Assembly: GCA_904066235.2 (NCBI GenBank) | Contig: CAJFCV020000001.1 | Coordinates: 1,302,001-1,366,000 of the forward strand | Length of the DNA: 64,000 bases | Direction: 5' to 3' | From: Bursaphelenchus xylophilus | Taxonomy: Eukaryota > Nematoda > Chromadorea > Rhabditida > Aphelenchoididae | In this document: positions 1 through 64,000 of the stretch, piece after piece | Position numbering within the stretch: position 1 is the stretch's first letter | Layout of the letters: the number at the start of each line of letters is the position of its first letter | Program-made: the position numbers and the translations under genes | Notes under the pieces: model-generated | Database searches by the model: none | The model's input: the letters and a program-made list of their open reading frames with translations, nothing else | What the model was told of the DNA's origin: nothing

Positions 1-23
1 TGAGATTTTTTGGAATTCTGCAG

Positions 24-80
24 GAAAGGGAGGCATTTTATGTAGCGACGATGGAGGAACTGCAATTTGAGGGCGATTGA
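24..80 (+). CDS. 3'-terminal exon of an unidentified gene (partial)
   Basis: A polypyrimidine-like tract and CAG acceptor (positions 18-23) precede 19 in-frame codons, the last being TGA. The encoded tail reads EREAFYVATMEELQFEGD. The rest of the gene lies left of the window. The call rests on the acceptor and the acidic, coding-like peptide. It is too short to assign a family and could be a chance open stretch. Confidence 0.35.
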   Translation, partial: EREAFYVATMEELQFEGD

Positions 81-577
81 ATGGGGTTTCAAGGGAGATT
101 TGGGGAATTTTTATATTATTTTAGACGAGCGTTTTGATGGAAAAATAAAAGTTTTGGTGAAAAAATTACAATTTATGAATTGACGATGTAGGAAATTGAA
201 TTTAAAATAATTTGAATGATGATCAAAAGTGAAAAATCGCGAAAAAATATACAATTTTGTTTCCAAGAGCGAATAAAAATTCCGCAAAATACCTCCATTC
301 CCTATTTTGCGGGATTTTTATTACCTCCTGGAAGCAAAATTGTGAATTTTTTGCGACTGGAGGTCCGTTGAGTAATATTGATAGATTTTTGAAAAAAAGT
401 CTGATTTGTGGATGTTTTTGATCGTACATATTTTTTTTACAATTACACTACTGTCCACCACCATGTAAATTCACACCTATTTGGTTAATTTTGCCCCAAA
501 TCCAAAGAAATTACTCATTTCTTTGTCTTTGTTTCCCATTTCCACGAATCAAGCCAAAAGTGGAAAGGGAAGGGAGT
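81..577. other. AT-rich intergenic stretch
   Basis: No convincing gene. The only open frame (minus strand, about 223-429) is rich in Phe, Lys and Asn with no start context or domain, so it looks like AT-rich noise. The last 30 bases, ending in AAAGTGGAAAGGGAAGGGA, are the 5' flank of the 5S gene at 578. That block is also present upstream of every array 5S copy. Confidence 0.5.
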
Positions 578-695
578 GTGTACGCCCATAGCCCGTTGAA
601 AGCACGCCATCCCGTCCGATCTGGCAAGTTAAGCAACGGTGCGCTTGATTAGTACTTGGATCGGAGACGTCCTTGGAATCTCAAGTGGCGTACGC
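578..695 (+). rRNA. 5S ribosomal RNA, isolated plus-strand copy
   Basis: 118 bp with the 5S hallmarks: AAAGCACGCCATCCCGTCC, the internal control region CAAGTTAAGCAAC and TAGTACTTGGATCGGAGAC. The ends pair (GTGTACGCC with GGCGTACGC). It matches the array copies in the gene body. It also shares their 5' flank (AAAGTGGAAAGGGAAGGGA) and 3' T-rich terminator region (TTTTTGACTTTTTTGATTTG), so it was copied as gene plus flanks. No SL gene accompanies it. It lies 27-32 kb from the cluster, in the opposite orientation. Pol III transcription from the internal promoter is expected. Confidence 0.95.
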
Positions 696-818
696 ATTTT
701 TGACTTTTTTGATTTGAATAGACAATTCAGAATCGTATTTTATATGTTATTTCATGTCAAATGACCCCTTATTCAACTTCCTCGTCAACCAAAAAAATTT
801 TAAAACCCCATCAAAACT

Positions 819-938
819 TACAATGATCCGGACCAGAGTGGTGTTCACCACTCTCTCAAAGATCGGTTCTCCATTTCTGACGTAATGCTGAACGAAGAAA
901 CTGAGAATACGTTCGTTAAGCCTGGGGGCATTTGTCAT
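819..938 (-). CDS. Putative 5' exon of an unidentified gene
   Basis: ATG at 938 starts MTNAPRLNERILSFFVQHYV and continues to ...NTTLVRII, followed by a GTAAGT donor near 822. The ATG lies four bases after a TTCCTTCAG acceptor, which is the usual position for a nematode trans-splice site. No downstream exon could be identified on the minus strand before the window edge. Reading through the donor gives only 63 codons. The isolated 5S gene occupies the space immediately downstream, so the gene may be broken, or may have a long intron and further exons outside the window. Family unknown. Confidence 0.35.
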
Positions 939-2551
939 TTTTCTGAAGGAAGAGCAAGGGTTACTGTAAAGTTACAACGAGAAAAGATGAACCGAGTGGA
1001 GTTGGAAAATTGATGGCCGTCATGATGACCGAGCTTTTGGAAAAAAATTTTAGAAAATGAAAAAATATGTCACCGCAGCTGGCAAAATACTTTATTTTTA
1101 AATATTTAAAAAATGGTATTCATCAAAATTTTAGATTAAAAAAATTTTTTTTTAAATACGAAAAAAAAATTATTTTCTTGAAAATTGAAGACGATTCCAA
1201 AAAATCCCGTCATTTCGACGAAATTTTTTTTTCAAAATAAAAATTTAGATATAAAAATGTTTTTTACAGCATTTTAATTTATATTAATTACAATTTACTA
1301 TACAATTTATCGAGTTTTTACAAAAAAAATTCAAAAATTCCATTTTTTTCTCGGATAAAATTGAGAAATAAGAAAAAATTAATAAGAAAAACTTTTTTGT
1401 CAACCTCGAATGCCCGCAACATGAGAGATTCCTCCTCCCCAACCACAACAACACTGATTACAACACACGGAAATCTCTCAAAAAATTGTTTTTTTCGGGG
1501 GGCGTTTCGACTTTTAAAGGCGAATGGAGAAATTCTCTTTTTGTCATGCGATTTCTGATGGGGAAATTATGAAAGACCGTTGCACGTTATCGCTGGTTAA
1601 ACCTCTCTCTCTTCGCTGTAGCGAAAAGATGAAATTTGAGGGGAAATGTTGGCTCTTACGCAAGTTTCGGGGAAATGTTTTGGAATAAGATTTTTTGAAA
1701 AAATTTTGATAAAAAACATCTCAAATGGTCGTATTTTAGTGAGTCAAGAAGTGTTGAAATTAAGTAAAAACTAAATTTAAATTCTGCCTGCGGAAAAATA
1801 GATTTAAAAAAAAAATTTTTTAATTGAAATTTTTTGCCAAATTTCAGCTAAAATAGCTGAAAAATCATAATAAAAGGGCGTATTTTAGAGAGTAATTGTG
1901 ATATAAGACAATACGAAACAGATCTTTGTACTTTCCTACCGTTTACAAAACATACGATTTCTTCGAGGTAAACACAAATTACGAAAAAAGCAGTAATAAA
2001 AAACACCGACCCGCGTGGAAATCAGCTTTAAAATAAAGATAAAGCCTACAGTATTAACTTTTAAAAATTTTAAAATACGATTTCTGAAAACAATTCTTTA
2101 AAAAAATTCGCAAGGTGCAATCCAAAAAAAATTTTTTTTTGCACTGTGCAGAGCAATATTTTCACAAAATTTTTGCGCCATTCCCTTTCACAGGACATTA
2201 TCCGCACATCTCAATTCAAAATTTTATCTATTTCGCACTGTGCATTCCAAAAATTGAAAATTTTTCGAACGCACAGTGCAAAAAAGCAAACTCGAAAAAA
2301 CGTGTGTTCTACCGGTAAATTACGCGCCAAAAATATATGCAGAGCACAAAAGACAACACGAAAAATACTTTTCATACAAAAAGCATTCGAAAAGTTCGAG
2401 ACCATAAAAGGAAATCGCCCTTTTTTCGGGGAAGAGAAGAGCGCACAGTGCGACGAAAAATCGCCCAGAGGGCGCAAAAAGCGCTGACCAAACCGGGGAA
2501 AAAGGTCGGGAAATGCGGGAAAAGAGCTCCGGAGAGTATTTAAATAACTTT
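939..2551. other. Intergenic region with GCACTGTGC palindromes
   Basis: About 1.6 kb, very A/T-rich, with no coding exon I can support. At roughly 2140-2445 the 9-bp palindrome GCACTGTGC (or its equivalent GCACAGTGC) occurs four times, twice as an inverted pair around 2235-2283. This resembles remnants of a palindromic mobile element. Confidence 0.4.
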
Positions 2552-2557
2552 TTATTC
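2552..2557 (-). terminator. Poly(A) signal AATAAA of the Tudor-domain gene
   Basis: AATAAA on the minus strand, about 33 bases past the TAG stop at 2590. It is the only canonical signal close to that stop. Confidence 0.5.
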
Positions 2558-2589
2558 TTGCAATAAAACTAATTACACAAAATAATCGT

Positions 2590-5528
2590 CTAAAACCACA
2601 AGTTTGCATCATTTTTCGGCTGATATTCGATGCGTCGATAATCCGCGGTGCCGTCAAATTCGTCGTCAGAGTTGCGGAAACCCGCCACCGAGTTGGAAAA
2701 GTCTTCGGCTTCGGAATTCTCGTCCGTGTCGTCGCAGCGTTGCATGCGCATTTTGGGCTTGCGATTGCGGGTCCCGCGGCCCACAAACGGATCCTTCGGC
2801 TTTTCCGGCGGAGCGGGATGGATGAGGCGGACGAGGTGCTTGCCTTCGGGGGTGATCGTTCCATGGACTAAAAAATTTTTGGGGATCAGAAAAAAATTTG
2901 AGGCGAAATTTTTCGGAATGTTACTGTAGGTATAAAAAATGATACTTTAGATAAAAAAAACGATGGTTTTTTGAAAAATCTTGCTCCTTCTGGGGTCAGT
3001 GTTAGTTATAGAGGCCTTTATACACCTCTGCCTACAATTTCCGTCCATTTTCAAACAATTTTTTTTTATTTTTTCATCAAATCTATTTTTGAAAAAATTC
3101 AAATTTTTTCCACGAAAAAATCAGAAAAAAAAACTATAACACGCCCGCAAATACTACTAAAACTATAAACACGCCAGCCTGTACCTCTAAATACTCAAAA
3201 AATCTCGTTTTAAAAAATCCTAAACTTGCGTAAGAACAAAAAAAAAATCAAAAATTACCTTCCAAAACAATATCCAAAGTTCCCATGATGAGATCCTTGA
3301 AAGTGGAAGTGGATTTAAAGTCCAACAAGCGAGTGTCTTGCTCTAAAATTTCGAAAATCAAGCCAAAACATACCAACCCACCAATCAACGAGCATTTGAA
3401 CGAAAGCGGGGCCGAAAACGAGGCCAAATCCGTCGGCATGGTGAACAACTCTTCGTGGGGGACAATCGCCGACGAGCCAATGTCAATAAGGTCCACTTGG
3501 AGCATCTCCATCCCCACCGTGTTGATGCGACATCGATGGAGTTGGCCTTGATGGCGGCAGACCGCGTAGCCACCTTGTACTGGCTAAAAAATTTATTTTC
3601 AATGGCCAAAACGTAAGTTAAATGTCAAATCCGTGATCAATATACTAGAATATACTCTTCGCGGTCAAATATTAGAGGATCGACCGGTCGAAAAAAATTT
3701 CGGAAAAAGTTGCGTAAGAACCAAAAAATTGGTCCTAATGCAAAATAAAAGGTTCTATTAGTATTTTCGTAAAGTTTATGGACATATTTCCCCTTTCGCA
3801 CTGTGCATAAAGTGCGTCGGCGCCATAAATTTACACAGAAATCCATTGTGCGAAAGCGAAAAAATGTCCATGAACTTCATGACAATACCAAAAAACCTCT
3901 TATTTCGCACTATGACCAATTTTTTTTGTTCTTACGCAACTTTTCCCAAAACATTTTTCGACCGGTCGATACCCCAAAAATCGCCAAAATCACTCAAACC
4001 GCTTACATAATGGACCACATATCTCTGAATCTTCTCTTCCTGCGCGTCCAGCAAGTCTCTGAGGAAGCCCAATTTCCTAAAAATTCAAATCTCAAATTTC
4101 CGTCAACTAAAAACCACTTCAAAAACAAAAAAAAAACCTCCAAAATCCTCGACTCACGGCAAATCGAAACGTCGATGGACATGGAAAAAGATGGGTGAGA
4201 TCGCGTTCAGGGGTTTGCATCGGACCCGCGCCCTCGGTTCGCCCATTGGAATCGTGGGCGGAGGCCTCGGGTGGGGAATCACGCGCTCATGAAGCGGGCA
4301 GATGCCGTAGCGGCCCGACGGCAGACTGTTGAGGATTCGCTGGAGGCACGGCAACGAGCAGGGCGGGTCGTCGAAGCGGCGGACAAAATGGCGTTCGTCA
4401 TCAACGTCCGAATCGCTGCAAAACAAGAACAAAAAAAAACAAGTTGAGGGCGCAGCTCGGAAAAAAAAATGTTGCCAGAAAAAATCCGTCTCTCCTCAAC
4501 TCACAGCGTGCTCAACGACGAAGAGTGGGACAGTCCGTTTACCGGCATCCAGACCGTTCTAACCGGCTGTCTTCCCATTGCCAAGACAGGCCTAGTTGCA
4601 TTGTGCGGGGCGATCATGGCGCCAATCCCAAATCCCCTCAATGGCTTCGGAGCGGTGACCAACCGCCAGTAGGATCCCTTTTCGTGCGAATCGGAGGCAC
4701 GCCATTCTCCGGCATGTCTGGCGGGTTCGAGATGATCCGGAAGGGGTTTCGCGCGCTGAAATTCAAGAATAATATGCTAAAATCGTGGCCTCACGGAGAA
4801 AAATTGATTTTAAAACGTCTAAAATCAGCGCGAAATAACTGCTGATGACAAAATGGGTCAACTCTTCCTTTAAAAGAGAAAATCATTTTTGAGGGGAAGA
4901 CTTGACTCAAAGTCTTTCATGGTATTCCAAAATCCGTCTCACGACTTCAAAAGCAGAAGCTTGACTTCTAACTGTCTTAAAATGATGTCTTCTAACTATT
5001 CTGAGCCTAAACTTCCGTTCCACCCGCTAAACTTCCAAACGGGTCAAGTCTTCCTCTCCAAAGCCGAAACTGTCTTATTCGAGGGTACGACTTGACCCAT
5101 TTCAAGAAATTTATCCACAATAAGCTAAAAACGTCTCCAGCTCTGCAAAATCACCTACCGACGCCAAATAGCCGGCCTTCATCATCGACGGGTTAACACG
5201 AGCCGACTGACCGCCCATAGGTCTCATGAATCCGTTGCATTGGTCCATGCCGCCCGCATGGAAGCTTTGAGTGGACGTGGAGTCGGTCATCAGCTAAAAT
5301 ACGGGGAAATATTCCTAGAATTCCTCGAAAATCCAGAAAAAAATCGAAAAGTATGAAAATCCCCTCAAAACTTTCAAAAAAACGTAAAAAATCCTAAAAA
5401 ATCGCGAAAACCACCCAAAAACTCACGTCAAATCCATCGTTCAGGACCTTGGTCGGACGCTCATTGGGAAGTTGGTTGCCGCTGGCCGAGTTCTCAACCG
5501 GATCTTGTTCGTTTTCATGGCTCAACAT
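2590..5528 (-). CDS. Tudor-domain protein (472 aa)
   Basis: Seven exons: 5528-5427, 5293-5159, 4755-4505, 4415-4158, 4076-4007, 3583-3259, 2867-2590. Every junction has a GT donor and AG acceptor and the summed length closes in frame. The N-terminal ~160 residues are low-complexity (MTDSTSTQSFHAGG..., later Pro/Arg-rich). Residues ~225-380 form a Tudor domain in extended-Tudor style: ARVRCKPLNAISPIFFHVH, then helix FLRDLLDAQEEKIQRYVVHY, then the core GGYAVC...HRCRINTV...VDLIDIGSS...LFTMPTDLASFSAPLSFKCSL. Tudor domains generally bind methyl-arginine, often on Argonaute or Sm partners. Some aromatic-cage positions look replaced (VDLIDIG where FIDYG is usual), so binding may be altered. The C-terminus is acidic (DDTDENSEAEDF, NSDDEFDG). 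A 292-bp palindrome sits in the 4006-3584 intron. I cannot name an orthologue. Confidence 0.78.
3679..3970. mobile_element. Palindromic MITE-like element in a Tudor-gene intron
   Basis: Near-perfect inverted repeat of about 130 bp per arm. The outer ends are ATCGACCGGTCGAAAAA and its complement, then AAGTTGCGTAAGAAC / GTTCTTACGCAACTT, then matching arms up to TTTCGCACTGTGC / TTGTGCGAAAG around a short centre containing CATAAAGTGCGT. It carries no coding capacity. It lies wholly within the intron between exons 5 and 6 of the Tudor gene. I could not identify a target-site duplication with confidence. Confidence 0.75.
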
Positions 5529-6298
5529 GGTCAACAAGTTTGACTGCCCAATTGATCTGGACTCGTTGAAAATGGGAGTTTTCCAAAATTACCGTGGATT
5601 TTATATTCGAAATTTGCATAAATCTCAAGAGGAAAATTCACATAAAAACTGGCAAAACTCATTTTTCGAGGGGATTTTCAATCGAATTTCCAAAAAAACA
5701 AAAATATGCGAAATTCGCATTTAAAAAAATTTGCATAAATTTGCATATTTCTTCAAATTGTGTAGGAAATCAAATTTCCCATACTTATCGTCTCCCAGAC
5801 AACTTTTCACGACTCCACAAACGTTTATAATCCTAAAATACGCTAAAATTTTACAAAAAATCTCCTTTTTCAACTATAACTTTAGTATTTATTAAACCCG
5901 TAAACCATCAAAAAAAATATAATTCAGAGCCTTTCACAGCCCGTTTGTTATAGAACATACATTATAATTAATCTTACTGTAAGAAAATTTAGCGACATTT
6001 TATACGAAAAAATCCGATATCTAGAATAATATTGTTGTCAGAAACCCAAACGAAAAAACGTAAATACCTGAGTAAAAAATAGCTAAGGTTACCGTACCTT
6101 AAGCATCTTGTAAATATTACATTATCCTCATCAAAAATTAGAGTTAAAAATTAAATTTTCGGATAAAAAATCTCATTTTTTTGACTTCACAAATTCAAAA
6201 TACCATATGATGAGGATACTGTAGAGTCCCTAAATTATGTTGAGCGAGTAAAAATCCAATTAAATTTTTAAAAAATTCCAACCCAAAAAAAATCATCT
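5529..6298. other. Intergenic region between the Tudor gene and the ataxin-2 paralogue
   Basis: No gene seen. AT-rich with several TTTGCATA motifs near 5720-5755. From about 5990 the sequence resembles 9995-10285 (shared GACATTTTATACGAAA and ATCTAGxATAA segments, then a shared 3' flank). This marks the left edge of the tandem duplication that produced the two ataxin-2-like genes. Confidence 0.55.
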
Positions 6299-8765
6299 TT
6301 AGTATTGTCCGTAGCGTTCCAGCCCCGAATTCGGAGGGTAGAAGGGTTGGCTGTGGTAAAATTCTTGGGGAGGATGATTGGGGATCGTGTACTGCATCTA
6401 AAATCAGAAAACTGTGTATAATTTCACCAAACCTAATTTCAGGGAAACACTTGACCCTAAATTCCAAATACAGTAAAAATGAGGGTTTCAAGGCCAAAAA
6501 TGTTTCGATTTTACCGCAAAATGTGCGCTCACAATCAAATTTCACATTTTTACGAACCGGGTCAAGTCTTTCCCTCAAACTAAAAACTTTTATTTACGGC
6601 GGTAAACTTGACCCAAATTTTTCCAAATCACAACAACCGTATTTTAAACCTCTAAAGCACGAAAAATATAGTCTTACGGGAATCCTTTCACTCAATTTCA
6701 TCCTTCAAGATCATCAAAAATCTCCAGAGAAACACTTGACCCAAAATTTCTTCAGAGAAACACTTGACTCATAGTTTCCAAATCTGTTCAAAACAACTCC
6801 AAACCGCTTACCGCTATTGGTGGAGGTGGAGGAGGGCCTGGGCTGTATATGGCTTCATACGGAGGGTGATTTAGATGAGGTGGGGGTTTCATTCGAGGTG
6901 AAGTGTAGACCATGGTGGGCGGTGGAACTGGACGCGAAAACTGCTGCGGTGGGAATGGCTGAGGGGGTAGGTTGATAAATTGGGGTTTGCTGATCGGATT
7001 CATGGGGAGCATGGGCGGTTGGTGGTAGCTGTGGACGTACTGGAAGCCGACCGGCATATTCGGGACCTAAAACAATAAAAAACCCTCAAAACACTTTACC
7101 TGAGGTTGCATGGGCTGTAGTGGGGCGTATGTGAAAATCGATGGCGCTGGACTTCCTCCATGAACATAGTCCGGCGGAGCGGAGGAGTTTTGGAAACGTC
7201 TGCTTTCGGGGGCGGAACGGAACGCCGAAGACCCCGAATTGAAGCCGGCTTTCCCGTATTGGCTCGGTTTCGAGCTGGGACGTCTGTCTTTGTCTCCATT
7301 CGCTTCAATTTTATCCACTTTCTCGGGTTTTTGAGGTTTTTCGATATTATCCTTGGTGTCTTTGGTCTTCTCCTCGTTTTGTACCTGCTTTTTCGATGAA
7401 ACCTTCTCTCCTTTGCAGTTTTTATGTTCTTCAGGGTCTTTGTCTTTTTTCTGGACATCATTTTTGCTGTTATTTTTTCTTTCCGACCTCTTTTCGACCG
7501 ATCTTTGACGTTGGCTTGAAACTGAATTTTGAAGGCTCTGCTTGGCCCAGGCCGGGTACATGATGTTGTGGGAGGTCTTGATAGGGCTGGGACTACTGTT
7601 TTCGTCTCCATTACCCTCAAATTTATTCAATTTCTCGGGGTTTTGAGGTTTTTCGATATTATCCTTGGTATCTTTGATCTTATCCTTATTTTCTCCCTGC
7701 TTTTCAGGTGAAACCTTCCCCGCTTTGCAGTTTTTTTGTTCTTCAGGGTCTTTGTCTTTCTTCTGGACATCATTTCTGCTTTCATTTTTGCTTTTATTTT
7801 TTCCATCCGACTTCTTTTCGACCGATCTTTGATGTTGGCTTGAAACCGAATTTTGAAGGCTCTGCTTGGCCCAGGCCGGGAACATGTTGCTCTGAAAAGC
7901 ACTGATAGGCCCTCCTCGCATGTTGGTTGGGGGTTGAGGTGGTTTCGCGGCGGGTTGGGCACTTTTTACGCTTTCGTTGCGCAAGGGACGGGTGGTTTTT
8001 GATTCCGAGCCAATTTTTCCCTCATTTTTTGGTTGTTCCAAACCTCTTCGATCATAATCTCGACCGTTGTTGACGCTGTGCTCAGTTTTGTATGGGATTG
8101 GTCTTGGGTTCGCGGTCGGCTTTCTCAGCGCATAAATTTCTTTCACCTTCTTCGAGGAGTTCGAAGAAGCGGGCGGAGACTCCGGAAGCTGCGATTTATT
8201 TTCCACTGGGTCTTCGAAGCTATTCAGGTCCGATTCCTTGTCCAATTCTCTTCTAACTTCCCGCAATCTTTGCTCTCGTTTGTATTCTAAAAACGGAAAT
8301 TGTTCGTCTAGTACAATATAAAGAAGTGTTCATACGACGCGCAGATTGGCTTCCAATTTTTTAAGAATGCTCTTTCCAACTCATACTTTAAAATTCCTAA
8401 AAATTCCAGTTCGTATCTTGCATGGATCGCTAAAATTTTCAACTAATTACCCTAACCTTCACATCTAAAATTCCCAGCGATTCCCAACAACTTTGAGCTA
8501 AAACATTCTCCAACGTCTCAAAATATCATAGTCTCAATATGCACCAAGTTTCATCAAAATCCACGCGTCAAATTTTGAGCACATCCCTGATGCTGTACTA
8601 GACAAAACAAAACCGAGAAAGGCCAAATACTCTTACGAAAACCTAAATTTGAAGAAACAAATCAAATCAGAACTTACCATGTATCTTTTCATAGACGTAA
8701 CGCAAATATTCCCGTCTGTTTAGCGGGATTTCATTGAAACGGCGGGGGTTAGCTCCAGTGACCAT
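6299..8765 (-). CDS. Ataxin-2-like paralogue lacking LsmAD (about 542 aa)
   Basis: Exons 8765-8678, 8286-7100, 7066-6812, 6397-6299 close in frame to TAA. The start is the ATG after the acceptor at 8784 and may be trans-spliced. The first exon retains the distal Lsm strands (VTMVTGANPRRFNEIPL). Exon 2 begins like the LsmAD exon of the neighbouring gene, then jumps to the sequence after the LsmAD (RRELDKESDLNSFEDP), so about 100 residues including the LsmAD core are deleted. A long Lys/Glu/Asp-rich segment contains two copies of a ~105-residue repeat (start FPAWAKQSLQNSVSSQ / YPAWAKQSLQNSVSSQ). The PAM2-like site is degraded (FNSGSSAFRSA). The C-terminus is Pro/Gln/Tyr-rich, as in the intact copy. 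An intact frame suggests expression, but poly(A)-binding-protein and Lsm functions are probably lost. It may be an early pseudogene. Confidence 0.65.
7260..7892 (-). repeat. Intragenic direct repeat (two ~310-bp units) in the ataxin-2 paralogue
   Basis: Two in-frame units at about 7892-7573 and 7572-7260. Each encodes PAWAKQSLQNSVSSQ, then RSVEK, NDVQKKDKDPEE, NCK, KVS, DTKDNIEKP and PEK, then an acidic tail. The neighbouring ataxin-2 gene has a single, more diverged equivalent (DVKDNIEKPAEPEKSPK), so the unit duplicated after the genes separated. Confidence 0.8.
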
Positions 8766-9364
8766 TGTTACGCAAATTACACTCTGAAAACGTAATAATT
8801 TAGAGCGTTTATGGAAAAAATTACTCGACAAGACTATGAAAGGTAATTCCAGCAAAAAACAACCTAAAATTTATCATTTCCTGATATTATCCATGAGCCA
8901 TAATCAAAAACGAAGAATAAGGAAAATTTACGGCTATACTGTAGAAAAATTTTTCTAAAACAGCCACCGAATACTCTATCAAACCTTGTTGATCATGCTC
9001 AGTTAAAAATTATAAAAGAAATCTTGAGTTATTGATGTTATCTATTAGACGAAGAAGGACATCGAGAACATGAAAAATATAACCCTGAAACATCAAAATT
9101 CTATATGAAAAGGATCATCGTGACCAGTAGAACACAATAACTCAGGACATGCGCAACAAACCACGTGAAAATGCATTGAATCTTAATTAACTTGTTTTAA
9201 ACATCATGGATAATAAAACTTTGAATTTCCTAAGAACTAACAAAGAAAAAACATGTACCTAAAATTTCTATTACGCAGATCACAGCCTGGTGCAGCTCGG
9301 CAACACTCAAAAGCCCGTTCAACATCTCTAAATCCAGAAGAACACATCAAAAAAATTCACCTAC

Positions 9365-9448
9365 CTCATACGGCTGGGAAGCTGGCCAAAGTCAGTGGTG
9401 AACGGGTTTTCTGGTATTACAGTTGTATCAAAGGTTAATTTCACGATC
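9365..9448 (-). pseudogene. Decayed Lsm exon of the ataxin-2 paralogue
   Basis: 84 bp, the same length as the Lsm exon of the intact gene (13505-13422), with matching splice sites (TTTCAG acceptor, GTAGGTG donor). In the homologous phase it reads DREINL then a stop, with a second stop 12 codons later. Exon 1 of the intact gene has no counterpart upstream. The paralogue therefore cannot make the N-terminal half of the Lsm fold. Confidence 0.7.
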
Positions 9449-9994
9449 CTGAAATCCACAACATTAAAGATTTAGGCTGTTTCCTAAGAAAAAATGCCGA
9501 AATTCGAAGCGGACGGGATCAGATGTCAAGTGCAATATAAATTGAGAAAAACTATAATCTTCTGCCACAAAGACTAGTAAAATAGGCTAAATAGGACTCG
9601 GCAAACGTGATAGACGCTATTTATTCCAATCTAGAGAGCTTCAACACTACGTTTTCACCAAGATTTTTTGGCTTTCGGAAAAAATTTTCAAAAATACGTT
9701 GACCAAAAAATTACCGACGAAAAATAAATATTTATGGTGCAAAATGTCGCAAAATTTTTTAAGAATTTACTATACGATAACCGGACGAATACGACCAACG
9801 ATTGCATTGTTTCCATTGATTCTTTATTTATCAAAAAAAACTTCAACTTTCTTCTATCACTGGAATATTTATTAACCCATTTAAATAGACAAAAAGAATA
9901 CACTGGGAAGAATTTCTGGAGGGTCTACAGCCTGCATGATACACTAGACATCAGAAAACTGTTGTCGGATAACTGTAGAAACGAAATTTCGGTA

Positions 9995-12900
9995 GGCGAC
10001 ATTTTATACGAAAGATTCTGATCTCTAGTATAACATGGACTGTTTCGACCCAAACAAAGACTTTCGGGTTCTAATTTGCAAAACACACAAAGTTACAGCA
10101 TTTTTAGAGTACTGTAAAAGCATTATCCTCCCAAAAAATTGAGCAAAAAATCTTTTTTCTTGGATTCGAAAAACAAAAATGAATTTTTTATATATGCGGA
10201 GGATACTGCTGGGTCCCTGAGTTAATTGAGTTCATAAAAAATCCAATCACAACATAAAATATATCAAAAATTTGGGAAAAACCATCATCCTTGATGTTGT
10301 TCTTGATGCTCCACGCTCGGATTAGGCGACGGTGTGGCGTAGAACTGTTGATTGGAGTAGAACTGTTGAGGTGGACTTGCGACCGAGTATTGAATCTAAA
10401 AATGGTAAAAATCAAGTGTAAAATCATCAAAATTGATACGAGGGAAACACTTGACCCAGAACTCCAAATACACCAAGAATTACAATTCGAATACCGAAAA
10501 CTACAAAATTCGTTTGTAAAATGCCTTATCATGTCATCAATATCCTTTTACACCACTTTTTCAATTTGGGTCAAGTCTTCTCCTCAAAACCAAAAACTTC
10601 ATTTACGGGGAAAAACTTGACTCAAACTGCCTCAAAATTTATAAATCGTCTAAAAAACTCCGCAATGTCTCCACCCCGTCTTATAACCACCCTCTTTTCT
10701 ATATCATACCACTTTATAAACCTCCTAAAATTCTCAGAGAAACACTTGACCCATTTCGTCCAAAAACACTCAAATCTCCTCAAATTTCCTCCAAATCCAC
10801 TTACCGGTACTTGCTGAGGATGCTGTGGAATGTACATTGGTTGATATGAGCGGTTTATATGGGGTTGGGGGATCATTTGAGGTTGCGCATACACCACAGC
10901 ACCCGGCTGAACTTGGGCCGGAAATTGTTGAGATGGGTATGGCTGATAGGGTTGGGCCACATATTGCGGGGTGCCGATCGCATTCAAGGGCAGGATGGAC
11001 TGTTGATGGAAGTTGTGGACGTATTGGAAGCCGGCCGGCAACGTGGCGACCTAAAATAAGGTAAATTTTGGTAAATTTGACGTGAAATAGGGTTGTAAAC
11101 TGCATGAAATTCAGTGATATTTCCGTAGCTACCATGGCTACAACATATTCGAGCTAAAATTGAAGTAAACTCAACAAAAAACTTCAAAATTTTTTCTGCG
11201 AATTTCATGAAAAAGGCGAACCAAAAACAGGTCAAAAACCCCTTTAAAACTCTACAAACTGATTCCATCTATTCTACATCCTTTAATTAACTCATATTCT
11301 TCCTAAAAAACACCAGTTCCCCCTTTAAAATCCACCCACATTATTACTATCAGCCTTTTAAGACCCTCGAGTCCAATATCCCCTACTACAATATAAACGC
11401 TCACAACTCTCTCACCTGCGTCGGGATCTGCTGCATCGGTGCATAACTAACGATCATTGGTTGTTGAAACTCTTGGGTGAAATACTCCGGCGGAGCGGAG
11501 TGCAGCGGGGTGGAGTTTCGGGAGCTTCGAGTTTGAGGTCTCTCGGAGCCGGGACGGAATTCCGGGGCGGTCACATTGAAGCGGAACTTCCTCTCCTGGC
11601 TGGATTGGCTCTGTTCTGAGCCGGCTCGACTAGGTGACGCTTGTTTATCCTCAGTTTTGGGGGACTTTTCGGGTTCCGCGGGCTTTTCGATATTATCCTT
11701 GACATCTTTGGTATTTTCGGTCGTTTCCACTGGTTTTTCAGGGGTTTTATTTTTCGATTCCTCCTCCATATTCTCTTTTGGGGGCTCTTCCTTCTTCTGA
11801 ACCATATCTTCAGTCTCGATTTTAGCCTCAATTTTCGTTTCGACCACTTTTTCCACCTGGACTGGAGCTGAATTTTCAGCCTTCTCCTTGGGCTGCGGGG
11901 TATTTCCCGTTGACACAGTGCTCTTGACATTCCCCAGAGGCTGAGTGAATGCGGATTGGGTTGGTTTCATGCTAGCTGGGAGAGTTCTGTTCCATTTCGT
12001 CCTATTCACATAGGTCCTCTCAATTTTCGGTTCTTTTTTCAGTTTCCCCTCATTTTTCAAGTTCTCCCCGCTGGCTAAGACCTTCTGCGGCGTGGTTCGA
12101 TCCAATTTCGGTGGGTTCTGTGCATTCTCTTTCCCTACTTCTTCTTTCCTCTCAATTTTAGCGGTTGGTTTCGGTTTTTCGGCCGACTTCTTCAATGGCA
12201 CGACTTTTGGAAGCTCTTTCGGAGTCGACTCCTTCCTCCAGGAGTTGGGCGCGGTTGGTGGCGAGGGTCGGAGTTGTTCTCGAGTCTCTGGAGGGTCTTC
12301 GAAGGCGGTGAGATCCGTCTCCTTGTCCAAATCCCGCTCCTCATCGTCGTTTTCGAGAAGTGCGTGGTACTTGCTCTCATCATTGCACTCGATCTCACGC
12401 GCAATCGCTTCAGCACGCCTTCGAGCAGCTTCGTCGCCGGTTGGCATTGCTCTGAATGCGAAATATTATTCTTTATCCATCAAAGTTTGAAAAGGTGTCA
12501 TGGAGAATATAAATCGTGTTAAAAATCGGAGAAACCCTTCTTGAAGTGACCTAAACTTGGCAAGAAAAAGAAGATAAAAGTCCTTACGTGCTGTAGGTTT
12601 CAATCCCATTGAAGGTTGAGGTCACACCAAGCTTCTGATTTATGGCAAACATCTCTTCCACCGACCACCTCTTTTTCTCCTCATAATAAACGGATGGTAG
12701 CTCTATGTCGGGATCCGGCTGCCATTCCTCGAGCTCCTTGTCTTCCTCTATGACATCGTGATACTCGCGGTCAGTTTTGAATTCTAAAAAAGGCGAGTAA
12801 AATTATATTGTACTAGACAAAGTAGATCGAAGAAAATCAACACGAAACAGGTGGAACGGACAAAATAAGCACAACCGTCACTTACTGCTCGTTCTTCCAT

Positions 12901-13790
12901 TGCCGCAATGCAAATATGCCAGTGAACTTAGTGGGATTTCCTTGCAACGGCGGGTCTTAGCTTGATCCACCATCGTCACTCCAAGCATACACTGAAAAGG
13001 CGAGATATTTTTCATTGCCATCAAAATATATTAATTTCTTGAGCTTCTCAGAACAAATCCTATCGAAAGAAAACATAAATTCCTCTTTTTAGATATTATC
13101 CATGAGCCGAAAATGAACCTCAAGAACAAGTCGAAAATAGGCGTAAACTAGCAAAAGTTTGTATCCATTCTCTCCATGTGACCTCGATAATACAAAACCA
13201 TCACAACCCTCAAAAATTTAAGCGTCCTACAACCCGAAAAACCCCAGTCCATATTGGACCTCATGAATAATATAAAATTTTCATTCTCCCGGGTTTTCTA
13301 GCGAAAAAAAGGTCTCTACAGACGGATTAAGTTCAAGATCTGTCTTTCGCACCCATTAAAGAACATAAACCGTTGATCTTCGACCTAAAAGAAGAAGAAA
13401 ACAATAAAAACATTCACCTACGTCATGCGGGTGGAAGGCCTGCAAAAGTGCGTGATGAACGGTACCTCTGGGATCACTGGCGTACACAAAGTAAACTTCA
13501 CGACCCTGAAAAGAAAAACATGAAGAACCGAGCAGTATAACTCTAAATTAACCATCGAATCTAAATGAAAACACCAGGTGACTAGTGCAATATAAATTGT
13601 GCAAAAACCAAGTTTGAAAACACAAAAACAGAACAAGTGCACCTTAGCAAACACAACGGATGTTATTTATCCGGATTTATGGAGCTGGACCACGTGCTTC
13701 GCCAATCGTTTTTCGGATTTCGGACGAAAATTTTTGACATCAATTTTTCCGAAAAAAATCATCGATGAAAAATGAAATCTGTCGATGAAA
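9995..13790. repeat. Tandem segmental duplication, copy 2
   Basis: Partner of the segment at 5990-9735. It carries the intact ataxin-2 gene except for its first exon, which lies outside the duplicated block. Between the copies (9736-9994) is about 260 bp of unique AT-rich sequence. Confidence 0.75.
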
Positions 13791-14047
13791 CAATTCATAA
13801 GCAACTTGAAAAGAAATCTTACAAACAAATTTGAATAGTTTATAAACTTCTCTTCATTTTACACGACAATTTCTGATGTTGCACTAGCTCCTGCGGCAAA
13901 ATTTAAAATTTTTTGTCGCAAAGTACGTGACTCAAGAGAAATAACGAAAAAGTCCTCGAAATTGGCAAAATGAATTCGAAAATCGCTCACCAGCATCTCA
14001 AGGAGGTGTCGTTTCAGCTCCAGGCCGGGCCGAGACGGAAGTCGCAT
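10285..14047 (-). CDS. atx-2: Ataxin-2 (Lsm + LsmAD + PAM2), about 611 aa
   Basis: Exons 14047-13991, 13505-13422, 12991-12886, 12783-12588, 12451-11416, 11050-10805, 10395-10285, closing in frame to TGA. Ataxin-2 is a cytoplasmic RNA-binding regulator of translation and mRNA stability in RNP granules. Lsm domain, residues ~10-75: LKRHLLEMLGREVYFVYASD...LLQAFHPHDCMLGVTMVD...EIPLSSLAYLHC. LsmAD, ~83-185: FKTDREYHDV, WSVEEMFAINQKLGVTSTF, then RAEAIAREIE...YHALLENDDEE. A Lys/Glu-rich disordered region leads to a PAM2 motif (FNVTAPEFRPG, near 11550-11583), the poly(A)-binding-protein MLLE-domain ligand. The C-terminus is Gln/Pro/Tyr-rich. The start is uncertain: the frame is open upstream to an ATTTAG acceptor at 14267, adding up to 73 codons without an in-frame ATG, so either 14047 is the first ATG of a trans-spliced mRNA or a further 5' exon exists. 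Confidence 0.85.
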
Positions 14048-14877
14048 GGTGAAGGTCGAGTTTATTGGTTCCGGGATGGCTTTCGTCTGCGAGCCCGTCG
14101 AAATCTGATTTATTTTGATGTCCGTTTCGGGCTTGACGTGAGGGAAACGTTGAATTATTGCGACATGCTCTTGCACTATAATATCAGCTGCGTCCCGAAG
14201 CGAAAACAATGAATGCCAAAATTTCTTGGCATTCCGCTTTTGCCGGTTATACGGTACCGGTGACTTCTAAATTGCATTATAATCATCATAGCCAACATTT
14301 GTACATACTTTTAGACCATCTACAGCTATTTTTTACACTAAAGCACCAAGTGTAATATAACGTTTTCTTGTTTATAGCTTCTTTTAAATTAGTCAACAAC
14401 TCTTAAGGGCATGGTAGACAAAAAAGTGGGGGAAAGGCAGCCAGAAACAACAAGAACCGTAGCAGACAGTAATAAGAGACCAGGATTACTCAAATGAAGA
14501 CCTTTAAGGTGGATTCCCATGGTTAACGTAAATTTTTTGGGTTACTGTAATTTTTACAGTATCCTTTATGTGAAGAAAAGGATAAACTAACCCGGATAAG
14601 GCCAATGCTGCATACGGCAACCGATAAGTGCTTTAAAATCTCCGCAAAATCATCGAGAGGAAGAGTTGACCCAACACCGGGCAACCGGGTTTGGGTCAAC
14701 TCTTCCTCTGGTCGGGAAAGTCCGAGAAATCGACCAAAAATCGAATCCATTTTGCAAAAAAAGACCAAGACAGGGGGTTTTACGAAGTAAATCAACCAAC
14801 AATGACTTCCAAATAGTAGACATTCATTCGGGCGAAACAATAAAATATTATGATACGGTTCTGCGGCGTGCCCTGGT
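14048..14877. other. Intergenic region between eIF2-alpha and atx-2
   Basis: Contains the open extension of atx-2 exon 1 (to 14266), a copy of the AAGTGTAATATAA motif at 14346, and a perfect 19-bp inverted repeat at 14656-14674 / 14691-14709. No separate gene seen. Confidence 0.5.
14656..14709. repeat. 19-bp perfect inverted repeat (hairpin) with TTGACCC core
   Basis: Arms AGAGGAAGAGTTGACCCAA and TTGGGTCAACTCTTCCTCT around a 16-bp loop. It lies just past the eIF2-alpha stop. It is the best-formed member of a dispersed family with the same GGGTCAAGTCTTCC core found in introns and spacers between 4.8 and 14.7 kb. Confidence 0.75.
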
Positions 14878-16774
14878 TTAGTCCGAGTCCTCCGCGGCTT
14901 CCACCGGCCGTTTGCCGTGGATGGCTTCGGAGGCGTCGGCTTCTTGGTCGAGGCCTTTGGGGGCGACCAGGCCCTCGTCGTCGCTGGCTTCGGAGCCCGA
15001 GTCGGAGGCGTTTTCTTCGTTGAGGCCGAGCAGTTCCATGCGTTTTTTGATCTCCTCCTCGTCGAGGTCGGTGACCACTTTGGGCTGAAAAATGGGGAAA
15101 AATTAATTTTCAAGCGATTAGAACAGATCATAACGATCAAAGAAGGTAAAAAAACGGGAAATTTTATAAAAAAGTAAAAAAAAATCGAAAAAAAATTTCT
15201 ATTTCCATGATTCCTAAGGCACCCAGCTCTTCCAAACTTATCAAAATTTCATAAAAACCCTTCTCACATCTCACAAATTACAGTAACCTCTACTACAATC
15301 AATTTCCCAAATTTCCAAAATTTGGCAAGCTGCGCCCTGACCAATCTCCTTGATCCTCGACTCACCGGCATGACAAACTTGAAGGTTCCTCCTGAAGCCT
15401 CGATTGACTGTTTAATCTTGTCCAGGGCGTTGTTAACCGCCTCCATTCCCTCTTCCCGATCCGTGGTCTGGGCCGTGACAACAAACAAAGGAGCCGCAAT
15501 CAGATTGATCTAAAAGCCAAATCACAAATCAAAAAGTGCTTCTACTCACCTTAATTGGCATTTGTTCCGTTGAGCACTTCTTTCCCTCCAACAATGCAGT
15601 TTTGACGGCTTCGATTCCGTCGTACGAAAAACAACTAACTTCAATGTCCGAGCGGATCTTCAAGGCCTGTGGCATCAGCTTCTTGCGGATCTCTTCCAAG
15701 AGCTTTTCCTTCACATCGTTACCAATTTCACACTCATCAAAGACAGTTGAGTCGCTAAAAGTGAATTTTTGAGTTATTGATGTCAAGTGTAATATCTGAG
15801 ACAAAAATTCATGATACCTCGGAAAACAAGTTTTATCAGAGTTATTATTTCCCAATAATCCTTAAAAAGCTAATTGTCAATCTTATACTCTTGTACTCGA
15901 CCTATAAAATCATCAATTCTCATTTGATGTCAAGTGTAGTATAATATACCGCAATCCCCCAAAATTTTCAAATAAAGTCATTTCTATACTCAATCAGCCC
16001 TGTCACCGCTTTTCAAGCCACTTAGACCACCTCTAACCTTCCACTTTACCATAAAAATCATCAATTTTTATCTGATGTCAAGTGTAATATAATATCTTTA
16101 GTGCCCAGAAATTCCACGAGAACTGACGTTTTCTAGTAACTACAAGTCATATCGAACACACTGCTACCAAAACCTCATCCGTCTCCATCCATTAACCCCT
16201 TCAAAACCTCAATCTAAACTTACGTCAAGGCCTTCTTGAAGATATCGTAAGCTCCGGCCTTTTTCTTGAGTTTCCGATCAAAATGCCAGGCAGTTTTCTC
16301 GTACAGCTGCTCCAGCTCCTCATTCGTGGTGTAGCCGAGCTGTTCGGCGATGTGTCGGAGGATGCTGTTGATGGCTTTGGCTCGAGCGAAGCGTTCTTCA
16401 CATTGCAGAAGGTCCTTCGAATAAACCCGACGTTTCGACAAGTCAATGTATCCTGCAAAAAGATGCTTTATCATCCTCATCCTTCTGCATAGTTTCTCTA
16501 AAAGCAGAAAACAAAAAAAAATCGAAAAGATCTTACCTTTGTCCTTATCCACTCGGATTACCACCACACATTCGGAGCGACCGACGCGAATAAGTTTGTT
16601 CACCGACCGGATACGGCGTCTGGACAACTCGGACAGCAAGATCATACCGTCCTTGTTGTTGTACTCGGACAGTGTCACATATGCGCCCATTTCGGCGATT
16701 TTGTGGACCTTCACCACCACCGTGTCCTCCACTTCGGGGAATTCATTGGCATAGAAGCGACAGGTCAACGTCAT
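14878..16774 (-). CDS. eif-2alpha: Translation initiation factor eIF2 subunit alpha (340 aa)
   Basis: Exons 16774-16537, 16452-16224, 15754-15550, 15509-15366, 15084-14878 close exactly to 340 residues, the usual length. eIF2-alpha is part of the GTP-dependent ternary complex that brings initiator Met-tRNA to the 40S subunit. Residues 1-12 [12 protein letters not shown], then the S1/OB fold ([17 protein letters not shown]). The regulatory loop [14 protein letters not shown] carries the conserved serine phosphorylated by eIF2-alpha kinases (Ser51). A helical domain follows, then the alpha-beta C-terminal domain ([15 protein letters not shown]...[16 protein letters not shown]), and an acidic tail ([13 protein letters not shown]). 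ATG is preceded by CAATTCAG, a plausible trans-splice acceptor six bases upstream. phb-1 lies ~500 bp upstream on the same strand. Intron 2 (16223-15755) holds three evenly spaced repeat motifs. Confidence 0.97.
15755..16223. repeat. Three ~149-bp-spaced repeats in eIF2-alpha intron 2
   Basis: The motif GATGTCAAGTGTAATATAA (with small changes) occurs at about 16076, 15927 and 15780, spaced 149 and 147 bp. The two upstream copies share about 30 bp of preceding sequence (ATAAAAATCATCAATT). Related motifs occur at 8307, 9525, 12812 (inverted), 13575 and 14346. Confidence 0.6.
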
Positions 16775-17275
16775 GGCTGTCTGAATTGTAACCCTGCAAT
16801 TTTTAGGCTCTAATAGACATAAAAATGCCATATTCGATGGATTAAAACCAACTCGACATCAAAAAATGACAAATTTTTGGAAAATTTTACATCAATATAT
16901 TATACATGCCAAAAACGGGCTAAAAGTATTTGGATTCCAACCAAGTTGAAGTCAAATCACATCCACACCACAGTAATTCTATCTCGCAACTTTATTCAAC
17001 ATAACAAAACACTGTAAATAATGTTTGGATAGCCGAAGATCCACAATTATTACAAAAAATTAAACACAACAAGGGCCTAGAGTAGATCAAAATATGATAA
17101 GAGCTTTCATGAAGGGATTAGAATGCCTGTTTACGACATTAATTTAGCTGTTTTTGCATTTCCAGACAAAAAAAATATGAAAAATTACTAAAAATTGATC
17201 TAAAATAAGGTCGGAAATGCCAAAATCAGCCTCAAAAAGTCATTTGTAGCGCATCCAAATTCCCATGCAATCCAA
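16775..17275. other. phb-1 / eIF2-alpha intercistronic region
   Basis: About 500 bp with no gene. If the two genes are cotranscribed as an operon, the downstream gene would need SL trans-splicing at TTGCAG or TTCAG just before 16774. I see no diagnostic element that settles this. Confidence 0.5.
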
Positions 17276-17281
17276 TTTATT
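17276..17281 (-). terminator. AATAAA overlapping the phb-1 stop codon
   Basis: The last codons CTA CCT CAA TAA are followed by A, so AATAAA spans the stop. Whether it is used is unknown. Cleavage here would leave a 3' UTR of only about 10-20 nt. Confidence 0.35.
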
Positions 17282-18777
17282 GAGGTAGCCCAATGAGCGC
17301 GTTCATGTCCTTAGGCAAGTAGGCCACATTCTTCGATTTGGCCAAGACTTCCGCGATTTCTTCGGCGGCTTCGATTTTTCTCAGTTCAATGAGGCCGTCG
17401 CCGGCTTCAGCGAACGCTTGAGCAAGGAGTTTGGAGGCCTGAGCATCTCCCTCAGCCGTTGTGATAGCCGCCTTCTTCATCTGCTCGGCTTTTTCGACCA
17501 AATAACGGGCCTTTTCGGCTTCTTGTTGGGCGACTTGCTTCATTTCAACGGCTTGGGTGAACTCGCTACCGAAAGACAAGTGAGTCTAAAAGTAATTAAC
17601 AGTTAGAGCAACCCTCCATCTTTGTTTTGATTTGAAGAAACGCTCATAAATCGTTGAAAATTCACATAAAATTGGCGATATTAACTTAGGTCAGTCAAAT
17701 CGCCGTTTCACCGAGTAGATCACGGATTTACAACGAATACATTGCTGCAAACGCCGTAATATCTCTGTCTACTCTCAGCGCTTCTCGGTAACATCATTCC
17801 AGAAGTTAATTTGCCTAAAAATCGAAGAAAAATGTCAAAATCTTACAATTGAGATGTCATCAAGGAGAAGTCCGAATTGTTGGGCTCTCTTGGCCAACTC
17901 GATGGAGACCCGTTGGGAGACGCTTTCTCTCTGTGTGATCATCTCATGGGCATCGTATTGGGCCTAAAAATCGAAAACTTTATAAAGATTTTAAAAATTT
18001 ATATTACAGTAGATGTCAAATTACAAAAACAGCTAAAAATAGGTGTTTAAACAGTAATTTCAAACCAAAATTAAGCCAAAAGAACCATAAGAGAATGTTT
18101 GAATTATAAGAGCACTTACAACGACAGCCTTGAGCACTTCATTTGTGATAGATGGCAAAACTCTTTCAGCATAGTCTTGTCCAATATTCAGGTAAATATT
18201 CGGCAGTTGGTTAGGCTCTGGTCTATGGAGAATACGAAGAGTGATTGAGACATTTTGCAAATCTGAAAAAAATAATCTAGCTCGAAAATTGACGAATTTT
18301 TTCGATCTTCACCTTGATCTTTGACGAAAAAATTGAAAATATCTAAACACAGAATTGACAAAGCTCCAAATCCTTACCTTTACTACCAGTGATGGTCGTT
18401 ATAACTCTGGGTGTGGAGCGGATGTCGAAAACAATCGGCCGTTGGACCCACGGGATCAGAAAATGAGTCCCTTCCCCAACAATAAAGTCCTTGACTCCAG
18501 CGAACCGGTCGAAAATCACTGCTCTTTGTCCACCATCCACTAAAAACAACCGTTCATTAGAGTGCTTGCTGGACTTGATTTGATGGAAAATAGGCACAAC
18601 AGCAGAGATAACGCCACCTTTCAAAATAACGCCTTTCCCTCGCCTAAAACGCCAAAAACAGAGAAAACTAAGGAAATTACCGTTATAAAGCGCTGATTGC
18701 GCTACGCCGCCGGCAACAGCCAACCCAACACCGATTTGTCCAAGCCGACTGAGAATTTTCTGGGCAACCGCGGACAT
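17277..18777 (-). CDS. phb-1: Prohibitin 1 (275 aa)
   Basis: Exons 18777-18681, 18539-18378, 18262-18120, 17963-17847, 17585-17277 give 275 residues, the length I recall for C. elegans PHB-1. Prohibitin 1 assembles with prohibitin 2 into ring complexes in the mitochondrial inner membrane that scaffold proteases and stabilise respiratory components. Residues 1-30 hold the hydrophobic N-terminal anchor ([18 protein letters not shown]). The SPFH/PHB domain covers ~30-190, with [37 protein letters not shown] and [13 protein letters not shown]...[16 protein letters not shown]. The coiled-coil is ~180-225 ([19 protein letters not shown]). [18 protein letters not shown] and the NVAYLP...LPQ ending distinguish PHB1 from PHB2. 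It lies just upstream of eIF2-alpha on the same strand. Confidence 0.97.
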
Positions 18778-20263
18778 TTTTCAACCTGAAATGTGCGGAA
18801 AACTAATGAAAAGCCGGCAATTTTAATGGTCAAAGATAATATAACTCGATTTCAATGTAAAAATAGGGTTTTCATGATTAAAGATACCCAAAAAGTTGGC
18901 AAACACGATGGAACTTTCTAGTTTTACATCATTTTCCCAAAAATAACAAAAAAATTTTCCCACTTTGGCATTATGTTTCAAATTTTGTTTTCGTGGTGGG
19001 ACTCGCACTTCACTGCAGGAAATGGCCTACAAATTTACAGAAAACTGTGCAATGCGTTTTGAGTTTATTTTCATGAACAAACAACATCAAACAAAATATT
19101 TATATGATCTTACAGATATTTTCGATAAAAGTTGTCTACTGCAATATCTTTTACACAAAATTATTGAAAAAGTTATGGAAGGAACATAATGGGGCTGAAA
19201 TTATCTGTTGGTGGATTGGTACATAATTTTCGGCAGCTGTTTGACGTGCATTCACATCCATTTTCCATGTAACTTTCTCCTCAAGAGTTCTTTATAGACG
19301 ATGGCTCATTATATACCTCCGTAGCCCACAGTAGGGACAGCCTGATTCACCGTCAACCCTGAATCAATGCCCATAAGTGGACCTCAGAAATTTTGCCTAA
19401 TCTTCATATGATTATATTGACTTTTTTGGCCTGATGATTGACTTTTCGAACCCAATGAACGGCGACCCAAAACATAACAAAAATGTCTCCCGCCCACTTT
19501 TGAGTTTCGTCCAAACGAAGTGTCACGATTGACAAAAAAAATAAAATAAAATAACTCCGCGGAAAAAAGATGTTTTGCGACAAGTGTTTCTGCCACACTA
19601 TTGAATCTTATGTTCCATTTCTGCTCAATAATGGGTATTATCACACATTTCACCTTAGCGACAATATGTGGACTCCTTTGAATGGCTTGTGTTCCACTTC
19701 GACCACACGTTTACTTGCTAGTATGTTTGATACTGAATTTAAGTATTTTTGTCCGATTTATCGTCCTGTTTCTCATGTTCAATTGTATCACCGCACACCT
19801 TGTAAGTATGCATTATGTTTATTATGGTTTTTTAGCCGTTCATTGTTTCCGGCCATATTATTTCACAATTACTCTACTGCATACCGCACCTCGTAAGAAT
19901 GAGGTTTTCTTTTCCTCCCTTCCAATCCATGTGGATGTCGTCGCGTTCAAGGCGCTGTTTGAATGCTGAACCTCCAGGAATTGATGTGGCCGAATAAATG
20001 ATGCAACATCTGCAAAAGAGCTAAACATCGCAATTGGGGTTGTTAGCTATTTGCTTTAATTGCCTGTAATTGAAACAATCTTTTTCTATTAACATAATGA
20101 ATTGGGAAATAAATTTTGACAAGTAGCCTCATAAAAGCTGCAAAATGAATACGGTGTGCATATTATTCAATTAATTAGTAGTCACAAGACAAGTCCGTAT
20201 AAAGCCGACCTCTCTGATGCAGTATTCACAGTCGCCTTCTATTTGTCATATTTCTCACGAAGG
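18778..20263. other. Divergent intergenic region
   Basis: 1.5 kb between the starts of phb-1 (minus) and the secreted-protein gene (plus). Two overlapping open frames near 19570-19969 contain a possible 40-nt intron (GTAAGTATGC...TTTTTTAG near 19803), but codon content is AT-driven and no domain is visible. A stretch near 19485-19530 (CCCGCCC...CAAACGAAGTGTCAC) resembles 62818-62865, suggesting a shared dispersed repeat. Confidence 0.45.
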
Positions 20264-21699
20264 ATGTTGGCCTTGATTGTGTGGCTATCTGCGGTCGCCT
20301 TAAGACCGGCTTACGGTTTCTCACCGAGTAGTGCGTGTGTTCACAATGCGACTTACATGCCGAGCAGCGTTTACCCGTGCCCAGCGAACGAAACCTGCAT
20401 CGAAGTTAACTTTACCAATTTTACGGAATACATGGAGGAATACCATGTAGGTCCTTTCACTTTGTTTAACGGCCGCAAATTTTTACAGGACCAGAACGAA
20501 CCGTTATATTTCGCTTCGTATCATTCTAGTAAGTTAACAATACCGATCGCTATGATTTTAGAATACGACAACAACACTGGAAGGTTTACTCGCGGGCCTT
20601 TTTGCAAAGAGGGAGAAAGGAGGGCGTAAGTGCCACGGCAAGCGTTTATTTGTCTTCTTCAGAGTGTTGCCTTTTAGATGGATGACAAGTCATCGTATAT
20701 ACGGCTCCCAGAACCCTGAGCTCTTCCTTCACCTGATGAACGATCAAGTAGAAATTGTCACAATGGAAGAGTAGGGACGCATTTATCATCTAAACATTTG
20801 TCATCTATATAAATACCATTTTAGCGCGCCTTTAGCAAACGTTTCGAATGACCTGAAATATAGCATCGCAAGTCTATTATCCCCACAATTGGCGGACACC
20901 CAAGTAAAAAGCGCCTTTGTCTTCCAAAAATACCTTTTCTTAAACGCTACGACTGCGATAGACACAACCAAGCTAAGCAGCACATCCAACCTTAAAAAAG
21001 GAATAAATGACCAAGCCACCCACGAAACAAACAACACTGGCTTGATTGGACTAGCCGAAATCCCATCAGAACGTGTTAACTCCACAACCCTGCAGCAAAT
21101 ACGAGAGCACTGCTTTGTAGGTTTATTGCATCCCTAACGCCATACGAAACCGTCTAGAATCCGAACGAATATTGCGCTACCGATATAAGCAATGGTGAAC
21201 TGTACGTTCATAATCGACCAATTGCTTACAAATTCAAAGACGTCCTTGTGGAAACCTATTGGTTCCAGTAAGTAAACGTGAGTTCGAAGATACTGTTTCA
21301 GACGCCACTGTGAAGTGCTTCCGATGTTTCGCATACGTCATCGCAAAATGCCGGGAAAGTGGGTTCCCACCTTCTAATGTTACACACAAAACTTTTAGCA
21401 AGGTATTTGACTTCCCAGAGGTCCAGGGGTTTATTACGCATAATGACAGTCTGGATTGGGGCGGTCGCAGAATGGACCGTCGCAGCATCATGCCAATCAT
21501 ACGTGGAAATGAGCCAATCTTTGAATTTATAAGCAAACACACCACAATGGCCCCACCATCGGCATCAACAGCACCTCCACCTTCAGCGGCGCCAATCCTG
21601 GGCGGGAATGTGCTAATTGAGGCGGCCAGCTCCGTTATACATTCAGCCAACGGCAGCAGTGTCGCCAAATATCTTCGTGTCTTGATTCCGTTTTGGTAA
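20264..21699 (+). CDS. Secreted glycoprotein of unknown family (385 aa)
   Basis: Five exons: 20264-20625, 20678-20770, 20825-21116, 21158-21267, 21399-21699, with introns of 41-131 nt. All phases agree and the model closes exactly at TAA. ATG at 20264 is chosen because it opens directly on a signal peptide (MLALIVWLSAVALRPAYG). The upstream in-frame ATG at 20156 would bury it. The mature chain has several N-glycosylation sequons (NAT, NET, NFT, NNT, NVS, NST) and paired cysteines (SAC...YPCPANETC; PFCKEG; HCF...EYC). Near the C-terminus is a Thr/Pro/Ala/Ser-rich linker (TTMAPPSASTAPPPSAAP) and then a hydrophobic end (YLRVLIPFW). I recognise no domain. It converges on the aspartic-protease-like gene. 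Confidence 0.7.
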
Positions 21700-21718
21700 A
21701 GCATGGAACGTTTCATGA

Positions 21719-21724
21719 AATAAA
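21719..21724 (+). terminator. Poly(A) signal AATAAA of the secreted-protein gene
   Basis: 20 bp after the TAA stop at 21699, the expected spacing for a short nematode 3' UTR. Confidence 0.6.
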
Positions 21725-21745
21725 ATTTTAATGTTGCTGTTATCG

Positions 21746-21805
21746 TTGCATAGTGGATTTTGAAACTACCAATATGAGGTCCCGGGTTCGAGTCCGGGTG
21801 GATGC
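21746..21805 (+). tRNA. tRNA-like sequence (degenerate)
   Basis: B-box GGTTCGAGTCC at about 21786 with flanking CCCGG / CCGGG, and an A-box-like TTGCATAGTGG about 38 bp upstream. The acceptor stem does not pair and the T-loop is one base too long for a good stem, so this is at best a tRNA pseudogene or tRNA-derived relic. It lies between two convergent genes. Confidence 0.3.
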
Positions 21806-21981
21806 AAATCACGGGAAATTGGGCGGCAATGTATGGAGGTACCATACACGATTAAGCTTATCTTAATTTTGATAAGATTCTGACGGTTCTTTTGTGGAGA
21901 AAAGCCAAATATCGTATTTTACACTGCGTTTCCCGGCTCTTTTACAAGTTCATCTCGCTTTGAAAAACTGCTGCCTGATTG

Positions 21982-21987
21982 TTTATT
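21982..21987 (-). terminator. Poly(A) signal AATAAA of the aspartic-protease-like gene
   Basis: Minus-strand AATAAA 12 bp past the TAA stop at 22000. It faces the signal of the convergent neighbour about 260 bp away. Confidence 0.55.
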
Positions 21988-21999
21988 GAAAATTAGGAC

Positions 22000-24327
22000 T
22001 TAATTCAGTTCGCTTTTCTCTCTGGTTTTAACCGGGAATCCGATAGATCTGTATTCGAAGTAACGATGATCCAAGACAGCGCATCTACTGTAGAGGAAGG
22101 GTGTCCCAATCCTGAAGGCCCATCCGTTTTCTGACTTGTTCTCTTTGATCTTCAGGATACATTGCTCACCCGCGGTTACTTCCATCAAATCGTCGATTGG
22201 AATTCTGTAGTCAATGCCTTCGATATTGATGCTAACTTTGGAATTAACAGTGCAGCGAACAGACAATTTTCCATCCACATTCTTTGCGCCCAACTCTCTT
22301 ACAAGGAGTTGAAAAACGCGGCTCGGCAAGTGGATAAAGTCAGTGTTGATGTCGAGACCCGCCTGCAAACAATTGTTCATGTTAATTTTAAACTGTATAA
22401 AACATAATGGAATGAGATGCTACCAAAAACACTAAAATGTTACCTAAAAACACAAAGTTTACCTAAAACCCTAAACCTAAAAGTACTGCTATACTTTTGC
22501 TAACTCTTCTGCACTACATGGTCTAGTACAGATGATACTACATTCTAAAGTAGAAACCTGTAATAAAACAGGGAGTTTCGTCCCCTTCTCGACGTACTGA
22601 CTGTTTATAAGCTATAAAGATAAGATAGGGTGCGGGGACTCGTCCGCGACGAACACCCATAGCCACTTTATATTACTTTCCTACAAGCTCCTACTTCTAC
22701 TAAAAAGGGAATTACTTGAGGTGCGACGCTCAGATTTAGATAAAAATCGGCATAGCTGAAGATTGGAATTTTCTTATTCGATTTCGAGCATCCTACCTTG
22801 CGCTTTGCAGAATCCGCCGAGAAAAGGGCCGGAATATCGAAAAAAATCTTCAAGTGCGAATCTTCCCTGATCCTTCTTGATCTTGGCGTTCCGTTTCAGG
22901 AGAAAAATATATTTTTCTCACAAGAAAAGTTTTCTTGATAACGTTAAAGAATACTTTGTTGTTTTTATGCGGAATATTGTGTTATTTTTACTTTTTTATA
23001 CTCTGGACATAATTCTAGCGCTATTGCTTGGATTGTCGCCATCTGAGGGGTAAAATGTCTCGTCCTTTGACGAATTTATGCAGCTTTTCCTCTGCGGATG
23101 GGCAAATATGCTAGGGATCGCCTCGATTCGTCGTTGCATGCATGGGGAGGCTTGGAAACGCCTTAGTTAGTAGAAACAATAAGATTGATCGGGTACTGGA
23201 TAAAGAAAACTAACGCTAGTAATAGCTAAAATTATTAAAAGTGGACATAGTGCAAGTCTTCGTCAAGCCTCTGCCATGCCTTCGCCGGGCGTCAGCGGAC
23301 AATCCACCGGCATTGCCAGACCTCATGGGCACTTCCTACAACCTTTTTTTGGATATTCAGCAGCTCTACGCCCCGTATAGATCGATTTTGTATTGGTTGA
23401 CCAGAACAGTCGTCAACCCGAAAAGTCGGGACGTGGCTACAAACAGTTCCACTCCGACACTTACTTTCCAGGATCCATTAATAGTTCTGTGACCGGCACT
23501 AAGTCGATCCACTCTGAACTCCCATCCTTCGGTGTGTACTCGAAGCGTGTGGAAAGGCCGAACGTATTCGCAATGATCAAAGTAAGACCCAACAATGACT
23601 GAGCTTTTGTTTTGATCCGGAGTCTTGTGCGAAGCCGGTCGGGAAATCTTGAGCGTTGTGAACGTATAGTCTCTGTTCTGGCTCCGAGGGATTAGTGAAC
23701 GGAGGGGAGACTCTAGGATATATCCTTCTTTTCCAGGGCCTATTCCAAAGACTCCGTCGTACGGGAAATCTTTGTAGGACGACGGGAATCGGTCGGCGAG
23801 ACCAAACATGACATATGGAGACGTAATGTTAGCGGGTTCGAGTTGTTTTATTTTGATGGGGCCGCTATAGCAGTCGGCGGAAATTTGGTCTCCTTGGAAT
23901 GGAACATCGATATAGCCAAAGCCTAAAAACCGTTTTATTTTACAACGAAAGCGCTTCTATGGGGTATGGAGTTACAAGTCGAAACATATATCAAAAAATT
24001 TTTTTCTGATTCAGAATATGTGAGAATTAAAATACGATTTTAAAAAATACGGCTTAAAACGCGAGATTGTGCCTTTCACTTACACTGATTTAGACCCCTC
24101 GTATAAGGGTCAAGCGTGCTCTTCTTTTCGCAAAGGTCCTTGGGGCATGATTGATTTGGAATCCACAAAGCAGAGACGGTTGTATCAAAGACTACGGAGA
24201 ATTGTTGTTCTCCAACTGAGATGTTCCCCACGTAGGCGTAGAAGTCCCCTCGTGATGCTTTTTCCAACTGGATCTCAAGCCCAAAAGCAAGATGAACAAC
24301 AAGTACTGGGAGCAGAAGGCCTTTCAT
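22000..24327 (-). CDS. Pepsin-family aspartic-protease-like protein, catalytic motifs altered (354 aa)
   Basis: Exons 24327-24084, 23922-23465, 22362-22000 close in frame. The last intron is ~1.1 kb. Signal peptide MKGLLLPVLVVHLAFG. N-lobe: DFYAYVGNISVGEQQFSVVFD then TTVSALWIPNQSC, i.e. the first DTGS is DTTV. Typical family features follow: PYDGVFGIGPG, the FDHCEY region and WEFRVDRLSAG. C-lobe begins AGLDINTDFIHLP where family members have AIVDTGTSxI, so the second DTG is DIN. It ends with GWAFRIGTPFLYSRCAVLDHRYFEYRSIGF, the usual C-terminal fold. Both aspartates remain but neither has the glycine needed for the active-site turn, so proteolysis is doubtful. A TATA box and GATA sites lie just upstream. 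The inner ATG (24327) is preferred because the TATA box at 24362-24368 would place transcription start downstream of the outer ATG at 24357. Confidence 0.82.
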
Positions 24328-24361
24328 CACGAGTTTGTTAAGATTTCTTTTTAACACTCCC

Positions 24362-24395
24362 TTATATAGTCATGTTTTTGCTGATAACCTATCTT
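24362..24395 (-). promoter_or_regulatory. TATA box and paired GATA sites upstream of the aspartic-protease-like gene
   Basis: TATATAA on the minus strand at 24362-24368, 35-41 bp upstream of the ATG. TGATAA (plus strand, 24382-24387) and AAGATA (minus strand, 24390-24395) lie just beyond. In C. elegans, TGATAA sites bound by intestinal GATA factors drive digestive-protease genes, so gut expression is a reasonable inference. Confidence 0.55.
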
Positions 24396-24647
24396 AATCT
24401 TTGTCTATGCGTGTGCTTCTAATTGTCACTCCTTTAGCTGAGCACGGGAATGTAGGTTTGGTATTGACGTAAAAGCACTTAGAGCTATATAGTCTGTACG
24501 CGTATCTATAAAAATGAGCTGTAGCTTTTCGACATTGTGTTGAAAAGCAATGATCAACTGAGTTCTTTTGGCTTGCCGTGTTCTTGATTCCAAGCTAAAA
24601 TTGATTCGATTTTCTGATAAAATATGATTGCATGCCGCCTACATGCA

Positions 24648-24703
24648 GATGAAAAAAGTCGGAAATGCGTACGCCACTTGAGATTCCAAGGACGTCTCCG
24701 ATC
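24648..24703 (-). pseudogene. 5S rRNA 3' fragment
   Basis: 37 bp of the 5S 3' end (24667-24703, GCGTACGCC through TCCGATC) with about 19 bp of its normal 3' flank. It then breaks abruptly into GC-rich sequence. It marks the left-most trace of the array. Confidence 0.85.
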
Positions 24704-24708
24704 TAGAC

Positions 24709-24800
24709 ATGGCTCGGGGGCCGGGCCGCGATTTTCGGCCGGAAGAGGTCGGCCCGGCCCCGGTCCTTTCAAATTTCTCGGCCCGGCCCGGCCCCCTGTT
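24709..24800. repeat. GC-rich GGCCCGGCCC block
   Basis: Repeated GGCCGGGCC / GGCCCGGCCC words in an otherwise AT-rich genome, directly joined to the truncated 5S gene. Simple-sequence expansion or part of an inserted element; no coding evidence. Confidence 0.5.
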
Positions 24801-25320
24801 GGTCAGATTTGTGATGGCAAGTGATGGCCAAATCCCTTTTCTGGATTTGGCTTTCTCTTGCCAAATCCTTTTGTATTTGATTGTCCTCCGAGCTCTGGCT
24901 CGGCCACAGATTTTCCCGCCATTTCAAATTGCCCAGAGTTACAAAGTCAAGATGCTTAGCAAAAAGGAAATGTCATCACATATAATCAGCTAGTGTTTTG
25001 TATTTTTAAGAGAAGGTCTTGTGAATTGTTTGGAGTAAAGCCTTGAGTGTACTGTACTAACGGTTGTTTCCACTGGTTTTCCTTATCAGTCATAACTGAC
25101 GGGTAGTTCCGTTGTCGAATAATGGACCGGCACCTCTCTCCCGGGTTGTTCATTCATTCCCAACCGTTAGAGTCGGCCAACCATCAACCTCCCGGCCTAA
25201 GAGAGGCATCTTCATTCCGAGAACTACCTCGGCGACGCCATTCACGGCAGTCGTCGGGGTAAGTATATCGGAAATCTTTTCTGTCCGCCTTTATTTTCGA
25301 CCGAGTCTGATCAGCTCGGC

Positions 25321-25714
25321 AAAGTCGAACAAATATCGATTCAAATGTATTTTAATTCATGATGTACCATCTAAAATACGGTTCTGATTTCTTTATTCAA
25401 ATCAAAAAAGTCAAAAACTATTTTTTCGAGATTTTCTTGAAAATTTCAGTCAATAGTGACGTCATTAATACAGAAAAATTAGAGAGTATGCTTTTGGAGA
25501 GACCACACAGAAAAAGCGTAAATTCCCCAGCCAAAAAGGAAAGGGTGGATCAGAGGTAAGCTGGCTCTTTCATTCTATCTTCGGATTAATTTCCCAAGTT
25601 AAAGGTTAGCTTGAGATTCCAGCTCCTGAAAAGTGTGGCTGAACAAGAAAATTTTGGAAAGTTTGACTAAACAGTCGAACAAATATTGATTCAAATGTAT
25701 TTTAATTCATGATA
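25321..25714. repeat. Diverged 5S/SL unit from which the 5S gene is deleted
   Basis: Starts in the 3' tail of an SL hairpin (AAAGTCGAAC), follows the usual unit to GTCAAAAAC, then jumps directly to TATTTTTTCGAGATTTTC. That removes the 5S gene and its 5' flank (about 170 bp). The rest of the divergent spacer and the SL gene are present. The spacer's TGACGTCA is followed by TTAATAC, as in the oldest units. Confidence 0.8.
25583..25680 (+). ncRNA. Spliced-leader (SL1-variant) RNA, diverged copy
   Basis: Same 22-nt leader and GTTAGC donor as the array copies, then the Sm-type site AAATTTTGGAA. The 3' hairpin is changed to GTTTGACT-AAAC-AGTCGAAC, but the G substitution still pairs (T.G), so the fold is kept. 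This is the copy whose unit lost its 5S gene. Confidence 0.8.
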
Positions 25715-25716
25715 TA

Positions 25717-27195
25717 TACTGCCCGACAATTAAAAGTGAAGTCTCGATTCTGAGCCCGATATTGCCCTGAGGCACAAGATGTTCCCCCAGGCCTCTTCGG
25801 TACCCTACGCCGATACAGAGTGCCAATTTTCATACAAGTGCACTTAAAACGCACTGTGCAACGGGCGATTGAAAAATTTTTGGGCGACAATTAAAAGTGA
25901 AGTCTTTAATTTTTGGACTTACCTGACCTTTTGAGGGATCTGTTGGGACGGAAACCGTGCAGAGACATAGTCAAGGTTACAGTGAAGAGCCCTAGACACA
26001 ATTTACGAAAATTGTCCGAATTTTATGGTACCATTTCCCGGCATCAAGACGCGGGGTTTAGGTGCCACAAAACGGGGCCTTTAGTCACTATTTATTGTAA
26101 GACTGGTAATTTTATGATGCTGAGTGGATTTGCTGACTATCTTCAAACAAATAATGCTGCGAGTTTGTCAAATTTTGGCCCGCTTCAAAGCGTGCTTATC
26201 GACAACGGTACTAGTCAAGGAGAATATCGATGCAATTTCGAAAGATGAGATGCAAAATCAGCGCAAATTTTGTCTTGTACTTTTCGATTACCCTCTTAGC
26301 AGCTAAAAGCAGCGTTGTTTGCTTGGAGGTGCGTACATACCCCTTTTTTTACCATACACTTTACTTAACTTGGTATATACGCATTTTTCGCATAACTCGA
26401 TGCAGCGAAATTGAAATTAATGATGTTGTTTTTGACTAATTTATATCCAGAAAAATCATGTGAAGGGGTTTTGGGCCATTAAAACCCAAACCATGGCGTT
26501 ACACTTCGGTTATGGACGGTAAATTTCAGCAACTTTAGGAAACCGTTGTGATACCCGCTATTGTTGTCTCTAAAAGGAGCGATAACATAAAAAGTAAAGT
26601 TTTTTAGGAAAGAAGGATGTCTATCCACCCCGATCCTACTATCAAACCGAGAGGGGTACTGGTTCCTGCTACGGTATAAGTCAAAATAGGCACCTAGCCG
26701 TTATCCATATCAACAAGAACGCTTTGAAGCGCACCAAAACTTGACATACTCGCAGCATTGTTTGGACGAACAATGTCACAAGATGCACTCGGCATCATAA
26801 AATTACCAGTCTTACAACAAATAGTGCCTAAAGGCCCTGTTTTGTGGCACCTAAACCCCGCGTCTTGATGCCGGGAAATGGTACCATAAAATTCGGACAA
26901 TTTTCGTAAATTGTGTCTAGGGCTCTTCACTGTAACCTTGACTATGTCTCTGCACGGTTTCCGTCCCAACAGATCCCTCAAAAGGTCAGGTAAGTCCAAA
27001 AATTAAAAACTTCACTTTTAATTGTCGCCCAAAAATTTTTCAATCGCCCGTTGCACAGTGCGTTTTAAGTGCACATGTATGAAAATTGGCACTCTGTATC
27101 GGCGTAGGGTACCGAAGAAGCCTAGGGGAACACCTTGTGCCTCAGGGCAATATCGGGCTCAGAATCGAGACTTCACTTTTAATTGTCGGGCAGTA
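25717..27195. mobile_element. Foldback Tc1/mariner-like element inserted in a 5S/SL unit
   Basis: About 1.48 kb with ~480-bp inverted arms beginning TACTGCCCGACAATTAAAAG and ending in the complement. It is flanked by duplicated TA within the unit sequence CATGATATACCATC. Each arm carries a second copy of GGCGACAATTAAAAGTGAAG about 165 bp inside, reminiscent of IR/DR-type Tc1 ends with two transposase sites. Each arm also carries the same peptide-coding stretch, in opposite directions (25913-26248 plus; 26999-26694 minus): LLGRKPCRDIVKVTVKSPRHN.... This weakly resembles the N-terminal DNA-binding part of a Tc1-like transposase. No DDE catalytic domain is present, so it is non-autonomous. Confidence 0.7.
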
Positions 27196-27249
27196 TACCA
27201 TGTAAAATACGGTTCTGATTTCTCTATTCAAATCAAAAAAGTCAAAAAT

Positions 27250-27367
27250 GCGTACGCCACTTGAGATTCCAAGGACGTCTCCGATCCAAGTACTAATCAA
27301 GCGCACCGTTGCTTAACTTGCCAGATCGGACGGGATGGCGTGCTTTCAACGGGCTATGGGCGTACAC
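27250..27367 (-). rRNA. 5S ribosomal RNA
   Basis: Full 118-bp gene, same body as the array copies, with CCAGTCCCCGGCCGAGGC in place of the array's CCAGTCCACGGCCGGGGC upstream. It belongs to the older, diverged units at the left edge. Confidence 0.95.
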
Positions 27368-27594
27368 ACTCCCTTCCCTTTCCACTTTTGATTCCTTTCC
27401 CTGCAATTCCACCCAGTCCCCGGCCGAGGCTACCTTTTCGAGATTTTTTTGAAATTTTCAGTCAATAATGACGTCATTAATACAGAAAAATTAGAGATCA
27501 TGCCTTTGGAGAGACCCCACAGAAATAGCGTAAATTCCCCAGCCAAAAAGGAAAGGGTCGAACAGAGGTAAGCTGGCCCTTCCATTCTATCTTC

Positions 27595-27692
27595 GGATTA
27601 ATTTCCCAAGTTAAAGGTTAGCTTGAGATTCCAGCTCCTGAAAAGTGTGGCTGAACAAGAAAATTTTGGAAAGTTTGACTAAAAAGTCGAAC
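27595..27692 (+). ncRNA. Spliced-leader (SL1-variant) RNA
   Basis: Complete copy: leader, GTTAGC donor, Sm-type site and 3' hairpin GTTTGACT-AAAA-AGTCGAAC (one T.G pair). Preceded by the usual spacer. A 2.2-kb insertion begins 57 bp after the hairpin. Confidence 0.85.
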
Positions 27693-28320
27693 AAATATCG
27701 ATTCAAATGTATTTTAATTCATGATATACCATCTAAAATACGGTTCTGATTCCCCTTCTGAATGCAAAAGAATGTGTCATTATCTGTCTGTCCGCTTATT
27801 TTTGTCTGTCCGGTCTGAGTGAAGCCAAATGATTCTCATTTTGAAAAAATTCAAAGCAAAAAATCGGTCAATTTCGGAAATTCGTGGGAAAATTCAAATT
27901 CATTTCTCAATTTCGGAATCAAAAATCAGTCTGTGAAAAAGTGAGTGTGGTTTGCGGTCGGCTTCTTTCCCTCCGTGTGCAATGTGCAATTTTGTGCAAA
28001 ATATGTTTCTGATGGTGCGAACTGAGGGCAAACCATAAATGGAGTGGTCCGCGGGATACCGGAGCGTCACAAGGTAATACCAAGTACAGTTTTTACGCAA
28101 AATGCAATTCTCTGCATGTGCAGTGTGCAATTTTTTTAATCTTTGCGAATTCTGTCTCTGACCATGCGAACTGGAGAATGGCACACGCTCAATTTCGGAA
28201 TCAAAAATCTGTCTGTGAGAAAGTGAGTGTGGTGCGCGGTCGGTTCTCTGCGTGTGCAATATGCAAAAGTTTTGCAATTTCTATCTCTGACTGTTCGAAA
28301 TGGAGGTAAACCATACGCGA

Positions 28321-28579
28321 GGGGGTCCGTAGGGCCCCCGAGTGTCGCAAGGTAAGACCAACGACAGTTGTTAGTCATGGGAGGGTGCCGAAGGCGCCCG
28401 ACCCTCAAATTGCAATTCTCTGCATGTGCAGTATGCATTTTTTTGTAATCTTTGCGAATTCTGTCTCTGAGTGTGCGAACTGGAAGCAAACTATAAGCGA
28501 GGGGGTCCGTAGGGCCCCCGAGCGTCTTAGTGTAAAATCAGCGACAGTTTGTACTCATGGGAGGGTGCCGAAGGCGCCC
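28321..28579. repeat. GNA-triloop hairpins 1-4 (tandem pair)
   Basis: Hairpins at 28321-28339 (GGGGGTCC-GTA-GGGCCCCC), 28383-28399 (GGGTGCC-GAA-GGCGCCC), and the same two again at 28501-28519 and 28563-28579. The ~180-bp block is therefore tandemly duplicated. Confidence 0.85.
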
Positions 28580-28639
28580 GACCCTCAAATTGCATCTAAA
28601 ATTTTCAAAAAAAATCTGAATAAAGGTTTGCTGAATCTG

Positions 28640-28679
28640 CCAGAATGGAGGGGTCCCGCAGGGACCCCCGACATTCTGG
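28640..28679. repeat. GNA-triloop hairpin 5
   Basis: Outer arms CCAGAATG / CATTCTGG and inner arms GGGGTCCC / GGGACCCC close a GCA triloop; 16 paired positions with a small internal bulge. Confidence 0.85.
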
Positions 28680-29230
28680 TCCCCTTTATGAATGCAAAAG
28701 AACGTTTTTCTGTCTGTCTGTCATTCCGAAGCCAATCTATTCTCATTTTGAAAAATTCGAGGCAAAAAATCGGTCTCAATCTTGGGAAAATGGGAAAATT
28801 CAAAATCATTTTCAAAGTTTTGGTTTGCGGAGCAGTCAGTCGCAAAAATGTGAGTGCGCGGTGCGGTCGGTTTCGAGTGCAGGTGAGTGGTGCAGAGTGG
28901 GGTAATTTCGCATATTTTGGGCTTGGTATGTGGTTCTGTGATAGAAATTTTAGGAATTTTGTTTTTTAGGGAAAGTGATGAATTTGGGTTAGGGTTTTGA
29001 TGAAAATTCTTTGGTTTGCGGAGCAGTCAGTCGCAAAAATGTGAGTGCGGAATGCGGTCGGGTTTGGAGTGCAAGTGAGTGGTGCAGAGTTGGGGAACTT
29101 TGCATATTTTGGATTGGGTAAGTGGTACTGTGATAGGAATTTTTGGAATTTTATTTTTTAGGGAAAGTGATGAATCTGAGTTAGGGCATTGATGAAAAGT
29201 TAGGAATTTTAGGAACTTTTTCACATGCGA

Positions 29231-29337
29231 GGGGGCCGCAGGCCCCCGAGCCTTTCAGGTAATAGGTATTCTTCTTTCATTTATGTTTTAGTATTCAGTA
29301 TGAGACATGGCACCGCATGCGAGGGGCCGCAGGCCCC
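29231..29337. repeat. GNA-triloop hairpins 6-7
   Basis: GGGGGCC-GCA-GGCCCCC at 29231-29247 and GGGGCC-GCA-GGCCCC at 29323-29337, each followed by GAGCCTTT. The pair recurs as hairpins 9-10. Confidence 0.85.
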
Positions 29338-29411
29338 GAGCCTTTTGAGAAATCTCAAAAAGTTTAGTTTTTTAAAAATTTTAAAAAGCAATTGTAAAAA
29401 GAAGTAAAAGC

Positions 29412-29453
29412 ACCAGAAATAGGGGGGCCCGAAGGGACCCCCTAATTTCTGGT
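29412..29453. repeat. GNA-triloop hairpin 8
   Basis: Outer arms ACCAGAAAT / ATTTCTGGT, inner GGGGGGCCC-GAA-GGGACCCCC with one G/A mismatch. Near-identical to hairpin 11. Confidence 0.85.
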
Positions 29454-29745
29454 CCCCTTTCTTAATGTAAAAGAATGAATCTTTTTCTGTCTGTCATTCC
29501 GAAGCCAATCTATTCTCATTTTCAAAAATTCGAGGCAAAAAATCGGTCTCGGTTGTGGGAATTTTTGAAAAAATTCAAAATCATTTTCAAAGTTTTGGTT
29601 TGCGGAGCAGTCAGTCGGTAAAATGCGAGTGTGGAGTGCGGTCGGGTTCGAGTGCAGGTGAGTGGTGCAGAGTGGGGTGCCTTTGCATGTTTTGGGTTGT
29701 GTACGTGACACGAAGTTAGGAGTTTGGATACTTTTCCGCATGCGA

Positions 29746-29953
29746 GGGGGCCGCAGGCCCCCGAGCCTTCCAGTCAAGTCTTCACAGCACTCAGTATGAG
29801 ACGTGGCACCGCATGCGAGGGGCCGCAGGCCCCGAGCCTTTTAAAAATTTCAAAAGGAATCATAAGGCTTAGGGAAAATTCAAAAGCAAGAGTAAAAGAA
29901 CAAGCAAAAGTACCAGAAATTGGGGGGCCCGAAGGGACCCCCTAATTTCTGGT
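29746..29953. repeat. GNA-triloop hairpins 9-11
   Basis: 29746-29762 (GGGGGCC-GCA-GGCCCCC), 29819-29833 (GGGGCC-GCA-GGCCCC) and 29912-29953 (same form as hairpin 8). The last one abuts the right end of the insertion. Confidence 0.85.
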
Positions 29954-29983
29954 TTCTTTATTCAAAGCAAAAAAGTCAAAAAT

Positions 29984-30101
29984 GCGTACGCCACTTGAGA
30001 TTCCAAGGACGTCTCCGATCCAAGTACTAATCAAGCGCACCGTTGCTTAACTTGCCAGATCGGACGGGATGGCGTGCTTTCAACGGGCTATGGGCGTACA
30101 C
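29984..30101 (-). rRNA. 5S ribosomal RNA
   Basis: Complete 118-bp gene immediately right of the 2.2-kb insertion. Its 5' spacer is of the older type (CCAGTCCCCGGCCGAGGC) and is cut after GGTAAGCTGG by the next insertion at 30312. Confidence 0.95.
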
Positions 30102-30311
30102 ACTCCCTTCCCTTTCCACTTTTGATTCCTTTCCCTGCAATTCCACCCAGTCCCCGGCCGAGGCTACCTTTTCGAGATTTTTTTGAAATTTTCAGTCAAT
30201 AATGACGTCATGAATACAGAAAAATTAGAGATCATGCCTTTGGAGAGACCCCACAGAAATAGCGTAAATTCCCCAGCCAAAAAGGAAAGGGTCGAACAGA
30301 GGTAAGCTGGC

Positions 30312-31681
30312 ACGCCAATTTGTCTAAACATAAAAAACGGAAAAAAAATTGATCGAGTCAAGTCTCTCCCTGGCCATTTTGGACAACTGTTCCTCCCCGC
30401 AGGAACACGGTAATAAAACGACAGAAAATAACGGTATCAATGCAGAAAGAATCAGAATATGCAGAATCAATGCAGAGAAATCAAAAAGTGCACAAAAAAG
30501 ACAGACAAAAAAAATTTCTGCCTAGTTTGGCGGCCTTTCCCAAAAGATATATTTTAGTGTGTCAATTTGGATGAACGGTAACTTTTTTTGAGGGGTGAAA
30601 GTTTAGGATGTTTTCTTATGAAATTGTAGCAAATTGCTTCAGCTTTCTAATGGTACTTCGATTTTTATCATATCGTCGCTTTACGTGGAGGTACGCTTCA
30701 AATACTGAAATTAAGGATTTTTTAATTTAGATGAAATCGAATAGATTTTCACAATCATGCTACGCGCGAGTCTCCGCATCAGCGGAGAGGAGAGAGGAGA
30801 AGAAACGAAGACGACAGGAAATGGCCCAGTTGTTGGTCGAGAGAAAAAGACTCAAAACTCTGGAAGATAATGGCAATGTTACGGTACCCCAGGACGACCA
30901 AAAATTCGAAGTTTCCTCTGGATCGGTAAGATTAAACGTGGGATTTTCTTCATTTTAGGATCGTTTATGCTTTCAAGCATGGGCTTTCAGAATCCGCAAA
31001 AATTTCGAAAATCGGACATTTAATTTTCGAGAAAATTTCGATTTAATTTTTTTGCCGGAGGGGGGTTTTTTTTGAAAAACATGATTTTAATTGGTTTTAT
31101 GGTTTCAGAATGTCCTTGAAAACGTCACCAACATAACTCCGATGAGAATCAAACTCTAGGACACGAGGCCACGTTTTTTCCCAGGAAGACAACGACGAAA
31201 ACTCGGATATTACAGTACCCCAGGATGAAGAAAACTTTGGTGTTTTAATTTTCGAGAAAATTTCGATTTAATTTTTTTGCCGGTGGGGGTTTTTTTTGAA
31301 AAACTTGATTTTATACGTTTTTGGTTTCAGAACGTGCTTGGAAACAAACCCCATCACGAATACGTACTGCAGGTCCCAAAATCGACAGGAGAGGGCAGCC
31401 ACCGCCATAGCCCCAGGACAAAAATTGGGGAATTTACAATAAAAATTAAATAAAGCAATTTTGGAAATAATTTTTCAGTTTATCGCTCATAAATAATGTT
31501 AAAAAGGTGTGAGATCTGAGGAAACTAAAATTATTACCCTACTAGCAATTTAAACCGGTTTTTGAGGCAAAAGGCGGTTTCAAAGTGCTTTCGTATAATA
31601 TGGCATCAATATTTTCAGAAGTATGGGGCGCAGCTCCAGCTTTTGACAGAAATATATTTTTTCCAAAATCAAATTGGCGTG
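30312..31681. mobile_element. 1.37-kb DNA-transposon-like insertion with 12-bp TIRs
   Basis: Begins CACGCCAATTTG and ends CAAATTGGCGTG. It is flanked on both sides by AAGCTGG, the 5S/SL spacer sequence present once in intact units, so a 7-bp target duplication is likely. It contains a small spliced gene (30731-31159) plus a second, decayed copy of the gene's intron/exon block (about 31185-31440). No transposase is recognisable. It is inserted in the divergent spacer about 25 bp upstream of an SL gene. Confidence 0.65.
30731..31159 (+). CDS. Small basic coiled-coil-like protein of unknown function (81 aa)
   Basis: Exon 30731-30925, intron with GTAAG donor and TTTCAG acceptor, exon 31109-31159 to TAG. 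The ATG directly follows a TTTAATTTAG acceptor, so the mRNA may be trans-spliced or have an upstream exon. The product has a strongly basic, helical stretch (SAERREEKKRRRQEMAQLL) followed by Leu-rich VERKRLKTLEDN, then VTVPQDDQKFE. The domain is not recognised. It lies inside the CACGCC-TIR insertion, so it may belong to the transposable element. A similar exon-intron-exon block (DNDENSDITVPQDEENF) follows immediately, without a complete frame. Confidence 0.45.
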
Positions 31682-31706
31682 AAGCTGGCCCTTCCATTCT
31701 ATCTTC

Positions 31707-31767
31707 GGATTAATTTCCCAAGTTAAAGGTTAGCTTGAGATTCCAGCTCCTGAAAAGTGTGGCTGAA
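31707..31767 (+). ncRNA. Spliced-leader RNA, truncated by assembly gap
   Basis: The first 61 bp of the SL gene (leader, donor, second stem) up to the run of Ns. It is identical to the start of the copy at 32345. Confidence 0.75.
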
Positions 31768-31777
31768 NNNNNNNNNN
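31768..31777. other. Assembly gap (10 N)
   Basis: Ten unknown bases joining two contigs, flanked by the direct duplication described for 31140-32405. Confidence 0.99.
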
Positions 31778-32344
31778 CGATGAGAATCAAACTCTAGGAC
31801 ACGAGGCCACGTTTTTTCCCAGGAAGACAACGACGAAAACTCGGATATTACAGTACCCCAGGATGAAGAAAACTTTGGTGTTTTAATTTTCGAGAAAATT
31901 TCGATTTAATTTTTTTGCCGGTGGGGGTTTTTTTTGAAAAACTTGATTTTATACGTTTTTGGTTTCAGAACGTGCTTGGAAACAAACCCCATCACGAATA
32001 CGTACTGCAGGTCCCAAAATCGACAGGAGAGGGCAGCCACCGCCATAGCCCCAGGACAAAAATTGGGGAATTTACAATAAAAATTAAATAAAGCAATTTT
32101 GGAAATAATTTTTCAGTTTATCGCTCATAAATAATGTTAAAAAGGTGTGAGATCTGAGGAAACTAAAATTATTACCCTACTAGCAATTTAAACCGGTTTT
32201 TGAGGCAAAAGGCGGTTTCAAAGTGCTTTCGTATAATATGGCATCAATATTTTCAGAAGTATGGGGCGCAGCTCCAGCTTTTGACAGAAATATATTTTTT
32301 CCAAAATCAAATTGGCGTGAAGCTGGCCCTTCCATTCTATCTTC

Positions 32345-32442
32345 GGATTAATTTCCCAAGTTAAAGGTTAGCTTGAGATTCCAGCTCCTGAAAAGTGTGG
32401 CTGAACAAGAAAATTTTGGAAAGTTTGACTAAAAAGTCGAAC
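32345..32442 (+). ncRNA. Spliced-leader (SL1-variant) RNA
   Basis: Complete 98-nt copy with GAACAAGAAAATTTTGG before the Sm site (array copies have GAAAAAGAAAATTTTGG) and a hairpin AGTCGAAC arm, so it is intermediate between the old units and the homogeneous array. Confidence 0.85.
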
Positions 32443-32530
32443 AAATATCAATTCAAATGTATTTTAATTCATCATATACCATCTAAAATACGGTTCTGAT
32501 TTCTCTATTCACATCAAAAAAGTCAAAAAT

Positions 32531-32648
32531 GCGTACGCCACTTGAGATTCCAAGGACGTCTCCGATCCAAGTACTAATCAAGCGCACCGTTGCTTAACTT
32601 GCCAGATCGGACGGGATGGCGTGCTTTCAACGGGCTATGGGCGTACAC
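32531..32648 (-). rRNA. 5S ribosomal RNA
   Basis: First 5S gene of the regular array, 532 bp before the next copy. The gene body is identical to array copies; the 3' flank reads GTCAAAAATGCG rather than GTCAAAAACGCG. Confidence 0.97.
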
Positions 32649-32875
32649 ACTCCCTTCCCTTTCCACTTTTGATTCCTTTCCCTGCAATTCCACCCAGTCC
32701 ACGGCCGGGGCTACTTTTTCGAGATTTTCTTGAAAATTTCAGTCAATAATGACGTCACTAACACAGAAAAATTAGAGATTGTGTTTTTGGAGAGACCACA
32801 CAGAAATAGCGTAAATTCCCCAGCCAAAAAGGAAAGGGTGGATCAGAGGTAAGCTGGCTCTTTCATTCTATCTTC

Positions 32876-32973
32876 GGATTAATTTCCCAAGTTAAAGGTT
32901 AGCTTGAGATTCCAGCTCCTGAAAAGTGTGGCTGAAAAAGAAAATTTTGGAAAGTTTGACTAAAAAGTCAAAC
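32876..32973 (+). ncRNA. Spliced-leader (SL1-variant) RNA
   Basis: 98 nt. The leader at 32876-32897 starts GGATTAATTTCCC and ends AAAG at the GTTAGC donor. Leader and intron can pair as CAAGTTAA / TTAGCTTG, placing the splice site in the loop, as in C. elegans SL1 RNA. The Sm-type site AAATTTTGGAA lies at ~32942-32952. The 3' hairpin GTTTGACT-AAAA-AGTCAAAC closes the RNA at 32954-32973. Confidence 0.88.
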
Positions 32974-33062
32974 AAATATCAATTCAAACGTATTTTAATT
33001 CATGATATACCATCTAAAATACGGTTCTGATTTTTTTATTCAAATCAAAAAAAGTCAAAAAC

Positions 33063-33180
33063 GCGTACGCCACTTGAGATTCCAAGGACGTCTCCGATCC
33101 AAGTACTAATCAAGCGCACCGTTGCTTAACTTGCCAGATCGGACGGGATGGCGTGCTTTCAACGGGCTATGGGCGTACAC
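33063..33180 (-). rRNA. 5S ribosomal RNA, first copy of the exact 531-bp series
   Basis: Copy n=0. Internal control regions are intact and terminal sequences pair. The T-rich 3' flank (GTTTTTGACTTTTTTGATTTG on the sense strand) supplies the Pol III terminator. All later copies in the series appear identical through the 118-bp gene. Confidence 0.98.
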
Positions 33181-33407
33181 ACTCCCTTCCCTTTCCACTT
33201 TTGATTCCTTTCCCTGCAATTCCACCCAGTCCACGGCCGGGGCTACTTTTTCGAGATTTTCTTGAAAATTTCAGTCAATAATGACGTCACTAACACAGAA
33301 AAATTAGAGATTGTGTTTTTGGAGAGACCACACAGAAATAGCGTAAATTCCCCAGCCAAAAAGGAAAGGGTGGATCAGAGGTAAGCTGGCTCTTTCATTC
33401 TATCTTC
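33181..33407. promoter_or_regulatory. Divergent 5S / SL RNA promoter spacer (representative)
   Basis: 227 bp between a 5S 5' end and an SL start. From the 5S side: CTCCCTTCCCTTTCCACTTT (conserved also at the isolated 5S gene), CCACCCAGTCCACGGCC, the 8-bp palindrome TGACGTCA at 33282-33289, then TTCCCCAGCCAAAAAGGAAA about 75-50 bp before the SL start, where a snRNA-type proximal sequence element would be expected. The same spacer recurs every 531 bp. Confidence 0.6.
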
Positions 33408-33505
33408 GGATTAATTTCCCAAGTTAAAGGTTAGCTTGAGATTCCAGCTCCTGAAAAGTGTGGCTGAAAAAGAAAATTTTGGAAAGTTTGACTAAAAAGT
33501 CAAAC
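33408..33505 (+). ncRNA. Spliced-leader (SL1-variant) RNA, first copy of the exact series
   Basis: Copy n=0. The leader differs from canonical SL1 at positions 3, 10, 19 and 20 (T to A, A to T, T to A, G to A) and keeps the TTAATT.CCCAAGTT core. The GT donor directly follows position 22. Length, Sm-type site, 3' hairpin and location beside 5S all fit an SL RNA. The capped leader would be trans-spliced to the 5' ends of mRNAs. Confidence 0.88.
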
Positions 33506-36500
33506 AAATATCAATTCAAACGTATTTTAATTCATGATATACCATCTAAAATACGGTTCTGATTTCTTTATTCAAATCAAAAAAGTCAAAAACGCGTACG
33601 CCACTTGAGATTCCAAGGACGTCTCCGATCCAAGTACTAATCAAGCGCACCGTTGCTTAACTTGCCAGATCGGACGGGATGGCGTGCTTTCAACGGGCTA
33701 TGGGCGTACACACTCCCTTCCCTTTCCACTTTTGATTCCTTTCCCTGCAATTCCACCCAGTCCACGGCCGGGGCTACTTTTTCGAGATTTTCTTGAAAAT
33801 TTCAGTCAATAATGACGTCACTAACACAGAAAAATTAGAGATTGTGTTTTTGGAGAGACCACACAGAAATAGCGTAAATTCCCCAGCCAAAAAGGAAAGG
33901 GTGGATCAGAGGTAAGCTGGCTCTTTCATTCTATCTTCGGATTAATTTCCCAAGTTAAAGGTTAGCTTGAGATTCCAGCTCCTGAAAAGTGTGGCTGAAA
34001 AAGAAAATTTTGGAAAGTTTGACTAAAAAGTCAAACAAATATCAATTCAAACGTATTTTAATTCATGATATACCATCTAAAATACGGTTCTGATTTCTTT
34101 ATTCAAATCAAAAAAGTCAAAAACGCGTACGCCACTTGAGATTCCAAGGACGTCTCCGATCCAAGTACTAATCAAGCGCACCGTTGCTTAACTTGCCAGA
34201 TCGGACGGGATGGCGTGCTTTCAACGGGCTATGGGCGTACACACTCCCTTCCCTTTCCACTTTTGATTCCTTTCCCTGCAATTCCACCCAGTCCACGGCC
34301 GGGGCTACTTTTTCGAGATTTTCTTGAAAATTTCAGTCAATAATGACGTCACTAACACAGAAAAATTAGAGATTGTGTTTTTGGAGAGACCACACAGAAA
34401 TAGCGTAAATTCCCCAGCCAAAAAGGAAAGGGTGGATCAGAGGTAAGCTGGCTCTTTCATTCTATCTTCGGATTAATTTCCCAAGTTAAAGGTTAGCTTG
34501 AGATTCCAGCTCCTGAAAAGTGTGGCTGAAAAAGAAAATTTTGGAAAGTTTGACTAAAAAGTCAAACAAATATCAATTCAAACGTATTTTAATTCATGAT
34601 ATACCATCTAAAATACGGTTCTGATTTCTTTATTCAAATCAAAAAAGTCAAAAACGCGTACGCCACTTGAGATTCCAAGGACGTCTCCGATCCAAGTACT
34701 AATCAAGCGCACCGTTGCTTAACTTGCCAGATCGGACGGGATGGCGTGCTTTCAACGGGCTATGGGCGTACACACTCCCTTCCCTTTCCACTTTTGATTC
34801 CTTTCCCTGCAATTCCACCCAGTCCACGGCCGGGGCTACTTTTTCGAGATTTTCTTGAAAATTTCAGTCAATAATGACGTCACTAACACAGAAAAATTAG
34901 AGATTGTGTTTTTGGAGAGACCACACAGAAATAGCGTAAATTCCCCAGCCAAAAAGGAAAGGGTGGATCAGAGGTAAGCTGGCTCTTTCATTCTATCTTC
35001 GGATTAATTTCCCAAGTTAAAGGTTAGCTTGAGATTCCAGCTCCTGAAAAGTGTGGCTGAAAAAGAAAATTTTGGAAAGTTTGACTAAAAAGTCAAACAA
35101 ATATCAATTCAAACGTATTTTAATTCATGATATACCATCTAAAATACGGTTCTGATTTCTTTATTCAAATCAAAAAAGTCAAAAACGCGTACGCCACTTG
35201 AGATTCCAAGGACGTCTCCGATCCAAGTACTAATCAAGCGCACCGTTGCTTAACTTGCCAGATCGGACGGGATGGCGTGCTTTCAACGGGCTATGGGCGT
35301 ACACACTCCCTTCCCTTTCCACTTTTGATTCCTTTCCCTGCAATTCCACCCAGTCCACGGCCGGGGCTACTTTTTCGAGATTTTCTTGAAAATTTCAGTC
35401 AATAATGACGTCACTAACACAGAAAAATTAGAGATTGTGTTTTTGGAGAGACCACACAGAAATAGCGTAAATTCCCCAGCCAAAAAGGAAAGGGTGGATC
35501 AGAGGTAAGCTGGCTCTTTCATTCTATCTTCGGATTAATTTCCCAAGTTAAAGGTTAGCTTGAGATTCCAGCTCCTGAAAAGTGTGGCTGAAAAAGAAAA
35601 TTTTGGAAAGTTTGACTAAAAAGTCAAACAAATATCAATTCAAACGTATTTTAATTCATGATATACCATCTAAAATACGGTTCTGATTTCTTTATTCAAA
35701 TCAAAAAAGTCAAAAACGCGTACGCCACTTGAGATTCCAAGGACGTCTCCGATCCAAGTACTAATCAAGCGCACCGTTGCTTAACTTGCCAGATCGGACG
35801 GGATGGCGTGCTTTCAACGGGCTATGGGCGTACACACTCCCTTCCCTTTCCACTTTTGATTCCTTTCCCTGCAATTCCACCCAGTCCACGGCCGGGGCTA
35901 CTTTTTCGAGATTTTCTTGAAAATTTCAGTCAATAATGACGTCACTAACACAGAAAAATTAGAGATTGTGTTTTTGGAGAGACCACACAGAAATAGCGTA
36001 AATTCCCCAGCCAAAAAGGAAAGGGTGGATCAGAGGTAAGCTGGCTCTTTCATTCTATCTTCGGATTAATTTCCCAAGTTAAAGGTTAGCTTGAGATTCC
36101 AGCTCCTGAAAAGTGTGGCTGAAAAAGAAAATTTTGGAAAGTTTGACTAAAAAGTCAAACAAATATCAATTCAAACGTATTTTAATTCATGATATACCAT
36201 CTAAAATACGGTTCTGATTTCTTTATTCAAATCAAAAAAGTCAAAAACGCGTACGCCACTTGAGATTCCAAGGACGTCTCCGATCCAAGTACTAATCAAG
36301 CGCACCGTTGCTTAACTTGCCAGATCGGACGGGATGGCGTGCTTTCAACGGGCTATGGGCGTACACACTCCCTTCCCTTTCCACTTTTGATTCCTTTCCC
36401 TGCAATTCCACCCAGTCCACGGCCGGGGCTACTTTTTCGAGATTTTCTTGAAAATTTCAGTCAATAATGACGTCACTAACACAGAAAAATTAGAGATTGT

Positions 36501-39500
36501 GTTTTTGGAGAGACCACACAGAAATAGCGTAAATTCCCCAGCCAAAAAGGAAAGGGTGGATCAGAGGTAAGCTGGCTCTTTCATTCTATCTTCGGATTAA
36601 TTTCCCAAGTTAAAGGTTAGCTTGAGATTCCAGCTCCTGAAAAGTGTGGCTGAAAAAGAAAATTTTGGAAAGTTTGACTAAAAAGTCAAACAAATATCAA
36701 TTCAAACGTATTTTAATTCATGATATACCATCTAAAATACGGTTCTGATTTCTTTATTCAAATCAAAAAAGTCAAAAACGCGTACGCCACTTGAGATTCC
36801 AAGGACGTCTCCGATCCAAGTACTAATCAAGCGCACCGTTGCTTAACTTGCCAGATCGGACGGGATGGCGTGCTTTCAACGGGCTATGGGCGTACACACT
36901 CCCTTCCCTTTCCACTTTTGATTCCTTTCCCTGCAATTCCACCCAGTCCACGGCCGGGGCTACTTTTTCGAGATTTTCTTGAAAATTTCAGTCAATAATG
37001 ACGTCACTAACACAGAAAAATTAGAGATTGTGTTTTTGGAGAGACCACACAGAAATAGCGTAAATTCCCCAGCCAAAAAGGAAAGGGTGGATCAGAGGTA
37101 AGCTGGCTCTTTCATTCTATCTTCGGATTAATTTCCCAAGTTAAAGGTTAGCTTGAGATTCCAGCTCCTGAAAAGTGTGGCTGAAAAAGAAAATTTTGGA
37201 AAGTTTGACTAAAAAGTCAAACAAATATCAATTCAAACGTATTTTAATTCATGATATACCATCTAAAATACGGTTCTGATTTCTTTATTCAAATCAAAAA
37301 AGTCAAAAACGCGTACGCCACTTGAGATTCCAAGGACGTCTCCGATCCAAGTACTAATCAAGCGCACCGTTGCTTAACTTGCCAGATCGGACGGGATGGC
37401 GTGCTTTCAACGGGCTATGGGCGTACACACTCCCTTCCCTTTCCACTTTTGATTCCTTTCCCTGCAATTCCACCCAGTCCACGGCCGGGGCTACTTTTTC
37501 GAGATTTTCTTGAAAATTTCAGTCAATAATGACGTCACTAACACAGAAAAATTAGAGATTGTGTTTTTGGAGAGACCACACAGAAATAGCGTAAATTCCC
37601 CAGCCAAAAAGGAAAGGGTGGATCAGAGGTAAGCTGGCTCTTTCATTCTATCTTCGGATTAATTTCCCAAGTTAAAGGTTAGCTTGAGATTCCAGCTCCT
37701 GAAAAGTGTGGCTGAAAAAGAAAATTTTGGAAAGTTTGACTAAAAAGTCAAACAAATATCAATTCAAACGTATTTTAATTCATGATATACCATCTAAAAT
37801 ACGGTTCTGATTTCTTTATTCAAATCAAAAAAGTCAAAAACGCGTACGCCACTTGAGATTCCAAGGACGTCTCCGATCCAAGTACTAATCAAGCGCACCG
37901 TTGCTTAACTTGCCAGATCGGACGGGATGGCGTGCTTTCAACGGGCTATGGGCGTACACACTCCCTTCCCTTTCCACTTTTGATTCCTTTCCCTGCAATT
38001 CCACCCAGTCCACGGCCGGGGCTACTTTTTCGAGATTTTCTTGAAAATTTCAGTCAATAATGACGTCACTAACACAGAAAAATTAGAGATTGTGTTTTTG
38101 GAGAGACCACACAGAAATAGCGTAAATTCCCCAGCCAAAAAGGAAAGGGTGGATCAGAGGTAAGCTGGCTCTTTCATTCTATCTTCGGATTAATTTCCCA
38201 AGTTAAAGGTTAGCTTGAGATTCCAGCTCCTGAAAAGTGTGGCTGAAAAAGAAAATTTTGGAAAGTTTGACTAAAAAGTCAAACAAATATCAATTCAAAC
38301 GTATTTTAATTCATGATATACCATCTAAAATACGGTTCTGATTTCTTTATTCAAATCAAAAAAGTCAAAAACGCGTACGCCACTTGAGATTCCAAGGACG
38401 TCTCCGATCCAAGTACTAATCAAGCGCACCGTTGCTTAACTTGCCAGATCGGACGGGATGGCGTGCTTTCAACGGGCTATGGGCGTACACACTCCCTTCC
38501 CTTTCCACTTTTGATTCCTTTCCCTGCAATTCCACCCAGTCCACGGCCGGGGCTACTTTTTCGAGATTTTCTTGAAAATTTCAGTCAATAATGACGTCAC
38601 TAACACAGAAAAATTAGAGATTGTGTTTTTGGAGAGACCACACAGAAATAGCGTAAATTCCCCAGCCAAAAAGGAAAGGGTGGATCAGAGGTAAGCTGGC
38701 TCTTTCATTCTATCTTCGGATTAATTTCCCAAGTTAAAGGTTAGCTTGAGATTCCAGCTCCTGAAAAGTGTGGCTGAAAAAGAAAATTTTGGAAAGTTTG
38801 ACTAAAAAGTCAAACAAATATCAATTCAAACGTATTTTAATTCATGATATACCATCTAAAATACGGTTCTGATTTCTTTATTCAAATCAAAAAAGTCAAA
38901 AACGCGTACGCCACTTGAGATTCCAAGGACGTCTCCGATCCAAGTACTAATCAAGCGCACCGTTGCTTAACTTGCCAGATCGGACGGGATGGCGTGCTTT
39001 CAACGGGCTATGGGCGTACACACTCCCTTCCCTTTCCACTTTTGATTCCTTTCCCTGCAATTCCACCCAGTCCACGGCCGGGGCTACTTTTTCGAGATTT
39101 TCTTGAAAATTTCAGTCAATAATGACGTCACTAACACAGAAAAATTAGAGATTGTGTTTTTGGAGAGACCACACAGAAATAGCGTAAATTCCCCAGCCAA
39201 AAAGGAAAGGGTGGATCAGAGGTAAGCTGGCTCTTTCATTCTATCTTCGGATTAATTTCCCAAGTTAAAGGTTAGCTTGAGATTCCAGCTCCTGAAAAGT
39301 GTGGCTGAAAAAGAAAATTTTGGAAAGTTTGACTAAAAAGTCAAACAAATGTCAATTCAAACGTATTTTAATTCATGATATACCATCTAAAATACGGTTC
39401 TGATTTCTTTATTCAAATCAAAAAAGTCAAAAACGCGTACGCCACTTGAGATTCCAAGGACGTCTCCGATCCAAGTACTAATCAAGCGCACCGTTGCTTA

Positions 39501-42500
39501 ACTTGCCAGATCGGACGGGATGGCGTGCTTTCAACGGGCTATGGGCGTACACACTCCCTTCCCTTTCCACTTTTGATTCCTTTCCCTGCAATTCCACCCA
39601 GTCCACGGCCGGGGCTACTTTTTCGAGATTTTCTTGAAAATTTCAGTCAATAATGACGTCACTAACACAGAAAAATTAGAGATTGTGTTTTTGGAGAGAC
39701 CACACAGAAATAGCGTAAATTCCCCAGCCAAAAAGGAAAGGGTGGATCAGAGGTAAGCTGGCTCTTTCATTCTATCTTCGGATTAATTTCCCAAGTTAAA
39801 GGTTAGCTTGAGATTCCAGCTCCTGAAAAGTGTGGCTGAAAAAGAAAATTTTGGAAAGTTTGACTAAAAAGTCAAACAAATGTCAATTCAAACGTATTTT
39901 AATTCATGATATACCATCTAAAATACGGTTCTGATTTCTTTATTCAAATCAAAAAAGTCAAAAACGCGTACGCCACTTGAGATTCCAAGGACGTCTCCGA
40001 TCCAAGTACTAATCAAGCGCACCGTTGCTTAACTTGCCAGATCGGACGGGATGGCGTGCTTTCAACGGGCTATGGGCGTACACACTCCCTTCCCTTTCCA
40101 CTTTTGATTCCTTTCCCTGCAATTCCACCCAGTCCACGGCCGGGGCTACTTTTTCGAGATTTTCTTGAAAATTTCAGTCAATAATGACGTCACTAACACA
40201 GAAAAATTAGAGATTGTGTTTTTGGAGAGACCACACAGAAATAGCGTAAATTCCCCAGCCAAAAAGGAAAGGGTGGATCAGAGGTAAGCTGGCTCTTTCA
40301 TTCTATCTTCGGATTAATTTCCCAAGTTAAAGGTTAGCTTGAGATTCCAGCTCCTGAAAAGTGTGGCTGAAAAAGAAAATTTTGGAAAGTTTGACTAAAA
40401 AGTCAAACAAATGTCAATTCAAACGTATTTTAATTCATGATATACCATCTAAAATACGGTTCTGATTTCTTTATTCAAATCAAAAAAGTCAAAAACGCGT
40501 ACGCCACTTGAGATTCCAAGGACGTCTCCGATCCAAGTACTAATCAAGCGCACCGTTGCTTAACTTGCCAGATCGGACGGGATGGCGTGCTTTCAACGGG
40601 CTATGGGCGTACACACTCCCTTCCCTTTCCACTTTTGATTCCTTTCCCTGCAATTCCACCCAGTCCACGGCCGGGGCTACTTTTTCGAGATTTTCTTGAA
40701 AATTTCAGTCAATAATGACGTCACTAACACAGAAAAATTAGAGATTGTGTTTTTGGAGAGACCACACAGAAATAGCGTAAATTCCCCAGCCAAAAAGGAA
40801 AGGGTGGATCAGAGGTAAGCTGGCTCTTTCATTCTATCTTCGGATTAATTTCCCAAGTTAAAGGTTAGCTTGAGATTCCAGCTCCTGAAAAGTGTGGCTG
40901 AAAAAGAAAATTTTGGAAAGTTTGACTAAAAAGTCAAACAAATGTCAATTCAAACGTATTTTAATTCATGATATACCATCTAAAATACGGTTCTGATTTC
41001 TTTATTCAAATCAAAAAAGTCAAAAACGCGTACGCCACTTGAGATTCCAAGGACGTCTCCGATCCAAGTACTAATCAAGCGCACCGTTGCTTAACTTGCC
41101 AGATCGGACGGGATGGCGTGCTTTCAACGGGCTATGGGCGTACACACTCCCTTCCCTTTCCACTTTTGATTCCTTTCCCTGCAATTCCACCCAGTCCACG
41201 GCCGGGGCTACTTTTTCGAGATTTTCTTGAAAATTTCAGTCAATAATGACGTCACTAACACAGAAAAATTAGAGATTGTGTTTTTGGAGAGACCACACAG
41301 AAATAGCGTAAATTCCCCAGCCAAAAAGGAAAGGGTGGATCAGAGGTAAGCTGGCTCTTTCATTCTATCTTCGGATTAATTTCCCAAGTTAAAGGTTAGC
41401 TTGAGATTCCAGCTCCTGAAAAGTGTGGCTGAAAAAGAAAATTTTGGAAAGTTTGACTAAAAAGTCAAACAAATGTCAATTCAAACGTATTTTAATTCAT
41501 GATATACCATCTAAAATACGGTTCTGATTTCTTTATTCAAATCAAAAAAGTCAAAAACGCGTACGCCACTTGAGATTCCAAGGACGTCTCCGATCCAAGT
41601 ACTAATCAAGCGCACCGTTGCTTAACTTGCCAGATCGGACGGGATGGCGTGCTTTCAACGGGCTATGGGCGTACACACTCCCTTCCCTTTCCACTTTTGA
41701 TTCCTTTCCCTGCAATTCCACCCAGTCCACGGCCGGGGCTACTTTTTCGAGATTTTCTTGAAAATTTCAGTCAATAATGACGTCACTAACACAGAAAAAT
41801 TAGAGATTGTGTTTTTGGAGAGACCACACAGAAATAGCGTAAATTCCCCAGCCAAAAAGGAAAGGGTGGATCAGAGGTAAGCTGGCTCTTTCATTCTATC
41901 TTCGGATTAATTTCCCAAGTTAAAGGTTAGCTTGAGATTCCAGCTCCTGAAAAGTGTGGCTGAAAAAGAAAATTTTGGAAAGTTTGACTAAAAAGTCAAA
42001 CAAATGTCAATTCAAACGTATTTTAATTCATGATATACCATCTAAAATACGGTTCTGATTTCTTTATTCAAATCAAAAAAGTCAAAAACGCGTACGCCAC
42101 TTGAGATTCCAAGGACGTCTCCGATCCAAGTACTAATCAAGCGCACCGTTGCTTAACTTGCCAGATCGGACGGGATGGCGTGCTTTCAACGGGCTATGGG
42201 CGTACACACTCCCTTCCCTTTCCACTTTTGATTCCTTTCCCTGCAATTCCACCCAGTCCACGGCCGGGGCTACTTTTTCGAGATTTTCTTGAAAATTTCA
42301 GTCAATAATGACGTCACTAACACAGAAAAAATAGAGATTGTGTTTTTGGAGAGACCACACAGAAATAGCGTAAATTCCCCAGCCAAAAAGGAAAGGGTGG
42401 ATCAGAGGTAAGCTGGCTCTTTCATTCTATCTTCGGATTAATTTCCCAAGTTAAAGGTTAGCTTGAGATTCCAGCTCCTGAAAAGTGTGGCTGAAAAAGA

Positions 42501-45500
42501 AAATTTTGGAAAGTTTGACTAAAAAGTCAAACAAATGTCAATTCAAACGTATTTTAATTCATGATATACCATCTAAAATACGGTTCTGATTTCTTTATTC
42601 AAATCAAAAAAGTCAAAAACGCGTACGCCACTTGAGATTCCAAGGACGTCTCCGATCCAAGTACTAATCAAGCGCACCGTTGCTTAACTTGCCAGATCGG
42701 ACGGGATGGCGTGCTTTCAACGGGCTATGGGCGTACACACTCCCTTCCCTTTCCACTTTTGATTCCTTTCCCTGCAATTCCACCCAGTCCACGGCCGGGG
42801 CTACTTTTTCGAGATTTTCTTGAAAATTTCAGTCAATAATGACGTCACTAACACAGAAAAAATAGAGATTGTGTTTTTGGAGAGACCACACAGAAATAGC
42901 GTAAATTCCCCAGCCAAAAAGGAAAGGGTGGATCAGAGGTAAGCTGGCTCTTTCATTCTATCTTCGGATTAATTTCCCAAGTTAAAGGTTAGCTTGAGAT
43001 TCCAGCTCCTGAAAAGTGTGGCTGAAAAAGAAAATTTTGGAAAGTTTGACTAAAAAGTCAAACAAATGTCAATTCAAACGTATTTTAATTCATGATATAC
43101 CATCTAAAATACGGTTCTGATTTCTTTATTCAAATCAAAAAAGTCAAAAACGCGTACGCCACTTGAGATTCCAAGGACGTCTCCGATCCAAGTACTAATC
43201 AAGCGCACCGTTGCTTAACTTGCCAGATCGGACGGGATGGCGTGCTTTCAACGGGCTATGGGCGTACACACTCCCTTCCCTTTCCACTTTTGATTCCTTT
43301 CCCTGCAATTCCACCCAGTCCACGGCCGGGGCTACTTTTTCGAGATTTTCTTGAAAATTTCAGTCAATAATGACGTCACTAACACAGAAAAAATAGAGAT
43401 TGTGTTTTTGGAGAGACCACACAGAAATAGCGTAAATTCCCCAGCCAAAAAGGAAAGGGTGGATCAGAGGTAAGCTGGCTCTTTCATTCTATCTTCGGAT
43501 TAATTTCCCAAGTTAAAGGTTAGCTTGAGATTCCAGCTCCTGAAAAGTGTGGCTGAAAAAGAAAATTTTGGAAAGTTTGACTAAAAAGTCAAACAAATGT
43601 CAATTCAAACGTATTTTAATTCATGATATACCATCTAAAATACGGTTCTGATTTCTTTATTCAAATCAAAAAAGTCAAAAACGCGTACGCCACTTGAGAT
43701 TCCAAGGACGTCTCCGATCCAAGTACTAATCAAGCGCACCGTTGCTTAACTTGCCAGATCGGACGGGATGGCGTGCTTTCAACGGGCTATGGGCGTACAC
43801 ACTCCCTTCCCTTTCCACTTTTGATTCCTTTCCCTGCAATTCCACCCAGTCCACGGCCGGGGCTACTTTTTCGAGATTTTCTTGAAAATTTCAGTCAATA
43901 ATGACGTCACTAACACAGAAAAAATAGAGATTGTGTTTTTGGAGAGACCACACAGAAATAGCGTAAATTCCCCAGCCAAAAAGGAAAGGGTGGATCAGAG
44001 GTAAGCTGGCTCTTTCATTCTATCTTCGGATTAATTTCCCAAGTTAAAGGTTAGCTTGAGATTCCAGCTCCTGAAAAGTGTGGCTGAAAAAGAAAATTTT
44101 GGAAAGTTTGACTAAAAAGTCAAACAAATGTCAATTCAAACGTATTTTAATTCATGATATACCATCTAAAATACGGTTCTGATTTCTTTATTCAAATCAA
44201 AAAAGTCAAAAACGCGTACGCCACTTGAGATTCCAAGGACGTCTCCGATCCAAGTACTAATCAAGCGCACCGTTGCTTAACTTGCCAGATCGGACGGGAT
44301 GGCGTGCTTTCAACGGGCTATGGGCGTACACACTCCCTTCCCTTTCCACTTTTGATTCCTTTCCCTGCAATTCCACCCAGTCCACGGCCGGGGCTACTTT
44401 TTCGAGATTTTCTTGAAAATTTCAGTCAATAATGACGTCACTAACACAGAAAAAATAGAGATTGTGTTTTTGGAGAGACCACACAGAAATAGCGTAAATT
44501 CCCCAGCCAAAAAGGAAAGGGTGGATCAGAGGTAAGCTGGCTCTTTCATTCTATCTTCGGATTAATTTCCCAAGTTAAAGGTTAGCTTGAGATTCCAGCT
44601 CCTGAAAAGTGTGGCTGAAAAAGAAAATTTTGGAAAGTTTGACTAAAAAGTCAAACAAATGTCAATTCAAACGTATTTTAATTCATGATATACCATCTAA
44701 AATACGGTTCTGATTTCTTTATTCAAATCAAAAAAGTCAAAAACGCGTACGCCACTTGAGATTCCAAGGACGTCTCCGATCCAAGTACTAATCAAGCGCA
44801 CCGTTGCTTAACTTGCCAGATCGGACGGGATGGCGTGCTTTCAACGGGCTATGGGCGTACACACTCCCTTCCCTTTCCACTTTTGATTCCTTTCCCTGCA
44901 ATTCCACCCAGTCCACGGCCGGGGCTACTTTTTCGAGATTTTCTTGAAAATTTCAGTCAATAATGACGTCACTAACACAGAAAAAATAGAGATTGTGTTT
45001 TTGGAGAGACCACACAGAAATAGCGTAAATTCCCCAGCCAAAAAGGAAAGGGTGGATCAGAGGTAAGCTGGCTCTTTCATTCTATCTTCGGATTAATTTC
45101 CCAAGTTAAAGGTTAGCTTGAGATTCCAGCTCCTGAAAAGTGTGGCTGAAAAAGAAAATTTTGGAAAGTTTGACTAAAAAGTCAAACAAATGTCAATTCA
45201 AACGTATTTTAATTCATGATATACCATCTAAAATACGGTTCTGATTTCTTTATTCAAATCAAAAAAGTCAAAAACGCGTACGCCACTTGAGATTCCAAGG
45301 ACGTCTCCGATCCAAGTACTAATCAAGCGCACCGTTGCTTAACTTGCCAGATCGGACGGGATGGCGTGCTTTCAACGGGCTATGGGCGTACACACTCCCT
45401 TCCCTTTCCACTTTTGATTCCTTTCCCTGCAATTCCACCCAGTCCACGGCCGGGGCTACTTTTTCGAGATTTTCTTGAAAATTTCAGTCAATAATGACGT

Positions 45501-48500
45501 CACTAACACAGAAAAAATAGAGATTGTGTTTTTGGAGAGACCACACAGAAATAGCGTAAATTCCCCAGCCAAAAAGGAAAGGGTGGATCAGAGGTAAGCT
45601 GGCTCTTTCATTCTATCTTCGGATTAATTTCCCAAGTTAAAGGTTAGCTTGAGATTCCAGCTCCTGAAAAGTGTGGCTGAAAAAGAAAATTTTGGAAAGT
45701 TTGACTAAAAAGTCAAACAAATGTCAATTCAAACGTATTTTAATTCATGATATACCATCTAAAATACGGTTCTGATTTCTTTATTCAAATCAAAAAAGTC
45801 AAAAACGCGTACGCCACTTGAGATTCCAAGGACGTCTCCGATCCAAGTACTAATCAAGCGCACCGTTGCTTAACTTGCCAGATCGGACGGGATGGCGTGC
45901 TTTCAACGGGCTATGGGCGTACACACTCCCTTCCCTTTCCACTTTTGATTCCTTTCCCTGCAATTCCACCCAGTCCACGGCCGGGGCTACTTTTTCGAGA
46001 TTTTCTTGAAAATTTCAGTCAATAATGACGTCACTAACACAGAAAAAATAGAGATTGTGTTTTTGGAGAGACCACACAGAAATAGCGTAAATTCCCCAGC
46101 CAAAAAGGAAAGGGTGGATCAGAGGTAAGCTGGCTCTTTCATTCTATCTTCGGATTAATTTCCCAAGTTAAAGGTTAGCTTGAGATTCCAGCTCCTGAAA
46201 AGTGTGGCTGAAAAAGAAAATTTTGGAAAGTTTGACTAAAAAGTCAAACAAATGTCAATTCAAACGTATTTTAATTCATGATATACCATCTAAAATACGG
46301 TTCTGATTTCTTTATTCAAATCAAAAAAGTCAAAAACGCGTACGCCACTTGAGATTCCAAGGACGTCTCCGATCCAAGTACTAATCAAGCGCACCGTTGC
46401 TTAACTTGCCAGATCGGACGGGATGGCGTGCTTTCAACGGGCTATGGGCGTACACACTCCCTTCCCTTTCCACTTTTGATTCCTTTCCCTGCAATTCCAC
46501 CCAGTCCACGGCCGGGGCTACTTTTTCGAGATTTTCTTGAAAATTTCAGTCAATAATGACGTCACTAACACAGAAAAAATAGAGATTGTGTTTTTGGAGA
46601 GACCACACAGAAATAGCGTAAATTCCCCAGCCAAAAAGGAAAGGGTGGATCAGAGGTAAGCTGGCTCTTTCATTCTATCTTCGGATTAATTTCCCAAGTT
46701 AAAGGTTAGCTTGAGATTCCAGCTCCTGAAAAGTGTGGCTGAAAAAGAAAATTTTGGAAAGTTTGACTAAAAAGTCAAACAAATGTCAATTCAAACGTAT
46801 TTTAATTCATGATATACCATCTAAAATACGGTTCTGATTTCTTTATTCAAATCAAAAAAGTCAAAAACGCGTACGCCACTTGAGATTCCAAGGACGTCTC
46901 CGATCCAAGTACTAATCAAGCGCACCGTTGCTTAACTTGCCAGATCGGACGGGATGGCGTGCTTTCAACGGGCTATGGGCGTACACACTCCCTTCCCTTT
47001 CCACTTTTGATTCCTTTCCCTGCAATTCCACCCAGTCCACGGCCGGGGCTACTTTTTCGAGATTTTCTTGAAAATTTCAGTCAATAATGACGTCACTAAC
47101 ACAGAAAAAATAGAGATTGTGTTTTTGGAGAGACCACACAGAAATAGCGTAAATTCCCCAGCCAAAAAGGAAAGGGTGGATCAGAGGTAAGCTGGCTCTT
47201 TCATTCTATCTTCGGATTAATTTCCCAAGTTAAAGGTTAGCTTGAGATTCCAGCTCCTGAAAAGTGTGGCTGAAAAAGAAAATTTTGGAAAGTTTGACTA
47301 AAAAGTCAAACAAATGTCAATTCAAACGTATTTTAATTCATGATATACCATCTAAAATACGGTTCTGATTTCTTTATTCAAATCAAAAAAGTCAAAAACG
47401 CGTACGCCACTTGAGATTCCAAGGACGTCTCCGATCCAAGTACTAATCAAGCGCACCGTTGCTTAACTTGCCAGATCGGACGGGATGGCGTGCTTTCAAC
47501 GGGCTATGGGCGTACACACTCCCTTCCCTTTCCACTTTTGATTCCTTTCCCTGCAATTCCACCCAGTCCACGGCCGGGGCTACTTTTTCGAGATTTTCTT
47601 GAAAATTTCAGTCAATAATGACGTCACTAACACAGAAAAAATAGAGATTGTGTTTTTGGAGAGACCACACAGAAATAGCGTAAATTCCCCAGCCAAAAAG
47701 GAAAGGGTGGATCAGAGGTAAGCTGGCTCTTTCATTCTATCTTCGGATTAATTTCCCAAGTTAAAGGTTAGCTTGAGATTCCAGCTCCTGAAAAGTGTGG
47801 CTGAAAAAGAAAATTTTGGAAAGTTTGACTAAAAAGTCAAACAAATGTCAATTCAAACGTATTTTAATTCATGATATACCATCTAAAATACGGTTCTGAT
47901 TTCTTTATTCAAATCAAAAAAGTCAAAAACGCGTACGCCACTTGAGATTCCAAGGACGTCTCCGATCCAAGTACTAATCAAGCGCACCGTTGCTTAACTT
48001 GCCAGATCGGACGGGATGGCGTGCTTTCAACGGGCTATGGGCGTACACACTCCCTTCCCTTTCCACTTTTGATTCCTTTCCCTGCAATTCCACCCAGTCC
48101 ACGGCCGGGGCTACTTTTTCGAGATTTTCTTGAAAATTTCAGTCAATAATGACGTCACTAACACAGAAAAAATAGAGATTGTGTTTTTGGAGAGACCACA
48201 CAGAAATAGCGTAAATTCCCCAGCCAAAAAGGAAAGGGTGGATCAGAGGTAAGCTGGCTCTTTCATTCTATCTTCGGATTAATTTCCCAAGTTAAAGGTT
48301 AGCTTGAGATTCCAGCTCCTGAAAAGTGTGGCTGAAAAAGAAAATTTTGGAAAGTTTGACTAAAAAGTCAAACAAATGTCAATTCAAACGTATTTTAATT
48401 CATGATATACCATCTAAAATACGGTTCTGATTTCTTTATTCAAATCAAAAAAGTCAAAAACGCGTACGCCACTTGAGATTCCAAGGACGTCTCCGATCCA

Positions 48501-51500
48501 AGTACTAATCAAGCGCACCGTTGCTTAACTTGCCAGATCGGACGGGATGGCGTGCTTTCAACGGGCTATGGGCGTACACACTCCCTTCCCTTTCCACTTT
48601 TGATTCCTTTCCCTGCAATTCCACCCAGTCCACGGCCGGGGCTACTTTTTCGAGATTTTCTTGAAAATTTCAGTCAATAATGACGTCACTAACACAGAAA
48701 AAATAGAGATTGTGTTTTTGGAGAGACCACACAGAAATAGCGTAAATTCCCCAGCCAAAAAGGAAAGGGTGGATCAGAGGTAAGCTGGCTCTTTCATTCT
48801 ATCTTCGGATTAATTTCCCAAGTTAAAGGTTAGCTTGAGATTCCAGCTCCTGAAAAGTGTGGCTGAAAAAGAAAATTTTGGAAAGTTTGACTAAAAAGTC
48901 AAACAAATGTCAATTCAAACGTATTTTAATTCATGATATACCATCTAAAATACGGTTCTGATTTCTTTATTCAAATCAAAAAAGTCAAAAACGCGTACGC
49001 CACTTGAGATTCCAAGGACGTCTCCGATCCAAGTACTAATCAAGCGCACCGTTGCTTAACTTGCCAGATCGGACGGGATGGCGTGCTTTCAACGGGCTAT
49101 GGGCGTACACACTCCCTTCCCTTTCCACTTTTGATTCCTTTCCCTGCAATTCCACCCAGTCCACGGCCGGGGCTACTTTTTCGAGATTTTCTTGAAAATT
49201 TCAGTCAATAATGACGTCACTAACACAGAAAAAATAGAGATTGTGTTTTTGGAGAGACCACACAGAAATAGCGTAAATTCCCCAGCCAAAAAGGAAAGGG
49301 TGGATCAGAGGTAAGCTGGCTCTTTCATTCTATCTTCGGATTAATTTCCCAAGTTAAAGGTTAGCTTGAGATTCCAGCTCCTGAAAAGTGTGGCTGAAAA
49401 AGAAAATTTTGGAAAGTTTGACTAAAAAGTCAAACAAATGTCAATTCAAACGTATTTTAATTCATGATATACCATCTAAAATACGGTTCTGATTTCTTTA
49501 TTCAAATCAAAAAAGTCAAAAACGCGTACGCCACTTGAGATTCCAAGGACGTCTCCGATCCAAGTACTAATCAAGCGCACCGTTGCTTAACTTGCCAGAT
49601 CGGACGGGATGGCGTGCTTTCAACGGGCTATGGGCGTACACACTCCCTTCCCTTTCCACTTTTGATTCCTTTCCCTGCAATTCCACCCAGTCCACGGCCG
49701 GGGCTACTTTTTCGAGATTTTCTTGAAAATTTCAGTCAATAATGACGTCACTAACACAGAAAAAATAGAGATTGTGTTTTTGGAGAGACCACACAGAAAT
49801 AGCGTAAATTCCCCAGCCAAAAAGGAAAGGGTGGATCAGAGGTAAGCTGGCTCTTTCATTCTATCTTCGGATTAATTTCCCAAGTTAAAGGTTAGCTTGA
49901 GATTCCAGCTCCTGAAAAGTGTGGCTGAAAAAGAAAATTTTGGAAAGTTTGACTAAAAAGTCAAACAAATGTCAATTCAAACGTATTTTAATTCATGATA
50001 TACCATCTAAAATACGGTTCTGATTTCTTTATTCAAATCAAAAAAGTCAAAAACGCGTACGCCACTTGAGATTCCAAGGACGTCTCCGATCCAAGTACTA
50101 ATCAAGCGCACCGTTGCTTAACTTGCCAGATCGGACGGGATGGCGTGCTTTCAACGGGCTATGGGCGTACACACTCCCTTCCCTTTCCACTTTTGATTCC
50201 TTTCCCTGCAATTCCACCCAGTCCACGGCCGGGGCTACTTTTTCGAGATTTTCTTGAAAATTTCAGTCAATAATGACGTCACTAACACAGAAAAAATAGA
50301 GATTGTGTTTTTGGAGAGACCACACAGAAATAGCGTAAATTCCCCAGCCAAAAAGGAAAGGGTGGATCAGAGGTAAGCTGGCTCTTTCATTCTATCTTCG
50401 GATTAATTTCCCAAGTTAAAGGTTAGCTTGAGATTCCAGCTCCTGAAAAGTGTGGCTGAAAAAGAAAATTTTGGAAAGTTTGACTAAAAAGTCAAACAAA
50501 TGTCAATTCAAACGTATTTTAATTCATGATATACCATCTAAAATACGGTTCTGATTTCTTTATTCAAATCAAAAAAGTCAAAAACGCGTACGCCACTTGA
50601 GATTCCAAGGACGTCTCCGATCCAAGTACTAATCAAGCGCACCGTTGCTTAACTTGCCAGATCGGACGGGATGGCGTGCTTTCAACGGGCTATGGGCGTA
50701 CACACTCCCTTCCCTTTCCACTTTTGATTCCTTTCCCTGCAATTCCACCCAGTCCACGGCCGGGGCTACTTTTTCGAGATTTTCTTGAAAATTTCAGTCA
50801 ATAATGACGTCACTAACACAGAAAAAATAGAGATTGTGTTTTTGGAGAGACCACACAGAAATAGCGTAAATTCCCCAGCCAAAAAGGAAAGGGTGGATCA
50901 GAGGTAAGCTGGCTCTTTCATTCTATCTTCGGATTAATTTCCCAAGTTAAAGGTTAGCTTGAGATTCCAGCTCCTGAAAAGTGTGGCTGAAAAAGAAAAT
51001 TTTGGAAAGTTTGACTAAAAAGTCAAACAAATGTCAATTCAAACGTATTTTAATTCATGATATACCATCTAAAATACGGTTCTGATTTCTTTATTCAAAT
51101 CAAAAAAGTCAAAAACGCGTACGCCACTTGAGATTCCAAGGACGTCTCCGATCCAAGTACTAATCAAGCGCACCGTTGCTTAACTTGCCAGATCGGACGG
51201 GATGGCGTGCTTTCAACGGGCTATGGGCGTACACACTCCCTTCCCTTTCCACTTTTGATTCCTTTCCCTGCAATTCCACCCAGTCCACGGCCGGGGCTAC
51301 TTTTTCGAGATTTTCTTGAAAATTTCAGTCAATAATGACGTCACTAACACAGAAAAAATAGAGATTGTGTTTTTGGAGAGACCACACAGAAATAGCGTAA
51401 ATTCCCCAGCCAAAAAGGAAAGGGTGGATCAGAGGTAAGCTGGCTCTTTCATTCTATCTTCGGATTAATTTCCCAAGTTAAAGGTTAGCTTGAGATTCCA

Positions 51501-54500
51501 GCTCCTGAAAAGTGTGGCTGAAAAAGAAAATTTTGGAAAGTTTGACTAAAAAGTCAAACAAATGTCAATTCAAACGTATTTTAATTCATGATATACCATC
51601 TAAAATACGGTTCTGATTTCTTTATTCAAATCAAAAAAGTCAAAAACGCGTACGCCACTTGAGATTCCAAGGACGTCTCCGATCCAAGTACTAATCAAGC
51701 GCACCGTTGCTTAACTTGCCAGATCGGACGGGATGGCGTGCTTTCAACGGGCTATGGGCGTACACACTCCCTTCCCTTTCCACTTTTGATTCCTTTCCCT
51801 GCAATTCCACCCAGTCCACGGCCGGGGCTACTTTTTCGAGATTTTCTTGAAAATTTCAGTCAATAATGACGTCACTAACACAGAAAAAATAGAGATTGTG
51901 TTTTTGGAGAGACCACACAGAAATAGCGTAAATTCCCCAGCCAAAAAGGAAAGGGTGGATCAGAGGTAAGCTGGCTCTTTCATTCTATCTTCGGATTAAT
52001 TTCCCAAGTTAAAGGTTAGCTTGAGATTCCAGCTCCTGAAAAGTGTGGCTGAAAAAGAAAATTTTGGAAAGTTTGACTAAAAAGTCAAACAAATGTCAAT
52101 TCAAACGTATTTTAATTCATGATATACCATCTAAAATACGGTTCTGATTTCTTTATTCAAATCAAAAAAGTCAAAAACGCGTACGCCACTTGAGATTCCA
52201 AGGACGTCTCCGATCCAAGTACTAATCAAGCGCACCGTTGCTTAACTTGCCAGATCGGACGGGATGGCGTGCTTTCAACGGGCTATGGGCGTACACACTC
52301 CCTTCCCTTTCCACTTTTGATTCCTTTCCCTGCAATTCCACCCAGTCCACGGCCGGGGCTACTTTTTCGAGATTTTCTTGAAAATTTCAGTCAATAATGA
52401 CGTCACTAACACAGAAAAAATAGAGATTGTGTTTTTGGAGAGACCACACAGAAATAGCGTAAATTCCCCAGCCAAAAAGGAAAGGGTGGATCAGAGGTAA
52501 GCTGGCTCTTTCATTCTATCTTCGGATTAATTTCCCAAGTTAAAGGTTAGCTTGAGATTCCAGCTCCTGAAAAGTGTGGCTGAAAAAGAAAATTTTGGAA
52601 AGTTTGACTAAAAAGTCAAACAAATGTCAATTCAAACGTATTTTAATTCATGATATACCATCTAAAATACGGTTCTGATTTCTTTATTCAAATCAAAAAA
52701 GTCAAAAACGCGTACGCCACTTGAGATTCCAAGGACGTCTCCGATCCAAGTACTAATCAAGCGCACCGTTGCTTAACTTGCCAGATCGGACGGGATGGCG
52801 TGCTTTCAACGGGCTATGGGCGTACACACTCCCTTCCCTTTCCACTTTTGATTCCTTTCCCTGCAATTCCACCCAGTCCACGGCCGGGGCTACTTTTTCG
52901 AGATTTTCTTGAAAATTTCAGTCAATAATGACGTCACTAACACAGAAAAAATAGAGATTGTGTTTTTGGAGAGACCACACAGAAATAGCGTAAATTCCCC
53001 AGCCAAAAAGGAAAGGGTGGATCAGAGGTAAGCTGGCTCTTTCATTCTATCTTCGGATTAATTTCCCAAGTTAAAGGTTAGCTTGAGATTCCAGCTCCTG
53101 AAAAGTGTGGCTGAAAAAGAAAATTTTGGAAAGTTTGACTAAAAAGTCAAACAAATGTCAATTCAAACGTATTTTAATTCATGATATACCATCTAAAATA
53201 CGGTTCTGATTTCTTTATTCAAATCAAAAAAGTCAAAAACGCGTACGCCACTTGAGATTCCAAGGACGTCTCCGATCCAAGTACTAATCAAGCGCACCGT
53301 TGCTTAACTTGCCAGATCGGACGGGATGGCGTGCTTTCAACGGGCTATGGGCGTACACACTCCCTTCCCTTTCCACTTTTGATTCCTTTCCCTGCAATTC
53401 CACCCAGTCCACGGCCGGGGCTACTTTTTCGAGATTTTCTTGAAAATTTCAGTCAATAATGACGTCACTAACACAGAAAAAATAGAGATTGTGTTTTTGG
53501 AGAGACCACACAGAAATAGCGTAAATTCCCCAGCCAAAAAGGAAAGGGTGGATCAGAGGTAAGCTGGCTCTTTCATTCTATCTTCGGATTAATTTCCCAA
53601 GTTAAAGGTTAGCTTGAGATTCCAGCTCCTGAAAAGTGTGGCTGAAAAAGAAAATTTTGGAAAGTTTGACTAAAAAGTCAAACAAATGTCAATTCAAACG
53701 TATTTTAATTCATGATATACCATCTAAAATACGGTTCTGATTTCTTTATTCAAATCAAAAAAGTCAAAAACGCGTACGCCACTTGAGATTCCAAGGACGT
53801 CTCCGATCCAAGTACTAATCAAGCGCACCGTTGCTTAACTTGCCAGATCGGACGGGATGGCGTGCTTTCAACGGGCTATGGGCGTACACACTCCCTTCCC
53901 TTTCCACTTTTGATTCCTTTCCCTGCAATTCCACCCAGTCCACGGCCGGGGCTACTTTTTCGAGATTTTCTTGAAAATTTCAGTCAATAATGACGTCACT
54001 AACACAGAAAAAATAGAGATTGTGTTTTTGGAGAGACCACACAGAAATAGCGTAAATTCCCCAGCCAAAAAGGAAAGGGTGGATCAGAGGTAAGCTGGCT
54101 CTTTCATTCTATCTTCGGATTAATTTCCCAAGTTAAAGGTTAGCTTGAGATTCCAGCTCCTGAAAAGTGTGGCTGAAAAAGAAAATTTTGGAAAGTTTGA
54201 CTAAAAAGTCAAACAAATGTCAATTCAAACGTATTTTAATTCATGATATACCATCTAAAATACGGTTCTGATTTCTTTATTCAAATCAAAAAAGTCAAAA
54301 ACGCGTACGCCACTTGAGATTCCAAGGACGTCTCCGATCCAAGTACTAATCAAGCGCACCGTTGCTTAACTTGCCAGATCGGACGGGATGGCGTGCTTTC
54401 AACGGGCTATGGGCGTACACACTCCCTTCCCTTTCCACTTTTGATTCCTTTCCCTGCAATTCCACCCAGTCCACGGCCGGGGCTACTTTTTCGAGATTTT

Positions 54501-57500
54501 CTTGAAAATTTCAGTCAATAATGACGTCACTAACACAGAAAAAATAGAGATTGTGTTTTTGGAGAGACCACACAGAAATAGCGTAAATTCCCCAGCCAAA
54601 AAGGAAAGGGTGGATCAGAGGTAAGCTGGCTCTTTCATTCTATCTTCGGATTAATTTCCCAAGTTAAAGGTTAGCTTGAGATTCCAGCTCCTGAAAAGTG
54701 TGGCTGAAAAAGAAAATTTTGGAAAGTTTGACTAAAAAGTCAAACAAATGTCAATTCAAACGTATTTTAATTCATGATATACCATCTAAAATACGGTTCT
54801 GATTTCTTTATTCAAATCAAAAAAGTCAAAAACGCGTACGCCACTTGAGATTCCAAGGACGTCTCCGATCCAAGTACTAATCAAGCGCACCGTTGCTTAA
54901 CTTGCCAGATCGGACGGGATGGCGTGCTTTCAACGGGCTATGGGCGTACACACTCCCTTCCCTTTCCACTTTTGATTCCTTTCCCTGCAATTCCACCCAG
55001 TCCACGGCCGGGGCTACTTTTTCGAGATTTTCTTGAAAATTTCAGTCAATAATGACGTCACTAACACAGAAAAAATAGAGATTGTGTTTTTGGAGAGACC
55101 ACACAGAAATAGCGTAAATTCCCCAGCCAAAAAGGAAAGGGTGGATCAGAGGTAAGCTGGCTCTTTCATTCTATCTTCGGATTAATTTCCCAAGTTAAAG
55201 GTTAGCTTGAGATTCCAGCTCCTGAAAAGTGTGGCTGAAAAAGAAAATTTTGGAAAGTTTGACTAAAAAGTCAAACAAATGTCAATTCAAACGTATTTTA
55301 ATTCATGATATACCATCTAAAATACGGTTCTGATTTCTTTATTCAAATCAAAAAAGTCAAAAACGCGTACGCCACTTGAGATTCCAAGGACGTCTCCGAT
55401 CCAAGTACTAATCAAGCGCACCGTTGCTTAACTTGCCAGATCGGACGGGATGGCGTGCTTTCAACGGGCTATGGGCGTACACACTCCCTTCCCTTTCCAC
55501 TTTTGATTCCTTTCCCTGCAATTCCACCCAGTCCACGGCCGGGGCTACTTTTTCGAGATTTTCTTGAAAATTTCAGTCAATAATGACGTCACTAACACAG
55601 AAAAAATAGAGATTGTGTTTTTGGAGAGACCACACAGAAATAGCGTAAATTCCCCAGCCAAAAAGGAAAGGGTGGATCAGAGGTAAGCTGGCTCTTTCAT
55701 TCTATCTTCGGATTAATTTCCCAAGTTAAAGGTTAGCTTGAGATTCCAGCTCCTGAAAAGTGTGGCTGAAAAAGAAAATTTTGGAAAGTTTGACTAAAAA
55801 GTCAAACAAATGTCAATTCAAACGTATTTTAATTCATGATATACCATCTAAAATACGGTTCTGATTTCTTTATTCAAATCAAAAAAGTCAAAAACGCGTA
55901 CGCCACTTGAGATTCCAAGGACGTCTCCGATCCAAGTACTAATCAAGCGCACCGTTGCTTAACTTGCCAGATCGGACGGGATGGCGTGCTTTCAACGGGC
56001 TATGGGCGTACACACTCCCTTCCCTTTCCACTTTTGATTCCTTTCCCTGCAATTCCACCCAGTCCACGGCCGGGGCTACTTTTTCGAGATTTTCTTGAAA
56101 ATTTCAGTCAATAATGACGTCACTAACACAGAAAAAATAGAGATTGTGTTTTTGGAGAGACCACACAGAAATAGCGTAAATTCCCCAGCCAAAAAGGAAA
56201 GGGTGGATCAGAGGTAAGCTGGCTCTTTCATTCTATCTTCGGATTAATTTCCCAAGTTAAAGGTTAGCTTGAGATTCCAGCTCCTGAAAAGTGTGGCTGA
56301 AAAAGAAAATTTTGGAAAGTTTGACTAAAAAGTCAAACAAATGTCAATTCAAACGTATTTTAATTCATGATATACCATCTAAAATACGGTTCTGATTTCT
56401 TTATTCAAATCAAAAAAGTCAAAAACGCGTACGCCACTTGAGATTCCAAGGACGTCTCCGATCCAAGTACTAATCAAGCGCACCGTTGCTTAACTTGCCA
56501 GATCGGACGGGATGGCGTGCTTTCAACGGGCTATGGGCGTACACACTCCCTTCCCTTTCCACTTTTGATTCCTTTCCCTGCAATTCCACCCAGTCCACGG
56601 CCGGGGCTACTTTTTCGAGATTTTCTTGAAAATTTCAGTCAATAATGACGTCACTAACACAGAAAAAATAGAGATTGTGTTTTTGGAGAGACCACACAGA
56701 AATAGCGTAAATTCCCCAGCCAAAAAGGAAAGGGTGGATCAGAGGTAAGCTGGCTCTTTCATTCTATCTTCGGATTAATTTCCCAAGTTAAAGGTTAGCT
56801 TGAGATTCCAGCTCCTGAAAAGTGTGGCTGAAAAAGAAAATTTTGGAAAGTTTGACTAAAAAGTCAAACAAATGTCAATTCAAACGTATTTTAATTCATG
56901 ATATACCATCTAAAATACGGTTCTGATTTCTTTATTCAAATCAAAAAAGTCAAAAACGCGTACGCCACTTGAGATTCCAAGGACGTCTCCGATCCAAGTA
57001 CTAATCAAGCGCACCGTTGCTTAACTTGCCAGATCGGACGGGATGGCGTGCTTTCAACGGGCTATGGGCGTACACACTCCCTTCCCTTTCCACTTTTGAT
57101 TCCTTTCCCTGCAATTCCACCCAGTCCACGGCCGGGGCTACTTTTTCGAGATTTTCTTGAAAATTTCAGTCAATAATGACGTCACTAACACAGAAAAAAT
57201 AGAGATTGTGTTTTTGGAGAGACCACACAGAAATAGCGTAAATTCCCCAGCCAAAAAGGAAAGGGTGGATCAGAGGTAAGCTGGCTCTTTCATTCTATCT
57301 TCGGATTAATTTCCCAAGTTAAAGGTTAGCTTGAGATTCCAGCTCCTGAAAAGTGTGGCTGAAAAAGAAAATTTTGGAAAGTTTGACTAAAAAGTCAAAC
57401 AAATGTCAATTCAAACGTATTTTAATTCATGATATACCATCTAAAATACGGTTCTGATTTCTTTATTCAAATCAAAAAAGTCAAAAACGCGTACGCCACT

Positions 57501-59957
57501 TGAGATTCCAAGGACGTCTCCGATCCAAGTACTAATCAAGCGCACCGTTGCTTAACTTGCCAGATCGGACGGGATGGCGTGCTTTCAACGGGCTATGGGC
57601 GTACACACTCCCTTCCCTTTCCACTTTTGATTCCTTTCCCTGCAATTCCACCCAGTCCACGGCCGGGGCTACTTTTTCGAGATTTTCTTGAAAATTTCAG
57701 TCAATAATGACGTCACTAACACAGAAAAAATAGAGATTGTGTTTTTGGAGAGACCACACAGAAATAGCGTAAATTCCCCAGCCAAAAAGGAAAGGGTGGA
57801 TCAGAGGTAAGCTGGCTCTTTCATTCTATCTTCGGATTAATTTCCCAAGTTAAAGGTTAGCTTGAGATTCCAGCTCCTGAAAAGTGTGGCTGAAAAAGAA
57901 AATTTTGGAAAGTTTGACTAAAAAGTCAAACAAATGTCAATTCAAACGTATTTTAATTCATGATATACCATCTAAAATACGGTTCTGATTTCTTTATTCA
58001 AATCAAAAAAGTCAAAAACGCGTACGCCACTTGAGATTCCAAGGACGTCTCCGATCCAAGTACTAATCAAGCGCACCGTTGCTTAACTTGCCAGATCGGA
58101 CGGGATGGCGTGCTTTCAACGGGCTATGGGCGTACACACTCCCTTCCCTTTCCACTTTTGATTCCTTTCCCTGCAATTCCACCCAGTCCACGGCCGGGGC
58201 TACTTTTTCGAGATTTTCTTGAAAATTTCAGTCAATAATGACGTCACTAACACAGAAAAAATAGAGATTGTGTTTTTGGAGAGACCACACAGAAATAGCG
58301 TAAATTCCCCAGCCAAAAAGGAAAGGGTGGATCAGAGGTAAGCTGGCTCTTTCATTCTATCTTCGGATTAATTTCCCAAGTTAAAGGTTAGCTTGAGATT
58401 CCAGCTCCTGAAAAGTGTGGCTGAAAAAGAAAATTTTGGAAAGTTTGACTAAAAAGTCAAACAAATGTCAATTCAAACGTATTTTAATTCATGATATACC
58501 ATCTAAAATACGGTTCTGATTTCTTTATTCAAATCAAAAAAGTCAAAAACGCGTACGCCACTTGAGATTCCAAGGACGTCTCCGATCCAAGTACTAATCA
58601 AGCGCACCGTTGCTTAACTTGCCAGATCGGACGGGATGGCGTGCTTTCAACGGGCTATGGGCGTACACACTCCCTTCCCTTTCCACTTTTGATTCCTTTC
58701 CCTGCAATTCCACCCAGTCCACGGCCGGGGCTACTTTTTCGAGATTTTCTTGAAAATTTCAGTCAATAATGACGTCACTAACACAGAAAAAATAGAGATT
58801 GTGTTTTTGGAGAGACCACACAGAAATAGCGTAAATTCCCCAGCCAAAAAGGAAAGGGTGGATCAGAGGTAAGCTGGCTCTTTCATTCTATCTTCGGATT
58901 AATTTCCCAAGTTAAAGGTTAGCTTGAGATTCCAGCTCCTGAAAAGTGTGGCTGAAAAAGAAAATTTTGGAAAGTTTGACTAAAAAGTCAAACAAATGTC
59001 AATTCAAACGTATTTTAATTCATGATATACCATCTAAAATACGGTTCTGATTTCTTTATTCAAATCAAAAAAGTCAAAAACGCGTACGCCACTTGAGATT
59101 CCAAGGACGTCTCCGATCCAAGTACTAATCAAGCGCACCGTTGCTTAACTTGCCAGATCGGACGGGATGGCGTGCTTTCAACGGGCTATGGGCGTACACA
59201 CTCCCTTCCCTTTCCACTTTTGATTCCTTTCCCTGCAATTCCACCCAGTCCACGGCCGGGGCTACTTTTTCGAGATTTTCTTGAAAATTTCAGTCAATAA
59301 TGACGTCACTAACACAGAAAAAATAGAGATTGTGTTTTTGGAGAGACCACACAGAAATAGCGTAAATTCCCCAGCCAAAAAGGAAAGGGTGGATCAGAGG
59401 TAAGCTGGCTCTTTCATTCTATCTTCGGATTAATTTCCCAAGTTAAAGGTTAGCTTGAGATTCCAGCTCCTGAAAAGTGTGGCTGAAAAAGAAAATTTTG
59501 GAAAGTTTGACTAAAAAGTCAAACAAATGTCAATTCAAACGTATTTTAATTCATGATATACCATCTAAAATACGGTTCTGATTTCTTTATTCAAATCAAA
59601 AAAGTCAAAAACGCGTACGCCACTTGAGATTCCAAGGACGTCTCCGATCCAAGTACTAATCAAGCGCACCGTTGCTTAACTTGCCAGATCGGACGGGATG
59701 GCGTGCTTTCAACGGGCTATGGGCGTACACACTCCCTTCCCTTTCCACTTTTGATTCCTTTCCCTGCAATTCCACCCAGTCCACGGCCGGGGCTACTTTT
59801 TCGAGATTTTCTTGAAAATTTCAGTCAATAATGACGTCACTAACACAGAAAAAATAGAGATTGTGTTTTTGGAGAGACCACACAGAAATAGCGTAAATTC
59901 CCCAGCCAAAAAGGAAAGGGTGGATCAGAGGTAAGCTGGCTCTTTCATTCTATCTTC

Positions 59958-60055
59958 GGATTAATTTCCCAAGTTAAAGGTTAGCTTGAGATTCCAGCTC
60001 CTGAAAAGTGTGGCTGAAAAAGAAAATTTTGGAAAGTTTGACTAAAAAGTCAAAC
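59958..60055 (+). ncRNA. Spliced-leader (SL1-variant) RNA, last array copy
   Basis: Copy n=50, unchanged in the 98-nt RNA. The flanking base at +102 is G (block II/III type). Confidence 0.88.
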
Positions 60056-60143
60056 AAATGTCAATTCAAACGTATTTTAATTCATGATATACCATCTAAA
60101 ATACGGTTCTGATTTCTTTATTCAAATCAAAAAAGTCAAAAAC

Positions 60144-60261
60144 GCGTACGCCACTTGAGATTCCAAGGACGTCTCCGATCCAAGTACTAATCAAGCGCAC
60201 CGTTGCTTAACTTGCCAGATCGGACGGGATGGCGTGCTTTCAACGGGCTATGGGCGTACAC
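60144..60261 (-). rRNA. 5S ribosomal RNA, last array copy
   Basis: Copy n=51, complete. Only about 59 bp of its 5' flank remains before the array junction at 60320/60321. Confidence 0.98.
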
Positions 60262-60370
60262 ACTCCCTTCCCTTTCCACTTTTGATTCCTTTCCCTGCAA
60301 TTCCACCCAGTCCACGGCCGTGTCAGAGACTATGTCCGAAATCGAAAAAGAGAAATTTTGAAAGGGGTGT

Positions 60371-60445
60371 GCGCGCGTAGCGCAGTGGTTTGTTAGGTGG
60401 ACTGTTGTCCGAATGGTCTGGGGTTCGAATCCCGGGGATATTTGA
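60371..60445 (+). tRNA. tRNA-like sequence at the array border (probable pseudogene)
   Basis: A-box TAGCGCAGTGG (60378-60388) and B-box GGTTCGAATCC (60421-60431) at normal tRNA spacing (43 bp), 50 bp right of the 5S array. Acceptor arms (GCGCGCG versus GGATATT) do not pair and the T-stem has a mismatch. It could be a tRNA pseudogene, a tRNA-derived element or a lone Pol III promoter. Confidence 0.35.
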
Positions 60446-60738
60446 AGTGTTTTCTTCGGGTGTTGTTATCGGAAATGCGTCTGCGATGACAGTATTTTGT
60501 GAAGCAGTTTTCCTATTACTACAGAAAGTAGGCAAATTAGACAAAAAATTGATTTATTGCGGAATTCCTTTAAATTTCTCCGAACTTCGATAAAAGATTT
60601 TTTGATATGCAAAGTTCGCTGCACCAATTTTGAAATTTTTCCCACCAAAAATTTGCATAATTTTTGCACGATTTTCCACTATAAAAGCGACGAGTTTCCT
60701 GGAATTCCCTGTCATTTGGTACGTTCTCTTCCCACTCA

Positions 60739-60829
60739 GCGGTTGCTCCTTGGACCGGGATGCACGAGGCCGCACTCTGAGCACTGCTAAACTCGCTCTT
60801 GACAGGCGACTGGAACGGATCATTCGCAT
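60739..60829 (+). CDS. Exon-like fragment of an unrecognised gene
   Basis: Acceptor CCCACTCAG, then an open stretch reading SLDRDARGRTLSTAKLALDRRLERIIRI up to a GTAAGT donor. Charged, non-repetitive coding character. It may be an upstream exon of the plus-strand gene ending at 63350. A transposon (60968-61893) lies in the following intron. Confidence 0.35.
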
Positions 60830-60858
60830 CGTAAGTTGGGGACTGCTATTTTTGCGCT

Positions 60859-60960
60859 ATTTTCATAAAGTGCGTAGACGTTCCGTTGCAACTAGGGGGA
60901 AAAAGACGGAATGCACTGTGCGAGAGAAGGCGAAAAAGTCTACGCATTTTATGAAAATAT
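60859..60960. repeat. Short palindromic element (CATAAAGTGCGT family)
   Basis: Arms TTTTCATAAAGTGCGTAGAC and GTCTACGCATTTTATGAAAA around a centre containing GCACTGTGCG. The same CATAAAGTGCGT core is found in the palindrome at 3679-3970 and near 62749. Confidence 0.6.
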
Positions 60961-60967
60961 TATACTA

Positions 60968-61893
60968 CAGGGTGGGCCACTCGAAACGGGTAAGTTTTTT
61001 CTTTGGATTTCTCCGCGGAGACTCCGCCGATTTTCCCGAAATTTAGATTTTTGTGTAGCTGAGACCCGCCATTTTTAACCGGTTAAATTTGAAAAAAATA
61101 TATTTTGAATTGACCTTTCTATGCCTTCCCAAAGTTTTAAAGAATTATTTTCGAGCCGAAACCGCTAAAACTTGGAAAATTTTTGGAATGATTTTCAATT
61201 GACTTTCTCGGACTTGGAAAATTTTTGGCTTTTTTTGGGGGAAATCGCGGAGTAAAAAGTTGCTAGTGCTCGCCTTAAACTTGTTTAAAGCAAGTTGAAA
61301 GCCGCAAGAGGGTTGTTTGTATTACCATTAGGGCACGAACATTCAAAAAAAAAAGATTTCAAAAAGATTGCAAAAGTCCACACAATTGGCAACGAGCCCC
61401 AGCTCCAAGTCATTGAAGCTTGGAGCCCAGCCCGATTAAAGATAGACGATGTTCACGATCTGCAATTTGAGCTGTTCACGACTCTCATGACTCTCAAAGC
61501 TCCTACAAGTTTGTGCTGCGAGAGGAAATGGGCATTTCAGACTCAGATAGAAATATTAATAATCAGGTCGTTAAATAAAATTGTTTTTACGACAATATTT
61601 TATGGTTACCTGAGGTAAAACTTAGAAAATTTCACCCAAAAACTCGAAAAAATGACCAAGTTTTCGAAATCATTCCAAAAATTTTCCAAGTTTTAGCGGT
61701 TTCGGCCCGAAAATAATTCTTCGAAACTTTGGGAAGGCATAGAAAGGTCAATTCAAAATATATTTTTTTCAAATTCAATAGGTTAAAAATGGCGGGTCTC
61801 AGCTACAGAAAAATCTAAATTTCGGGAAAATCGGCGGAGTCTCCGCGGAGAAATCCAAAGAAAAAACTTACCCGTTTCGAGTGGCCCACCCTG
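60968..61893. mobile_element. 926-bp element with ~235-bp terminal inverted repeats
   Basis: Ends CAGGGTGGGCCACTCGAAAC and complement, flanked by TA on both sides, as for Tc1/mariner-type elements. The arms match over about 235 bp with few differences. The ~450-bp interior has one 107-codon plus-strand frame (61295-61618) without transposase motifs. Non-autonomous. Confidence 0.75.
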
Positions 61894-61934
61894 TAGGTGG
61901 GCCAACAGGCTTAGACATGTCTACAAAACATGAG

Positions 61935-62085
61935 ACTTTGTGGCCCGCTCAGTGCGTTATAAATTTGTGTCTGAAGTTCCCTGAAAAGCACAGAAACTGA
62001 CGATTCCTTTTCAGCTTATCATCGTCGGCTTCGGGTAGAAGAGTTGGAAAATTTTTGGAAAGCTCAGGGATCCGGGAGAAGCCCT
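61935..62085 (+). pseudogene. Broken duplicate of the exon at 63095
   Basis: Repeats the acceptor region GACGATTCCTTTTCAG and the following LRxExLE-coding sequence of the exon at 63095. A one-base insertion (GGAAAATTTTTGG versus GGAAATTATTGG) shifts the frame, and similarity is lost soon after. The shared upstream flank shows that the duplication covered intron as well as exon. Confidence 0.55.
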
Positions 62086-62168
62086 TAAGAATTTTTCTCA
62101 AAGGGCAAAAAAGGCTGAATTTTCAGCCCTTAAGAATTTTTCTCAAAGGGCAAAAAAGGCTGATTTTT
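62080..62168. repeat. Two tandem copies of a ~44-bp repeat
   Basis: CCCTTAAGAATTTTTCTCAA followed by AGGGCAAAAAAGGCTGA occurs twice in succession, directly after the broken exon copy. Confidence 0.8.
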
Positions 62169-62188
62169 AATGCCTCTCCTTTTTTAGA

Positions 62189-62303
62189 AGCCAGATCCAC
62201 GTCAGCGATACAATCGAGGCCGCCAACCTTCAGATGGTTGTGAGTGGAGAAACAATTGAACTGTGTGGTAAAGCCACAATGAAGAACCTTGAGGAAGTTC
62301 AAC
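62189..62303 (+). CDS. Exon-like fragment of an unrecognised gene
   Basis: TTTTTTAG acceptor, open frame SQIHVSDTIEAANLQMVVSG...ELCGKATMKNLEEVQ, then a GTAAGC donor. Balanced amino-acid composition suggests real coding sequence, but I cannot link it in frame to the neighbouring exons. Family unknown. Confidence 0.35.
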
Positions 62304-62588
62304 GTAAGCTGCATCTTCGTTTCCGTCGAGCTTTGCTGACTTTTTAACTTTTGATTTTTTTTGACATTTTGAGGCGTTGCGACTGCCGACGATGCTTTGG
62401 GGTACATTTTATATGCTTGGGAGACGGTAGAGAGAGAAAAAAAGGGCCTGGTTTTTAGAAACAACAAGATTGCTCGGGTCCTAGGGTTCTCGAAGTCGCT
62501 TTTTTCGTTTATACCTTGCCCTTTTACAAACGCTATGTTATGTATATCTACGCTATGTTCAGGGCGTCCTGCAGACCCTTCGGTCCAC

Positions 62589-62684
62589 GCTTAGAAGTCG
62601 ATTGTATGCTTGGTGGGAATCGTGGAGCCACAGCGCTTGCGGTACGCGCATAACGAACCGAAACCGGCCAACTTCACAAGGTGG
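62589..62684 (+). CDS. Exon-like fragment of an unrecognised gene
   Basis: Acceptor CGCTTAG, frame KSIVCLVGIVEPQRLRYAHN...KPANFTR, donor GTGGGT. It could be an internal exon of the gene ending at 63350. Phase does not match the exon at 63095, so another exon would be needed or it is a relic. Confidence 0.3.
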
Positions 62685-63094
62685 GTCTGGTGGGAGAGTG
62701 GAAGCGGTTTGCACGTTTTGCACTCATTTTATCTTTGCGGGTTTTTCATAAAGTGCGTAAACTTTTTTTTGCCGCCGCACGTTGCGTATCGCACGTCAAT
62801 GCAAAATAGAAAAAAAATTTCCCGCCCCTTTTTGGTGATTCGTTCAAAACGAAATGTCACTATCCGATAAAAAGCATTTTCTTATCTTTCTTCTTCCTTT
62901 TCGATAAAAAGCAATTATTTCGGGCGAGAAAGAGTGCCGATAATTTAGCGACATTTTTCTCTCTTTTCAATCAATGAAAACGATACGAAGTTTCGAAACG
63001 GTTCAGGAAATGCGCTGTATTGACGTGTGTCGCCCATTTTGCATGAAATTTATGTTTTGCCCTGAAAAGCAAAAAAATTGACGATTCCTTTTCA

Positions 63095-63350
63095 GCTTAT
63101 CATCGTCGGCTTCGGGCAGAAAAGTTGGAAATTATTGGAAAGCTCAAGGATCGGGCCTGGGACAAGCCTGCGGGCGATATGGCTGAGGTTTTGAAGACTA
63201 TGGACGAGGTGAGGATTTATTTAAAAATTTTTTATTATTTTTTTTATTTATTTGTTATTATTACTAAAAATTTAATTTTTTTTTATTTTTCATTGCATTT
63301 TTCATTTTCAGCCTCTAACCGGGTTCGTCTTCAAAGACACGGAAGGATAA
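63095..63350 (+). CDS. Last two exons of an unrecognised gene (partial)
   Basis: Exon 63095-63208 follows TTTTCAG and reads YHRRLRAEKLEIIGKLKDRA, then WDKPAGDMAEVLKTMDE, to a GTGAGG donor. The final exon from 63313 follows TTTTCAG and reads PLTGFVFKDTEG then TAA. The phases agree. Helical, charged product tail. An earlier broken copy of the first of these exons lies at ~62012. Upstream exons are uncertain. Confidence 0.5.
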
Positions 63351-63637
63351 TATCCCCCTCTGAACGCCCCAAATCAAGTCGGAGTTGGACGATTGGGGAA
63401 AAAGACGATTGGGGAAAAGTACGATTGGGGAAACCGAAAAGTATTATTTTTCTTCCATGCAAATGTCGAAGTTAGGATAATCGAGGGTGCTCATTTCGAA
63501 AATGACATTCATTTTTTTGATCCTTACTTTTTTCCTTAAGTAGTACTGTAAAGTAGTAATTTTTTATTTTTTTCATAAATACTCGATTTAGGGGTTTTCG
63601 AGGGTGCTGATTTCGAAAATCAAGTAAATTTTTCCTC

Positions 63638-64000
63638 TAGTACTACATAGTACTATTCTGATACTATATAGTACGAAGTGCAAATATGGCTTTTGACGTT
63701 AATGGTGTTGTTTTGATGCTTAGTACTCTTCAAAAACACGTTTTAAAGACTTGGTGCTATATAGTACTGTTTGATACTATGTAGTACGAAGTAAAAATAG
63801 GCGTACTAAGCACCAGAACAACACCACGAACGCCTAAAGGCCAACTTTACACCTCGTACTACATAGTATCAGGTAGTACTATATAGCACCAAGTCTTTAA
63901 AACGTGTTTTTGAAGAGTACTAAGCATCAAAACAACACCATTAACGTCAAAAGCCATATTTTGACCTCGTACTATATAGTATCACAATAGTACTATATAG
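63638..64000. mobile_element. Large palindromic element with GTACTATATAGTAC motifs, cut by window end
   Basis: Inverted arms of about 150 bp centred near 63825. Segments such as GGCTTTTGACGTTAATGGTG, TTAGTACTCTTCAAAAACAC and GACTTGGTGCTATATAGTAC reappear reverse-complemented on the right. Within the arms the self-complementary word TACTATATAGTA recurs several times. No ORF. The right end lies beyond the window. Confidence 0.75.

Follow-up and report, generated by a model that had tools for sequence, protein, structure and literature searches.

A probable spliced-leader RNA gene, divergent from SL1, opposite 5S rRNA in a tandem array of Bursaphelenchus xylophilus

Many nematode mRNAs begin with a spliced leader, and in Caenorhabditis elegans the SL1 and 5S rRNA genes stand in opposite orientation. 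A 5S array of the pine wood nematode Bursaphelenchus xylophilus, an economically important plant parasite, raises the question of whether the short gene accompanying each 5S gene encodes a working spliced-leader (SL) RNA, and which part such an RNA would play among the leaders of the species. The window, by which we mean the whole stretch of 64,000 nucleotides analysed here, belongs to a contig (CAJFCV020000001.1) spanning 15,101,617 bp. It contains 52 identical 98-nt SL-RNA-like genes, which we call family D, one per 531-bp unit. The first exact copy starts at 32876 and the last ends at 60055; from the copy at 32345 to that at 59958, the spacing is 531 bp in 51 cases and 532 bp in one. Exact leaders number 56, all on the plus strand, including four upstream of the array (25583, 27595, 31707 and 32345). 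There are also 56 matches to 5S, 55 on the minus strand and one on the plus strand at 578. Each tandem unit carries one 5S and one SL gene in opposite orientation, the arrangement that defines a 5S-linked SL array. The relevant features are the following.

32876..60055, plus strand: array of 52 identical family D SL-RNA-like genes, counted as exact 98-nt matches
32816..32821, plus strand: TTCCCC, the central motif of a PSE-like promoter element, beginning at -60 relative to the leader of the first array unit
32876..32897, plus strand: 22-nt leader GGATTAATTTCCCAAGTTAAAG of the first array unit, from an exact leader search
32898..32899, plus strand: GT, putative 5' splice site, directly after the leader
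32888..32906, plus strand: predicted stem I, in which leader positions 13-20 pair with intron +2 to +9 (8 bp) and the splice site lies in an AGG triloop
32913..32934, plus strand: predicted stem II (CAGCU/GGCUG), from structure prediction
32942..32952, plus strand: Sm-type site AAATTTTGGAA, from comparison across families A to D
32954..32973, plus strand: terminal hairpin, perfect 8 bp with an AAAA loop, present in array units
33062..33180, minus strand: 5S rRNA gene of the first array unit, convergent with the SL gene of the same 531-bp unit
25583..25680, plus strand: family D SL gene outside the array, on its upstream side, from its leader match
27595..27692, plus strand: family D SL gene outside the array, on its upstream side, from its leader match
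31707..31767, plus strand: family D SL gene truncated by a 10-N gap at 31768-31777, with another sequence in place of its promoter element, from its leader match
32345..32442, plus strand: family D SL gene, promoter element replaced, from its leader match

The anatomy of the gene is that of a nematode SL RNA. The leader, whose 3' part reads ...CCCAAGTTAAAG, is identical to SL1 at 18 of 22 positions (differing at 3, 10, 19 and 20) and runs directly into GT inside a gene of about 100 nt, and the Sm-type site separates stem II from the terminal hairpin. Stem II and the Sm site recur across families A to D, as does a terminal hairpin of 8-9 bp, whose bases differ between families; the AAATTTTGGA of the Sm-type site is common to all ten aligned sequences, and the final A of the site to nine of them. 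The first-pass annotation had proposed most of this. The 98-nt plus-strand gene opposite 5S in every 531-bp repeat was recovered in 52 exact copies with convergent 5S, comparison with SL1 and the exact copies confirmed the leader followed by GT, and both the Sm-type site and the (predicted) stem whose loop holds the splice site were located in the array unit. The perfect 8-bp terminal hairpin holds in 52 of 52 array copies, but three of the four upstream copies have a U.G pair.

Stem I departs from the usual plan. The stem of SL1 proper pairs leader positions 3-12 with the intron, whereas family D allows only three of these ten pairs in a gap-free register; in the gapped Rfam alignment, three of the ten consensus pairs are broken. 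The base at leader position 10 is predicted to disrupt the usual stem. Compared with the paralogues, leader positions 19-20 and intron +8/+9 are predicted to lengthen the helix to 8 bp, leaving the splice site in the triloop. Such an 8-bp stem arose in 194 of 20,000 shuffled introns.

Could the resemblance to SL1 be fortuitous? A leader within four mismatches of SL1 followed by GT occurred in none of 2000 shuffled units, and control patterns read backwards had no match in the whole genome, so the SL-like leader is not a product of chance. The Rfam SL1 model (RF00198) has the same order of parts and matches family D over its whole length, at 28.7 bits, far below the gathering threshold of 75 that families A and B also fail to reach (best score 54.5). 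With 18 of 22 positions shared with GGTTTAATTACCCAAGTTTGAG, the leader is not SL1 proper. Searches with a 23-base junction gave no match in viral_contigs. A 20-base pattern had one match, in a Bacteroidales MAG contig, which we judged to be chance because the start of the leader and the SL body are absent there.

Family D also has the snRNA-type proximal promoter element common to other SL genes. TTCCCC stands at -60 in families B, C and D, and 34 of 48 family A promoters have a looser match, T[TC][CT]CC, at that position. A matrix built from these 48 promoters peaks within the D unit at the expected register. Scores as high occur at 0.06% of the 59,910 positions that make up the two strands of the window's first 30 kb. 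Absolute scores are negative, -16.0 for D and -37.0 for B, the latter poor despite its TTCCCC at -60, and D lacks the TTAACTCC half of the family A promoter. When applied to 14 U1/U2/U5 upstream regions, the matrix had its best places at -75 to -84 in several and elsewhere in others, always with negative scores; that the element is also common to snRNA genes is only suggestive.

Tandem copies homogenise, and identity within the array is consequently no evidence of selection. The 20 dispersed copies of family D lie in one region of C1 (1.17-1.61 Mb). Variation was counted in the 17 with an alignable 5S, leaving aside L078_1606669, W_25583 and W_27595, where 5S was misaligned; aligning all 20 makes 5S falsely divergent (8.4%), and BLAST matches to 5S are 98-100% in ten of ten fetched C1 loci. 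Differences affect 3 of 374 leader positions, 1 of 204 in the Sm site and 18 of 2005 in 5S. The whole SL RNA has 44 in 1664, of which 30 fall at positions 95 (17 copies) and 62 (13 copies). Between -75 and -1 there are 77 in 1275, about 35 of them from the copy at 32345, with its replaced promoter. The spacer after the SL gene differs at 119 of 1445 positions and the upstream spacer at 795 of 2436 (33%). The gene looks constrained, since its leader is as invariant as 5S while the upstream spacer has diverged. Gene conversion may also act between these copies, which share one region.

Family D does not stand alone. With 71 exact leaders it is the largest SL family by copy number, one of six SL-RNA-like families found in the genome. 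Another contig carries a second array linked to 5S, with two further leaders, one 21/22 identical to SL1; about 50 dispersed genes have a 20/22 leader, and some units carry two SL genes. Two families are thereby closer to SL1 than D, and exact SL1 was not found in the genome. A genome search allowing up to three mismatches found no leader D outside C1; leader A also occurs in LTR-like repeats, a difference which suggests that the common leader of mRNAs is A and not D. BxATG8 cDNA was cloned by 5' RACE; a published primer on it reads as an AACCCAAGTTTGAG leader joined to mRNA, and this junction is absent from the genome, which points to an A/B-type leader on that messenger. Bx-HSP90 was cloned with the SL1 primer GGTTTAATTACCCAAGTTTGAG, whose 3' end fits leaders A and B, not D. 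In the literature searched, the leader D string was not found as cDNA, primer or other print.

We think it likely, from the DNA itself, that the product of the repeat is a working nematode SL RNA, probably of minor or specialised use, whose stem I has been remodelled. The anatomy, promoter element, array, low variation and wider SL repertoire are directly observed; transcription, capping, trans-splicing and the target set of family D we infer. The element at -60 would drive snRNA-type transcription of an RNA of about 98 nt opposite 5S, Sm proteins would attach at AAAUUUUGGAA, flanked by stem II and the terminal hairpin, and a set of mRNAs would acquire the 22-nt leader at their 5' ends through the spliceosome.

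A less probable history is that of a decaying locus which once held a main SL1 gene, whose job has moved to A or B and whose silent or unused copies are kept by homogenisation with 5S. The greater similarity of A and B to SL1, the leader indicated on BxATG8 mRNA and the lack of leader D in the searched literature all fit it, as do the copies at 31707 and 32345, which have another sequence where the promoter element would stand, and a C at leader position 22 in one dispersed copy. Yet among the dispersed copies leader and Sm site are as well preserved as 5S, next to an upstream spacer that differs by a third, and the promoter element stays at -60. That leader D serves this lineage as its main SL1, as first proposed, is very improbable. 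The four changed positions are real, and copy number and the classic 5S linkage speak for this view, but other families are closer to SL1 (20/22 and 21/22, one of them in the second 5S array) and the BxATG8 primer, like the 3' end of the Bx-HSP90 primer, fits A/B-type leaders. An Sm-class RNA that descends from an SL RNA but has ceased to donate its leader, in a snRNA-like or SmY-like role, would explain the retained Sm site, hairpins and promoter but is barely credible, because nothing would hold the leader of a non-donor constant, and here the leader is, with the Sm site, the stretch of the gene that varies least.

A functional family D has parallels and differences in other nematodes. As in the C. 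elegans tandem repeat, an array mentioned with about 110 copies in a passage of PMC1657053, the SL RNA gene lies in tandem units with 5S; B. xylophilus differs by its 18/22 leader, remodelled stem I and 531-bp unit, and by its second 5S-SL array with other leaders. The first-pass annotation had suggested that the variant might be undescribed. This stands for the leader string in the literature searched, but not for the genes, since a passage of a 2011 report (PMC3164644) mentions 25 SL1-like sequences in 5S repeats of the same species, with the same linkage, a set that probably includes some family D genes. That passage is without leader sequences, the second array or the dispersed families described here. 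Diversified SL1-like leaders also occur in other Tylenchina, with 12 in Aphelenchus avenae (passage of PMC2825203) and 19 in Strongyloides ratti (passage of PMC1657053). Leader D is none of the 12 printed for A. avenae, which were seen on mRNAs, whereas D is known from its gene.

Our results also invite a more tentative proposal. Among at least six SL RNA families, with two loci forming separate 5S arrays, family D might be a dedicated leader for a defined set of genes, operon-downstream or stage-specific, with stem I rebuilt to expose the splice site in a triloop. If true, this would run against the published view, according to which Bursaphelenchus appears to lack SL2-like trans-splicing. 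Cloning with SL1 primers may miss some leaders in B. xylophilus. In Rhabditina, labour is divided between SL1 and SL2; the two 5S-SL arrays, the two-SL units and the further families make it possible to ask whether Tylenchina evolved a leader division of labour of their own.

The window carries 56 exact copies of the leader GGATTAATTTCCCAAGTTAAAG, which defines the gene family that we call D, all on the plus strand. The main features are:

16220-16858, minus strand: eIF2alpha exons, identical at all 156 residues aligned, one intron excepted, to a B. xylophilus protein
32876-60055, plus strand: 52 identical 98-nt SL-RNA-like genes, each starting with the exact leader D

Array units follow one another every 531 bp, with a single spacing of 532, and every unit has a 5S gene on the minus strand, convergent with its SL gene. 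All parts that the first-pass annotation had recognized, from the leader and GT through the stem and the Sm site to the terminal hairpin, were confirmed. D is a genuine family of SL RNA genes and probably a working one. Across the 78.25 Mb and 8 contigs searched, leader D has 71 exact copies and two variants, the first carrying T at position 3 and the second both that T and a C at 22. Every one of them lies at 1.17-1.61 Mb of contig C1, and both strands are used. Just before the array, at 31707-32442, two D copies have their upstream sequence, including the promoter element, swapped for the same other sequence; one of them runs into a 10-N gap, so that the size given for the array reflects the assembly. 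At 578-696 the plus strand holds a lone 5S gene; no SL gene in the window lies closer to it than the one at 25583. Two tandem repeats with units of 180 and 192 bp occupy 28271-29198, between outlying 5S/SL copies.

We aligned 20 dispersed D copies, 3 from the window and 17 from elsewhere, to an array unit, and counted differences in the 17 with alignable 5S. Leader D is kept as well as 5S itself, given 3/374 differing positions in the former and 18/2005 in the latter. The Sm site differs at 1/204 positions, the intron part at 41/1290, the region -75 to -1 at 77/1275 (about 35 of them from the copy at 32345 alone), the spacer after the gene at 119/1445, and the upstream spacer at 795/2436. Gene conversion may have acted among these copies. 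Upstream of the leader, TTCCCC starts at -60 in D and in two other families of this genome, B and C, and the looser T[TC][CT]CC starts there in 34/48 promoters of a further one, family A. Within the D unit, a weight matrix built from these 48 promoters scores highest just where the element is expected, and equal or higher scores occur at 0.06% of 59,910 positions in the window's first 30 kb; the scores themselves are negative for D (-16.0) and B (-37.0).

The first-pass annotation took leader D for the SL1 of this lineage. This was not borne out: D is not the main SL1. Exact SL1 was not found in the genome, and one SL-body pattern had 170 matches there, against 0 for its read-backwards control. 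Family A (leader GGTTTATTAACCCAAGTTTGAG) is dispersed, mainly on contig C3, and its 48 distinct promoters come from the stretches used for the promoter-position table; a degenerate SL gene with leader CGGTTCATTACACAAGTTTGAG lies among the C3 genes (L083:2146). A second 5S array is found on C6, at 4.85 and 5.05-5.07 Mb (stretches L079-L081), where family B (leader GGTTTAATAACCCAAGTTTGAG; position 17 is C in part of the copies) occurs in 910/911-bp units. Most 910-bp units carry two SL genes, the second having leader GCTATTTATAGCCTAATTTGAG (family C, 23 exact copies genome-wide). In L081, cmscan identified 11 5S genes, convergent with the 11 B genes, and C accompanies B in 11/11 units; L079 has one 5S gene (cmscan) versus three B genes. 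Some longer C6 units (1,937-bp spacing) have C without a matching B.

Two putative families were defined solely by sequence pattern. Putative family E comprises four loci on C5 whose leader is GCTATATATAGCCTAACTTGAG or nearly so; GTT comes next in each, and each has a TTTTGGA site; these SL-RNA-like genes (L118-L121, 0.90-1.01 Mb) have GCTATAT... leaders and TACCCCA upstream. Putative family F comprises three SL-RNA-like genes on C2 (L122-L124, 84.4-87.2 kb) with A-rich putative leaders unlike SL1. The latter end in AAAG before GT, have an upstream element of the GGAACCCATTCC type, and GTTCC/GGAAC could pair around their splice site. Of the 170 SL-body matches the first ones were located, so that there may be further families beside A-F.

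Leader A also occurs outside SL genes. On C1, C2 and C3, LTR-like direct repeats (L054-L063, L065, L066) form six pairs, with 7.3 or 8.4 kb between partners; all 22 nt stand in them unchanged, followed by GTT and AATAAA, with the SL RNA body absent. One kind of repeat measures about 346 bp and the other about 214 bp, and the two share only a 37-bp match around the leader, as if two elements had each acquired it; it is perhaps the start of their RNA. Four other stretches (L064, L096, L098, L099) look like decayed relatives.

Published cDNA work bears on which leaders reach mRNA. PMC4813143 states that the BxATG8 cDNA was completed by 5' RACE and gives an RNAi primer, AACCCAAGTTTGAGACCT. The same string appears again among the primers tabulated in PMC5751242, in one place labelled as a GFP primer. 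The junction CCCAAGTTTGAGACCT is absent from the genome, which suggests that BxATG8 mRNA had received a leader of type A or B. Bx-HSP90 was cloned using an SL1 primer (PMC3430268). In the main texts of the open-licence papers searched, no nematode paper contained the full leader D string, its 12-base 3' end (judged by title), or a 10-base piece combined with Bursaphelenchus.

The predicted D RNA has an 8-bp stem I, pairing leader positions 13-20 with intron +2 to +9 and closing an AGG triloop. The splice site falls in this triloop. In the stem favoured by the Rfam consensus, G22 and G23 are paired. In a gap-free register, 3/10 consensus pairs are possible in D, versus 7/10 in A and 6/10 in B. 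The core pairs 15-29, 16-28, 17-27 and 18-26 are possible in A and B too, and at 19, 20, 30 and 31 the bases of D replace mismatches or a G.U by Watson-Crick pairs. When a 37-nt fragment is folded, A and B prefer other, weaker pairings (-5.9 versus -8.3 kcal/mol for D). Shuffled introns did as well as D in 194/20,000 cases (about 1%), which makes the stem I pairing suggestive; a single change in one lineage does not allow a claim of covariation for this stem. All four families, A to D, retain a terminal hairpin of 8-9 bp, its bases differing between them.

A 2023 survey reportedly treats SL2-type leaders outside Rhabditina, and could include leaders of this genome. PMC3164644 describes SL2 trans-splicing as apparently nonexistent in Bursaphelenchus, and 25 SL1-like sequences as sharing tandem repeats with 5S. 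Variant SL1 leaders are documented for Tylenchina (PMC1657053; a table of 12 leaders in PMC2825203; Heterodera in PMC6362198). The kind of gene is therefore known. Leader D itself was not found in print in the main texts of the open-licence papers searched, nor were the two-array arrangement and the D stem I. The interest of family D lies in the SL repertoire.
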